A stretch of DNA of 64,000 bases, taken from assembly GCF_037975245.1 (NCBI RefSeq), contig NC_092569.1:6318501-6382500 (forward strand), written 5' to 3'. The notes beneath the pieces are model-generated. The model did no database searches and was not told the origin of the DNA. It saw nothing but the letters and a program-made list of their open reading frames with translations. The stretch is from Apostichopus japonicus (lineage: Eukaryota > Echinodermata > Holothuroidea > Aspidochirotida > Stichopodidae). Below are positions 1-64,000 of the stretch, in pieces. A program made the translations under genes and the position numbers. Positions within the stretch are counted from its first letter, which is position 1. The number at the start of each line of letters is the position of its first letter.

Positions 1-227
1 GAATAATATTCACCTTTCCATTATGAGGGGAATAGTTGATAAGCCATGCAAGAGGATAATTGATAACGTTCTTTGATGAGTGTACTACATTCGAGAGCTT
101 TATTGCACAAAAACAGAATATCTGACATACAAAAGCAAAACATTAATCTAAATTTGAATTGAATGGGAATCATACTCGTTAGTTCAACGTTTTCGTTTTT
201 TTTGGTCGTGTCTAGGTACTATCGACT

Positions 228-257
228 TTTATTTATTTATTTATTTATTTATTTATT
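228..257. repeat. (TTTA)n microsatellite
   Basis: About seven perfect tandem copies of the tetranucleotide TTTA, read directly from the sequence. It lies just upstream of the acceptor of the decayed fibrinogen exon at 295. Confidence 0.95.
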
Positions 258-294
258 CGAATGACCAATCCTTGTTATTTTCCCTCCTTCACAG

Positions 295-558
295 ACTTTC
301 TCAGCAACCCTGATAGTAATGCTCTTAGTTCTTACCTTAACTATTAGTTCACTACCAAGAATAGTGACAACGATTCTAATAGTAATAACTGTGCCGTTAC
401 TCGTCATGGTGCATGGTAGTCATATAATTGCAATTATTCCGATCTCAATTCAAAATACACTGCTACTCAAGGTAGTGACCACAGTACTCCATGATATTAT
501 TTACCTGACAGTTATTTACAACATCAATTCTTCCGAAATGAAAATTCGTCCCTATTAA
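295..558 (+). pseudogene. Decayed terminal exon of a fibrinogen-related domain
   Basis: This aligns over its whole length with the terminal FReD exon of gene B (30562-30824), including a CACAG acceptor at 290-294 and a terminal TAA at 556-558. The family frame is broken by a TAG at 345-347, a second TAG replacing the second Trp of the Gly-Ala-Trp-Trp motif, a TGA replacing the Trp that precedes the Tyr-Tyr-Leu-Pro motif, and a net one-base shift (264 versus 263 bases). The long open frame visible here is a different frame from the protein frame. It may be the end of a dead gene lying upstream of the window. Its downstream flank resembles the relic exons at 34426 and 52399, so the three probably belong to one relic lineage. 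Confidence 0.85.
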
Positions 559-1815
559 CTAAGAATACGAAAATTTTGTTCACATTTCTAATTTAAGACT
601 GACCACTATACTACGTTTATTGTAACGGTTGGAGCTATAGATGCGGAAATCTTATATAAGCGGTTTTGTGGGGAGGGATAAAGCTATGATATAGTTGAGT
701 GAGTGAGTATGACCTCATGTATTTTTTTTTTTGTCAATTTATCTTACAATTAGACTAACAGTTCATTCTGGCTCCTCCATCTCCCCCCTCGGTCCTCCGA
801 CCGTTAAATTCACATTAGTTTGATGAAGAAGGCAGTTGCCATTCAGCATGTCTCTCATGTTGAGAGTGAAATTCATCAGAAATGAACTGCTCTAAATATT
901 AAAACGTCAAATATTTACCATTAAATATGATATCAAAAACTTGTAGATATGAATTGAATTGAGTTGATAGGTTTTTTTTTTCAATTTATATTTTCTTTGT
1001 CGTGTTTGGCTTGTGAACAATTTTCTGTAAATAATAATACTCTTCGATAAATTTTAGACCATAATTTGCTTGCTTAAAGCTAATTATTGGATCTGATTGG
1101 GTGTCAATTTTATTTACCAGTGATTCCTTTTTGCGATCAATACGTATTCACAAACCAATATATAACTGTGAGAATAACGGTTATCAAAAGTAAGCAAAAG
1201 GGAAGAGTCACTGGAGGGTATACATTCGGTGATGTGCTTGCCTACCCTCCTCCCCCTCCCTTTCCCTAGACCCTCTACCACGAAAATGGTTCAATCGATC
1301 AACTTTTGTGCCGTTTGGACTTTTGGTTTGAGAAAACCTTTTGTTGGCCTCTTTTTCTAAACGTTGCTCGAATAGTTAACGAGTGTCACCTGTACCCTGC
1401 AGAAAGTGTTGTGTGTACACCCAATCATAACCTCCGCCAGTCATATTATACATTTACGATATATTGTTAATATCATCTTCATTTACTTCCTCGTTTAAAA
1501 TTACATCAGCCGCTTGTAGACTTGCGTATTGGAACGCTGTCACACCCAATCATGTCACGCCATGACATTTCTAAGCTTCTATTTACATACAACCTAACGG
1601 AAGACAAGAAGGGACTTGTCAAGATGGGATGGTCCACTAGTTCCAAACGTCATGTAATACGTTAAAGACCTTTAAAAGTTTCAACAGGCGTCTTCGGTAC
1701 TTATTATTCGTGAATTTCCGCATTTGAAGCGAAACGGCGAACCGTTCTTGATGGTCACTTTAGTCATTCATGTAGATAATCTCAGTTATCATTCGCCAAG
1801 CACAAGGCTCGCAAG
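559..1815. other. Intergenic, upstream of gene A
   Basis: AT-rich non-coding sequence between the relic exon and the signal-peptide exon of gene A. It contains poly-T runs and a pyrimidine-rich stretch near 1241-1265. A TATATAA string at 653-659 is too far from the start codon to call a promoter. No supported gene. Confidence 0.6.
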
Positions 1816-1896
1816 ATGGGGAACCAAAGAAGGGAACTTTTCTGCGTCAACTTTTTCACATTGTTGATAGGATGGAATGTCCTTGCATTAATAACG
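1816..1896 (+). CDS. Gene A exon 1: signal peptide
   Basis: 27 codons from ATG, ending in phase 0 at a consensus GTAAGT donor. The product starts Met-Gly-Asn-Gln-Arg-Arg, then has a hydrophobic core rich in Phe and Leu, as in a secretory signal peptide. It matches exon 1 of genes B-D in position and phase but not in sequence. Confidence 0.75.
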
Positions 1897-4800
1897 GTAA
1901 GTTTTTGAAAAATGTTATGGTCAAGTTGGGTGGAGGAATTTAAGAAAACACTGTGCATTTATTATCACTGCAGTGCTTTTAACACCACGTTGTATTTACC
2001 ATAATTGATACCGAAATACTGTTAACAATTTTAAAAGAAGGTATTCAATAATTTCACGATTTTCGAAATATTTGATATCTCAGCTTTACAATTATCAAAA
2101 GATAAAAATTAGAAATAGTAAAGTTGTCTTAACAGGTGATGTAGGTTAACAATCAGTTGAGTCAAATAGTTATTTTACGAAACACTCTGATGTAGGTTGC
2201 ACTTCTATTTTTTTCACCGAGATAGCAAAATGAACCGCTCTTTTAAATCTATTACACCTGTAATTTGCATACGTCAACAGAACAAAAACAATTTAATATA
2301 TATAACAATTAATATATATTTAACAGATATCACTTCGTATAATATTCATGTTTCAATATTTTTCATAATTAGAAATGTAGCTTGCTTAGCCGACGTGATT
2401 TTTAAAAGTTTGAACCTAACCTTGATCTATGATATGCACTAAATATTGATATTCATCATCATAAGTTTTCCCACTCTGTCGAGTGATGTTTTCCTTTGGC
2501 AGTGAAGAATTGTTCAGCTATGATAACCCCCGCTTGTCAGTCTGAAATAAAATTAGATGATTAAGACTCAGTTTTCAGTATTCAGTTTTAAAATGTCGTT
2601 GTAAGGAACTCGAGTTAAGGCTTTTTTGTATTCATATTGTTAATGTTTCCTATCGGTATGACTATAGGTGTTAAGTAGATGTATTTCAATCCCTGGTTAG
2701 GAGAGTCTCAAATTGTACAATTTATAAGAATCAATAAGAAATGACATTGAACAAGTTCACAATTTTACAATTTTACCGATCCTTTGCTCCTTACCAAAAA
2801 AAGAGAGATATTATTGCATTTTTATTCCTTTTTATATTAAAGGAAATCAAATACTTATAGAATGCTAAATTTCTTTGAAAGCTCGGTAGGTCTATGTGTT
2901 GCTGCATAATCTACAAATAATCTATGCTAGATTAGACAATATTGATATTATAATTCAGTCCTATGTAAAGTCCATATAATTGATTGTAAAACTTGTTCTT
3001 GGATGATGTTCCTCAGCGGTTAGAACTTACACAATGGTGTTACAAAATGTAATAGAAAAGTAAACGCCCGCAATTTAGAACATTGTATTTTTGTTTCACT
3101 GACAGAATGTCTCAAATTGTAAGATGCATATTTCTATTATTATATTTACGCAGTTCTGGAACTCTTAATCTATAGTAGCTCTTTTTCTGAGTAATTTTAC
3201 TATTTCTGGACATCAAAACTAAACAACAAAAAAAGTAGGCATTTACAAGACGTTAAAAGTGTCAAATAATACATCAGTTTGAAGTTTTGCAAGTTGGTAG
3301 CCTATCTATTGAATATTCTGTGGACTTGATATTACTTATATAATGAATAAAAGGCTTGCTCAAGAATCCTTGTGAAAATTTATCGATCTATGTGAGACGC
3401 CATATTAGAAAACATAAAGATATCTTATTTTCAGTTCTTATACACTGTATTGACCACGAACACATCCTACTTACTTGGGCAATTTACGTTGCGAGATGTA
3501 CAAATTGAAACGGTTATAAATCAAACAGTTTTACTTGAACATTCGACCACTTTGTATAGGAAACTAAATTCAACAATATATAACAGCGTTCCTCGTTAAT
3601 ATTCTGTGAATTGCATCTTTGTTTGTGTACAAAATTACTTCTTGGAGCTAGTTTGACAGCGTAAACAGTTTTGAAGGTTTCTTCCTCCGAAAAACAAAAG
3701 TATTGTCTATATGTAAACCAGGCTATATATTTTTTCATAATTTGAAATATTTGGTAAGCTTGGACAGAAGCATTGTTGCTCCGAGAGTGATTGGTTTTTG
3801 AACTGTAAATGCAATGTTTATTTCATATTTACGGTAACAAAGATCAAACTTAGCAAGATGTACACGGTCCTACTTTTGCGACAACCTGTTTCTACGACAT
3901 TTATTCGATTGTCTTCTCAAGTGTACATTTGAAAAGTGATGCCGCACTCTGAAATTTAGTATTTTTAACAAACTATTTCACAAATGATAGTCCGTTTTTA
4001 TAATTTACTCTCAAAGTATCATGTCTGCGTACTCATTTCATATTCTTCTGGGTTTTATCCATGATATCTTTATGGTTTTAATAAATGTAGATTGTCTATC
4101 GAAAGCCTCTTGCATTTTCGTAGAGTATAAAGGAACTTACACTTAAAAACTTCCTGAATAAATAAAAGTATAGTTTTTAACTTGGATAGATCTCAAGAAA
4201 ATATAGGTTAGAAGTGAAATGAGAGGACCACGAATGATTTCATTTAAACAGTATTTCTTTTAGTTGGTTTCACAACTTTTGTGACTAGATAATGTACTCA
4301 AGTTCTGCTTTTGGTTTCGCCTTATTAAGTAGAGTGAACATGTAGAGGTGATATGCTCTTTATTAACGGATTTCTATTTTTCACACATTTGTTAAACAAT
4401 ACAATATGTTTTCAATAACAAAAGTGAACATGAGTTTATATCAGTAAAGAAAAGTTTACGGCAGTATTTTAGTTTTGATTTCAGAGTTTTAGCATCATAT
4501 GAAAGGAACCTTCATTGCAAAACTATTGACGGGATCTAAAATAAGAAAAAGGTTTTAATGAAACTGAATTTGTTTTTAAATTCAAAAACCAAAATATGTA
4601 AAATTGTATGAACAAAGGTAATGATCAACATTTTTACAAATATATGTATCAAATTCAGCCATCATTTTATCAAAAGCTATCAACAATATTTCTTCTGGGT
4701 ATCCAAGCAAGTTATATTCAGTGTAACCTTTTATGAGAATAACATTTTGCATTATTAGAAAGAACTGATATGACCATATCCTAACACTGTAAACTTTATA

Positions 4801-7800
4801 TGGAGTTTGTGTCATGAGACTCATTCTTTAAAATATTACTGTTAACTCTGACGACGCATTTTACTATGTAATGTTAAAGCTAGAAATTCAATGCAGATGA
4901 ACGAAACTGTCGAATTATTGCATTAAATACCAAGTTCATCCGTTATTTCATTTTAGTATTAATCAGACACAAGATCACACTCATTCTGATTCAAGAACGA
5001 ATAATTGTTCTGGTTAACCAAAATGATATAGCTGACAATCCGAAAAGCTTCGCAAGCTTTCAAGTATGCTACGACAAACATAAAGTGGGTAAATATTAGC
5101 ATTATCTTTGACCTCGGCCATTTGGTTACCAATTCACTTACACATCCTTGTTCTAAACCCAATTGGATATCAGTAATCGCTTTTACCAAAATGGCTTGTA
5201 CGGTCACAGAGAAATTGCCTAACAGTATCGGTATAGGCGTATGTATGTTACCATGCACATCAAATGTATGTCGAAGATATATCATACCATTGTGTTCTAA
5301 GAACTTTACAATTACATAGAAAAAGTAAACTAATTTTACACGTGGTGGTAACATTAAGTAGGTTATCGTCCAGTTTATGTTTATTTTAGATTTATATAGC
5401 TTTCCTTTTTTATTGATATAGCATATTTTTAACATTACGTAAAGCTACACATCAGGGGTCACTTAGCCGAATTGTATTCTAAGAACTTTACAAATACATG
5501 ATAAACGTATAAATTGATGATAATGTGATTATTACATATTGGGGTTAACTCGCTTGCAATTTATGTATATTGTAGATTTATACCGCTCTGTTCTGGATAT
5601 ACCAAACAGATTTTTAATGTTACATAAAGGTACACATCAGTAGCCAATGAGTTCACATTATCGGTATAACTTCATTTCATGCTCACAGAAAATATAGCAA
5701 TTTGGTGAGTAACGAAAAGATTAAGACATTAGATTTAACAAATATATCAATAATTAATGTGCACTTATACTTGCCAGAGCGATATTTCTCTATACAAATG
5801 ACTTGTCTTAGCGGCAAAGCGTTGGTTCCGTTCATACGAAACAGCATTTCCATTTTATATCCAGATAAAGGTACTGAGTTACTTCATGAGATGTAATGAA
5901 ATTCATGATAGACTTTTATAGCACATAAGGATTAAGCATCTGTGTTTAATTCCCTACAAAGTCTTTGTTCACTGCGAACGATGTTTTAAAAGCATCGGTA
6001 AAAATAGGATCTCCTGCAAATAGAATGAAAATGTTGCTTGCGGAAACAATGAAATGATAACAAAATGAGAGACATGAAATAAAAACTATAGAGCGGTAAT
6101 TGTCATCTCGCATCACGGCGGATATTTTCGTGTAAGCTCTGCATTGTACATGTTCAAATCGAAACGAAAAACAACACATTTGCCAATTATAACACTGTCT
6201 TGAGAGAGAGAAAAAAGAAGCAAGAGTAGAATGTGTAGCTCAAAATAATAAATTTTCCCATAAGAAGAAAAATCATATACCGACAAGGAAATAGAAAGAG
6301 AAAACAGTGGATTTTGACAGTTGTTGTTATTCTGAGGATATCTGAATCTGATAACAAGAAAAAATATTATTTTGAGGACGATCGGACAGTTTACCTAATA
6401 TGCTTCTCTAAAAAAAAACGGTCCATTGTTTCAGAAAATATTTGTTTACACCAACCTTTCTTACGTTAGTTGTTTCCGTAAATACTATTGTTATATTTTG
6501 ATTATGTATTTGGAATTAACGATAATTTCAATAGTAATGACAATTAACGCATTTAACACTTCATCACAGAATGAATGCTTTAATATTTAATAAAGTGAAA
6601 GGAAACGTAAACGCATGAATATGGTAGAATTGAACCTTTCTTAAACTCCAACAATTCATTGATATTTATGTGCATTGAGGATATAAAGATCAGTCTATAC
6701 GTTTCTTGTCTTATATGTAGGCTTCTGCTGACGTCACAGATCGATCATCGAGTAAGTTAACTTTTGATATTGACTATAAGTATAATTCCTTACACTTTAG
6801 CGTAAAAAGATTCAAAAGACCCTTTACGATTCCAGGTGATAGTATTCGTATTTGAAAGCATCTGCACGTTTGTTCATTAATGTAGATCTTCCGTAAGGAT
6901 AAATTTAACATCAGAAATAAGAAACAAAATTGTTGTAAAAGTTTATATTAATTGTTGAGGGAGGTAGAAATGTCATTCATTGACAGACAATAGCTTTCTC
7001 GATCGTTTGTAATGCTGTTATGATGATTTCATTGGCTCTGAGTTATCGGCGTGTAAACTAACTCGTTTTGATAAAGACCTACATGAAAATATAAAAAACA
7101 AAATAAAACAATTAAATAACTCTGCCTTAGCAGCAACTCTGGTAGACATGATGACAATTAAACATTTACAGGTTATTATCGGAGAGTAACATATACCTCG
7201 GATAGATAGTCCATAGATACTGATGGTTGCAATTCTCGCAAGAAAAAAAGAGAGTTAAGGTTGCTTTTATCCCTGTTGTAGGTTTATCGTACTTTCTATT
7301 CCAATCAACTGAGAACCCGAAAGATTGCCAAGAAATCCTCAATACATGTTCAAATACCCAAAATGCATCTGGTGTCTATAAAATCAAACCTGCTGGTTTC
7401 CCAGAGCCGTTCGAAGTATACTGTGATAAAGACTTACGCAGTGATGGATGGACGGTAAGTTGACAAAGTTAGATAAGCTTTTAAATACTTTCAAAACTTC
7501 ATAATATAATACTGGACTTGTAAAACAAATAGACCAACGGAGACCTAAAACACTCAGGAACTTTATTACTGAACGTTTTTCCTGAGCCTCTTCGAACAAC
7601 AGGAGACCCAATTTTGATTGTACTTCATAAAGCAGCATTAAAATTGCATACCAACGTAGTAAATGAAGTTGATAAGTCATGGTTCTGTCAAATATCGAGA
7701 GCGAAATGTTCAACTTTCCGACCTAATTGTATTTTATGCATGTTGAAACGAAATATTATTAAGAGTGACGTAGTGTTGACGAAACGAATCAACTTCACTA

Positions 7801-10800
7801 CTAACTTGCCAATTTAAAGGAGTTACTGGTGAATAAACAATGTGGTAGTTATATTGAAGAAAAACGTGTTTCAAACTGCTAGTTTAAAATCTCATCTCGA
7901 TATCTTGCCTGCAACTTGAGATATTGTTGATTAAATTACTTATGTTCTTATAATTCTCTTGTTGATTTATTCTTGAAATCTGATAAATTTAGAAGTTAAC
8001 TTAATTGTCAAAGTTCTCAATACTAAGAATTTACATCAAAATATATCTTTGTTGTAGAAATATTATTTTGTTCCGTGGATAAATGATTGACAATTTATTA
8101 AAAAGGATATTTATTTTATCACCTGAATTGCCATGATGACAACATCCATTCTGCTGTGGCCAGATGGATTGGCAAAATGTCATGGAAACTAAAAAAAAAA
8201 ACAATTCTTCGCGTTGGAAACATCCTATGAGAATGTAATTTTCGCCTAAATATTAAAAAAAAATCAGCAATTTTGCTATACAATCAGTTCAAGCCACCAC
8301 AAAAAACTCTTTATTGTGCAAGAAATAAACATTGGCCAACCTCTTTCTTTTTATAACGACAGGTAATACAGCGACGGACGAATGGATTCATCAACTTTAA
8401 TCGGAATTGGGACGATTACAAGCACGGTTTTGGATTTCTGGGAAGTGAATTTTGGTTAGGAAATGAGAAAATTGCTCACCTAACAAATCAAAAGAAGTAT
8501 CAACTTCGTATGGATTTTACGAATGCTACAGGGCACTCGTATCATGTGACCTACGACGATTTTCGTATTGTTGATGAATGGAGCCAATATTCTATTCAAA
8601 GTCTTGGAGAGGAAGGTGGCAATGCAGGTAAATGTTCTGTGTTTACATTTCTGTTTTATCTCAGGGAAGATCGATTTTCATGTTATCTCACGTTATCGTT
8701 ATAACCTATGTTAAAAGAGGCGAATGTGGGTACGTGCCACGTTTCTCTTAAATTGTTCAAGGTTTCCTTTCAGAATGTTTTAATAGAAGTATTGAAACAT
8801 ATATTCATCACCCAAGAAGAGAAAAACTTCATAGCACCAAAATTTGAACAGAACTATGCCTTAACGTACTAAAACAATACAAAAATATCCTTGCTGTTGT
8901 CCAGATTGTGTTGCGTACCTTGTATATACCGAAAATTGTTTCAATCCCCCGTCCCCCGCCCATCTGTCTGTACTGTTGGTGATAAGGTTGTATCGGAAGC
9001 AATTGCAAATTTTCTAAACCATTTAATAATTTCAATGCGTCAAAGATGTCACAAATACCAAGTCGATTTTAAGATAATATTTTCCTTAACTTTACCAGAT
9101 CCAGACCCAGAGTGGTGTCCATCGAATACGAGGTTTTCTAACAGTACATGCGAGAGACGTTGTACCGAACCCAATACGTGTATCACTTCAGGTTCTATGG
9201 AATCGGAAAGATGCATCTGTCCAGACGGTTATATGATACAAGGAGAGGACTGCATACCTGAAAGTCAGTGTGGATGCTTTTTACAAGAAAAGGGAAGAGT
9301 GCTTAATATACGTCAATGTATCATTGAGACGTTTGTTTGTCTTTTTTTCTCATTCAAACTGCTCCAAAAATATATGCTGATTGTTTAAAATTCATCCAGA
9401 AGATAATAATAGTATGGAAGATTCTGCAGCACTAGACAATTCCTCTTTTTCCGATACCTTTTTACTTGTATATACTCTTGGCATAAATTATTCTATGAAA
9501 TATTAATGAGCGTTACGTGAAAACAACACTGGTTGTGTCAATTTGACTTAAATTTATTAGTGACAAGTGATTCAGCAAATAGTTTTTGATAAACTGAAAT
9601 TGTTAAAATCTATTTTCCACGACAGGACGATGAATCATTTGTCAATTCTGACTGTACTTACCGTGTAAACTGCATCGACAATCGGCTGAGTTATGAAGAT
9701 GACTACCGATGTAGTGACAATGCAACGTGTCAGGAGAGAGACGGAGTGCGAGGATGTATTTGCAACCATAGGTTTGAAGGAGATGGGGTAACGTGTATCG
9801 AACCCGCAAAGGATTGCTACGAGATATACAAAACAGGGATCCATGTCGATGGGGTTTATACCATCTATCCTTCTGGCTGGGAGGATTCTGGCTTCCAGGT
9901 CTACTGTGAGATGTCAACAGACGGAGGAGGATGGACGGTAAGTTTTCACATTTCCCAAGAGAGTGATAACTTCTAACCATCCTGATCGAGTCAACGGAAA
10001 AATGATTTAACATTACAAACTTGAGAGTTTTGTTGTGCTGAGTATTTTTCTTGGACGAGAGATGTCCGATGAACTTACGATGTTTTATCGAAACTAGCCC
10101 TCAAATGCGTAAGCCATGTATCGTCTTACATTGAACAGCTTCTAAAAACAAATATCAGTATCTTAACATAACGGTAAACATAACGGTAATTTCAATACCT
10201 TTAATGGTTGGCCTTGTTTGCAGTGCTTCGCGAACGAAACATGATCAATGTTCTGAGATAATTTTAAGAGTAACACTCTGTGGCAGAATTTTTTTGCTGG
10301 CGATAAACATCTCTATACCTTTCTCAGATAAAATAATGCATAGGCACCACTCGTATATTAAGTACTCAAAACACACGCGTGTTTACCGGTAAACTAGTTG
10401 CGAACCAAATTCCATGAAATGGTACGAGAACACAATGGAACTATATTTAACTTTATATCCATATTTATATATTTACATGTTTCTAGGTTCTCCAGAGAAG
10501 GAGGTCTGGTTCAGTTAACTTCTATCGTGGTTGGAATGAATACAAGGACGGGTTTGAAAGTCCAAGCAGTGATCACTGGCTTGGTAACGACAAGATTCAC
10601 GACCTTTCAGTTCAGAGGTCATACCAACTTAAGGTGGATCTGACAGATTCAGCTGGTTCACAGTATTACGCCCTCTACTCCACATTCAGCATTGGAGACG
10701 AGCGTGACAAATATACGCTCTCTTTAGGCTCGTACTCGGGAAATGCAGGTTGATATTTTTGGCAAAACTTAATTTATTAAGCTTTGCTTTGATAACGTTA

Positions 10801-12382
10801 GTTTGTAGTTTTGTTTTCATTTCACAATAAACTCCACAAACTTGCTCGAAAAAATGAAACTTGCTAAGTGGCACAAAATATATAAACATTTAATATATAT
10901 CCCATTTTCCTTTTTAAACTTGTTATTACTCTTAATCTACTACATCAGTATTGCCTTTAATGATGATTTTAATAAACCCCCAAGACATCGTGGTTCAACC
11001 AATATGCCATGATTACGTCATTTCCTAGAGAATTAGAATACAAAATATGTTAATCTTAATAACTTACAAAATGCATGCGGTAGATAAGATGAAATGTCTT
11101 AATAATGGTCATTTTTTAACTTTTCCGAGCTGCAATCAAGATTGATATATTTTGACCAACTGTACATCTGCATTACGCACTCATTGGAAGATGCAGCCTA
11201 TCCCATTTATCATAATTAAAACAACAAATGAGCCTATAATGCTGTTCAAAACAAACGAGCATAGCTTGCTGATCGACAAGACACGAACAATGATGAGCTT
11301 TACTGTTCAAACTGAGAAAAATGGAAATTCAGAACACTTTAAACATTAAACCTTGGCACAAAAACTGAATCTGAAACTGAATAATACCTGCGGGCTATGG
11401 TTTATTAATATTAACGAAATATCGCTTGCAGTGTCACCGTGATACCCGATAGAGTTGCTTGGTTTGGCGGGATCGCGTCCACTACATCTCTCTGTTTTGT
11501 ATTTGTTTTGCGTTTTTTATATATAGAAAATGTCAGTGTTCTTATGATGTCCCTTTTAACACTTTGTTATAATATCATTAATGTGAACAAATACAATAAT
11601 GTACTTAATTTAATCGAAAGTGACTCATGCACAACACACTCATGGAAGTGATGATCTTGACACCATATGATGTGATGTTCAATCGCACATTTCTTTTACT
11701 TCTGATGAATTGAGTAAATTGGAAAACCTGTATATCTACGAACCTGGCTAACAAAAAGAATTGAGCGCATAATTTCGGACCGAAGTGGTGATAAATAATA
11801 TCAATTCGCCCCCCCCCCACCCACCCCATCTCACTACAAATAACCGTGTTTCCTTTCAGACATATAACATACTAACATACCAGCATGTATTTATTATACT
11901 TGCAAGCATGTTTAAATATAAACTAAGGTTAAATACGGTTATTAAATAAAATCTTCAAGATGTTTAACTTCATAACGGAACTGAAATGAAAATTCGTAGT
12001 CTATTATGGTTTGAGTTTTTCAGTTCCCTTTGTATGCAATGCTGATTAAATGCGTCCTCATTTCCATCCTCTTTTAGGTTATAACTCCATGAACTGGAAC
12101 AACGGAGATCCGTTTAGCACGCACGATAGGGACAACGATGGCACAAATTTTGTCAACTGTGCTGAGAAGCATCGCGGTGCCTGGTGGTACCCGCATCGTA
12201 ATTATTATAGTTATAATTACTGCATTTATTTTAGTCAAAGTGGACATTACTACTCTTGCACTGATTCTAACCTCAACGGAGACTACCAGTACAGCGGCTC
12301 CCGTGGAATCTTCTGGTATAATCTTCCTGGGAACGATTGCCGCCTCAAGGGTACAAAAATGAGGATACGGCCAGTTGGATAA
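1816..12382 (+). CDS. Gene A: secreted half-FReD/TIL/EGF-like/FReD protein
   Basis: Eight exons: 1816-1896, 6721-6751, 7282-7454, 8363-8627, 9099 to 9298 or 9311, 9626-9937, 10487-10748, 12078-12382. Encoded order: hydrophobic signal peptide; short linker; first fibrinogen-related domain (Cys-Gln-Glu-Ile start, Phe-Glu-Val-Tyr-Cys, Gly-Trp-Thr) that stops where the usual terminal exon would begin; TIL cysteine-rich domain; EGF-like domain with the Gly-Asp-Gly-X-Thr-Cys ending; complete second FReD with an Asp-Arg-Asp-Asn-Asp calcium-type motif, Gly-Ala-Trp-Trp and Ser-Asn-Leu-Asn-Gly. All junctions except exon 5 to 6 keep phase. There the donor homologous to the paralogues (after 9311) gives a rapid stop, whereas a weak GTGCTT donor after 9298 keeps the frame and gives 542 aa. 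This is the most diverged of the four paralogues. A secreted lectin-like role is inferred from the family. Confidence 0.85.
1897..6720. other. Gene A intron 1
   Basis: A 4.8-kb AT-rich intron with no supported gene on the + strand. It holds an imperfect tandem duplication at 5285-5650. It also holds the longest minus-strand open frame of the window (4959-5435), which I do not call a gene. Confidence 0.7.
5285..5650. repeat. Imperfect tandem duplication, about 180 bp
   Basis: The segment beginning with a 'ctaagaactttacaa' core near 5297 recurs near 5478. Both copies run on through a 'gatttata' block to a 'taca(t/c)aaaggtacacatcag'-like end near 5450 and 5640. The copies are diverged and were read by eye. 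Confidence 0.65.
6721..6751 (+). CDS. Gene A exon 2: linker
   Basis: A 31-base exon in phase 0-1 between a GTAG acceptor and a GTAAGT donor. It encodes Ala-Ser-Ala-Asp-Val-Thr-Asp-Arg-Ser-Ser, sharing the Asp-Val-Thr core with exon 2 of genes B-D. It is shorter than their 46-base exon. Confidence 0.65.
7282..7454 (+). CDS. Gene A exon 3: start of FReD 1
   Basis: Phase 1 in, phase 0 out. It encodes the N-terminal FReD segment with Pro-Lys-Asp-Cys-Gln-Glu, Gly-Val-Tyr-Lys-Ile-Lys-Pro, Pro-Phe-Glu-Val-Tyr-Cys-Asp and a terminal Asp-Gly-Trp-Thr before GTAAGT. Confidence 0.9.
7455..8362. other. Gene A intron 3
   Basis: AT-rich intron with no supported feature. Open frames reading out of exon 3 into this segment are read-through only. 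Confidence 0.7.
8363..8627 (+). CDS. Gene A exon 4: middle of FReD 1
   Basis: A 265-base exon, phase 0 in and phase 1 out. It encodes Val-Ile-Gln-Arg-Arg, a Trp-Asp-Asp-Tyr-Lys-His-Gly-Phe-Gly motif, Glu-Phe-Trp-Leu-Gly-Asn-Glu and Leu-Thr-Asn-Gln-Lys-Lys-Tyr, all FReD core motifs. The next exon is TIL, not the FReD terminal exon. Confidence 0.92.
9099..9311 (+). CDS. Gene A exon 5: TIL cysteine-rich domain
   Basis: Enters in phase 1 (G|AT). It encodes a trypsin-inhibitor-like cysteine-rich module from Trp-Cys-Pro-Ser to Gln-Cys-Gly-Cys, with nine cysteines by my count against eleven in gene C. The donor homologous to genes B-D follows 9311 and ends in phase 1, which clashes with the phase-0 start of exon 6 and would give a stop within three codons. 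A weak donor after 9298 keeps the frame, so the end is uncertain. Confidence 0.75.
9626..9937 (+). CDS. Gene A exon 6: TILa-like, EGF-like and start of FReD 2
   Basis: A 104-codon exon, phase 0 at both ends. It encodes a short Cys-rich TILa-like stretch, an EGF-like domain (Cys-Ser-Asp-Asn-Ala-Thr-Cys to Gly-Asp-Gly-Val-Thr-Cys), then Lys-Asp-Cys-Tyr-Glu-Ile-Tyr and Val-Tyr-Cys-Glu-Met to Gly-Gly-Gly-Trp-Thr, the N-terminal FReD segment. Confidence 0.9.
10487..10748 (+). CDS. Gene A exon 7: middle of FReD 2
   Basis: Phase 0 in, phase 1 out, 262 bases. It encodes Val-Leu-Gln-Arg-Arg-Arg, Gly-Trp-Asn-Glu-Tyr-Lys-Asp-Gly-Phe and His-Trp-Leu-Gly-Asn-Asp-Lys, ending Tyr-Ser-Gly-Asn-Ala-Gly. The donor GTTGAT is weaker than its neighbours. 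Confidence 0.9.
10749..12077. other. Gene A intron 7
   Basis: AT-rich intron with a poly-C/poly-purine tract near 11808-11826. No supported gene. Confidence 0.7.
12078..12382 (+). CDS. Gene A exon 8: terminal exon of FReD 2
   Basis: Enters in phase 1 and ends at TAA 12380-12382. It encodes Asp-Arg-Asp-Asn-Asp-Gly (calcium-type loop), Asn-Cys-Ala-Glu, Gly-Ala-Trp-Trp-Tyr, an expanded Asn/Tyr-rich insert, Ser-Asn-Leu-Asn-Gly-Asp-Tyr and a Met-Arg-Ile-Arg-Pro end. The insert before the Ser-Asn-Leu-Asn-Gly motif makes it longer (305 bases) than the exon of gene B (263) or C (251). Confidence 0.93.
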
Positions 12383-12751
12383 CAAACAATATCTCTCATA
12401 TACATATAGTTGTGAAGTTTCGTAAACTCTGGATCCTGAGATATAGTTATCAATTATCCAGATTCAGTTTCATCAGTTTTTTTCAGAATTTTCTCGTCAG
12501 CCATGCATACAACAAATTCACCGGACTGCATCATTGTTGCCTGTTTCAGAGAAACATTGAGTGATATAACAACAATAAGAAGGACAATCAATAGTATACA
12601 ACTTTCAGCCCTCAGAGACAGTTATGTGTAGAAAATTAAAGTGTAGGAAAAATCTAGGAAAGTTCACATAGGAACGATAAATCTAGTGCTTCCATTTCTT
12701 TACTAATTTAAAGAAAAACACGAACTTCTGTCTACGCAAAATGAAACTGGA

Positions 12752-12757
12752 AATAAA
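12752..12757 (+). terminator. Candidate polyadenylation signal, gene A
   Basis: The first clear AATAAA downstream of the gene A stop codon, 370 bases after it. The cleavage site cannot be seen from sequence. Confidence 0.35.
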
Positions 12758-12799
12758 ATGAAAGAGTCTCGATCTGTCTTTATTTGAGAGTACGCGCGC

Positions 12800-13180
12800 G
12801 ACAGGATGTGTTCAAATCTTCAGTTGCTTCTGCCTTGTATGGATGACCTGCGTGAATGGTATCCTGTCATAGTATTTTTTGAGGAACCTCAGCAAAGCTA
12901 TAAACTGAATCTTATAAAGCCCCATTGTACTAAAGCAGCCAGGTTAAAGATAGCAATGTTGTCTTTATCCCATCAACGACAGTAACAAGGACCGTTGAAT
13001 TTAATACACACTGCAAATGGGTATAGGTTTCTTTGCGGAATTGTTATTGAATGTAACCTACACATTTTTGCTTTAGTATATCACAACGAGCAGATAAGAA
13101 AGAAAATCCGTCAGCTTCTTGACAAGCACGAGGGCTCTGAGATGCAGGCTTTTATTGAAAATTCCAGAGTGGGTCCATAA
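12800..13180 (+). pseudogene. Unrecognised coding-like remnant
   Basis: One frame stays open for about 125 codons except for a single TAA at 12983-12985, and ends in TAA at 13178-13180. Its composition is protein-like (Lys/Glu-rich helix near the end: His-Asn-Glu-Gln-Ile-Arg-Lys-Lys-Ile-Arg-Gln-Leu-Leu). I do not recognise a family. It could be a remnant of an unrelated gene, part of a transposon, or chance. Confidence 0.25.
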
Positions 13181-13974
13181 TTCCTCTTTCTAATATAGAT
13201 TTTTGTGCTTTGAAAATCTCTATACGAGAGAACGAAAAATGTATGAAATTGCACCACTGCCCCATAACACAGCTGTTCCCTTTATTCGGCACCATGCCTC
13301 TAGCTATGAGGTATAGACACTTTGGTAATCATTCAAACATTCATGAGGAAACATGAGAAACAGTTGGGATTCGTTGCTTCAATATGGCAGAGCGAACCCT
13401 AAGGAGCCTTTGGACATTTGGGGCCTTTGTAATAATATTTTCTGTTTGAGCACCATTCAGCAATTTAGAATCAAACTGCTAAAACATGCATTCCAATTTA
13501 TCCTTGTTTTAACTTATAACCTATAACATAATCCCCCCCCCCCCCCATTTCCGCATTTGACTGACAAGAGATTCAAAACTACACAGGAATATTTGGAAGC
13601 CAATATGCTCATACTATTAAAGCTCAGTCTGTTTTACCACGGCAAGTCTACATATGGTCGTTATATAGGCTAACAGGAAACAATTCGCCTGTTGTGAGTG
13701 GATGTCATTGACAGAAAAAAGGTACGAAGAGACAAAAATAAGTAAACAAATTTCAGAGACACGAATATTGATAAATCAAAGCTTTGTATAACATGTAGTT
13801 TTGACGTAATATCCTGTTCAGTGTAATAGGTGTATCAAATTTTCAATTTAAAAACTCAAAGACGGAAGACTGCTGTCACGTCAGATCTTTATGTTTCAAC
13901 ATAACATAGATGTGCTGGTTATTGTGTGAGTGGGTGCGTGGGTGTGGGCTGTGTGAGTGACGCCTTGCTTGTAA
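13181..13974. other. Intergenic
   Basis: AT-rich sequence with a poly-C tract near 13532-13546 and a GTG/TG-rich stretch near 13920-13960. No gene seen. Confidence 0.6.
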
Positions 13975-14425
13975 AAACGATATCTCAAGAAGGGAAGCTC
14001 AAATTCAGTTTGTAGGAGTACCACATTAAGCAGAAGAACCCTATTGCTTTGGGGAGGTCAAAGGTCATTTGGGATCACCATAGTCAAATTTTGTAAACTT
14101 TGTAAACACGATATCTCAAGGAGGGAAGCTTAGAACATTCTCATACTTAGTGTGTAGGAGAACCATATTAAGTAAAAGAAGTCTAGTGTTTTGGGGAGGT
14201 CAAGGTCATTTGGAGTCACCGGGGGTCAAATTTTGAAACATTGTTAACATTAAATCTCAAGAAGGGAAGTTTGGACCGATCGCATATTTGGTTTGTAAGA
14301 GTACCACGTTAAATAAGGAAGCCTGTTGTTATTGTATTGGTGGAGGTAGGTAATTCGGGGTCACCAGGGGTCATATTGTGGAATCTTTGTAAACATGAAA
14401 TCTTAAGAAGGGAAGGTTGGACAAA
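13975..14425. repeat. Diverged tandem repeat, 131-146 bp period, about 3.4 copies
   Basis: The block 'atctcaagaagggaag' recurs at about 13982, 14113, 14254 and 14400. Each full copy also carries 'taccac(a/g)ttaa' and a 'ggtcatttgg(g)atcacc'-type block. The first copy contains a perfect AGGTCA-A-AGGTCA at 14055-14067 and the second AGGTCAAGGTCA at 14197-14208. It looks like a satellite-like array; copies were aligned by eye. Confidence 0.8.
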
Positions 14426-17218
14426 CTGTTAATTTTATACCCTCTTCGGCTTCGTGAGTTTGTTCATTTATTGCAACATATCAGCTCTTGTGGATCGGCA
14501 GAAGAAACATTCGACGCTCACATGGTAATAACTATCTTGATATTGGTTTCTTAAACTTTGCAATTATTCTTTGCATGTGCAAGTGCAATGCCGGCCGTAC
14601 ACTCGTTCAGCCATTGCAAGCAATGCGTTTCTTTACCGTACCGTATCTCCCACCGACCAACTTCCCTATTAGATAACATGTGCGTTTCGCCTTGTGTGAA
14701 TAGGAGAAGCTGTTGGCAATTGGTAATTAGCTTAAGGGCATCAGTAGATAAGAATCAGAAGTCTCGACCATTTCTCGATTCACTTAATTGTGTCGGTAAC
14801 TTTTGGAGTTGTCACATACGTCGCTGCATGCATGCCTGTACACCAAGGTGTGTAATGAACGTTGTACTATTGGTACATACAACGTTGCAATTGGAATGGA
14901 CGATATCATTGTGAATCATATATCTTTGCTTCCGTTGGTGAAGTTTTCCGTCATATTTCGCAATTGTCGAGATTCAGTGCCAAAACAAAATTTCAGGTTT
15001 GGATGTAATAACGTTGGGGATATTACAATATCATAACAATTCACAGGCGCCAAACGCCCTTTACGAAAATTAACTGTCGCCTAGCTAGATGTTTTAGAGG
15101 CACATCAGACGCAAACTATTGGAGATCAGGGGGTAAAAATCGCCCCGCGCCTGCTTTATGTACGGCTTGTAGGCGTACCACATTGAGTAGAAGAAGCCTG
15201 TTAAATCTTTGGTCGAGATCAATCTGTAATACAAGAAAAGTTTCCATCTCGGTCATCAGCTGCTAATGTGAATATTGTTTGTCATATCTCAATGCTTTTA
15301 GCTTTGATACTTAGATTGGAGTATGCTGTTCATCCTGGCTATACCTTACAGCCTATTGTGTCATATTCGTAAGATAATTCATGTAGGATCATCGAAACCG
15401 CACTGCAGTTTTGCTGTCTGGTTCCTCAATTTTTCGCGTCTTCCTTATCCGAAATATGAACCTTTTCTCGATGGTTAAACCTGTAATATCAAACTTGTAA
15501 TTTTTAAAGCGACTATTTTTTACATCTGTGACTCGTTGCTTGTAATAACGACTTTCTCATTTTTTCTAATATTGTATTTTGTAGCGGTACCCAGTCAGGC
15601 TAGTAGTAGCAGCCATGAAACTGAAAGTACCTGGCCTTGACTTCGGCCTACCTACAGGCAGGAATACTTTATCAAGTATCTCATAGCAAACTGCTAAGTA
15701 GAAAGAAAAAATGATATACAAATGAAAAGATGTACAACAGTTTTATAAACACTGAACCATAATATATTCAGTATTCAGTGTATATGGTCAAAATTTCATG
15801 AATTTCGAAAGCTGCTATTAATTCATGATTTGTTTTAAACATTTGCTGCTGTGTTTTCGCTCAGTAACGGTAAGCCTAAGTCTATCAGTTAGACGTAAGT
15901 GTTAAGATGGTATTTGCTTTCTCAGGAAGGTTGTTTACACCGCAAGGCTGTTTGCCATACCATACTTGATCTGATTCGTTGGATAGGCGAGGCACGTGAC
16001 CAAAGTAAACTAGATTCACGTGACATTAAGATAGGGAGGGACTGAGACATATATTGTTACCGGCTCAGTCATTAAACCTGCGATGTTGGGGATTTGAAAC
16101 ATGAGCGCATTTTGACTTATTAGGCGGAACTGTACTATCCGTCAAGACACCAGTAGGAAATCTGTGCCCGGGTCACATCGACCTGTTGGTGGCGCGTTCC
16201 CCAGCGGCGCTCCGATTCCGAGCCGGTAAAATCCGACCCTACAAAATTGTAAAACTAGTCCTTCATCGATGACATCAATTTATACCGTAGTGATATCAAC
16301 AAACACAACGCACAAGCAATAGACAGGGTATGGTAGTGTCGTTAAAAATTGTTACTGTTCACTAATTGATAAGAGATTCAGTGTTGAACTAATATCACAA
16401 ATCGTAAAAGTTGATTGTGAAAAAAAAAATCATCGGTCAAACAAAATATTTACTCATATTTATCTTTCAATGCTTTATATTCTTTCTAAGGCTGCATGAT
16501 AGATCATTCTGGAGTAACCTAAAAGTAAAATACAATTACCATAGACCTGCTGAGCTTATAATAACTACATATATCTTACACCGCTCTCCTTACATCGCCC
16601 TAAAAATCACCAAGTTGACTAAATATTGGGATAGTTTTCAAAATACAATGTGGTACATAATTTTGTGAATGTTTCCCTTGCGTTCTGACTTTAAAATAAT
16701 TGCCAGCCACTGATACGTTCTCAACCAGTGTGTGGTTATCTCCCAACTCCCCCCCCCCTCCTTAGTATAAATTAGCAAATTAAATTGTTTAATGCTGGAG
16801 AATCTTTTGATGTTAGCAGTAAAATATTAAACAAGAGTTATAAGAATATTTCTGTTTTGAATATTTTAGGGCGATATGGTATACTAGAAGTAAGTTAATT
16901 GAACAACATAGTGAGAATAGTATTACTTGTCTCCTTGTGTCTCTTGGAAAGCTTAAATCGATGGATCAAAGAACAGTTTCTTCTATGCAGGAATCAGTAA
17001 TTAAATCAGCTCTACAAATCAGGCCTAGAAGCATTAACAACAGTTATTTCAGTAAATTACCTATGAATTTTCTCTCAATTGTACTGCTTTTAACGTTCCT
17101 TTACATCCAAAGGTAACGTTATTGGTTTCATGTCAGCATTGTATGTAAACATGAAATAAACGTGAAATGTGATTAGCTTAGGAATAACCTCTATTTACCA
17201 ATCCCCTAACGCTGGCTT
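14426..17218. other. Intergenic, units A to B
   Basis: No supported gene. Overlapping short open frames at 14488-15036 look accidental. From about 15560 blocks are shared with the upstream regions of genes C and D, for example 'ctagtagtagcagcca' near 15599 and near 50714. A GC-rich block at 16140-16240 matches 52858-52965. A poly-C tract lies near 16748. The relic FReD exon found upstream of genes C and D is missing from the equivalent place, about 15990. Confidence 0.6.
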
Positions 17219-17660
17219 TCCGCCACCACAACTACATTAAACACGCCAACTACACATGTGGGTGTATCATATTACTAGTGTCTGTTTGTTTGTGCAACAC
17301 TCTAGAGTTGCGCGATTCGTAACAACAGACCCTCTACACCCGTGGCATAACACACCGACAAATATATGAACTCTACTCAAACGCGTACGATTTTACATTC
17401 TTCTGCTAGACTGTTTTCTTTTTTGAGTCTCCTAGGCATAGTGGCCTCGTGACACGTGGTATGTGATGAGCGATTCAGTGCAGCAGCTGCTAGTTGATAT
17501 TGCAATGAAGCGTATGTATAAGGACTGGGGGAAAAATCTCTTCCCGTCACTACAACAACATTTTACACGTCAACTACATGTGTGGGTGTATCATATTACT
17601 AGTGTTTGTTTGTGCAACACTCTAGTGTGTATAGCAGGCATACCGATATTAACCTAGGCA
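17219..17660. repeat. Direct duplication with 324-bp spacing
   Basis: The block containing 'tgtgggtgtatcatattact' occurs at 17257 and again at 17581 with similar flanks. The equivalent regions upstream of gene C (near 35347) and gene D (near 53938) carry it once, so the second copy is specific to unit B. Confidence 0.75.
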
Positions 17661-18553
17661 AGGTTGCAATGAAGATGGACAATTCATAACTGACATTCAT
17701 TTGGAGCTGGTTTCCGTAATCTGGATCTATCCTCTATGCACCCCTGATTAAAATGAAGATATTTTGATGAAATAGTATAATTCTATGGGTAAGTGGCCGG
17801 GGAATGGCATAAGGGATCCTTAACATCTTTATATCTGAAATTTTTCTTTAAAAAAAAATCTATTTTGTGTTGGTATAACAGTTCACTCCCTATATTCCTC
17901 TATTTGGCTGTTCAAGCAATAAGATATAGCTCCCGTGTTGCAATGACTTACTAGCCCTACAATTCCCCAAAAGTACCCCTGTTCATTTTACACATACCCA
18001 TATACTTGAAGTCAACTATGATGGGTGTGGTAGTTGTGTGGCTAATAAGTGATACAAGCTTCGTTACAGGAATTTGGAACTGAGTGGATGGGAGAGACCC
18101 TTATTGTAACCAAGATTGGGTGGAACATAAATTGTCATATGGTTCTACCTACGAAAATATATCCCTCCCCTCTTAACACGTCACCTCATTAATAACCCCA
18201 ACCCCGAACCCTCTAACCATCAACACTATATTCTCTCACCCTTATCACACCCTATCGTTCACCATCACAATTTAATATTAACTGCCAACTCTTTTTTTTC
18301 TATATATGAGGCAAGTGAGTCACTCAATTGATTGCTGGTGTTTCTCATAATTCAGAGATGTGTTCTCTTCTGTTGAGACCTAAGCCCATCCCCGACCCGG
18401 AACCACCCCACTGTAAATCAATTGTGCTGATCCACCTGTTCGGAATAACCAATCAACATATATGCACAATTTTAACATTTTAAATGAAATATGATATAGC
18501 AATTAGTACACTGCTGTTCTTCTCGTGATGGGCATTTCATATCAACCCTGGCA

Positions 18554-18965
18554 GATCTACGGAAGCATAGAAGGGACATGTCAAGTGCCGTTTTGATGAG
18601 ATGCAACAATTCGTCAAAATGACTAGAAACTGAAAATAATCATTTGTCGACCAATACCAACTCATCAAAATTACAAAAAAAATGAAAATTGACAATTTCG
18701 CGTGATGCATTAACTCGTCGAAAAGACAAAAATATGAAAATATACGTTTTGGCTACATCTTTCTCTTCTTCTACATCTCTCAACTCTTCATAGTGGAGAA
18801 TATGCAAAGATTGGAATTTTTACAACTTTATACCAGAATTGTGATACTTTTAACATTTTTAGGATTTAGAATATGTCGTAAAAACTTCAATGTTCAACTT
18901 CTTGTCATATTGACATCTCATTAAAACGTCAATTTACATGTTCATTATACGCTTCCGTACAGATC
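18554..18965. mobile_element. Foldback/MITE-like element upstream of gene B
   Basis: The left end 'gatctacggaagcatagaag' and the following 30 bases match the reverse complement of the right end, 18912-18965, as imperfect terminal inverted repeats of about 50 bp. The interior alternates 'cgtcaaaa' and 'ttttgacg'-type words. Homologues occupy the same relative place upstream of genes C and D. No coding capacity. Confidence 0.65.
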
Positions 18966-19631
18966 CGAATCAGGCAATAATGCCAACAACTCAAAGTGAT
19001 TAGTGATTTATATTAGCGTCATTATGCTATTGCAGTCTATTAACATTCAATGTGATCATGGCGATGACCAATATCGGTTTTCTAGTAGATGGCAATAACT
19101 TCATAAGATCTTAACAATTTACACATAAAAACGAAGGAAAAAATGTATAATAGTTGCTCCTTTTTGGTTTTGTTGATAAATTGTCATATCGGACCCGCAA
19201 ATCTTTCACCAATTCAGGTAGCATTCTCCATAATTACCTACATTGCATCACAATTTAAGTCGTTTATTTAATGCGAACTCTATAGCCTTGCAGAAGGTTT
19301 TCTTAGGTAGAGCTAACCACTTACTGGATTACTGACACATTAGCCACTCATAACACTATCGTTTTCCCGAACCTTGCAGATTACTAATCATGAGAGACCG
19401 ACGATTGGGTCATTTAGTCAAAAACTCTTATTATAGCGGAGAAACGTAATTATCTACGAAATGATGTATCATAAGTCAAGTTTAGGTTCAAACTTTCAAA
19501 ATCACGTCTGCTAAGCAAGCTACATTTTCTTATATCATTGAAAAATGAGTATTATACGAAGTAATATCTGTGTATATCAAGCTTGGTTGAATGGTTCAAA
19601 ATAGACTAGGAAGTATCTTCCAAAAAATAGG

Positions 19632-19925
19632 TTCAACTGGTTACATCATGAACTCACCTAGGTCAAGGACGGGGATGGGCATTTTGGGGGTCTAGTGGAA
19701 GGAGTACCCCACTAATAGAAATTTCTGGAAATGCCCATCCCTTACGTATGAAGTGATATCTATCATTTTCTTGTAGGTTGCAACTAGTTACCTCATGAGC
19801 TGACCTAGGTCAAGGACGGGGATGGGCATTTTGGGGGTCTACTGGCTGGGCTACCCCGCTAATAGAAATTTCTGGAAATGCCCATGCCTTACATATGAAG
19901 TGACATCTATCATCTTTTTTTCAAA
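19632..19925. repeat. Two tandem copies, 147-bp period, with internal inverted repeats
   Basis: The block starting 'caact(g/a)gttac(a/c)tcatga' at 19634 repeats at 19781. Within each copy 'gggatgggcattt' is followed about 55 bases later by its reverse complement 'aaatgcccat', so each copy could form a hairpin. Confidence 0.85.
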
Positions 19926-20332
19926 TTTGTTGTTTGTATCGGTCTATTAATATAATAATTATACTATGAGGATTTCATTCACGACTGACGTTGATATAAC
20001 TCCATGAACCATTGTCACTGAAAGTCTATAAATACACACCGCATAATTTCATCATTTGTATATCCGTGTTGAAAAACCCACCGACGTGGATAATTGACAT
20101 ATATCTCCAAAGTCAAATTGTTTAAGGGTATATTATGAGTGTAATATGAGAAATAACACAATGGGTAACACTTGTTATTATTTTCAGCTGCATGGCCAGT
20201 CTCCGTTACTGTAGGCTACATGTTGATTTAAATAATTCAGTATTTACAGCTTCACCTTGCTGAAAATCAGTATCAACGTTTACTTCAGAGGAGAGAAGGT
20301 CACTGAACACTCCAGTTCACTTCAACATCAAG

Positions 20333-20410
20333 ATGATCAGCAAATTGTGTACATTTTTTGAAGTTTATCTTTTCTTGTGGACAACCGGTTGTCTCTTTTC
20401 ACATCAAGTG
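20333..20410 (+). CDS. Gene B exon 1: signal peptide
   Basis: 26 codons from an ATG preceded by 'caacatcaag', phase 0, GTGAGT donor. Met-Ile-Ser-Lys-Leu-Cys followed by a hydrophobic core and Thr-Thr-Gly-Cys, typical of a signal peptide. The same exon occurs in genes C and D. Confidence 0.85.
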
Positions 20411-23400
20411 GTGAGTTTCAGAACTTTGATACTTTTTATTACCTCTTCCATTATTTAATTAAGTTTTGGTGGAGTATTATTGAGTGGTATTGAATTGGAA
20501 ATCCTCAGTACAATGGTAGAGCTTACCATGTTTTTAAAGATAATTGTTCCCTTCCAGCAGTAAAAGAAGGTGATTTCGTAAGATTTGAACGTTTATGTTT
20601 TTTTTTTAGATAACTGAACACAACAAAACTAACTTGCCTTCCGAGTTCAACTCCAAAAATTAAACAAATCCAAAATATTATTAAATTATCGCTTTGACTT
20701 AATTATAAATATAATATATTTTAACAACTTTAAACAGGACTTCATTAATCAAATTAATGCAATTTGTCATATTAAGAGCAAATGACAAATACTTAAACAA
20801 GAAACTTGAATTTACAATTGAAATAGTTTCCCAAATTTATAAAAAGGAAAGTAAAAATCTATATAAAGGGAAAAGGATCATGATTGTGCAAGTTTAAAAT
20901 ACTTCAAAATAACGGATAAAAGATACGCTCTCATGAAGTACTTTTAATCAAATTATTAATCGATTCATTCATATCTGAAAAACGTTTATATATCAAGAAT
21001 CTGTTTTAATTAAATATGCTGCCTTTTAAGGTTAAAATTGAAAAAAGTCGGAAAAGTCAAACAAGGCACAACGTATTTTTGCATTTACACTTATTTTGTG
21101 TAGAATATTACCAAAGCAACAAATTTCATTGTTACCAAATCTTATATTTCTATCTTATTTATTATCGACAACTTCTTCAATTTTACAAAACTGACTTTTG
21201 AAATCGTGTTTATTCTCCAAACTACATCATGTCACTCTCTTTATCAAATTGAACGTTTACACAATAACTCGTAGAATCAAATTTTGGCGCAACATCCTAG
21301 TCTATGAAAGTTATTTTGCTGTCATGTTTAGCTGGATAGTTGTTTCGAGCATTATAAAAAATGTATCCAATGATGTAAAGTTTATGAGAGATCGTCCAAA
21401 ACATTATTTGAAAAAAACAAGCTATTGCATCCTCCGATATATAGCAGTGATATTCACACAAACTGTTTTCAATTTTATTAAATATCATTTCACAACTTGA
21501 AACAAAATTTCCTTAATCAAAGCAAAACAATTTATTTCATTAATACTTATTACGGATAAGAGCAAATGACAATACTCAAACAAGAATCTCGATTTTACAA
21601 TTGAAATATAATTTCTCAAATTTCTAAAAATGAAAGTAAAAATCTACATAAAGTGACAATTGATCATAATTGTGCCAGTTTAAATAACGGATAAAAAATA
21701 AGCACCCATAAATCTTTTTGCAACTTTTAAAATACTTTTATTTAACAAGAAATTGTTGTAATTAAATATGCTGCCTTTTAAGGTAACAATTGAACAAAAG
21801 TCGGAAAATCAAACTATGAACAACGTATTTTTTTTTGCATTAAAAAAATACTTTATAGAATGTTAACAAATCATTTACTTTCCTTGTTACCAAATCTTAT
21901 GTGTAGCGTTTTTTATGATCGAAAGTTTCTTCAAGTTTACAAAACTGAATTTTATTCAATCGTATTATCTTCAAACTGCATTATGTTACTCTCTTTCTAA
22001 ATTTGAACGTATAAATCATATAATAACATTTTGGAGTCAGATATACCTGTGCCAGGGACTGATATTTTCCAAACTTTCTTGATCGGAATAAAAAGTTAAG
22101 TTCTTTTTATCTGTTTCGTTATATCAAAATTTAATTGACAGCAGTTTCTTGTTTTCAAACAGTTAAGCAATTAATCTTCCTGAAAAATTTCGATTTGGGA
22201 CGATATGATTCATACTTTGTGTCCACATTTTTGGTTTATTCTGTAATAAAAGTGTGAATATAAGCTTTTCGTGCTGGGATCAATAGTTTAGGTTAAAGTA
22301 GTTTTAATGTTTAGATAAAGAAACAATCAAGTCGCAAACAACATTTTGTAAGGACTAGCAAATTATGTTGAAAATAAACCGCATTTATCATATTCGTGCA
22401 TTTTCTAAAGTAGTGACAAATTTCTATTGGGAATGTGTCTGATCACTTTCAACTGTCTTTTTATTTAAATATTGAAAAAAAGGCAAATCATATTTGCTTA
22501 TACACATCTTGGAAAAAAGGTGTTTCGTTAGTTTGAATTCATTTTCACTTTCGGTTGCTTATTCCGACGTCTATTAACTGATGTTTCACAATTATGAATA
22601 ATATGTTTGAGAAACTTGAATCTTGTTGTCTCTCAACAACAGGTGTAAAATTTGGCCGTTTCTGCAAACAGTTTGACCACATCAATTTCAACACATTTTT
22701 CTTTTAAATTAAGCTTGACTATTTAATCATTATTGAATTGGAAGTTAAAAAGACGCAGTGGTGATAGCTGTGTATTTGTCGTCAATTTTTTAACAAACAT
22801 TTTAATTCCGTACTTTGGTATTAATTCATAGGTACGTATTTTGAAAACAAGCTATAATACTACCATAGCGTCTCTTTAAAAAAAAAAAATTATGAAATAA
22901 AGTCTTCTTTAATTTCGAGGCATATTGTTAAATGTTAAAATAATTGTATCTGCTGCAATTAATTTCAATAATTCCTCACTGTAAATGTTTGCAAACTTGC
23001 ATCTTATATAGTGACAACACGCACTAGTTTGTAGCAAATTCATGATACTCGAAACCGTAGTAATTTTCCCATTGAAAGTCGTTTTCCACAAAGGTAAAAC
23101 TTATTTTTTCAAGAATTGAATTTTCCTGTTTGATTAACCAATTAAGAGTGCATTGTCAACTAAAAAAGAAACAAATTTGTAACTTCTACAGATTACACCC
23201 AATTATATAATCTAAAGCAATAACAGCAAATGGCAGAATGTAGGATTTTCTCGTGGCCCGGGAAATAATCCTTCGTTTTAAGATTTTTTGAAATTTGGAA
23301 ATGATAATGACTTTGAATCTGTCATTGTTAACCAACATATCTTTAAAAAGGACATAGCTGAATATTTATTGGGAAGCAAAGGGGAGCTTGTTTCTAGGCC

Positions 23401-26400
23401 ATTGTGGTTTTGCAACTTACTTGTATCTCTAGTTTTAATACAAAAGGTTGCCTCATACATCGAATAGTATGCACAAATATTGTCTACACATTTCTCGTCC
23501 TGTTGGCTATGTTAGGGTTATCGTTGTAATATTGATGTTATTATAAATGTTCTCTACTCAGCCGCTTTATTCTCTCCCGATAAATCATGTTACTTTAAGG
23601 TGCTCTCATTACAAATGATGCAAGATACTGTACGTTGTAATACGATCTGGTTTCTCACAGCTTTACTAACTTGTGTGGAAATTTCAAATGAACACGGTTT
23701 AAAACAACATTATTGTCTCTTCATGATATTAACGTGAAAAGTAAAATCATGGATTATTCTTCTCTGAAATTAAAATATTGTTTTCGTGACTTTATATTTA
23801 CTGCCAATATCAGTATTGTAATTTTGTTGTTGTCTCAACTTCCCCAAAGAGATTTTCGCAACGCATTATGATTGTTAACTTTTGTGCCAACCAGGAAATT
23901 ATGGTTAAATAATACTTAGTTTAAGTTAAAGAAGCATAGATACATATCAATGTACTAGATGGAATATGTACGTTAGAGTAATTGCTCCTTCCTAGACGTG
24001 GTTGTCTATTGGCTTTGTAACGCTTTTAACATCAAATATTGGAAGTTGTCCAAATATTTTTTTTATTTTACACAACGTCGCTCATATCGAGGTTTATTAG
24101 GATGATGTACTGTCGCTGAATAGTCATTCGTTTCAAATGCTATACACTCCATTAATTTTGTTTATACTGTTTAGTTTCAACATGAAATGGAAATTGTAAA
24201 TGGTTCTGTAATTTTATATCAGAAGGAAGCTAAATAATTAAACGTTTAAACAGATAAGATTTGTTTAACGAATTTAAAGTTCGAAACTATAGCATGGTTG
24301 ATCACTGTCACTGGGGGTCACAACATTGTTACATTGTGAACTAGAAAATTGCAACACGTTCCAACCTACTCAATCTCCAGATTTCTTTTCGCATGTAACA
24401 ATAAGTGGCGCAAAATATTGGCGAAATAGGTATGACGGTATTGTCAGCACTTCAGCCCCACCCCTCCCACAAACACTTTTCCGACCCGCTGCACTGCAGC
24501 TTATCAGTCAAATAGTGAGTAAAATATGATTTTAGTTTCACTTTATCATGATATTAGATCAAAATAAATAACCTCAGCTACACATGAATACGTACATTTG
24601 CCATTGAATTGCGCTGTTACATTTTGTATTAATATTCCATTTGGCAGAATGCTCTACAGACAATCAATGACGTCACTGGTGATAATAGTGTAGGTAAGTG
24701 AACTTTGCATGCCTCTAATCTTATGTAAATGAATTCGTCAAATATGGCTTAATGATTCAATAATATAACCATTATTCGAATATGAGGATTAATATCAAAA
24801 TTATTACGTTAATTTCCTTAGCAATAGTTAATAACATTCAGTTATCATTTTTGTTAATGTGTAAACTTTTCGTTTTCGTTTGATCCGAAAGTTTTGTGTA
24901 CTTCCAACGATAAGTTGTATACGCTGAAACAGTCAATGCATCGTGTGGAGTACACTAATATTATAATACGTTAATATTTGGAATCATCGCATGCCAATTG
25001 GGACACGACAATAATATGCCACTTAAACTCACAAAGCAAACCTATTTACTTTCTTGGACGTACTAGGTTCGTCGTTTTTCTTCTATCAACAATCGAATTA
25101 CCCGAGAGATTGCAGAGAAGTCCAGGAGCAATGTTCATCTCATAACTCTACTGGTGTCTTCATGATCAAACCAGATGGCTATCTAGAGCCTTTTGAGGTT
25201 TACTGTGATAACACAGACAATTCTGGTGGATGGACGGTAGGTCTTTGCAGTCTGTTTACTTTACATGTTTCTTCGTCTCTTATTCGTTTCTCTTTTCCCT
25301 CTCCCTATTACTTTCCCTTCCCCCGGGTAAACTCTCCGGGTGATTCCACAATATGTAGATGCGCACTGACATAATACACAGTGTACATATCCTGATATAA
25401 GCAGTAGACTATCTTTGCCCAAATAATGGTTTCTAGTTACGTATATTTCACATTACACATAAAGTAGTTTGAATTCGGTTTTTAATTCATTAACACCATT
25501 AGATAATAGAACGTCGCATTGATGGTTCCATCGACTTCAGCCGTGACTGGGACAGCTACAAGTCTGGCTTCGGCTTTTTATCTCAGGAATTCTGGCTCGG
25601 CAATGAAAAGCTTTCTTATTTGACCAATCAAAAGAAGTATCAATTGGTGATTGAGATGACGTTATCAAACGGTTCCTTAATTCAGGTTTCTTACGATAAC
25701 TTCCGCATTAGTGATGAGTTCGGCAACTTCAAGTTTGTCAGCCTCGGACAGTATTCTGGAAGAACAGGTAAGTTACATCAATATTTCTGCTTAATATCCT
25801 TATGTGTGTTCCCCTTAGCTCATGTATCAGGTCAGTTGACCTATAGTTGACAGTTTGGAATTCATATGGCTAAATCAGGCGCGGATCCAGAGGCCTGGGA
25901 TGAACACCCCCCCCCCCCATTTCATTCCTTAAAACTACCGACATATTTATTCCTGCAGACGTTATAATCCTTTGCCCCTACAACATGGTCTATAGAAACT
26001 GCAGTAACTCCTGTCAGCGGACTTGTGGTGCTCCAGAAGGATGGGGTCTGTAATGAAGCCGAAGCCTGTGTTTGTTCCGATGGATACTTCATGAAAGGAT
26101 TAGACTGTGTACCTCAAGAACAGTGTGGATGTTACGAATCAGAGGGACAAACAGTTATTCCAGTCAGTTGTTTTTCATTTCATTTGTCTAACTTTTGGGT
26201 AGTCAAATATGCGGGTATATGTCAAAGACTGTGCACTGTGACAGTTTTCCAACAACTATTCCATAAACAACAAGTAAAGTTCAAGACTCTTTTCCATAAT
26301 GACCAGTCACTGTTAATGCTGTCAATATTTCTGAATATTTATAAGTCCAATCAAACTCCAATATATAAATTCATGCTGAGTTCATTTAACCATACAGTTA

Positions 26401-29400
26401 TAGGAATACCTGAAAAAATTGTAATGTACTCCGCGCATAGGTAGTTTTAGTGTTAAGCAAGACATTATAATACAAAATATTATTTACCATGGATTATAAT
26501 AAACACAAAATCAGGGTTAAATGTAAACTGTAAAGATTAAAGTACAGACTTGTTTTGTGTTTCAGGAAGGTGGCTCTTACGTGAACCCTGGGTGTACTAG
26601 AAAAGGTGTTTGTACCAACGGGCAGATCACGTGGGATGAAGCATATGCATGCAGTTCTAATGCAGTTTGTGACGTCAGGGACAACATAAGACAATGCTAT
26701 TGTACTGGTGGCTACAGAGGAGATGGTGAAACATGCACGAGACCACCTAAAGATTGTCAGGAAATTTACGAGGATGGATCCAGGGACAACGGTATATACA
26801 GAATCAAACCAACCGGCTGGACTAGCGAGGCCTTTGAGGTTTACTGCAACATGACTGATGGAGGAGGATGGACGGTAAGTCATCCATTAATTAAAGGAAT
26901 TGTCTGGTGGAAGATTTTGATACATTGTCCTTGTAGTTATTATTTTTCTCTTTCTAACCATGTAAAAATTGTCCCCATTCGACATTTTCTTCTTGTAGAA
27001 ATCTGGTTTTCAAATTCACCAGTTTCTCACCAAAAGTACCGTTTGTTCGAACGCTTCAATATGGTGTTTGACGTAGTGCTTGCAGATAGGCAAAACAGGC
27101 GACTTGAAGTTAGCACTCCCAATTCCGCAGCAAATTAACTCACGTGTAAGCACGTTGAATTGCCTCATATATATAACGTACATACTCGCGAACGTATATA
27201 CTACGATGCTCAGTTGGTGTACTTGTATAGCGTTACACATAGTACACTCACACTCAAACCACAGTTCATTAACTGTTCTTCGAACTCGCTGAAATAAAAT
27301 TCACGGATCAAATTAAAAGTAAAAGGAAACTTATAAAGTATTCGTTAAACCGAAAGATGAAACTTGGCGGGATCGATGTCATCGCAGAACTGTCCGATTG
27401 TAAACGTTATAGTAGCCTATACACGCGAACATTCTTCGCGCTGGAGCTGGATACCGCGATGTATAAACAACGAAGAGCCTGCTGTTAAAACTTATCTTGT
27501 GTTACACAAAGACCACGAAACCACCGATCTACTAAATATATTGCGGCTTAAGGAGTTTTTTAAATTATATCTAATTTATAAGAAATTTCACCGGAAATTA
27601 TTGAAGAAATTGATCGAATCGTTGTCAGAGCAGAATATAGCGCTGAAAAGCTTAGGCTTCGCAGAACTGTCCGATTGTCAACGTTTGAGTACAGCCTACA
27701 TGCGAACATTTTTCGCGTTGGAGCTGGATAGCGCGATGTATAGCCTGAACAACTCAGAGTCTGCTGTTAAAATTTACCTTGTGTTACACAAAGACCACGG
27801 AACCACCGCTCAAGTACATGGTGGCTTAAGGAGTTTTTGAAAACATATCTAATTTTTAAGAAATTTCACCGGAAATTAAGGAAGAAATTTATCTGTATAC
27901 ACACGCTGTTTTTGTTGTGATTACCGTATAGGTACTGTGCGGAGGGTGGGTTATGACGCAATCTGCTATGGCAGAGCTGACGTCACGTATTGTACTGTTC
28001 AAATCATATTTAAAATGTCTATCCATAACGATTAAAAAATCGTTTCTCTGTCAAACGCAACATTAGCGTTCTCATACTTTGACAACATGTTTGGAAAATT
28101 ATTTACTATTTTTTAAGGTAACTTCTTTGGGCCACCAGACAATCCTTTTAACACCCATTGCTATCTGCACTGATAACACTGTACAGATAATGCACTGCAG
28201 TAAACTTCACTACCTACAGTGTATGGCATTGTACCATAATGACCACACTGTACTACACTACACTGCACTATAACAAATACACTAAATTACCCTAGCTGCA
28301 CATTAGTAAAATACACTGCATTGTATAGCACTACAAATCACTATTCTACACAAAGTACAAAAGTTATAGAGTTCACATTTTGGGTGAACGTAGTAGCCTA
28401 TAGGTATCTTGTCATAACAACTGTAAATCACATATTAGTATAGGCATTGTTATTATTACGAGGTTATACATGACTATGAATAATTGCATGTAATGGCTGT
28501 ACTGTAAACTCAGTTATCATTTATCAAAATAATCCTGTTCCATTCTACATAGAATACAAAACGACCAGTAAAATATGAAAATACACTATATCATTATAGT
28601 TAAACATAATGAAACGTATTTTCCTTACGGAAAATTACCAAACTAAAGCGCTTCAATGTATCTGCTTCCTCTCGTTTCAAACATTCCTTTTGGAGCGTTT
28701 TGTGATTGTGTCAGATTTTTATTCAGGCAAATATCAGTGCAATAAATTATCTTCAAAATGGAAACTTCTTTTAATGACAATGTATCAACGAGGTTTTCCT
28801 TTATCAGTTCCTTTAAATTCATTTAAGTCAAAGTTTCTTAACTTTAAAATTGATTTAAATGTTGACAATTAAGTTATTATGCTACCTTATTTGATCATGA
28901 CAAAAGTATTCCTCTTATTCACACATTTAAACAAAGGTTTTTCAGCGTCGTGTGGATGGAACCGAGGATTTCTACCTCGGATGGGACAGCTACAAAGAAG
29001 GTTTTGGAGATTTAAACCACGAGTTTTGGCTTGGAAATGATAAGCTTTCTATCTTGACCAATCAAAAGAGATATGAAATCAGGATTGATCTGGTGAACAG
29101 AGATGGTGCTCCCTACTATGCCAAGTTTGACAACTTCCGGATTAACGACGAAAGCGATAAATATCGGTTATCTCAACTTGGAACCTACAGTGGAACAGCG
29201 GGTTTGTTACAATTTACTTTCTTTAATACATATCCTTTAGATATGAATTCTACAACTTTATATATATTAACTTTATGTACGTAGTTAGGGTATCGTCTTT
29301 GTTAGTCGTCCATAAAATTAAAGGAGAAGTAAGTCCACGAACAACCACTAACCTGCGTTGTGTCCTTGGTCAAGGCACTTTACCTCTATTGCCTCTCCTT

Positions 29401-30824
29401 ACCCAGGTGTATAAATTTGGACTTGCGAGATAACTTGTAAATATATATAGTTGCGTGTGCCGGTTTGTGGCTGCATCCTATGGGAAGTCCCCAGGGGGAC
29501 ATGTGGTTTTGGTGCTCTGTGGTACCCCAGGAAAGATTGATTGAATTTTGCACACTTTGGTGTGTAGGTGTGACAAGTTACCAATGACCAGGGGTTAGTC
29601 GTAAAATCGTGTGGCCTTGATCAAGACTGTTAACGTACAATAATAAATAAATAAAGATTCTCTACATACATTTGACAGAGTATTTAAATAAAAAATCAAA
29701 TGCAGTAATAATGCGATAATATATAAAAATGATGATAAATTGATTAATCGTTATTTCTCTCCCTGAGATTATTATTCTTATTCTCATAAATCGCAAAAAC
29801 AAAGACACACAAAAAAACCCACTAACTTATTAAACATAAACAGCAACAGTGAGTCATTCTCATACCCTGTTCAGTCCCAATTTCAGCCCTTACACATATA
29901 CTACACCCTTATACACAGAAAAAAATATACAAACGGTTATTTAACACTCATGTATTGTGCATACAAGTCTTTCTTGAAACTACATTTGCCGACGAATAAC
30001 ATTAAATAGTCGAACTGTAAGATTCAAAAAGCAAAACCAAGTGTTAGATTATGGTGTTTGGTTTAGTGTCATTAATATTTTGACACACCAATGATTCCGT
30101 TACTATACTTAGGGCTATTGATTGGAAACACCTTAACTGGTCATCAAAAATATTTCAATTAAAAATATTAATTACTTCGTCATGTTTCTTTAGTATGTAT
30201 TTTACTTTTGCGTTTGTGATTAGTTCTAGATGTTAAGATGTTATAGAAATTGTGATTACAGCAGTACTGATATTAACAACAACATACAATATTACTATTA
30301 TTATTAAGATCATAAAATAAAAATAAATAAAAAGGAAAACAAATAAGAAACATTTAAAATTAACCGTTCATTAGCAATAAATGATATAATGTGGATATAA
30401 TGATATATTGTGGATATAATGAAGTAACTTTTATTCATTCATGAAACTATTAATAAATATTACTCTTAACGCCGCCTTCTATTTCAGCAACACCCGTATG
30501 TTTGTAATTCAGTGACATACAATATAACACTAATTGTTCTTTTCTTTGTGCTTCTTTGCAGACTCTCGCAGCAACCCTAATGGTTATGCTCTTCGTTATC
30601 ATCTCAACTACAAGTTCACTACCAAAGATAGTGACAACGATGCTAGTGGTTCTAACTGTGCGGTTTCTTATCAAGGTGCCTGGTGGTACTATAATTGCCA
30701 TTATTCCAACCTTAATGGAGACTACCACGCAAGCCGGGATAGCTACAGCAGTCTTCGTTGGTATTACTTACCTGGCAGTGATCGCAACATCAAATATTCA
30801 GAAATGAAGATTCGTCCCTTTTAG
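20333..30824 (+). CDS. Gene B: half-FReD/TIL/EGF-like/FReD protein, frame broken in exon 5
   Basis: Exons: 20333-20410, 24648-24693, 25067-25236, 25503-25767, 25959-26162, 26566-26874, 28937-29201, 30562-30824. Domain order is as in gene A. Exon 5 is 204 bases against 212 in genes C and D: eight bases are lost just after the codons for Cys-Gly-Ala-Pro-Glu. This shifts the frame and gives a TAA at 26051-26053, so the full-length transcript would encode only about 217 aa (signal peptide, first half-FReD, part of TIL). Everything downstream is open; without the deletion the protein would be about 535 aa. Joining exon 4 to 8, or 3 to 7, is in frame, skips the lesion and gives about 273 aa. The second FReD keeps a full calcium-type loop and the Cys-His-Tyr-Ser-Asn-Leu-Asn-Gly pocket motif. 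It may be a pseudogene, a short-isoform gene, or carry a sequencing error. Confidence 0.83.
20411..24647. other. Gene B intron 1
   Basis: A 4.2-kb AT-rich intron. It contains a diverged tandem duplication (about 20745-21265 and 21505-22020). No supported gene; the small open frames at 21016-21500 lie within the duplication and are not shared between its copies. Confidence 0.7.
20745..22020. repeat. Diverged tandem duplication, 750-785 bp period
   Basis: Matching blocks in the same order: 'aagagcaaatgacaa' at 20774 and 21558; 'taaatatgctgccttttaag' at 21011 and 21763; a 'catca/ttatgt(c/t)actctcttt' block near 21226 and 21981. Gene C intron 1 has a single related copy near 38640-39000. Confidence 0.7.
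24648..24693 (+). CDS. Gene B exon 2: linker
   Basis: 46 bases, phase 0 in and phase 1 out, between GGCAG and GTAAGTG. It encodes [15 protein letters not shown] and the first base of Gly. Genes C and D have the same length and phase. Confidence 0.8.
25067..25236 (+). CDS. Gene B exon 3: start of FReD 1
   Basis: 170 bases, phase 1 to 0. [11 protein letters not shown], Gly-Val-Phe-Met-Ile-Lys-Pro-Asp-Gly, Pro-Phe-Glu-Val-Tyr-Cys-Asp, then Gly-Gly-Trp-Thr before GTAGGT. Confidence 0.92.
25503..25767 (+). CDS. Gene B exon 4: middle of FReD 1
   Basis: 265 bases, phase 0 to 1. Ile-Ile-Glu-Arg-Arg, [10 protein letters not shown], Glu-Phe-Trp-Leu-Gly-Asn-Glu-Lys-Leu, ending Tyr-Ser-Gly-Arg-Thr plus one base. 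Confidence 0.93.
25959..26162 (+). pseudogene. Gene B exon 5: frameshifted TIL domain
   Basis: Aligned with the 212-base exon of genes C and D, eight bases are missing near 26037-26042. The frame then runs Gly-Trp-Gly-Leu and stops at 26051-26053. The rest of the TIL domain (Cys-Asn-Glu-Ala-Glu-Ala-Cys-Val-Cys onward) stays intact in another frame, and the GTCAGT donor is preserved. Confidence 0.85.
26566..26874 (+). CDS. Gene B exon 6: TILa-like, EGF-like and start of FReD 2
   Basis: 309 bases, phase 0 at both ends. Gly-Ser-Tyr-Val-Asn then a Cys-rich TILa-like stretch; EGF-like Cys-Ser-Ser-Asn-Ala-Val-Cys to Gly-Asp-Gly-Glu-Thr-Cys; Pro-Pro-Lys-Asp-Cys-Gln-Glu-Ile-Tyr to Gly-Gly-Gly-Trp-Thr. 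Confidence 0.92.
26895..28147. mobile_element. Kolobok/T2-like non-autonomous DNA transposon in gene B intron 6
   Basis: Flanked by TTAA on both sides (26891-26894 and 28148-28151). The ends AGGAATTGTCTGGTGG and (reverse complement of right end) AAGGATTGTCTGGTGG agree at 14 of 16 bases. Gene C intron 6 has the uninterrupted empty site, 'attaattaacacccattg', near 45622. TTAA targets and TTAAAGG-type ends are known for the Kolobok/T2 families; piggyBac also uses TTAA but usually has C-rich ends. No transposase is visible. An internal 277-bp tandem duplication gives an accidental 158-aa open frame. Confidence 0.85.
27384..27893. repeat. Tandem duplication, 277-bp period, inside the TTAA element
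   Basis: 'gcagaactgtccgattgt' occurs at 27384 and 27661, and 'aagaaatttcaccggaaatta' similarly recurs 277 bases apart. Both copies read open in one frame with repeated Leu-Val-Leu-His-Lys-Asp-His words, but I recognise no protein. Confidence 0.85.
28937..29201 (+). CDS. Gene B exon 7: middle of FReD 2
   Basis: 265 bases, phase 0 to 1, acceptor ACAAAG. Val-Phe-Gln-Arg-Arg-Val-Asp-Gly-Thr-Glu-Asp-Phe, [10 protein letters not shown], Glu-Phe-Trp-Leu-Gly-Asn-Asp-Lys, ending Gly-Thr-Ala plus one base before GTTTGT. Confidence 0.92.
29340..29655 (+). mobile_element. SINE-like interspersed repeat in gene B intron 7
   Basis: It begins around a 'tgcgttgtgtccttggtcaa' block, contains 'cacccaggtgtataaa'-type sequence and ends in an (ATAA)n tail at about 29637-29655. 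Such blocks are common in marine invertebrate dispersed repeats (recalled, not searched). Gene C intron 7 lacks about 300 bp at this place, supporting a discrete insertion. The exact 5' end is uncertain. Confidence 0.5.
29656..30561. other. Gene B intron 7, distal part
   Basis: Very AT-rich, with A-rich runs and the duplicated string 'tgtggatataatga' near 30390-30420. No supported gene. Confidence 0.65.
30562..30824 (+). CDS. Gene B exon 8: terminal exon of FReD 2
   Basis: 263 bases entering in phase 1, TAG at 30822-30824. Contains Lys-Asp-Ser-Asp-Asn-Asp (calcium-type loop), Asn-Cys-Ala-Val, Gly-Ala-Trp-Trp-Tyr-Tyr, Asn-Cys-His-Tyr-Ser-Asn-Leu-Asn-Gly and Met-Lys-Ile-Arg-Pro-Phe. This is the most canonical FReD end in the window. 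Confidence 0.95.
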
Positions 30825-31252
30825 CCGGGAATACGGGGGATTTATAGAGAGAACTGCAAAGTGTATTTGAGCAGAGCGAGCCAGTTTTCCTTTTTCCTCA
30901 ATAAGTATATGGACGTTATGTGACTGAAAATATGGATTGAGAAGTCACGTAACTGATATTGAAGAAAATTCCATCGACGTCACATTAAATTTCAGGAAAA
31001 CAGTGCCAGTATAATTCAGTGATGACGCTAATGCATATCAAGATAAATCAACGCAATACACCGTAGTAATGGACATGTTTCTTGTTATATTATCAATGTT
31101 TGCTCATTTATAAGAAATTTAACGTTGAATGTTCCAAACCAGAAATTGAGATTGTAACTTTAAACTAAACACTGCTTTTGTCATATTTACCGTTTTATTT
31201 ATTTCAATTTCTAATTAATTTTGATGGTGGATCAAACCCGGTTTGACCTGAA

Positions 31253-31258
31253 AATAAA
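31253..31258 (+). terminator. Candidate polyadenylation signal, gene B
   Basis: AATAAA 429 bases after the gene B stop codon. Position only; no transcript evidence. Confidence 0.3.
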
Positions 31259-32107
31259 AGAAACGATCATAGGATCAGTATGGTTCTAGCACACACCCAA
31301 CCATGTTATGAATTTAGTAACCCTTTTTAAAAATCTGCAGTATAATGATACATTGATCAATTCAATTTCATGAATCTCATCAATTCAAAATTTTGCAACA
31401 TCACCATTCATTAAGTTTACATCAGATTGTTACCAATTCAACATTTTATTCTGTTGAAGCAAGAATAATGGTTTCACTCATCTTCAAAAGTTAGATTAAA
31501 AAGTATAAACACAATGCCAATCTAAAACGGAAATATTAGTTGTTTCCCCATAAGGGGATTGTCTGCCACTAAGTTAATTCTATTTCTTTCAATATATTTA
31601 CATCAGATAACAATTCTCTCTGAATATTCCATTGGACCTGCTGGTAGCGTTAAAATGGACTGTTGTGACATGTGTCCTCCATATGCGTCGTACCGTGGTG
31701 TGCTTTTGCAACCCAAATGAAGCTCTAGTTAACTAATGGCCAAATAAGAAATTCCTTCTCACCTCTTTAAGAAAAGAATATACGTGCTACAGTACAAGGA
31801 TTGAGAGGAAGAAAAGAAGAGGATGAGGAAGAGGAGAGATACAGAAACGGAGAGCGAGTTAAAGGATGGGAGGGAAGGTAGGGATGGGAGGGTTGACCTA
31901 CCCAAAGGAAACGCCGTTCCACAACGCGTCATCAGCAAAAATAATGACTTAGTCTAGAGCCTGTAACTTGGCAAAATGATGCACATCACTTTTCTCAATG
32001 ACAGACAATTATGTATCCAATAACCTTCGTGTTCAATTCCACATCAACTCTTAGAAAAAGATAATAAATTCATTCAATGTGTTACTAAATCACCTGAAGG
32101 ATGGTAA

Positions 32108-32121
32108 TGATGACGTCATCA
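32108..32121. promoter_or_regulatory. Perfect 14-bp ATF/CRE-type palindrome
   Basis: TGATGACGTCATCA, containing the CREB/ATF core TGACGTCA. The same 14 bases are kept in the otherwise diverged homologous segment at 50092-50105. Regulatory use is inference; it is over 5 kb from the next exon. Confidence 0.3.
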
Positions 32122-32918
32122 AGGGTTTGGGCAAGGGATCTCCTGTAGCAGTAACGTTCCATTGATTACGAATGTTACCAGGGTACATTACGATATTATG
32201 ACTTTTTCCGCATTGAAGGCAGACAAGGTAACAAACGTTGTGCTCATTAAAAGGTTCATTGGTGGAAACCAATAACAGAGAAAGAAATAGTTGAGATAGC
32301 TTCGATTCAAGGGAAAACGGTACACCGGAGCAAAGAGGAAGAACCCTCGGCAAGATGTTATAGATAACCATTATTATATAGTTCAGTAGAAGAGGCTTAA
32401 AGTAGAAAATTTAACATTTAACGATTGACACACACACACCTGTCCTCGTGGATTAATTTGTAACCTTTTATCACGAGAACATGTACGGGGGTGGGGTGTG
32501 CAGGGGAGGGCAAAGCCGGTGGCCAATTTCGATATTTTTTTCTTTGTATTTACGTTGGCCCAGAAAATTGAACCTTTTCTCGAAAGTTAATCTGTATTAT
32601 CACACAATTCGAATTTTTAAATCGACTATTTTATTTCATTTTTTTGTCTACTTCTCTTCAACAGTGGACTTTCTACTGCACACTTCCATTATTAAATCTC
32701 GAAACTTTGACTCGTGTGCTCCAAATAACGACTTTTAGCAGCCATGTAAACATACTTACCTGGCCTTGACATACAGGCAGACAGGACCTAAGCAGTATCG
32801 CATAGCAATATGCTAAGTAGAATGACAGATTGCTTTACAAATGCAAAGATGTATAACAGTTTTCTGAAGATTGTACCATAACATTTTAAGTATTAACGGT
32901 ATATGGTCCATAATTTCA

Positions 32919-33222
32919 ACCGATTCACACAGACATTAAAGTAACTACTGTAAATCTTTAAGTTTTGTACCATAGTAAATACTGGATTGTGCTGACAAAT
33001 CTGATAAATAGGTAGGATGTGCTATTAGGTTCACAGTAAGAACTGAGGATATGTGTAATCCCAACAAATGCATCAAACTGGATTTGTTGCTATTACACGT
33101 ATCCTGAGTTCTTACTGTAATCCTAATGGTACCTGCTACCGATTTATAGCACGATTAAGTTTTAACTCTGGTAAAAAACTTATATATTTACAGTAGTTAC
33201 TGTGTTCTCTGTTTGAACCGGT
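32919..33222. mobile_element. Palindromic MITE, copy 1
   Basis: The left end 'accgattcacacag' followed by 'gtaactactgtaaatct' matches the reverse complement of the right end, 'atttacagtagttactgtg' to 'gaaccggt'. The inner arms 'acagtaagaactgaggatat' and 'tatcctgagttcttactgta' pair as well, so the 300-bp element folds almost end to end. Related copies lie at 50906 and 51715. Confidence 0.8.
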
Positions 33223-34425
33223 GAAAATTCATGAAATTCCAAACTTCTATTCATTCATACAAAACACGAAATACAAAATAATTTCATCTCAGAATGTTAC
33301 AATTTGATTAAAACTTTAAAAAGAAAATAACCAACAATTTTCTCGAGAGGGTACCACGTTGTTCCTCAAATTTCATTAGAATTAAAAGTCCCAAAGCAAT
33401 CTAACTGCACAAATAAAATAAGAAAGAATGACGATAATGAGGCTATACATTGAACAACAATACGTTGTAAAGGACAACGATCTGATACAAAGGGCGTACT
33501 GTGCCTACGTCCAGTTGACATAGCAACACAAAGCGATGTGTCCATGTCAAGACGTACAGCGATACTGTGAATTAACATACCAATTTCTTACGTATACTAC
33601 GGATACGTACTCAGCATAGTACACACTATATACTGCACTAAGCTATGTATTTATTGTTCAATCTGAAACACATATGTCAACAATTCCATCAAAAAAGTTA
33701 AGGCTTGAACAAACAGTTAACTTTTGTAGCACAATCTTCACTTTGACATTTGATCTGACGAAAAAATAGGTGGACCAGTAACAAAAACGTTACTTCTTTT
33801 GGATAATGACGTTTACTGTTCCTTTGTGAATTTCTGGAATACATTTGCTGCTGCATTTCCGATCAGTAACGGTAGGCCTAGGCTTATCGGTTACACTTTC
33901 CGTAAGTGTTGATGTCGACATTGTTCTGACATTGCACATAGGCAACCGTTTTGTCTTGGTTCGATTCCTTGGATCGCTGAGTTCAGGATATTTGAACATG
34001 ATTGCTTCTTTTGCTGATTCGAAACCTCCAATAACATATGATATAATTACTAATGTTATGCATATTCATTTCTCGATGGCGGCTTGCTAAATGAGGACAC
34101 CGTTTTGCTCGAACACTATGAAGAGTCAGTCTGAAAGTTACCTTTCTTGAGAATGCTTGGCATCATTTTGCTGAGGGGTGTCTTCACCACCGGGGCTTTC
34201 TGCCATACTATAGTTGATCTGATTTATTTCCCCCTTTTTTTTTGGCAACTCATATTCATCCGCCGGTGAATTTACCGTTCATTATTTATAGGTTAATGCA
34301 AGGTCAGCTGACGACAACGGTAGATCAGATTCAAGAATTTTTTAAGAATCATGAATGAAAACTACCTAATAATCTCTATTAAATAAGAAATAAAATAAAC
34401 TATTCGAGTACAATGTGCAAAGATC

Positions 34426-34634
34426 AACTATCAGTTCACTACCAAAGATAGTGACAACGATATTCATAGTAATAACTGTGCCTTTACCTGTTACGGCGCC
34501 TAGTGGTAATATAATTGATAAGCGACTATTCCGACATCAATTCTATCTACCATGCTACTCGAGTTAGTGATCACAGTATTAAATGGTATCATTTACCTGA
34601 CAGTGTTGCAACATCAACTTTTCGTCTCTTTTAA
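34426..34634 (+). pseudogene. Decayed FReD terminal exon upstream of gene C
   Basis: It starts at the Asn-Tyr-Gln-Phe-Thr-Thr-Lys-Asp-Ser-Asp-Asn-Asp segment of the FReD terminal exon, lacks the first 45 bases and has no acceptor. Stops replace the first Trp of Gly-Ala-Trp-Trp (TAG) and nearby codons (TAA, TGA, TAA). It ends near the family stop position at 34632-34634. Confidence 0.85.
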
Positions 34635-36149
34635 CAAAGAATACGAACATTTCGTTATAATAGATTTACATTACATTAAGACAGCGAGGGACTGAGACAT
34701 ATGTTGTTATATACTGTTACCTTGATTAAATATTGGGCTTATTTTCAAAATAAAACGTGATACCTAATTTTGTAAATGTTTCCCTGGCGTGCAGACTTCA
34801 AAATAATTGCAAGTCATTGAGACGTGCTTAACCAGGGTGTTGTTACACCCTAACCTTCCTTAGGATAAATTAGCAACTTAAATGGTTAATGAATTTTCTA
34901 ATGTTAGCAGTAAAATATATAACAAAAGAAATAAGAATTTCTCTGTCTTGAATATTTGACGACGATGTGATATAATAGAAGTACATTAATTGACCAAAAA
35001 CTGAAAGTAGTATTATTGGTCTCATTGTGTCTCTTGGAAAGCTTAAATCGTTGGATCCAAGAACAGTTTCTTCAAAGCAAGAATCAGGACTTACCTCAGC
35101 TTTACAAATCTGGCCAAGAAGCATTAACAACCGTTATTACTGGAACTGTACAATTGAGTGGATTTTACCACATTTTGTACTGTTTTCAACGTTCTTTTTA
35201 TCCGAAGGTAACGCAATTGGTTTCTTGTCAGCATTTATGTTAAAATTTGATAAACTTCAAATATCTTTACGAATAACTTCTACTTACCAATCCCCTAACG
35301 CTGGCTTCCCGTCACTACAACAACAGTTAGCACGTCGACTACATGTGTGGGTGTATCATATCACTAGTGTTTGTTTGTGCAATACTCTAGTGTGTAAAGC
35401 AGGCATACCGATATTGACCTAGGCAAAGTTGCAATGAAGATGGACAATTCATCATTGATATTCATATGGAGGTCGTCTCCGTAAACCCAGTCTAACCGCC
35501 AAGCACCCATGATTAATATTAAGATATATTACTAAAATAGTACAATTCTATTGAGTAAGTGGCCGGGGAATGGCATAAGAAATCCTTTCCAATTTTTTAT
35601 CTGACTTTTTGCTTCTGAGGTTTATCATTAAATAATTTCAGTTTTGTTGGTATAACAGTTCCCTCTTTTTATTCCCCTGTTAGGTTGTTCAAGTAATAGG
35701 ACACAGCTCCCGTCTTGCAATTGTCTTCTAGCCCAACTATTCCCAACAGTACCACTGTTCATTCTACACATACCCTTATCTTTGATGCCGACTGTGATAT
35801 GTGTGGCAGTTTTGTAAGTTACTGGTAAGTGTTACAAGCTATATAGGAATCTGGAACTAAGCGGATGGAGGAGACCTGTTTTGTTACCAGGATTTGGGTG
35901 GAACATAAATGCTCATATGGCTCTACAGGTACGTACGAATATTTCCCCCTCCCTTTAAACACTTTACTTCACTACTAACCCCAACCCCGAACTTATTATC
36001 TCACACTTAACATACCCCTTACCCTAGCTCTGATCCACCTGTTCGAAATATTTAATCAATATATATGTAAGATTCTAATATTGAAATGAGTTAATTTATT
36101 AATTTACTGCTGTGTTTTGCGTGGTGAGCGTTTCATCTCAAGAATGGCA
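34635..36149. other. Intergenic, unit C
   Basis: No supported gene. A 131-codon open frame (35027-35422) is broken in the homologous segments of units B and D. From about 35407 the sequence becomes nearly identical to 54001 onward. Confidence 0.6.
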
Positions 36150-36749
36150 GATCTATGGAAGAGTAGAAGGGACATGTCAAGTGCCGTTTTGATGAGATGT
36201 AAAATTCTTCAAAATGTCACAAATCTGAAAATTAAAATTTTGTCGACCAATAACAACTCATCAAAATAACAAACATCTTAAAATTGACAATTTAGCGTGA
36301 TTAACTCGTCAAAATTGCGAAAAAATGACAAATATACGTTTTGCTACATCGTTTGAACTCATTAATTGGCAAAAACAAGTCTTAAAATCAACGTTTTGTC
36401 GAGATGCATTAACAAAATGAAGAATATATCAAGATTGACGTTTTGACGACATTGAACCAGATTTTGTTATTTTCCCAGATTTGGAAGAGTGCAAGTGCAA
36501 TAGTAAATTTCATACTTAATTCATTTGACGCGTTGATGTATATCGCCGAAACGTCAATATTCATTTATTTGTTTCATTTTGACGAATTTGTATGATGTCG
36601 TTAAAACGTCAATTTGCAAATTATTGACATTTTCACGATTTAGAATATGTCATCAGAGCGTCAATGTTCAACTTCTTATCATATTGACGAGTTGCGGCAT
36701 CTCATGAAAAGTTCAATTTACATGTCCATTCTACGCTTCAGTACAGATC
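36150..36749. mobile_element. Foldback/MITE-like element upstream of gene C
   Basis: Homologue of 18554-18965 with the same imperfect terminal inverted repeats ('gatctatggaagagtagaag' and the complement near 36727-36749). The interior is longer, with repeated 'gacgttttg' and 'aacgtcaat' words. It ends 1.0 kb before the gene C start codon. Confidence 0.65.
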
Positions 36750-37750
36750 AGTGTCAGTCAAGAAAGCCAACAACCCAAAGCAATTAGGGATTTTTTTTAG
36801 CTATATATTATTATGGTATTATCATTCAATGTGAGCATGCCGATGTCCAATATTGGTAATAATTTTCTATTAAATGGCAACAACTCCACAAGATCTTTAA
36901 AATTTACACATAAAAAGAAGAAAAAAGAGCTACTGTTTGCTCTTTTTTGGATTTTTTTGACATATTTTCATATCGGACTGGCAAACCATTCAACAATTCC
37001 CTCATTGCATCACAAAGTTACATCGTTGATTAAATGCGGACTCTATGGCCTTGCAGACGGTTTTCTTGGGTAGCGCTCACCATTTTCCGTACCCATGACA
37101 CGTAGGTCATTCATAGCACCAACGTTTCCCGGTCACGAACCTTGCAAATTACCAGTAACAAGAGCCCGAAGATTGGGTCATTTAGTCAAAACCTCTTATT
37201 AAAGCAGAAAAACGTAATTATCCACGAGAAGGAAAATTCAACTAACATCGGAAATATATAAATTCAGATCAACTAAGATATCAATTTATATGCCCCAAAC
37301 TATCGCGGTAACTACAATATTATAGACTACATTCAATACGTTACCATCTTCAATAGTATTTAATTAACAGCCAGACAAAAAAAGCATTATAGCTGTAATA
37401 TGTAAATGCGTTTCACATTTTCAAAATTCATTAAAGCACTTAAACAAAACAAATAGAATGTTATTTTAGAAGGCAAATATTACAAATTTATAATTAATAA
37501 TTTCATTATATGTATATCCGGGTTGAAAAATCTACCGATGTGGATGAGCGACGTTTATTACCAAAGAGATAGTGTTGAAGGGTATATGATGAGTGAAATA
37601 TGAGAAAAAACACAATGGGTAACACATGGTCAGTCTCCTGCACTGTAGGCTACATGTAAATTTAAATGATTCCGTAATTTCCAGCTTCGTCTTGGTGTAA
37701 ATCATTATCAACGATTATTTCAGAAGAGAGCAGGTCACTTCAACATCAAG

Positions 37751-37828
37751 ATGATCAGCAAATTGTGTAAAGTTTTTGAAGTTTTTCTTTTCCTTTTGAC
37801 AACAGGCTGTCTCTTTTCACATCGAGTG
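37751..37828 (+). CDS. Gene C exon 1: signal peptide
   Basis: 26 codons, phase 0, GTGAGT donor; identical to exon 1 of gene D. An 18-base segment present upstream of the ATG in genes B and D is missing here, with short direct repeats at the junction. Confidence 0.87.
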
Positions 37829-40800
37829 GTGAGTTTTAGAACTTGACACTTTTTTATACCTCTCACATTATTTAATTAAAATTGCTAGACGTGTTCTTAA
37901 GCTTCAGATAATTTTAAAGCCTCAGTAACATGGTAGAGTATATCGCTATAGGTTAGTAATTTATTTCCTTTCTAGCAGTAGCAGAGATATTCTTGTATTT
38001 CTAGTTAAAACTTCGCAGGTTTTAAAATTTCTAATTGTTAAACACTGACCCAACACTGGAAGATATATAATAATTTTAGCGATATTATTCTGGCCCATAC
38101 GGTAGTTGATGATTTTTAAAACATCATTACCTTGGTGAAAAACCATGAACACAAGAAAAAAACAAGTAATTAATTAAATTCGTCAACGGTAAATTAACAT
38201 TTTCAAGGCAAAATAGTCATTGACACTAGATTGATTGTTTATTGACTCCTCAGATCAAAGTTAAATACTTTCATTTTATATAGATGAAAATGCAGAGAAG
38301 TTTACATATACGGTTATTCATATTCCATGAAGTAAGAACAAAACAAAATTAAAGTCAAATTTCGAGTTTTTTTAAGCTAATAATTATGGTAAATATTCTT
38401 TTCAACCTTGTGTAAGAGACAATCGAAATATCTTGCATCAGTATGGTTAACTTGTGTGTCACAACTTTGAGATAGGAAGTATGTTAAAGATCGTGACTTT
38501 CAAAGAATTGTACGTTTATATTTTTTATTTTGTTCATAACTGAACACAAAAACTTAACTTTCCTTCCGACAGTAAATCTGAAACTTAAAAACATCCAAAA
38601 TATGTTAAAGCTTCGCGTTGAATTCATTCGTGTATTATCATAACTTCAAACAAGATTTTCTTAATCAAACGAAACATGGTATCATTAATACTTATTTCAT
38701 AAACAGGGCGAATGACAAATACTCAAACAAAAAACTTGATTTTACAATTGAAATATAGTAGTTTCTCAAATTAATAAAAGTATTAGTAAAAATATACCTA
38801 AAGGGACATAATCGAATATAATTGTGCCAGTTTAATTTACTTAAAAATAACGGATAACATGATAAGCTCTCATCAAGTAGTTTTAATCAAATTATTAATC
38901 GATTCAAGTTTACAGAACTGACTTTTTTAAATCGTGTTTCATCTCTAAACGACATTATGTCATTCTCTTCTAAATATGAACTTTTAGACAATGGTATCAT
39001 AATATATTGGCGCAAGATCCTAGTCGATGGAACTAAGTTTGCTGTCATGTTTAGAGTTAACTGAAAATTTATTCCAAGCATTATTAAAAAAGAATCAAAG
39101 ATGCAAAGTTCATAAGAAAGCGTCCAAATTTTTTCTTCAAAATAGCAAGCTATTGCATCCCCCAATATATATCACTGATATTCACACAATTTGTTTTTCA
39201 TTATTTTTAATTTTATATTATTCCGATCGTGGAGTTAAGCAAAATAATCAAATGTTAAATGATATCATTGAAACAAGCAGTAATCTCTATTCAACATAAC
39301 TGTTTATTAGTATACGCTTTAAGCCATTTAATGATAGTACAGAAACTTACAATTCTAAATAATTTGCTAATCATCGAACGCTATCTAAGTTTCATCATCC
39401 TACTAATGTGTTTCTTACCTCTTTCTACACTTTCAAATTGTTGGCAACATCAGAACCTTAAAAGCCTATTCATATAAGTGACGTTATATCTAGGCATGCT
39501 AACGAGAGCTAGCTATACCAGTCTCAGGCTCTGACATTTCTCCTCTCTGCTTCGTTGATATCATACTTTAATTGAAAGCAGTTTCTTGTTCTTAAAACAA
39601 GTTAAAAGATCCAATTTTCATATCTCTTTGTGAAAACCTTGATTTGGGGTTAGAGAGGATATGATAAGTATAAAACATATACTCTAGTTCTGTGTTTCTT
39701 TTTTACTTTGTAATAAATCTGTCAATAATAGTTTTACTTGCTGGGATCAATAGCTTAGGTAAAAGTCCTTTCTAATGGATAGAGCAAGAAACAAACAAGT
39801 CGCTCAAACAACAGTTTGTAAGAACTAGAAAATTGTGTTGAAAATATACGACATTTTAACATATTCGTGCATTGTAGTGACAATTAATCGTTTGGTATTT
39901 TGTCAGATCACTTCAAACTGTTATCTGTCGTAAAACGTTTGAAAATAGCAAATCATAATTTCTAGAAAAAAACGTACTTCGTAATTTTTACTTTCGGTTA
40001 CTTATTCTGACGTCTATTCACTGATGTCTCACAATTATGAATAGCGATTTGTAAAGATTGAAAAATATGATTCGTAAAAAGGTAAACATTATTGGCACTT
40101 GAAACGTTAAGTGATACATTGAGCAAGCCTTCAACGTTTTTCTCTTCATTGCTATTTTAAAAGACGTAAAGCTCTTTTCTTCAGCAGTCAACAGACAAAA
40201 GACAAATGCAAACATTATTCCGTAAAGAAATAGAATATTTAGAAAAAAATGTAATTCCTCTGCGGTGTGCCTTTAGGCATGTGACATACAACATCTCTAG
40301 TATATAACTTTGATTTGCTTAAACACGATTGAACAGTATTGAAAATATCAAAACTGTGTAAATCTATTTGTAATTTATATTGCTGGGAACATATGTGTAA
40401 TAACAGTATTCAGAAAATGTAACCTTGTCTCCTCAACAACACGCATGTAAAATTTGATCGATTGTGCAACAATTTTTACTACAGCAATTTCAATCCTATT
40501 TGCTTTCGAAGTTAAGCATTTTATTCATGCTTGAATTAGAACTTCCCATGACGCAGTTTGTGTCGACCAAATGATAGTCTTGTGTAAACAAAATCGACTT
40601 ATAGACAGCAGAGTTTAATGATGGCTAAAATCGAAGTAGAAATTAAACTCATTTAAAAGTGAATTTGCGCTGAATCGCTAGCAGGGAATGATAACAGATC
40701 AACTTGTTTAATGTTCATTTAAACCCTTCAATTGGTCGAAATACTGCACAAGCAAATTCTGTTACACATTTCATGTTTTTCCCCTAAGAGATGTTTTTTG

Positions 40801-43800
40801 ACTTTTCATTGAGACTTTGCTTTATGGTCCTAAACAATTCCCTGAAGAATATGGAAAGGGGCATTCCGATGCCAAAAATTGCGAGGCTTACTTCAAGGAC
40901 GAAAATGTATGACGCTATATTAGTTATAACCCTATTTCATTATTTGTGTATTCTGTATGTGTTTTTGTTTAATCATGATATAAATTTAATTCATTTAGTT
41001 AGAGCACTGCAGTATATCGGTGGATGCTTATTTCATGGAACATATGTTTTGTAAAACGTTTACTATTATGATATTGTTGTTCTTGTCTGCTTGTACGTAC
41101 CGTACACAACTCAATGAAAGTATCTGTTTGAATTTGATTCAGTCATTTCCGCTGTGAGATGAATTTCTATTTAAATTAATCTCTTAGAGAATTAGAGAAT
41201 AAAACCGTTCTCTAGTTTCGAACGAAATCGGGAAACTATATTATAGTGCATTATAACTCTATATTAAAGTTCACACGTTATTGTTATGGTGACACCCCTG
41301 AGTGTTATTCTTAGACAAAGGTTTATATATTACAAAAAGTAAACCGAAAAAAAGTGAATTACAGAATGTAGGATTTTCTTTTTAGATCAGAAAATAGTCA
41401 AATGGTTAAATCATTTTGAAAAACTTCTATCACGGACAATCCCTGTAGATGACTAGGTAACTTTAATTGTTAACAAATATATTTTTATTAACAATTAAAG
41501 ATTAATGTAAATATTAATACAGCTGAATATTAGTTGGAAAGCAAAAGGGAACGTGTTTCTAGGATATGGTGCATTTGGAACGAAAGTGGTGAGAGCACGG
41601 TTGCCTCATACATGAAATATTATAAACAATATTCTCTACAATATCTCTGTTGGCTAATTTAGGGTTCTCGTTGTAATACTTGATACTACTATTAATGGGC
41701 TCTTCCCAGCGCCGGCGTTCTCCCACTGAAAAATTATGTTACTGCACGGACTGTTATTACAAGCGGTTTAAGATAGAGAACTTGGCAAATCGATCCGAGT
41801 ATTAACATATTAATAAATATTGTACTTTTAGTGTCTGTTATTTAAAACAACTTTCAAATTCAGTTTTTGTCTCTTCAAAGGAAAAGGAAAAATCTCGTTT
41901 ATGGTTTATTCTTCTCTCAAAGTAAATCATTGTATTTTCGTGATTTTAATTTTACTGCCAGTATAAGTATTGTGATATATTGTTTCAGCTTCCCCAAACT
42001 GAATTATTAGCGCATTGTGTTAGTTTAATTTGTGCAAACCAGGATATTATTGTTATATTATACTTTCTTAAGTTAAAGAGGCATAGGTACATATCAATGT
42101 ACTAGATGGAAGGTCCACATCAGAGTAATTGAGTCTTACCTAGACGTGTGTGTCTAATGGCTTTGTCACGCATCTAATTCAAATATGCGAAATTCTATAT
42201 ATTAACTTCTTAATTTTATACAACGTTGTTAGTATCGATGTTTATTAGGGTGAAAGTTTTCTCGCTGAATAATTATTTGTTTCAAATGATATACTCTCCT
42301 TTAATTTTTTTTTGTTATACTGTGTACATGTCAATGGCTCTATATTTACTATCAAAAGGAAGTTAAATAAATGGACGTTAACTGGATACGAGTTTGGTCA
42401 ACGGATTTATCATTCGAAACTATAGTATGATTAATCACCATTACTGGCAGTCATTTTCATTGTCACATTGTGAACTAGAAGTTACAAGTTGCTCCCCAAC
42501 CCACTTAACCCTTGTTTTGTTTCAAACACAACGGTATTGTCATCACAAACCTCCTAACACAAACAAACACCCAAATTCCCGTCATGTGTACGACAGTTCT
42601 GATAGTGAGCCATATATGCTATAGTTCACTTTATAATACTATCATATAAAATACATGAATACGTTTACTAGCCATTCAACTGAGCTGTTACTTTTTGTAT
42701 TAATTTCCGTTTGACAGGATGCTCTAGAGACAATCAATGATGTCACCGGTGATAGTAGTTTCGGTAAGTGATTTTATATTTATGCTGTTACTTCCTAAGC
42801 GGTCGTTATTACCGTTCAGTAATAACTATGTTAATGTTTATGAAAGGGTATATTTTACACGGCACCATTTGAATCGAACGTTTTGTGTACTTCCAACGGA
42901 CAGATGGGTATCAGCAGGGAGTTGTTATGGACAGGGAGTTGTTATGGAAAAAACAGCGGAAACATTCATTACACCGTATAAAATACGTTGAATCATTGGA
43001 TTCATCGCATCTAACTGGGACATAGGCTGTGGTAATTATATGTAACCTAAAATACCAATGTGACTCAGCTCACAAAGAAATCCAATTTTGTTTTAACGTA
43101 CTAGGTTCGTCGTATTTCTTCTATCAACAATCGGAATACCCGAGAGATTGCAGAGAAGTCCAGGAGGAATGTTCATCTCAAACCTCTACTGGTGTCTTCG
43201 TCTTCAAACCAGATGGCTATTTGGAGCCTTTTGAGGTTTACTGTGATAACGCAGACAGTTCTGGTGGATGGACGGTAGGTTTCAACAGTGTGTTCACTTT
43301 ACAAGTTAATTGTCATCTTTCTTTGGTAAGAGTGGATGTCGGGAGGGGATCATAGCATATATCATAACATATATGCTGTTAAAAGTATCTTATTGTAATT
43401 ATCAGGCTTAAATTTAAGACAAACGTTAAATATTTCCCTCATTGTGGTTTGCACTCTTTTTTAAAACAGAACCTGCATCCCCGATTGGATATTGGTGCCC
43501 GACAATTCCCTCGCCAAACCTTTCTCCCCATTCTGTAGATTCGTACTAACATTATGCACAATATGTGCATCCTGATATAAGGCAGTACACAATATTTGTC
43601 AAAAGAGTGGTTTCTAGTGACGTTCATTACACATAACCTGCTTAGAATTCAGTTTCTAAATCATTAACACCATTAGGTAATACAGCGTCGCATTGACGGT
43701 TCCATCGACTTCAGCCGTGACTGGGACAGCTACAAGTCTGGCTTCGGCTTTCTAGCTCAGGAATTCTGGCTCGGCAATGACAAACTTTCTTACTTGACCA

Positions 43801-46800
43801 ATCAAAAGAAGTATCAATTTGTGATTGAGATGACTTTATCAAACGGTTCCTTCATCCGGGTTTCTTACGACAACTTCCGCATTAGTGATGAGTTCAGCAA
43901 CTTCAAGTTTGTCAGCCTCGGACAGTTCTCTGGAAGAACAGGTAAGTTATATCAATATTTCTGCTTAATATCCTTATGTGTGTTTCCCTTAGCTGAGGTT
44001 TCAGGTCAAATTACCTCTAGTTCTCTACAGATGACAATTTGGAATTCATAAAGCCCTTACAGGCGCGGATTCGGGGGTCTGTTGTTGTACCCCTCCCCCA
44101 TCCCCTCTAATTTCAATGTCACATTAAAAAGGTTGTGGTTATTGGAAAATTATTACGTAGAGACCGAGTGTTAGACATAATTTATAGCCTAATTATGCCT
44201 TCAATTGTGCAATTTAATCTCTAAAACCTTATTCTTTTCCGGGTGAGTAACCGCAGATCCTCCTATTTTTGAATCTGCTCTCAACAACAATGAGCAACGC
44301 CCTATACTGTCGTGGATCTGCTACTGTTTCATCATTCACTTATACAACTTCCACCTTCATTTTGAAATTTTTATTACTATTTGGTGAGACTGTAACTTCA
44401 TGAAATTACTCCTTCTTTTTCTGGATGACAACTAATGAATTCAGTTATTCAGAAAAGCAGTTGTCATAAATGTTTAGAGCTTATCTGAGAACAATAAGAA
44501 GCTATGATCATGTCGCTAGAGAACATTTACACCCGGCCATCTTTTGCTTTCCTGATGGCGTGTGTAGTTATATCGGCTATTAACACAAGTTTTACAGCAT
44601 GGTCATTACAATGAATATACATAACGGAGTTTAAATCATCATAATGTTTCAATTTGAGGTATTTTCTTAAGCCTACCGACATATTTCATCCATGCAGACG
44701 TAATAACTATGTGCCCCTACAACATGGTCTATAGAAACTGTAGTATTTCCTGCCAGCGGACTTGTGGTGCTCCAGAAATGTGTCAGGCTGGGATCTGTAA
44801 TGAAGCCGAAGCCTGTGTTTGTTCCGATGGCTACTTCACGAAGGAATCAGACTGTGTACCTCAAGAACAGTGTGGATGTTACGAATCAGAGGGACAAACA
44901 GTTATTCCAGTCAGTTGTTTTTCATTTCATTTGTCTAAATTTTGGCAGTCAAATCTGCGGGTATATGTCAAAGACTGTGCAATGCGACAGTTTTCCAACA
45001 ACAGTAAAGTTCACGACTCTTTTCCATAACGACAGTCACTGTTCATACTGTTTATAGTAAAACAATGAGCGCAATATAAGTCCAATCAAACTCCAATATA
45101 TAAATTATAAGTTCATTTAACTATACAGTTATAGGAATACCTGTAAAATTATAATATACTCCGCGTAGAGAATTTTAGTGCTTAACAAGACATACAACCG
45201 AACATTATTTACCATGAATGATAATAAACCCACCATCAGGCGTAAAATGCAAACTGTAACTGTAAAAAGGGACGTAAGAATTAAATTTTGTTTTTCAGGA
45301 AAGTGGCTCTTACGTGAACCTTAACTGTTCAAGAAAAGGTGTTTGTACCGACGGGCAGATCACGTGGGATGAAGCATATGCATGCAGTCCTAACGCAGTT
45401 TGTGACGACAGGGACAACATAACACAATGCTATTGTACTGGTGGCTACAGAGGAGACGGTGAAAATTGCACGAGACCACCTAAAGATTGTCAGGAAATTT
45501 ACGATGATGAATCTAGGGACAACGGTATATACAAAATCAAACCAACCGGCTGGACTGGCGAGGCTTTTGAGGTTTACTGCAACATGACTGACGGAGGAGG
45601 ATGGACGGTAAGTCATTCCATTAATTAACACCCATTGCTATTTGCACTGATTTCACTGTACAGATAATGCATTGCAGTAAGCTTCACTACCTACAGTGTA
45701 TGACATTGTACCACAATGACCACACTATACTATACTACACTGCACTAAAACAAATACACTAAATTACCCTTGCTGCTAGTAAAATACAATGCATTACATT
45801 GCTTTACAAAACACTAATTCTACACAAAGTGCAAAAGTGATAAAGTATAGCCTACATTTTGAGGGATGTAGTAACTAGACATAACACGTGTAAATCACAA
45901 ATTTGTGTAGTGATCGTTATTGATACAAGGTAGTACATAACCATGGATAATCTTGCGTAATGGATTTGCTATGAACTACATTTATCATATATCAAAAAAT
46001 TCTGTTCCATCCTACATAGAATACAAAACGACGAATTAAATATGCAAATAGATTATATTCTTTTTGTGAAAACATAATGAAATGTATTTTCCGTAAGAAA
46101 TATAACCACTCTGAATCCATTTCTAAGTATCTGCTTCCTTACGTTTCAGTGATACCTTCAAAGCGATTTGTGATTTTGTCAAATTTTCATTTCAGGCTTA
46201 TATCTGAAGTGGAATGAAATATCTACATAGTGTACACTTCTTTAATGACAATGTTTCAACGAGGTTTTTTCTTTATCAGTTCCTTCAAATTCGTTTAAGT
46301 GAACGTTTTTTCATCTTCAATGTTTATTTAAATGTTGACAATTTCGTCAATTTTTTTCTATATTTGGTCATAACAAAAGTTTTCCTCTTATTCACACATT
46401 TAAACAAAGGTTTTTCAGCGTCGTTTGGATGGAACCGTGGATTTCTACCTCGGATGGGACAGTTACAAAGAAGGTTTTGGAGATTTAGACCACGAGTTTT
46501 GGCTTGGAAATGATAAACTTTCTACCTTGACCAATCAAAAGAGATATGAAATCAGGATTGATATGGTGAACAGTTATGGCGCTCCATACTATGCCAAGTT
46601 TGACTACTTCCGGATTAATGACGAAAGCGATAAATATCGGTTTTCTCAACTTGGAACCTATAGTGGAACAGCGGGTTTGTTACAATTTATTTGGTTACAT
46701 AAACATCATTTAGATATCTGCACAATTCTACAACTATGAATGCTTTAACGGTATGCGCATAGTTCAATGTTCTTTATTGTGTATTATCCTTGGAATGTCA

Positions 46801-47898
46801 TATTACAAGGTTATTCTACATATATTTGACCGAAGACTTGAATTAGTGAATGATTTGCAGTGATAATGCAAATACAATATAAGAACATGATGCTGATGAG
46901 TGGATGGATTGATTTATCAATATTTCTCTTCTTTAGATTGTTATCCTTCCTTTCATACATCACTAAAAAAACACCATGTCTCTGTTCCGATTTCAGACCT
47001 ACCCATATACACTACAACTAAATACGGACATGTATTAAATACAAACACGTCTAAGCAACAATCTTGCACCATGTGTTCAATACTTTCTTCGAATATACAT
47101 TTGCACACAATCTACATTAACACCATCGAACTGAATCAGTTGGGCAAAACCAAGTTTTAGGCCGCACTGTTTGGTTTTGTGTAATTTAGTCGTACCAATG
47201 ATGCCGTATCAGTCATCATGACTTTACTACGTTTTATTTCATTGAAAAACAGTACGAAATTGTTGATACACCTACTGACACGTCAATTATTTAAATGGAG
47301 TATTAATAACTTCATGTTCTTTTTATGTATTTTTGTTTTATTTTTTGTACTTAATTATTCAATGTTGCAGCATGTGTGATTTCAATAGTACCGATTATAA
47401 TATGAAATATGATAATTATTATTACTAAACGATAAAAAACATTATGGTAAGAAACTAAAAAATAATACAAGATAATATTTAATTTGCAATTAGTGGAAAA
47501 TGAATTAGAAGCGATAGCTCATTAATGAAACTCTTACTAAATAAAACTCTAAACGCCGCCTTTTATTTCAGCAACATCAGATGGTCTGACCTTCAGTAAC
47601 ATTACACGGAACGCCAAACTGTTCTTTTCTTTGTCCTCATTTTACAGACTCTCGCAGCAACCCTGATGGTTATGCTCTTCGTTATCACCTGAACTACCAG
47701 TTCTTTACCAAAGATAATGACAAGAGTAACTGTGCGGTTTCTTATCACGGTGCCTGGTGGTATAATGGTTGTACAACTTCCAACCTTAATGGAGACTACC
47801 ATGCCAGCCGAGGCGCTGAAAGCAGTCCTCATTGGGACTACTTACCCGGCAGCTACTTCAACATCAAATTTACAGAAATGAAGATTCGTCCCTTTTAG
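37751..47898 (+). CDS. Gene C: intact secreted half-FReD/TIL/EGF-like/FReD protein
   Basis: Exons: 37751-37828, 42718-42763, 43105-43274, 43677-43941, 44698-44909, 45299-45607, 46410-46674, 47648-47898; total 1596 bases, 531 aa, all junctions in phase. Residues: signal peptide 1-26; linker 27-41; first FReD part 46-187, lacking the terminal exon; TIL 191-246 (Cys-Pro-Tyr-Asn-Met to Gln-Cys-Gly-Cys, eleven Cys); TILa-like 258-285; EGF-like 286-314; full FReD 318-531. The second FReD has a calcium-type loop four residues shorter than in gene B and Cys-Thr in place of the usual Cys-His before Ser-Asn-Leu-Asn-Gly. It is flanked by homologous genes B and D in the same orientation. A secreted recognition protein by family; ligand unknown. 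Confidence 0.92.
37829..42717. other. Gene C intron 1
   Basis: A 4.9-kb AT-rich intron, nearly identical to gene D intron 1. Open frames at 38887-39477 and 40791-41054 are not supported as genes. Confidence 0.7.
42718..42763 (+). CDS. Gene C exon 2: linker
   Basis: 46 bases, phase 0 to 1. [15 protein letters not shown] plus one base. One base differs from gene D (Phe to Leu). Confidence 0.82.
43105..43274 (+). CDS. Gene C exon 3: start of FReD 1
   Basis: 170 bases, phase 1 to 0, from Ser-Ser-Tyr-Phe-Phe-Tyr to Gly-Gly-Trp-Thr. Five bases differ from gene D by eye, two of the changes altering the amino acid (Phe/Ile and Leu/Ser). Confidence 0.93.
43677..43941 (+). CDS. Gene C exon 4: middle of FReD 1
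   Basis: 265 bases, phase 0 to 1. Val-Ile-Gln-Arg-Arg-Ile-Asp-Gly to Phe-Ser-Gly-Arg-Thr. Five bases differ from gene D, three of them changing residues. Confidence 0.94.
43942..44697. other. Gene C intron 4
   Basis: 756 bases against 191 in gene B. After a shared 'aggcgcggat' word it holds about 560 bases absent from gene B. A degenerate transposon is possible but no clean ends were found. Confidence 0.55.
44698..44909 (+). CDS. Gene C exon 5: TIL cysteine-rich domain
   Basis: 212 bases, phase 1 to 0, GTCAGT donor. Intact TIL module with eleven cysteines, identical by eye to gene D exon 5. It occupies the phase-1 junction normally filled by a FReD terminal exon. Confidence 0.93.
45299..45607 (+). 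CDS. Gene C exon 6: TILa-like, EGF-like and start of FReD 2
   Basis: 309 bases, phase 0 at both ends. EGF-like Cys-Ser-Pro-Asn-Ala-Val-Cys to Gly-Asp-Gly-Glu-Asn-Cys, then Lys-Asp-Cys-Gln-Glu-Ile-Tyr to Gly-Gly-Gly-Trp-Thr. The first 271 bases are identical to gene D by eye. Confidence 0.94.
46410..46674 (+). CDS. Gene C exon 7: middle of FReD 2
   Basis: 265 bases, phase 0 to 1. [12 protein letters not shown] to Tyr-Ser-Gly-Thr-Ala plus one base, GTTTGT donor. Confidence 0.93.
46675..47647. other. Gene C intron 7
   Basis: AT-rich intron without the SINE-like insertion seen in gene B intron 7. No supported gene. Confidence 0.65.
47648..47898 (+). CDS. Gene C exon 8: terminal exon of FReD 2
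   Basis: 251 bases, phase 1 in, TAG at 47896-47898. Twelve bases (four codons) shorter than in gene B, all within the calcium-type loop: Lys-Asp-Asn-Asp-Lys-Ser-Asn-Cys. Gly-Ala-Trp-Trp, Ser-Asn-Leu-Asn-Gly-Asp-Tyr and Met-Lys-Ile-Arg-Pro-Phe are kept. Confidence 0.95.
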
Positions 47899-48192
47899 CT
47901 GGAATGCGAGGGATGTCTAGACGAAACTGCGAATATTTGCGAATTTTATTTGATTGAAAATATGGATAGAGAAGTCACGTGACTGACAATGAAAACAAGT
48001 CGCATTAAAGTACTGGAAAACAATGCCAATTTACCCAATGATGACGCTTATGCATATCAAGATATTTCAACGCAAAAAATCGTAGCAATGAACATGTTTC
48101 TTGTTCTATTATCCAAGTTTGCATGTTTATAAGAAATTGAATATTCCGAAACATAAATTGAATTATAACCTTGAAAAAAATCATAATATTAA

Positions 48193-48737
48193 CAGTGGCG
48201 TAGCAAGGGGGGCGGGTCAAGGGAGGGAACGTGCCCGGGCGCCGGGTTTAGGAGGGCGCTGAAATGGGAGAATGGGAGTTAAAAAAATAAGCACTTTTTA
48301 AAAAAAAAATACGAAATTGATGTATGTCGTCAGGCATGAATATTTTCCAGTTACTAATAAGAATCTGAACTGAATGTAGTTGTTTTTATTAGCAAATTTA
48401 TAGATTGTGATTTCTTTTCAGACCACTTCGACCGTTTTCTCTTTGTTTTACATTCTGTTCTGTATTCTGTAATGACTACATGTCACGGAAATTTCGGGTA
48501 TTTCAGTACACAGTTTCAAGGCAGTAGATTTCGAAAGGCGGAAATATCATAGGCGTAGGAGCACAATTTGATTTAGGGGTGAGGGGGGGGGGGCTGTAAT
48601 TACTTGCCCGAAATATATAGCCAGATTTTTTCGCCGGCTTTGCGCGCAATTTATTTTTCTTTCAGTGGTGGGGTGGGGTGTGGGCGCAATTTTCTACTCT
48701 TGCACCCGGGCCCCCAAAAATTCTAGCTACGCCACTG
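48193..48737. mobile_element. Non-autonomous hAT-like DNA transposon
   Basis: 545 bp with terminal inverted repeats CAGTGGCGTAGC / GCTACGCCACTG and a perfect 8-bp target-site duplication AATATTAA (48185-48192 and 48738-48745). Eight-bp duplications and CAGTGGCGTA-type ends fit the hAT superfamily. The interior is GC-rich with G and C runs and has no transposase. The homologous 3' flank of gene B (about 31150-31190) lacks it. Confidence 0.9.
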
Positions 48738-48745
48738 AATATTAA

Positions 48746-50905
48746 CCATGTCATTTATATCCATTTTTAAGGAAGCTGGATGATGGTTCGAGCACCCATC
48801 CAACCCGCTTCGCCGCCTAACTCATCATAAACCGACTTTATTACTCAAGAACGTAATTTAAATATGTTTTTTCGAAACATCGTGTGACAAGTTTATAGCT
48901 GAAATGGTAATGCAGCAGCTATAATAGTACAAATTGGTGGGTGATAAAATCATAGTGACAGTGGGATAAATACTGACAGTAGAATTGTTACTCTCCTTGT
49001 GTCATCTTGGAAAGATTAAATCCTTGGTTTCCAGAAAGTGTGGAATCGTAAGGCGTCGTCACAATGTTAAAATATGTTTAGTTAATATACTGTAGTAGTT
49101 TTCAATACAACGATTCTTGGTTCAGTTGACATAATGTACAGTTGCAATGAGTTTTGACAAATTATTTTAATCTAATAAATGAGGAGTTCAACATTGTGCT
49201 ACAAAATGAGTATTTATCGAATGTCATCAATTTATTAGTCATTTTATTAAAACTGTAGCAAATGATCAATTGATCAGTTCAAATTAATAAATCGTTTCAT
49301 TTCAAAATTTGGCAACAAAATAAAAAATTAAGTTTTCATCAGCTTTGTCAGATTGTTTTTTTTAAATATCAGTTAAAGCAAGAATAGGAGTTTCTGTCAG
49401 CTTCAAATATTAGACAAAGAAGTATAGACAACGATGCCAGTAGAAAACGGGAAAATAGTCTGTTTTCTCACCATAAGGACAGTTTTTGTACGTGGCGAAA
49501 CACAAATTCTATTTCTTTAACAAATTTACATCAAATGACCGTCCGATTCTCACACAACTAATACGAGAAAGAACCGATTCTCTCTGAACATTACATTGAA
49601 CCTGCTGGTAACGTTAACATGGATCTTTGTGACATGTGTCCTCCGTGTGCGTCTTGCCGTGATGTGCTTATGTGACCCACATGCAGATCTGGTTATTTAA
49701 TGGCCAAAGATCCGGTAAATCCGTCTTCGAGTAATGTTAAGTAAGGAAAATTACGTTTTAACTTCATATTAATTCGCACCTCTTAAAAAACTAATATACG
49801 TGATTGATACGAAGGAATGAGAGGAAGTAAAGTAGGGATGAGGAGGGGGAGAGAGACAGAAACGGAGAGGGTGGGAAGGGGTGGGAGAGTTGACCCACCC
49901 AAAGGAAACGCCGTTCCACAACGCGTCAACAACAAGAAAATTAACTCTGTCTAGAGCTTGTAACTTGCGGAAATTATAAACATTACTTTTCTCAATTACA
50001 TGTAATTGTGTATTCCAGTAAGCTTCGTGTTCCAATTCCACATCGACATTTTCAAAGATAAGTAATTCATGCAATGTGTAAGGGAAGGTAATGATGACGT
50101 CATCAAGGGTTTGGGCAAGAGGCTTCCTCAAGCAGCTACAATTGGTTATGCCAGGATACACTTCAATGTTATGAAGTATTCTTCATGGAAGGCAGGTAAG
50201 TTAACAAACGTAATGCCCTTCAAAGGGTTCCTTGATGGTGACCAATAACAGCCCCAGAAATAGTTTAGATAGCTTTCATCCAAGGGCAAACGGTGCACCG
50301 GAGCAGAGAGGTAGAACCCTCGGCAAGATGTTATAGATAACCATTATTTATAGTTTCAGTAAAAGAGGCTCACAAAAGAAAATGTAACATTTAACGATTC
50401 ACACACACACCTGTCCTCGTGGATTGATTTGTAACATTTTAACACGAGAACATGTACTGGGGTGGGTGAGCAGGGGAGAGGGAAACGATATCTTCCCAGA
50501 AGAATTTTTCTTTGTAGTTAAGGTGGCCCAGAAATTTGAACCTTTACTCGAAAGTTAACCTGTAATATAACAATTCATGTTTTTTTCAACTTCTCTCCAA
50601 CAGTGGACTTTCTACCTCCAATTTCCATTATTATATCTCTAAACTTTGACTCGTTGCTCAAAATGACGACTTTTTCATTTTAATATTGTATTTAGTAGCG
50701 GTATTCAGTCAGACTAGTAGTAGCAGCCATTTTACCATACTTACCTGGCCTTGACATACAGGCAGACGGACCTTAGCAGTATCGCATAGCAATATACTAA
50801 GTAGAATGACAGATTGCTTTACAAATGCAAAGATGTGTTACAGTTTTGTGAACATTGAACCATAACATATTCGGTATTTAGGTATATGCATGGTCCATAA
50901 TTCCA
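48746..50905. other. Intergenic, units C to D
   Basis: Homologous to 31200-32918 with clear divergence. Contains purine-rich sequence (49815-49890) and the ATF/CRE-type palindrome at 50092. A 130-codon minus-strand open frame at 49769-50161 runs through the purine-rich tract and looks accidental. Confidence 0.6.
50092..50105. promoter_or_regulatory. Perfect 14-bp ATF/CRE-type palindrome, second copy
   Basis: TGATGACGTCATCA, unchanged from 32108-32121 although the surrounding segments have diverged. It is far from any exon; function is inference. Confidence 0.3.
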
Positions 50906-51192
50906 ACCGATTCACACAGACATTACAGTGATTACTGTAAATCTTTTGTACCACAGTAAATACTGGATTGTGCTGACGAATCTGTTAAATCGATAGCATG
51001 TGATATTAGGTTCACAGTAAGAACTGAGGGTATGTGTAATCCTTACAAGTGCGTCAAACTGGATTTGTTGGGATTTCATACATCCTAAGTAATTCTAATA
51101 GCACCTGCTACCGATTTATAGCACGATCTGGTTTTTACTGTGGTAAAATTTAAAGATTTACAGTGGTTTCTGTGTTCTCTGTTTGTACCGGT
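50906..51192. mobile_element. Palindromic MITE, copy 2
   Basis: Homologous to the element at 32919-33222 at the equivalent place in the next unit, with the same accgattcacacag / accggt ends and weaker inner palindrome. It was therefore present before the units duplicated. Confidence 0.75.
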
Positions 51193-51714
51193 GAAAATTC
51201 ATGAAATCAAGACGTACAGCGATAGTGTGAATTAACATACCAATTTCTGACGTATACTACGGATACGTACTCAGCATAGTTCACACTATATACTGTACTA
51301 AGGTATGTATTTACTGTTAAATCTGAAACACATATGTCAACAATTCCATCAAGAAAGTTAAGGCTTGAACAAACAGTTAACTATTGTGGCACAATCTTCA
51401 CTTTGACATTTGATCAGACGAAAAAAAGGGGTGGACCAGTACCAATAACAATACTTCTTTTGGGGAATGACCTTTACTGTTCCTTGAAACGTGAATATCT
51501 GAAATACATTTGCTGCTGTATTTCCGATCAGTAACGGTAGGTCTAGGCTTATCGGTTACACGTTTCGTAAGTGTTAATGTCGACATTGTTCTGCCATTGC
51601 CTATAGGCAACCATTTTGTCTTGGTTCGATTCCTTGGATCGCTGCTCTCAGGAAATGTTAACATTGCCTCTTTTTCTGATTCGTAGCCTCCAATAACTTC
51701 TGATATGATAACTA

Positions 51715-52019
51715 CACTCGATACACACAGAGAACACAGTAACTACTATAAATCTTTAAGTTTTGTTCCCCAGTGAAAACTGGACCGTTTATAAAACGGT
51801 AGCATGGGCTATTAAAATTACAGTATGTACTGAGGATATGAATAATCCCAACAAATCCAGTTTGATGCATTTTTTGGATTACACATATCGACAGTTCTTA
51901 CTATAATTGTAATATCACATGCAACCGATGTATCATATTTGTCAGCACGAACCAGTTTTTAATATGGTACAAAACTCTAATATTTACAGTAGTTACGGTA
52001 GTTTATGTGTGAATCGGTT
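51715..52019. mobile_element. Palindromic MITE, copy 3, in inverted orientation
   Basis: Same family; its right end carries 'gtgtgaatcggt', the complement of the left end of copies 1 and 2. Flanked by GATAACTA (51707-51714) and GATTACTA (52020-52027), an 8-bp duplication with one mismatch. Unit C has the empty site near 34040-34055 ('gatataattactaatg'). Confidence 0.8.
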
Positions 52020-52398
52020 GATTACTAACGTTAAGCATGTTCATGTCTCGATGGCCGCTTGCTCAATGATGACATCGTTTTGCTCGCACACTATGATGAG
52101 TCGGTCTGAATGTTACCTTTCTCAGGAATGTTGGGCTTCATTTTGCTGAGGGGTGTCTACACCACCGGGGCTTTTTGCCATCCCATACTTGATCTGATTT
52201 ATTTCCTTTTTCATTTTGCAAATCATATTCATCCGCCGGTGAATTTACCGTGCATTATTCATAGGTTAATGCAGGGTCAGCTGACGACAACGGGCCAATC
52301 AGATTCAAGAATTGTTAAGAAATATGAGTCAAAACTACCTAATAATCTCTATTAAATGAGAAATAAAATAAACTATTCGAGTTCAATGTGCAAAGATG

Positions 52399-52607
52399 AA
52401 CTATCAGTTCACTACCAAAGATAGTGACAACGATATTCATAGTAATAACTGTGCCTTTACCTGTTACGGCGCCTAGTGGTAATATAATTGATTAGCGACT
52501 ATTCCGACCTCAATTCCATCTACCATGCTACTTAAGTTAGTGATCGCAGTATTGAATGGTATAATTTACCTGACAGTGTTGTAACATCAACTTTTCGTCG
52601 CTATTAA
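52399..52607 (+). pseudogene. Decayed FReD terminal exon upstream of gene D
   Basis: Homologue of the relic at 34426-34634 with the same 5' truncation and the same TAG and TAA stops in the Gly-Ala-Trp-Trp region. It was already dead before units C and D separated. Confidence 0.85.
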
Positions 52608-54749
52608 CAAAGAATACGAACATTTCGTTGACATTTCGTTAGAGCTAGATTCGGAAATTTGAACTTAGCGTTATTGTTGTATCACTGGAAGTATGGAACG
52701 CCAAGTCACGTGTCTAAAATTAAAATAGATTCACGTGACATTAAGATATCGATGGACTGAGACACATATTGTTACTGGCTAAGTCATTAACCAGCGACGT
52801 TGGGGATTTGAAACAGGAGCGCATTTAGACGCATCAGACGGAACTGTAGTATCTGTCAAGACCAATAGGAAATCTGTGCTCGGGTCTCATCGACATGTCG
52901 GTGGCTCGTTACACAGCGGCGATACGAATCCGAGCCGGTAAAACGGTAGGCCAATCCGACCCTAAACTATAGTACAAATAGTCCGAATCTCCTTCATCAA
53001 TGACAAAAATTTATACCGTTGTGATGTCAACAAACACAATGCACAAGCAATGGACAGGCGTCTCATGGTGTCATCAAAAGTTGTTAGTGTTCATTCATTG
53101 ATAAAACATTTAGTGTTGAACAAATATCACAAATCGTAATATAATTGTTTGTCAAATTACTAATCATCGCTAAAAAAAAATTGTCTTTCTTAGGCTGTAT
53201 GATGGATCATTCTGAAGTCACCTAAAAACAAAACACAATTATCATAGTCCTGCTTGGCTTCTAATGGACCACCTATCTCCCATTCACCTCATTTACTCAT
53301 AAACACCAACCCCAACACTTGCTTTAGTCTACTTGATTAAATATTGGGCTTATTTAAAAAAAAATAATACATAATTTTGTAAATGTTTCCCTGGCGTGCA
53401 GACTTTTAAATAATTGCCAGTCACTGAGACGTGCTTTACCCTTCCTTATGATAGATTAGCAACTTAAATGGTTAATAAAACTTCTAATGTTAGCAGTAAA
53501 TATATAACAAAAGAAATAAGAATTTCTCTGTCTTGAATATTTGACAGCGACGTGAAATAATAGAAAAAATAATAGAACATTAACTGACCAAAAACTGAAA
53601 ATAGTATTATTGGTCTCCTTGTGTCTTGGAAAGCTTAAACCATTGGATCCAAGAACAATTTTTTCGCAGCAAGAATCAGGACTTAACTCAGGGCTTTACA
53701 AATCTTGCCAAGAAGCATTAACAACCGTTATTACTGGAACTGTACAATTGAGTGGATTGTACCACATTTTGTACTGTTTCAACGTTCTTTTTATCCGAAG
53801 GTAACGCAATTGGTTTCGTGTCAGCATTTATGTTAAAATTTTATGAACTTCAAATATCTTTACGAATAACCTCTACTTACTAATCCCCTAACGCTGGCTT
53901 CCCGTCACTACAACAACATTTAACACGCCAACTACATGTGTGGGGTGTATAATATCACTATTGCTTGTTTGTGCAACACTATAGTGCGTAAAGCAGGCAT
54001 ACCGATATTGACCTAGGCAAAGTTGCAATGAAGATGGACAATTCATCATTGATATTCATATGGAGGTCGTCTCCGTAAACCCAGTCTAACCGCCAAGCAC
54101 CCATGATTAATATTAAGATATATTACTAAAATAGTACAATTCTATTGGGTAAGTTGCCGGGGAATGGCATAAGAAATCCTTTCCAATTTTTTATCTGACT
54201 TTTTGCTTCTGAGGTTTATCATTAAATAATTTCAGTTTTGTTGGTATAACAGTTCCCTCTTTTTATTCCCCTGTTAGGTTGTTCAAGTAATAGGACACAG
54301 CTCCCGTCTTACAATTGTCTTCTAGCCCAACTATTCCTGTCTTCTAGCCCAACTGTTCATTCTACACATACCCTTATCTTTGATGCCGACTGTGATATGT
54401 GTGGCAGTTTTGTAAGTTACTGGTAAGTGTTACAAGCTATATAGGAATCTGGAACTAAGCGGATGGAGGAGACCTGTTTTGTTACCAGGATTTGGGTGGA
54501 ACATAAATGCTCATATGGCTCTACAGGTACGTACGAATATTTCCCCCTCCCTTTAAACACTTTACTTCACTACTAACCCCAACCCCGAACTTATTATCTC
54601 ACACTTAACATACCCCTTACCCTAGCTCTGATCCACCTGTTCGAAATATTTAATCAAAATATATGTAAGATTCTAATATTGAAATGGTAGTTAATTTATT
54701 AATTTACTGCTGTGTTTTGCGTGGTGAGCGTTTCATCTCAACAATGGCA
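52608..54749. other. Intergenic, unit D
   Basis: Contains a GC-richer block at 52858-52965 shared with 16140-16240 upstream of gene B but deleted from unit C. Near-identity with unit C starts at 54001. No supported gene. Confidence 0.6.
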
Positions 54750-55351
54750 GATCTATGGAAGAGTAGAAGGGACATGTCAAGTGCCGTTTCGATGAGATGT
54801 AGAAATTCTTCAAAATGTCACAAATCTGAAAATTGACATGTTGTTGACCAATACCAACTCATCAAAATAACAAACATCTTAAAATTGACAATATAGCGTG
54901 ATTAACTCTTCAAAATTGCGAAAAAAATGACAAATATACGTTTTGCTACATCGTTTGAACTCATTACTTGGCAAAAACAAGTCTTAAAATCAACGTTTTG
55001 TCGAGATGCCTTAACAAAATGAAGAATATATAAAGATTGACGTTTTGACGACATTGAACCAGATTTTGTTATTTTCCCAGATTTGGAAGAGTGCAAGTGC
55101 AAGAGTAAATTTCATGCTTAATTCATTTGACGCGTTGATGTATATCGCCGAAACGTCAATATTCATTTATTTGTTTCATTTTGACGAATTTGTATGATGT
55201 CGTGAAAACGTCAATTTGCAAATTATTGACATTTTCACGATTTAGAATATGTCATCATAGCGTCAATGTTCAACTTCTTGTCATATTGACGAGTTGCGGC
55301 ATCTCATGAAAAGTTCAATTTACATGTTCATTCTACGCTTCCGTACAGATC
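54750..55351. mobile_element. Foldback/MITE-like element upstream of gene D
   Basis: Near-identical to 36150-36749, with imperfect terminal inverted repeats and a 'gacgttttg'/'aacgtcaat' interior. It ends 1.0 kb before the gene D start codon. Confidence 0.65.
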
Positions 55352-56371
55352 AGTGTCAGGCAAGAAAGCCAACAACCCAAAGCAATTAGGGATTTTTTTT
55401 AGCTATATATTATTATGGTATTATCATTCAATGTGAGCATGCCGATGTCCAATATTGGTAATAATTTTCTATTAAATGGCAACGACTCCACAAGATCTTT
55501 CAAATTTACACATAAAAAGAAGAAAAAATAGCTACTGTTTGCTCTTTTTTGGATTTTATTGACATATTTTCATATCGGACTGGCAAACCATTCAACAATT
55601 CCCTCATTGCATCACAAAGTTACATCGTTGATTAAATGCGGACTCTATGGCCTTGCAGACGGTTTTCTTGGGTAGCGCTCACCATTTTCCGTACTACTGA
55701 CACGTAGGTCATTCATAGCACCAACGTTTCCCGGTCACGAACCTTGCAAATTACCAGTAACAAGAGCCCGAAGATTGGGTCATTTAGTCAAAACCTCTTA
55801 TTAAAGCAGAAAAACGTAATTATCCACGAGAAGGAAAATTCAACTAACATCGGAAATATATAAATTCAGATCAACTAAGATATCAATTTATATGCCCCAA
55901 ACTATCGCGGTAACTACAATATTATAGACTACATTCAATACGTTACCATCTTCAATAGTATTTAATTAACAGCCAGACAAAAAAAAAGCATTATAGCTGT
56001 AATATGTTAATGCGTTTCACATTTTCTAAATTCATTAAAGCACTTAAACAAAACAAATAGAATGTTATTTTAGAAGGCAAATATTACAAATTTATAATTA
56101 ATAATTTCATTATATGTATATCCGGGTTGAAAAATCTACCGATGTGGATGAGCGACGTTTATTACCAAAGAGATAGTGTTGAAGGGTATATGATGAGTGA
56201 AATATGAGAAAAAACACAATAGGTAACACATGGTCAGTCTCCTGCACTGTAGGCTACATATAAATTTAAATGATTCCGTAATTTCCAGCTTCATCTTGGT
56301 GTAAATCATTATCAACGATTATTTCAGAAGAGAGCAGGTCACTGAACACTCCAGTTCACTTCAACATCAAG

Positions 56372-56449
56372 ATGATCAGCAAATTGTGTAAAGTTTTTGA
56401 AGTTTTTCTTTTCCTTTTGACAACAGGCTGTCTCTTTTCACATCGAGTG
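56372..56449 (+). CDS. Gene D exon 1: signal peptide
   Basis: Identical to gene C exon 1. The 5' flank keeps the 18-base segment missing from gene C. Confidence 0.87.
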
Positions 56450-59400
56450 GTGAGTTTTAGAACTTGACACTTTTTTATACCTCTCACATTATTTAATTAA
56501 AATTGCTAGACGTGTTCTTAAGCTCCAGATAATTTTAAAGCCTCAGTAACATGGTAGAGTATATCGCTATAGGTTAGTAATTTATTTCCTTTCTAGCAGT
56601 AGAAGAGATATTCTTGTATTTCTAGTTAAAACTTCGCAGGTTTTAAAATTTCTAATTGTTAAACACTGACCCAACACTGGAAGATATATAATAATTTTAG
56701 CGATATTATTCTGGCCCATACGGTAGTTGATGATTTTTAAAACATCATTACCTTGGTGAAAAACCATGAACACAAGAAAAAAACAAGTAATTAATTAACT
56801 TCGTCAACGGTATATTAACATTTTAAAGGCAAAATAGTCATTGACACTAGATTGATTTTTTATTGACTCCTTCAGATCAAAGTTAAATACTTTCATTTTA
56901 TATAGATGAAAATGCAGAGAAGTTTACATATACGGTTATTCATATTCCATGAAGTAAGAACAAAGCAAAATTAAAGTCAAATTTCGAGTTTTTTTAAAGC
57001 TAATAATTATGGTAAATATTCTTTTCAACCTTGTGTAAGAGACAATCGAAATATCTTGCATCAGTATGGTTAACTTGTGTGTAACAACTTTGAGATAGGA
57101 AGTATGTTAAAGATCGTGACTTTCAAAGAATTGAAGGTTTATATTTTTTATTTTGTTCATAACTGAACACAAAAACTTAACTTTCCTTCCGACAGTAAAT
57201 CTGAAACTTAAAAATATCCAAAATATGTTAAAGCTTCGCGTTGAATTCATTCGTGTATTATCATAACTTCAAACAAGATTTTCTTAATCAAACGAAACAT
57301 GGTATCATTAATACTTATTTCATAAACAGGGCGAATGACAAATACTCAAACAAAAAACTTGATTTTACAATTGAAATATAGTAGTTTCTCAAATTAAAAA
57401 AGTATTAGTAAAAATATACATAAAGGGACATAATCGAATATAATTGTGCCAGTTTAATTTACTTAAAAATAACGGATAACAGGATAAGCTCTCATCAAGT
57501 AGTTTTAATCAAATTATTAATCGATTCAAGTTTACAGAACTGACTTTTTTAAATCGTGTTTCATCTCTAAACGACATTATGTCATTCTCTTCTAAATATG
57601 AACTTTTAGACAATGGTATCATAATATATTGGCGCAAGATCCTAGTCGATGAAACTAAGTTTGCTGTCATGATTAAAGTTAACTGAAAATTTATTCCAAG
57701 AATTATTAAAAAAGAATCAAAGATGCAAAGTTCATAAGAAAGCGTCCCAATTTGTTTTCTTCAAAATAGCAAGCGATTGCATCCCCCAATATATATCACT
57801 GATATTCACACAATTTGTTTTTCATTATTTTTAATTTTATATTATTCCGATCGTGGAGTTAAGCAAAATAATCAAATGTTAAATGATATCATTGAAACAA
57901 GCAGTAATCTCTATTCAACATAACTGTTTATTAGTATAAGCTTTAAGCCATTTAATGATAGTACAGAAACTTACAATTCTAAATAATTTGCTAATCATCG
58001 AACGCTATCTAAGTTTCATCATCCTACTAATGTGTTTCTTACCTCTTTCTACACTTTCAAATTGTTGGCAACATCAGAACCTTAAAAGCCTATTCATATA
58101 AGTGACGTAATATCTAGGCATGCTAATGAGAGCTAGCTATACCAGTCTCAGGCTCTGACATTTCTCCTCTCTGCTTCGTTGATATCATACTTTAATTGAA
58201 AGCAGTTTCTTGTTCTTAAAACAAGTTAAAAGATCCAATTTTTACATCTCTTTGTGAAAACCTTGATTTGGGGTTAGAGAGGATATGATAAGTATAAAAC
58301 ATATACTCTAGTTCTGTGTTTCTTTTTTACTTTGTAATAAATCTGTCAATAATAGTTTTACTTGCTGGGATCAATAGCTTAGGTAAAAGTCCTTTCTAAT
58401 GGATAGAGCAAGAAACAAACAAGTCGCTCAAACAACAGTTTGTAAGAACTAGAAAATTGTGTTGAAAATATACGACATTTTAACATATTCGTGCATTGTA
58501 GTGACAATTAATCGTTTGGTATTTTGTCAGATCACTTCAAACTGTTATCTGTCGTAAAACGTTTGAAAATAGCAAATCATAATTTCTAGAAAAAACGTAC
58601 TTTTCTTCAGCAGTCAACAGACAAAAGACAAATGCTAACATTATTCCGTAAAGAAATAGAATATTTAGAAAAAAATGTAATTCCTCTGCGGTGTGTCTTT
58701 ACGCATGTGACATACAACATCTCTAGTATATAACTTTGATTTGCTTAAACACGATTGAACAGTATTGAAAATATCAAAACTGTGTAAATCTATTTGTAAT
58801 TTATATTGCTGGGAACATATGTGTAATAACAGTATTCAGAAAATGTAACCTTGTCTCCTCAACAACACGCATGTAAAATTTAATCGATTGTGCAACAATT
58901 CTTACTACAGCAATTTCAATCCTATTTGCTTTCGAAGTTAAGCATTTTATTCATGCTTGAATTAGAACTTCCCTTGACGCAGTTTGTGTCGACCAAATGA
59001 TAGTCTTGTGTAAACAAAATCGACTTATAGACAGCAGAGTTTTAATGATGACGAATCGAAGTAGGAATTAAACTCATTCAAAAGTACATTTGCTCTGAAT
59101 CGCTAGCAGGGAATGATAACAGATCAACTTGTTTAAAGTTCATTTAAACCCTTCAATTGGTCGAAATACTGCACAAGCAATTTCTGTTACACATTTCATG
59201 TTTTTCCCCAAAGAGTTGTTTTTTGACTTTTCATTGAGACTTTGCTTTATGGTCGTAAACAATTCCCTGAAGAATATGGAAAGGGCCATTCCGATGCCAA
59301 ATATTGCGAGGCTTACTTCAAGGACGAAAATGTATGACGCTATATTAGTTATAACCCTAGTTCAATATTTGTGTATTCTGTATGCGTTTTTGTTTAATCA

Positions 59401-62400
59401 TGAAATAAATTTAATTCATTTAGTTTACGCACTGCAGTATATCGGTGGATGCTTATTTCATGGAACATATGTTTTGTAAAACGTTTACTATTATGATATT
59501 GTTGTTCTTGTCTGCTTGTACGTACCGTAGACAACTCAATGAAAGTATCTGTTTGAATTTGATTCAGTCATTTCCGCTGTGAGAGAATTTTCTATATAAA
59601 TTGATCTCTTAGAGAATAAAACCGTTCCCTAGTTTCGAACGAAATCGGGAAAATATATTATAATGCATTATAACTCAATATTAAAGATTCCACGTTATAG
59701 TTAAGGTGACACCCCTGAGTGTTATTCTTAGACAAAGGTATATATATTACATAAACTAAACCGAGAAATTAAGTAAATTACAGCATGTAGGATTTTCTTT
59801 TTAGATCAGAAAATAGTCAAATCGTTGAATCATTTTGAAAACCTTCTATCACGGACAATCCCTGTTGAAAACTGAGTATCTTTAATTGTTAACAAAAATA
59901 TTTTTGTTTACAATAAAGATTAATATAAAATTAAAACAGCTAAATAATATTTGGAAAGCAAATGGAGCGTGTTTCTATGTTATACTGCATTCGGAACGAA
60001 AGTGTTGAGAGCACGGTTGCCTCATACATGTAATATTATACCAAAAATTCTCTACAATATCTCTGTTGGCTAATTTAGGGTTCTCGTTGTAATACTTGAT
60101 ATTACTATTATTGGGCTCTTCTAGGCGCCGTCGTTCTCCCTCTGATAAATTTTGTTACCGCAAGGGCTGTTATTACAAGCGGTTTAAGATAGAGAACTTA
60201 GCTAAACGTTCTAAATATTAACATATTAATAAATATTGTACATTTTGTTTATTCATAGTGTCTGTTATTTCAAACGTTTTATCAAATTGAGTTTTTGTCT
60301 CTTCAAAGGAAAAGGAAAAATCTTGTTTATATATGGTTTATTCTTCTCTCAAATTAAATCATTGTACTTTATATATATATATTTACTGCCAATATAAGTA
60401 TTGTGATATATTGTTTCAACTTCCCAAACTGAATTTATTAGCGTATTGTGTTTGTTTTATTTGTGCAAACCAGGAAACTATTGTTAAATTATACTTTGTT
60501 TAAGTTAAAGAGGCATAGATACATATCAATGTACTAGATGGAAGGTCCACATCAGAGTAATTGAGTTTTACCTTTACGTGTTTGTCTATTTTGGCTTCGC
60601 ACGCATCTAAATCAAATATGCGAATTTCTATATACTAACTTCTTAATTTTATACAACGTTGCTAGTATCTAGGTTTATTAGGGTGATAGTTCTCTCGCTG
60701 AATAAATATTTGTTTCAAATGATATACTCTCCTTTTATTTCTTTTTGTTATACTGCGTGCATGTCAATGGCTCTATATTTACTATCAAAAGGAAGTTAAA
60801 TAATTGGAAGTTAACTGGATATGAGTTTGGTCAACGGATTTATCATTCGAAACAATAGTATGATTATTCACCATTACTGGCAGTCATTTTCATTGTCACA
60901 GAACTAGAACTAGAACTAGAAGTTACAAGTTGCTCCCCAACCCACTTAACCCTTGTTTTGTTTCAAACACAACGGTATTGTCATCACAAACCCTCCTAAC
61001 ACAAAAAACACCCAAATTCCCGTCATGTGTACGACAGTTCTGATAGTGAGCCATATATGCTATAGTTTACTTTATCATACTTTTATATAAAATACATGAA
61101 TACGTTTAATAGCCATTCGACTGAGCTGTTACTTTTTGTATTAATTTCCGTTTGACAGGATGCTCTAGAGACAATCAATGATGTCACCGGTGATAGTAGT
61201 TTAGGTAAGTGATTTTATATTTATGCTGTTTCTTCCTAGGCGGTCGTTATTACCGTTCAGTAATAACTATGTTAATGTTTATGAAAGGGTATATTTTACA
61301 CGGCACCATTTGAATCGAACGTTTTGTGTACTTCAAACGAACAGATGGGTATCAGCAGGGAGTTGTTATGGACAGGGAGTTGTTATGGAAAAAAAACAGC
61401 GGAAACATTCATTACACCGTATAAAATACGTTGAATCATTGGATTCATCGCATGTAACTGGTACATAGGCAACAGTGGTAATTATATGTAACCTAAAATA
61501 CCAATGTGACTCAGCTCACAAAGAAATCCAATTTTGTTTTAACGTACTAGGTTCGTCGTACTTCTTCTATCAACAATCGGAATACCCGAGAGATTGCAGA
61601 GAAGTCCAGGAGGAATGTTCATCTCAAACCTCTACTGGTGTCTTCGTGATCAAACCAGATGGCTATTCGGAGCCTTTTGAGGTTTACTGTGATAACGCAG
61701 ACAGTTCTGGCGGATGGACGGTAGGTTTCAACAGTGTGTTCACTTTACAAGTTTCTTGTCATCTTTCTTTGGTACGAGTGGATGAATCATAGCATATATA
61801 ATAGCATATAGGATGTCAAATGTATGTAACTGTAATTATCAGGCTTAAATTTAAGACAAACGTTAAATATTTCCCTCATTGTGGTTTGCACTCTTTTTTA
61901 AAACAGAACCTGCATCCCCGATTGGACATTGGTGCCCGACAATTCCCTCGCCAAACCTTTCTCCCCATTCTGTAGATTCGTACTAACATTATGCACAATA
62001 TGTGCATCCTGATATGAAGCAGTACGCAATATTTGTCAAAAGAGCGGTTTCTAGTGACGTTTATTTCACAATACACATAACCTGCTTAGAATTCAGTTTC
62101 TAAATCATTAACACCATTAGGTAATACAGCGTCGCATTGACGGTTCCATCGACTTCAGCCGTGACTGGGACAGCTACAAGTCTGGTTTCGGCTTTCTAGC
62201 TCAGGAATTCTGGCTCGGCAATGACAAACTTTCTTACTTTACCAATCAAAAGAAGTATCAATTGATGATTGAGATGACTTTATCAAACGGTTCCTTCATC
62301 CGGGTGTCTTACGACAACTTCCGCATTAGTGATGAGTTCAGCAACTTCAAGTTTGTCAGCCTCGGACAGTTCTCTGGAAGAACAGGTAAGTTATATCAAT

Positions 62401-64000
62401 ATTTCTGCTTAATATCCTTATGTGTGTTTCCCTTAGCTGAGGTTTCAGGTCAAATTACCTCTAGTTCTCTACAGATGACAATTTGGAATTCATAAAGCCC
62501 TTACAGGCGCGGATTCGGGGGTCTGTTGTTGTACCCCTCCCCCATCCCCTCTAATTTCAATGTCACATTAAAAAGGTTGTGGTTATTGGAAAATTATTAC
62601 GTAGAGACCGAGTGTTAGACATAATTTATAGCCTAATTATGCCTTCAATTGTGCAATTTAATCTCTAAAACCTTCTTCTTTTCCGGGTGATCCTCCTATT
62701 TTTAAATCTGCTCTCAACAACAATGAGCCACGCCCTATACTGTCGTGGATCTGCTACTGTTTCATCATTCACTTATATAACTTCCACCTTCATTTTGAAA
62801 TTTTTATTACTATTTGGTGAGACTGTAACTTCATGAAATTACTCCTTCTCTTTCTGGATGACAACTGATGAATTCAGTTATTCACAAAAGCAGTTGTCAT
62901 AAATGTTTAGAGCTTATCTGAGAACAATAAGAAGCTATGATCATGTCGCTAGAGAACATTTACACCCGGCCATCTTTTGCTTTCCTGATGTGTGTAGTTA
63001 TATCGGCTATTAACACAAGTTTTACAGCATGGTCATTACAATGAATATACATAACGGAGTTTAAATCATCATAATGTTTCAATTTGAGGTATTTTCTTAA
63101 GCCTACCGACATATTTCATCCATGCAGACGTAATAACTATGTGCCCCTACAACATGGTCTATAGAAACTGTAGTATTTCCTGCCAGCGGACTTGTGGTGC
63201 TCCAGAAATGTGTCAGGCTGGGATCTGTAATGAAGCCGAAGCCTGTGTTTGTTCCGATGGCTACTTCACGAAGGAATCAGACTGTGTACCTCAAGAACAG
63301 TGTGGATGTTACGAATCAGAGGGACAAACAGTTATTCCAGTCAGTTGTTTTTCATTTCATTTGTCTAACTTTTGGGCAGTCAAATCTGCGGGTATATGTC
63401 AAAGACTGTGCAATGGGACAGTTTTCCAACAACAGTAAAGTTCACGACTCTTTTCCATAACGACAGTCACTGTTCATACTGTTTATAGTAAAACAATGAG
63501 CGCAATATAAGTCCAATCAAACTCCAATATATAAATTAGAAGTTCATTTAACTATACAGTTATAGGAATACCTGTAAAATTATAATATACTCCGCGTAGA
63601 GAATTTTAGTGCTTAACAAGACATACAACCGAACATTATTTACCATGAATGATAATAAACCCACCATCAGGCGTAAAATGCAAACTGTAACTGTAAAAAG
63701 GGACGTAAGAATTAAATTTTGTTTTTCAGGAAAGTGGCTCTTACGTGAACCTTAACTGTTCAAGAAAAGGTGTTTGTACCGACGGGCAGATCACGTGGGA
63801 TGAAGCATATGCATGCAGTCCTAACGCAGTTTGTGACGACAGGGACAACATAACACAATGCTATTGTACTGGTGGCTACAGAGGAGACGGTGAAAATTGC
63901 ACGAGACCACCTAAAGATTGTCAGGAAATTTACGATGATGAATCTAGGGACAACGGTATATACAAAATCAAACCAACCGGCTGGACTGGCGAGGCTTTTG
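56372..64000 (+). CDS. Gene D (3' truncated by window end): half-FReD/TIL/EGF-like/FReD protein
   Basis: Exons: 56372-56449, 61159-61204, 61551-61720, 62121-62385, 63128-63339, and 63730 to the window edge (first 271 bases of exon 6). All are open and in phase with the same splice signals as gene C. Encoded so far: signal peptide, linker, first FReD without terminal exon, intact TIL, TILa-like and EGF-like domains and the start of the second FReD. Compared with gene C by eye: exon 1 identical, exon 2 one difference, exons 3 and 4 five each, exons 5 and 6 none. Exons 7 and 8 are expected just beyond the window. Confidence 0.9.
56450..61158. other. Gene D intron 1
   Basis: Near-identical to gene C intron 1 apart from one loss of about 180 bases near 58603 and small indels. 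The open frame at 59129-59479 is rejected as a gene. Confidence 0.7.
61159..61204 (+). CDS. Gene D exon 2: linker
   Basis: 46 bases, phase 0 to 1, GACAG acceptor and GTAAGTG donor; ends Asp-Ser-Ser-Leu plus one base. Confidence 0.82.
61551..61720 (+). CDS. Gene D exon 3: start of FReD 1
   Basis: 170 bases, phase 1 to 0. Carries Val-Ile-Lys-Pro-Asp-Gly-Tyr-Ser where gene C has Val-Phe-Lys-Pro-Asp-Gly-Tyr-Leu. Confidence 0.93.
62121..62385 (+). CDS. Gene D exon 4: middle of FReD 1
   Basis: 265 bases, phase 0 to 1. Leu to Phe, Phe to Leu and Val to Met relative to gene C around the Thr-Asn-Gln-Lys-Lys-Tyr-Gln motif. Confidence 0.94.
62386..63127. other. Gene D intron 4
   Basis: 742 bases, near-identical to gene C intron 4, with the same extra segment absent from gene B. 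No supported gene. Confidence 0.65.
63128..63339 (+). CDS. Gene D exon 5: TIL cysteine-rich domain
   Basis: 212 bases, identical by eye to gene C exon 5, without the 8-base deletion of gene B. Confidence 0.93.
63730..64000 (+). CDS. Gene D exon 6, partial
   Basis: TTCAG acceptor; the 271 bases present are identical by eye to gene C exon 6 and stop within Gly-Glu-Ala-Phe of the second FReD. Confidence 0.92.

Follow-up and report, generated by a model that had tools for sequence, protein, structure and literature searches.

Among the described proteins that most resemble those analysed here, ficolins have a collagen-like repeat ahead of their FReD, and tenascins have FNIII repeats between the EGF and FReD domains. 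In molluscan FREPs, as described in the abstract of PMC7588048, the FReD is preceded by one or two IgSF domains. The expansion of FREPs in Apostichopus japonicus is already published: the accessible text of PMC5638244 presents tandem FReD genes, located mainly on LG02, as the most expanded family. The genes of that report and those of the present work come from the same species and are tandem FReD genes in both cases, LG02 being the linkage-group name of that paper and C9 the chromosome label used here. That same text mentions no domain architecture, i.e. no half-FReD, TIL or variable terminal exon. No transcript or protein with the exact half-FReD/TIL/FReD architecture was encountered, nor was this architecture met in the literature searched, outside which lay most subscription papers and supplements.

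The window, i.e. the whole stretch of 64,000 nucleotides of A. japonicus DNA analysed here (NC_092569.1, 6,318,501-6,382,500, forward strand; positions below follow the window numbering), had been interpreted in a sequence-only reading as an array of four same-strand paralogues of eight exons each. The domain order, the splice phases and the tandem layout hold, but only two of the four genes are intact as modelled, because the frame of gene B is broken and gene A is incomplete (Table 1). The array as first delimited also ends before gene D does, and its four genes are only a small part of the family. Genes C and D are both intact eight-exon models of 531 aa with their joins in phase; for gene C, this confirms the 531-aa model proposed earlier, with open reading through the eight exons and agreeing phases. 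In both genes, the exons code in order for a leader, a linker, the N-terminal and middle parts of a first FReD (FReD1-N and FReD1-mid), a TIL domain, a TILa/EGF-like region together with the N-terminal part of a second FReD (FReD2-N), and the middle and C-terminal parts of the latter (FReD2-mid and FReD2-C). All eight exon slots are present in gene B, but its TIL exon has lost a net 8 bp, which puts it out of frame. Gene A has diverged and its model is incomplete, with seven of eight exons identified, the leader among them being a candidate only. Its linker exon was looked for and not found, and its TIL exon lacks a standard in-phase donor where one would be expected. Three fragments of terminal FReD exons (303-530, 34423-34604 and 52396-52488) have stops inside and were treated as decayed relics.

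Table 1. Positions of the modelled genes and their exons, in window numbering.
Gene	Feature	Position	Strand	Remarks
A	Candidate leader exon	1816..1896	+	Phase-0 donor GTAAGT; putative member of gene A
A	FReD1-N exon	7282..7454	+	
A	FReD1-mid exon	8363..8627	+	
A	TIL exon	9099..9304	+	Putative 3' end
A	TILa/EGF/FReD2-N exon	9626..9937	+	
A	FReD2-mid exon	10487..10748	+	
A	FReD2-C exon	12078..12382	+	Stop included
B	Exon 1	20333..20410	+	Leader
B	Exon 2	24648..24693	+	Linker
B	Exon 3	25067..25236	+	FReD1-N
B	Exon 4	25503..25767	+	FReD1-mid
B	TIL exon	25959..26162	+	Frame broken, net 8-bp deletion
B	Exon 6	26566..26874	+	TILa/EGF/FReD2-N
B	Exon 7	28937..29201	+	FReD2-mid
B	Exon 8	30562..30824	+	FReD2-C, stop
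C	Whole span	37751-47898	+	
C	Exon 1	37751..37828	+	Hydrophobic, signal-peptide-like leader
C	Exon 2	42718..42763	+	Short linker; intron phases 0 (5') and 1 (3')
C	Exon 3	43105..43274	+	FReD1 N-terminal part
C	Exon 4	43677..43941	+	FReD1 mid; phase-1 donor GTAAGT; TIL follows with no C-terminal FReD exon between
C	Exon 5	44698..44909	+	TIL domain; intron phases 1 (5') and 0 (3')
C	Exon 6	45299..45607	+	TILa-like, EGF-like and FReD2-N
C	Exon 7	46410..46674	+	FReD2 mid
C	Exon 8	47648..47898	+	C-terminal part of FReD2 with the calcium and ligand site; stop
D	Whole span	56372-66317	+	Last two exons past window end
D	Exon 1	56372..56449	+	Leader
D	Exon 2	61159..61204	+	Linker
D	Exon 3	61551..61720	+	FReD1-N
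D	Exon 4	62121..62385	+	FReD1-mid
D	Exon 5	63128..63339	+	TIL
D	Exon 6	63730..64000, continuing to 64038	+	TILa/EGF/FReD2-N
D	Exons 7-8	64843-65107, 66067-66317	+	Beyond window (L001)

Pfam profile searches were run with the 531-aa model, whole and in pieces, and families were reported at E 0.01. FReD1 is a half-FReD, not a complete globular domain: as proposed earlier, it is devoid of the C-terminal exon, and its PF00147 match covers only positions 2-130 of 221. FReD2 is a complete Fibrinogen_C domain (positions 2-220 of 221). The predicted TIL domain (PF01826) was also recovered, with 26.6 bits in the whole model and 29.9 bits in the piece for a cut-off of 24.5. TILa (PF12714) reached 23.9 bits in the piece, below the cut-off of 27, and EGF_3 reached 21.8 bits in the whole model and 24.6 bits in the piece, both below the cut-off of 28.5; the cysteines of this TILa/EGF region are conserved in 15 copies. 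The leader of 26 aa, hydrophobic by hydropathy alone, is a putative signal peptide. The calcium loop in exon 8 of gene C has four residues fewer than in the 16 other aligned copies, the loop being full length in 16 of 17; gene D, like gene C, lacks the four residues.

Like FIBCD1, ficolins and tachylectin-5A, the family has a complete FReD2, in which the cysteine pair flanking the ligand site is conserved and the positions of that site can be aligned. Unlike them, it has an added half-FReD and a TIL-TILa-EGF stalk, and several ligand-site positions vary among family copies. Neither a Gly-X-Y repeat nor a collagen-repeat family (Pfam) was found in the 531-aa model, the sole collagen-named match being COLFI at 16.2 bits, below the cut-off of 26.2, with no stretch passing. 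The FREPs of molluscs (Biomphalaria) are likewise a diversified FReD family with a proposed role in recognition; in contrast, no Ig family was found in our 531-aa model (Pfam, E 0.01), and the diversity here lies between germline copies. Tenascins share the C-terminal FReD and, putatively, the EGF-like domain, but the Pfam search (E 0.01) gave no FNIII match for the 531-aa model, which has two FReDs, one of them shortened, plus TIL-TILa. Finally, von Willebrand factor, mucins and FCGBP share a TIL domain followed by a TILa-like module. In contrast with these proteins, the 531-aa model has no Pfam match to VWD or C8, and its TIL-TILa is joined to FReDs.

The family is large and mostly located on one chromosome. 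FReD1-N is found upstream of TIL at at least 78 loci, and the controls gave 0. Among the 150 TIL matches listed, 79 are preceded by FReD1-N on the same strand, no more than 4.5 kb away, and none has it downstream or on the other strand. We checked exon order at 15 family loci chosen from the match lists. All 15 have FReD-N, FReD-mid, TIL, TILa/EGF/FReD-N and FReD-mid in this order on one strand, and a terminal FReD exon comes next in 14 of them; the 15th reaches the end of its stretch. At locus L019, the first FReD-mid was labelled FReD1-mid by position, though tblastn paired it with the FReD2 seed.

We infer that these exons are spliced into one mRNA. Alternatively, two adjacent genes might have been duplicated together, with exons 1-4 coding for a short half-FReD protein and exons 5-8 for a TIL-TILa-EGF-FReD protein. 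Genes of the latter type without FReD1 in the fetched span do exist (L023, L030 and L031), and co-duplication would also give congruent distances such as those observed, FReD1 distances mirroring FReD2 distances (Mantel r 0.907 for 19 loci and 0.813 for 15 loci). However, FReD1-mid has an in-phase donor at, or one codon off, the expected place in every tabulated family locus, and the join from FReD-mid to TIL is in phase 1 in all 21 TIL-bearing family loci examined. The gap between FReD1-mid and TIL is about 185-867 bp long, and five of the 21 loci have one of just about 185-215 bp. A FReD C-terminal exon was found in this gap in 0/21 loci (19 of the 21 have one downstream), and a leader-like exon with a phase-1 donor likewise in 0/21. 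Such short, exon-free gaps leave little room for a 3' end, a promoter and a leader, and we regard the existence of two separate genes as highly improbable.

We also searched for a processed retrocopy joining exons 4 and 5. With the whole 531-aa query, no long multi-exon match was present among the 105 listed (81 scored candidates), open-frame lengths of 250-480 aa not being counted as evidence. One match, C9:8555024-8555383 (query 98-214), extends 27 residues beyond the edge of exon 4; it was rejected as a retrocopy and read as an overrun into the intron, because the TIL exon of L009 sits 0.7 kb further on. A few other matches of this search pass an exon edge by some 10-14 residues.

How the half-FReD and TIL came to be joined had been explained earlier by the TIL exon taking over the phase-1 slot of the FReD terminal exon. 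The TIL exon does enter in phase 1 like FReD2-C, but such a replacement is less favoured than the placement of a symmetrical phase 1-1 module (FReD-N + FReD-mid) before an existing TIL-TILa-EGF-FReD gene, with which the phases and the tree appear to fit better. In addition to the three loci without FReD1 mentioned above, half-FReDs occur in tandem, with no TIL detected, at L022, and the FReD1 mid exons form one clade (98/96). L030 nests within a family clade, and thus loss of FReD1 is also possible at this locus.

There is constraint on all exons, and the FReD1 half-domain is under purifying selection. The mean dN/dS per exon ranges from 0.17 to 0.37 in the close subfamily and from 0.13 to 0.31 across subfamilies, the corresponding values for the FReD1 exons being 0.25-0.26 and 0.13-0.22. 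For these analyses, the TIL exon of gene B and the TILa/EGF exon of L011 were left out of the close set, and gene D, a near-copy of gene C, was left out of the dN/dS and terminal-exon comparisons. Stop codons were masked in the terminal exon of L008 and in FReD2-mid of L033, and L035 is without FReD2-mid. The terminal FReD2 exon has the highest divergence, with a dN of 0.123 versus 0.037 for FReD2-mid, and it is the more divergent in 120/120 shared pairs. Its dS is likewise raised (0.340 versus 0.183; greater in 106/120 pairs), and therefore gene conversion or deeper coalescence may account for part of the diversity. Its dN/dS is just 0.31-0.37 overall and 0.18 across subfamilies, where that of TIL is higher (0.31), and dN exceeds dS in 3/136 pairs. 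The comparison of site models M2a and M1a, which can be misled by recombination, gave p=0.005 for the terminal exon, with a posterior >0.8 at one site only, and p=0.78 for FReD2-mid.

In one subfamily, divergence coincides with the FIBCD1 ligand site: the positions that match its residues rank first of 86 shifts (p about 0.0003), with a residue set picked after the variable columns of the alignment were known. A pre-planned replicate with the FIBCD1 sites in the 22.3-23.3 Mb subfamily, ahead of which six tied-score copies were left out, was not significant (0.451 versus 0.312, p=0.085, rank 10/73). Other residue sets, used post hoc, gave p=0.02 to 0.22 in the replicate subfamily and 0.0001 to 0.047 in the first.

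The earlier proposal of a family of recognition proteins finds partial support in the chimeric FReD family itself and in the divergence that peaks in the exon with the ligand site. FReD proteins have been reported from the coelomic fluid of H. tubulosa (available part of PMC12119288). In H. glaberrima, the accessible text of PMC2702171 describes one FREP as LPS-induced in the intestine, and the FREP in coelomocytes as unchanged after LPS, the latter cited as unpublished data. The proteins might rather be matrix or repair factors, tenascin- or angiopoietin-like, that serve regeneration instead of microbe recognition. Tandem FREPs of A. japonicus are up-regulated in visceral regeneration, according to the available part of PMC5638244, where the FREP expansion is also connected with regeneration, and the solved structures nearest to FReD2 by sequence are those of tenascin-R, then FIBCD1. 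However, the lack of an FNIII match speaks against such a role, and divergence peaking in the ligand exon over many tandem copies would be unusual for a structural or signalling factor; we consider this role rather doubtful.

The TIL domain could also be the effector, inhibiting proteases of microbes or of the host to which the FReD heads would direct it. Its ten cysteines are invariant in 12 aligned copies, its mean dN/dS is 0.29-0.31, and the fold search with the TIL exon, in which TIL structures top the list, also has inhibitors among its matches, NAP5 in row 3 and Ascaris inhibitor in row 18. However, this search gave only weak matches (best E 0.059), the five models of the TIL exon differ from one another (pLDDT from 77 down to 39), and TIL followed by TILa is also present in von Willebrand factor, gel-forming mucins and FCGBP, all found in the same fold lists. 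In those proteins, TIL-TILa is not known to be inhibitory. An effector role of TIL seems to us quite improbable.

On balance, we lean towards a germline repertoire of probably secreted FReD proteins that serve recognition, in which the FReD2 head varies and the half-FReD/stalk is constant. Secretion, ligand binding, oligomerisation and an immune role are what we infer for them. They would be released into coelomic fluid or mucus, and FReD2 would bind acetylated or otherwise marked glycans, as FIBCD1, ficolins and tachylectin-5 do. The terminal exon with the ligand site would be the variable part, differing from copy to copy, and FReD1 and the stalk would vary less and probably mediate oligomerisation or attachment to cells or partners. 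It is also conceivable, albeit unlikely, that in an inherited constant/variable repertoire with its diversity in one terminal exon, the half-FReD accepts the free FReD2 C-terminal strand of a neighbour, in which case strand exchange would follow binding and give rise to polymers or nets; this exchange is a speculation drawn from anatomy.

The purifying selection on the half-FReD raises the question of the role of a FReD without its ligand-binding part. If the proposed germline repertoire is real, the statement that FREPs are expanded in sea cucumbers would become a specific, testable design, in which one chimeric half-domain gene has been amplified, for the most part along a single chromosome, to dozens of copies or more, and divergence peaks in the exon that corresponds to the sugar-binding part of related lectins. 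The family would then be an echinoderm counterpart of molluscan FREPs.

Genes C and D, two of the four same-strand tandem paralogues (A to D) in the window (C9:6318501-6382500), comprise eight exons each as modelled, with a predicted open frame of 531 residues. In order, the exons encode a leader, a linker, an upstream half-FReD devoid of its C-terminal exon (FReD1-N and FReD1-mid), a TIL domain, the TILa/EGF/FReD2-N segment, and the rest of a downstream complete FReD (FReD2-mid and the terminal exon). Exon-end phases are 0, 1, 0, 1, 0, 0 and 1 in both genes, phase 1 being that of the exit of the FReD middle exon and of the entries of the TIL and FReD terminal exons. The units of C and D are 96.5 and 94.8% identical across two stretches of ~5.3 and ~5.4 kb. 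Gene B has every exon slot, but given a net 8-bp deletion in its TIL exon it is probably a pseudogene or codes for a shortened product. Gene A is a diverged copy with an ambiguous TIL-exon donor, and its linker exon was looked for and not found. An intergenic element of ~300 bp resembles a small mobile repeat, with self-matches in both orientations. The terminal exons of B, C, D and the gene preceding A are each followed, after ~3.6-4.7 kb, by a decayed, stop-bearing FReD terminal exon, as if the repeat unit had once had a second one.

Searches of the genome (671.58 Mb, 35 contigs) with the TIL, TILa/EGF/FReD-N and FReD1-N exons were analysed for the best 150 of 562, 1605 and 803 candidates, respectively, and all counts are hence lower bounds. 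Contig C9 harbours 143, 137 and 145 of these 150 places. Of the best 150 TIL matches, 79 (at least 78 loci, gene B being counted twice) are preceded at 0.9-3.3 kb by a same-strand FReD1-N match; within 4.5 kb, no FReD1-N match was found downstream or on the opposite strand. Among the matches listed, at least 52 form full triples and at least 86 clusters combine FReD1-N with TIL or the exon after it. Partnerless matches among them may still have a partner: the FReD1-N exon of locus L025 was unpaired there, and its TIL exon was found on reading. Exon order is identical in all 15 family loci chosen from the listed matches to span distant subfamilies on C9 and C20, and L024 and L025 have the same order over the extent of their stretches. 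The gap between FReD1-mid and TIL is ~185-867 bp, and neither a FReD terminal exon nor a leader-like exon was found in it in any of 21 loci. The chimeric architecture proposed in the sequence-only reading holds for two intact genes and a wider family, but the four-gene extent given there was too small.

Contig C35 (16,099 bp) is the mitochondrial genome. Of five genetic codes tried, table 9 (echinoderms) gives COX1 its usual residues. ND1 and ND2 (named by eye) and 16S are on the plus strand, as is the rule in echinoids and holothuroids. Five separate COX1-matching pieces on C29 are nuclear copies or assembly fragments. The published A. japonicus assembly has 671.6 Mb, 34 scaffolds and 23 chromosomes (PMC10344927).

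Features located in the window and in fetched stretches of the same genome
Feature	Stretch	Position	Remark
TIL exon, gene B	window	25959-26162	net 8-bp deletion
~300-bp element	window	32916-33222, 50904-51193, 51715-52021	
Decayed terminal exons	window	303-530, 34423-34604, 52396-52488	stop-bearing
Decayed terminal exon	L001	70385-70477 (window numbering)	stop-bearing
Terminal exon	L008 (gene preceding A)	5391-5648	looks damaged: in-frame stop
TILa/EGF exon	L011	3482-3700	looks damaged: shortened
Tandem half-FReDs closed by complete FReD	L022 (C9:22408501-22418500)	610-6218	N-mid, N-mid, N-mid-C; TIL not detected
TIL-TILa-EGF-FReD	L023 (C9:21136001-21144000)	6617-7816, minus strand	open frame of 399 aa with a mucin-like, Ser/Thr-rich repetitive stretch that continues into TIL; TILa/EGF and FReD exons downstream; no FReD1 in fetched span
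TIL-TILa-EGF-FReD	L030, L031		no FReD1 in fetched span
TILa/EGF/FReD	L028, L029		TIL not detected
Plain FReDs	L026, L027		
Terminal exons	L051-L070	C9:22.37-23.25 Mb	variable loop length
COX1-matching pieces	C29	14745-31219	five pieces

FReD2 is a complete FReD, whose nearest solved structures by sequence are tenascin-R and FIBCD1. The profile match of FReD1 ends at position 130 of 221, so that FReD1 has no ligand part and, judging by homology, is also missing the final strand of its central sheet. In the fibrinogen gamma module that strand can reportedly be removed and the structure stays sound (PMC7659954). Models of the TIL exon reached a mean pLDDT of 77 at best and of 65 to 39 for the other four; the best one gave uniformly weak matches (best E 0.059), namely to the TIL modules of MUC5AC, NAP5, a frog TIL peptide and von Willebrand factor. 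The model of the following exon (pLDDT 88) matched N-terminal FReD parts (best E 0.008).

The TIL exon had been proposed to have taken over the phase-1 slot normally occupied by the FReD terminal exon. Both exons do enter in phase 1, but the origin would be more readily explained by the placing of a symmetrical half-FReD module before an older TIL-TILa-EGF-FReD gene. The FReD-N and FReD-mid unit is in phase 1 at both ends, so that its insertion or repetition keeps the frame. In a tree of mid exons, with few columns and many unresolved forks, all 20 FReD1 rows fall on one side of a branch (support 98/96), and FReD2 mid exons are intermixed with those of other genes (6 changes). FReD1 distances track FReD2 distances across loci, as expected for one gene; two neighbouring genes that had been duplicated jointly would show this agreement as well. 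Matches to the 531-residue protein suggest copies like those of L022 near 22.52, 22.72, 23.19 and 23.23 Mb.

Mean pairwise dN/dS values in the close subfamily (6-7 genes) are 0.26 for FReD1-N, 0.25 for FReD1-mid, 0.29 for TIL, 0.24 for TILa/EGF/FReD2-N, 0.17 for FReD2-mid and 0.37 for the terminal exon. For six genes of four subfamily regions, the corresponding means are 0.22, 0.13, 0.31, 0.21, 0.15 and 0.18, the last with dS near saturation. The terminal exon has the highest dN in both sets. In a larger set, its dN and dS are 0.123 and 0.340 (17 genes), and those of FReD2-mid 0.037 and 0.183 (16 genes). A home-made codon model, which takes no account of recombination, indicated sites with omega >1 in the terminal exon (p=0.005, 18 genes) and not in FReD2-mid (p=0.78, 17 genes).

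The ligand-site residues of FIBCD1 include His382, His396, Tyr405, Arg412, Asn413, Cys414, His415 and Tyr431 (PMC10825690). At the eight aligned positions, a set compiled after the variable columns had been seen and in which the Tyr431 alignment spans a length difference, diversity in the first subfamily is 0.485 vs 0.201 overall (p ~0.0003, first of 86 shifts). A pre-planned replicate with 20 exons of the 22.3-23.3 Mb subfamily went in the same direction without reaching significance (0.451 vs 0.312, p=0.085, rank 10 of 73); the positions matching Arg412, Asn413 and His415 are variable there too. When Ala432 and Trp443 (PMC3908420) are added to the set, p becomes 0.0001 in the first subfamily and 0.02 in the 22.3-23.3 Mb subfamily; the corresponding values are 0.047 and 0.058 for the core acetyl pocket alone, and 0.0003 and 0.22 without Tyr431. 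In L051-L070, the loop after the first cysteine, beside the ligand site, differs in length by as many as five residues; the extra residues, present in several of the 20 copies, are mostly tyrosines.

According to earlier reports, FREPs are the most expanded family in A. japonicus and are up-regulated in regeneration (PMC5638244), and the coelomic fluid of H. tubulosa contains many FReD proteins (PMC12119288). In H. glaberrima, LPS induces one FREP in the intestine and not in coelomocytes (PMC2702171), and one of the coelomocyte clusters has a FIBCD1-like gene as its marker (PMC11925454). The best-supported reading of the family, to which we give somewhat more credence than doubt, is that of a putative repertoire of recognition proteins in which the half-FReD is constant and the terminal exon of FReD2 variable.
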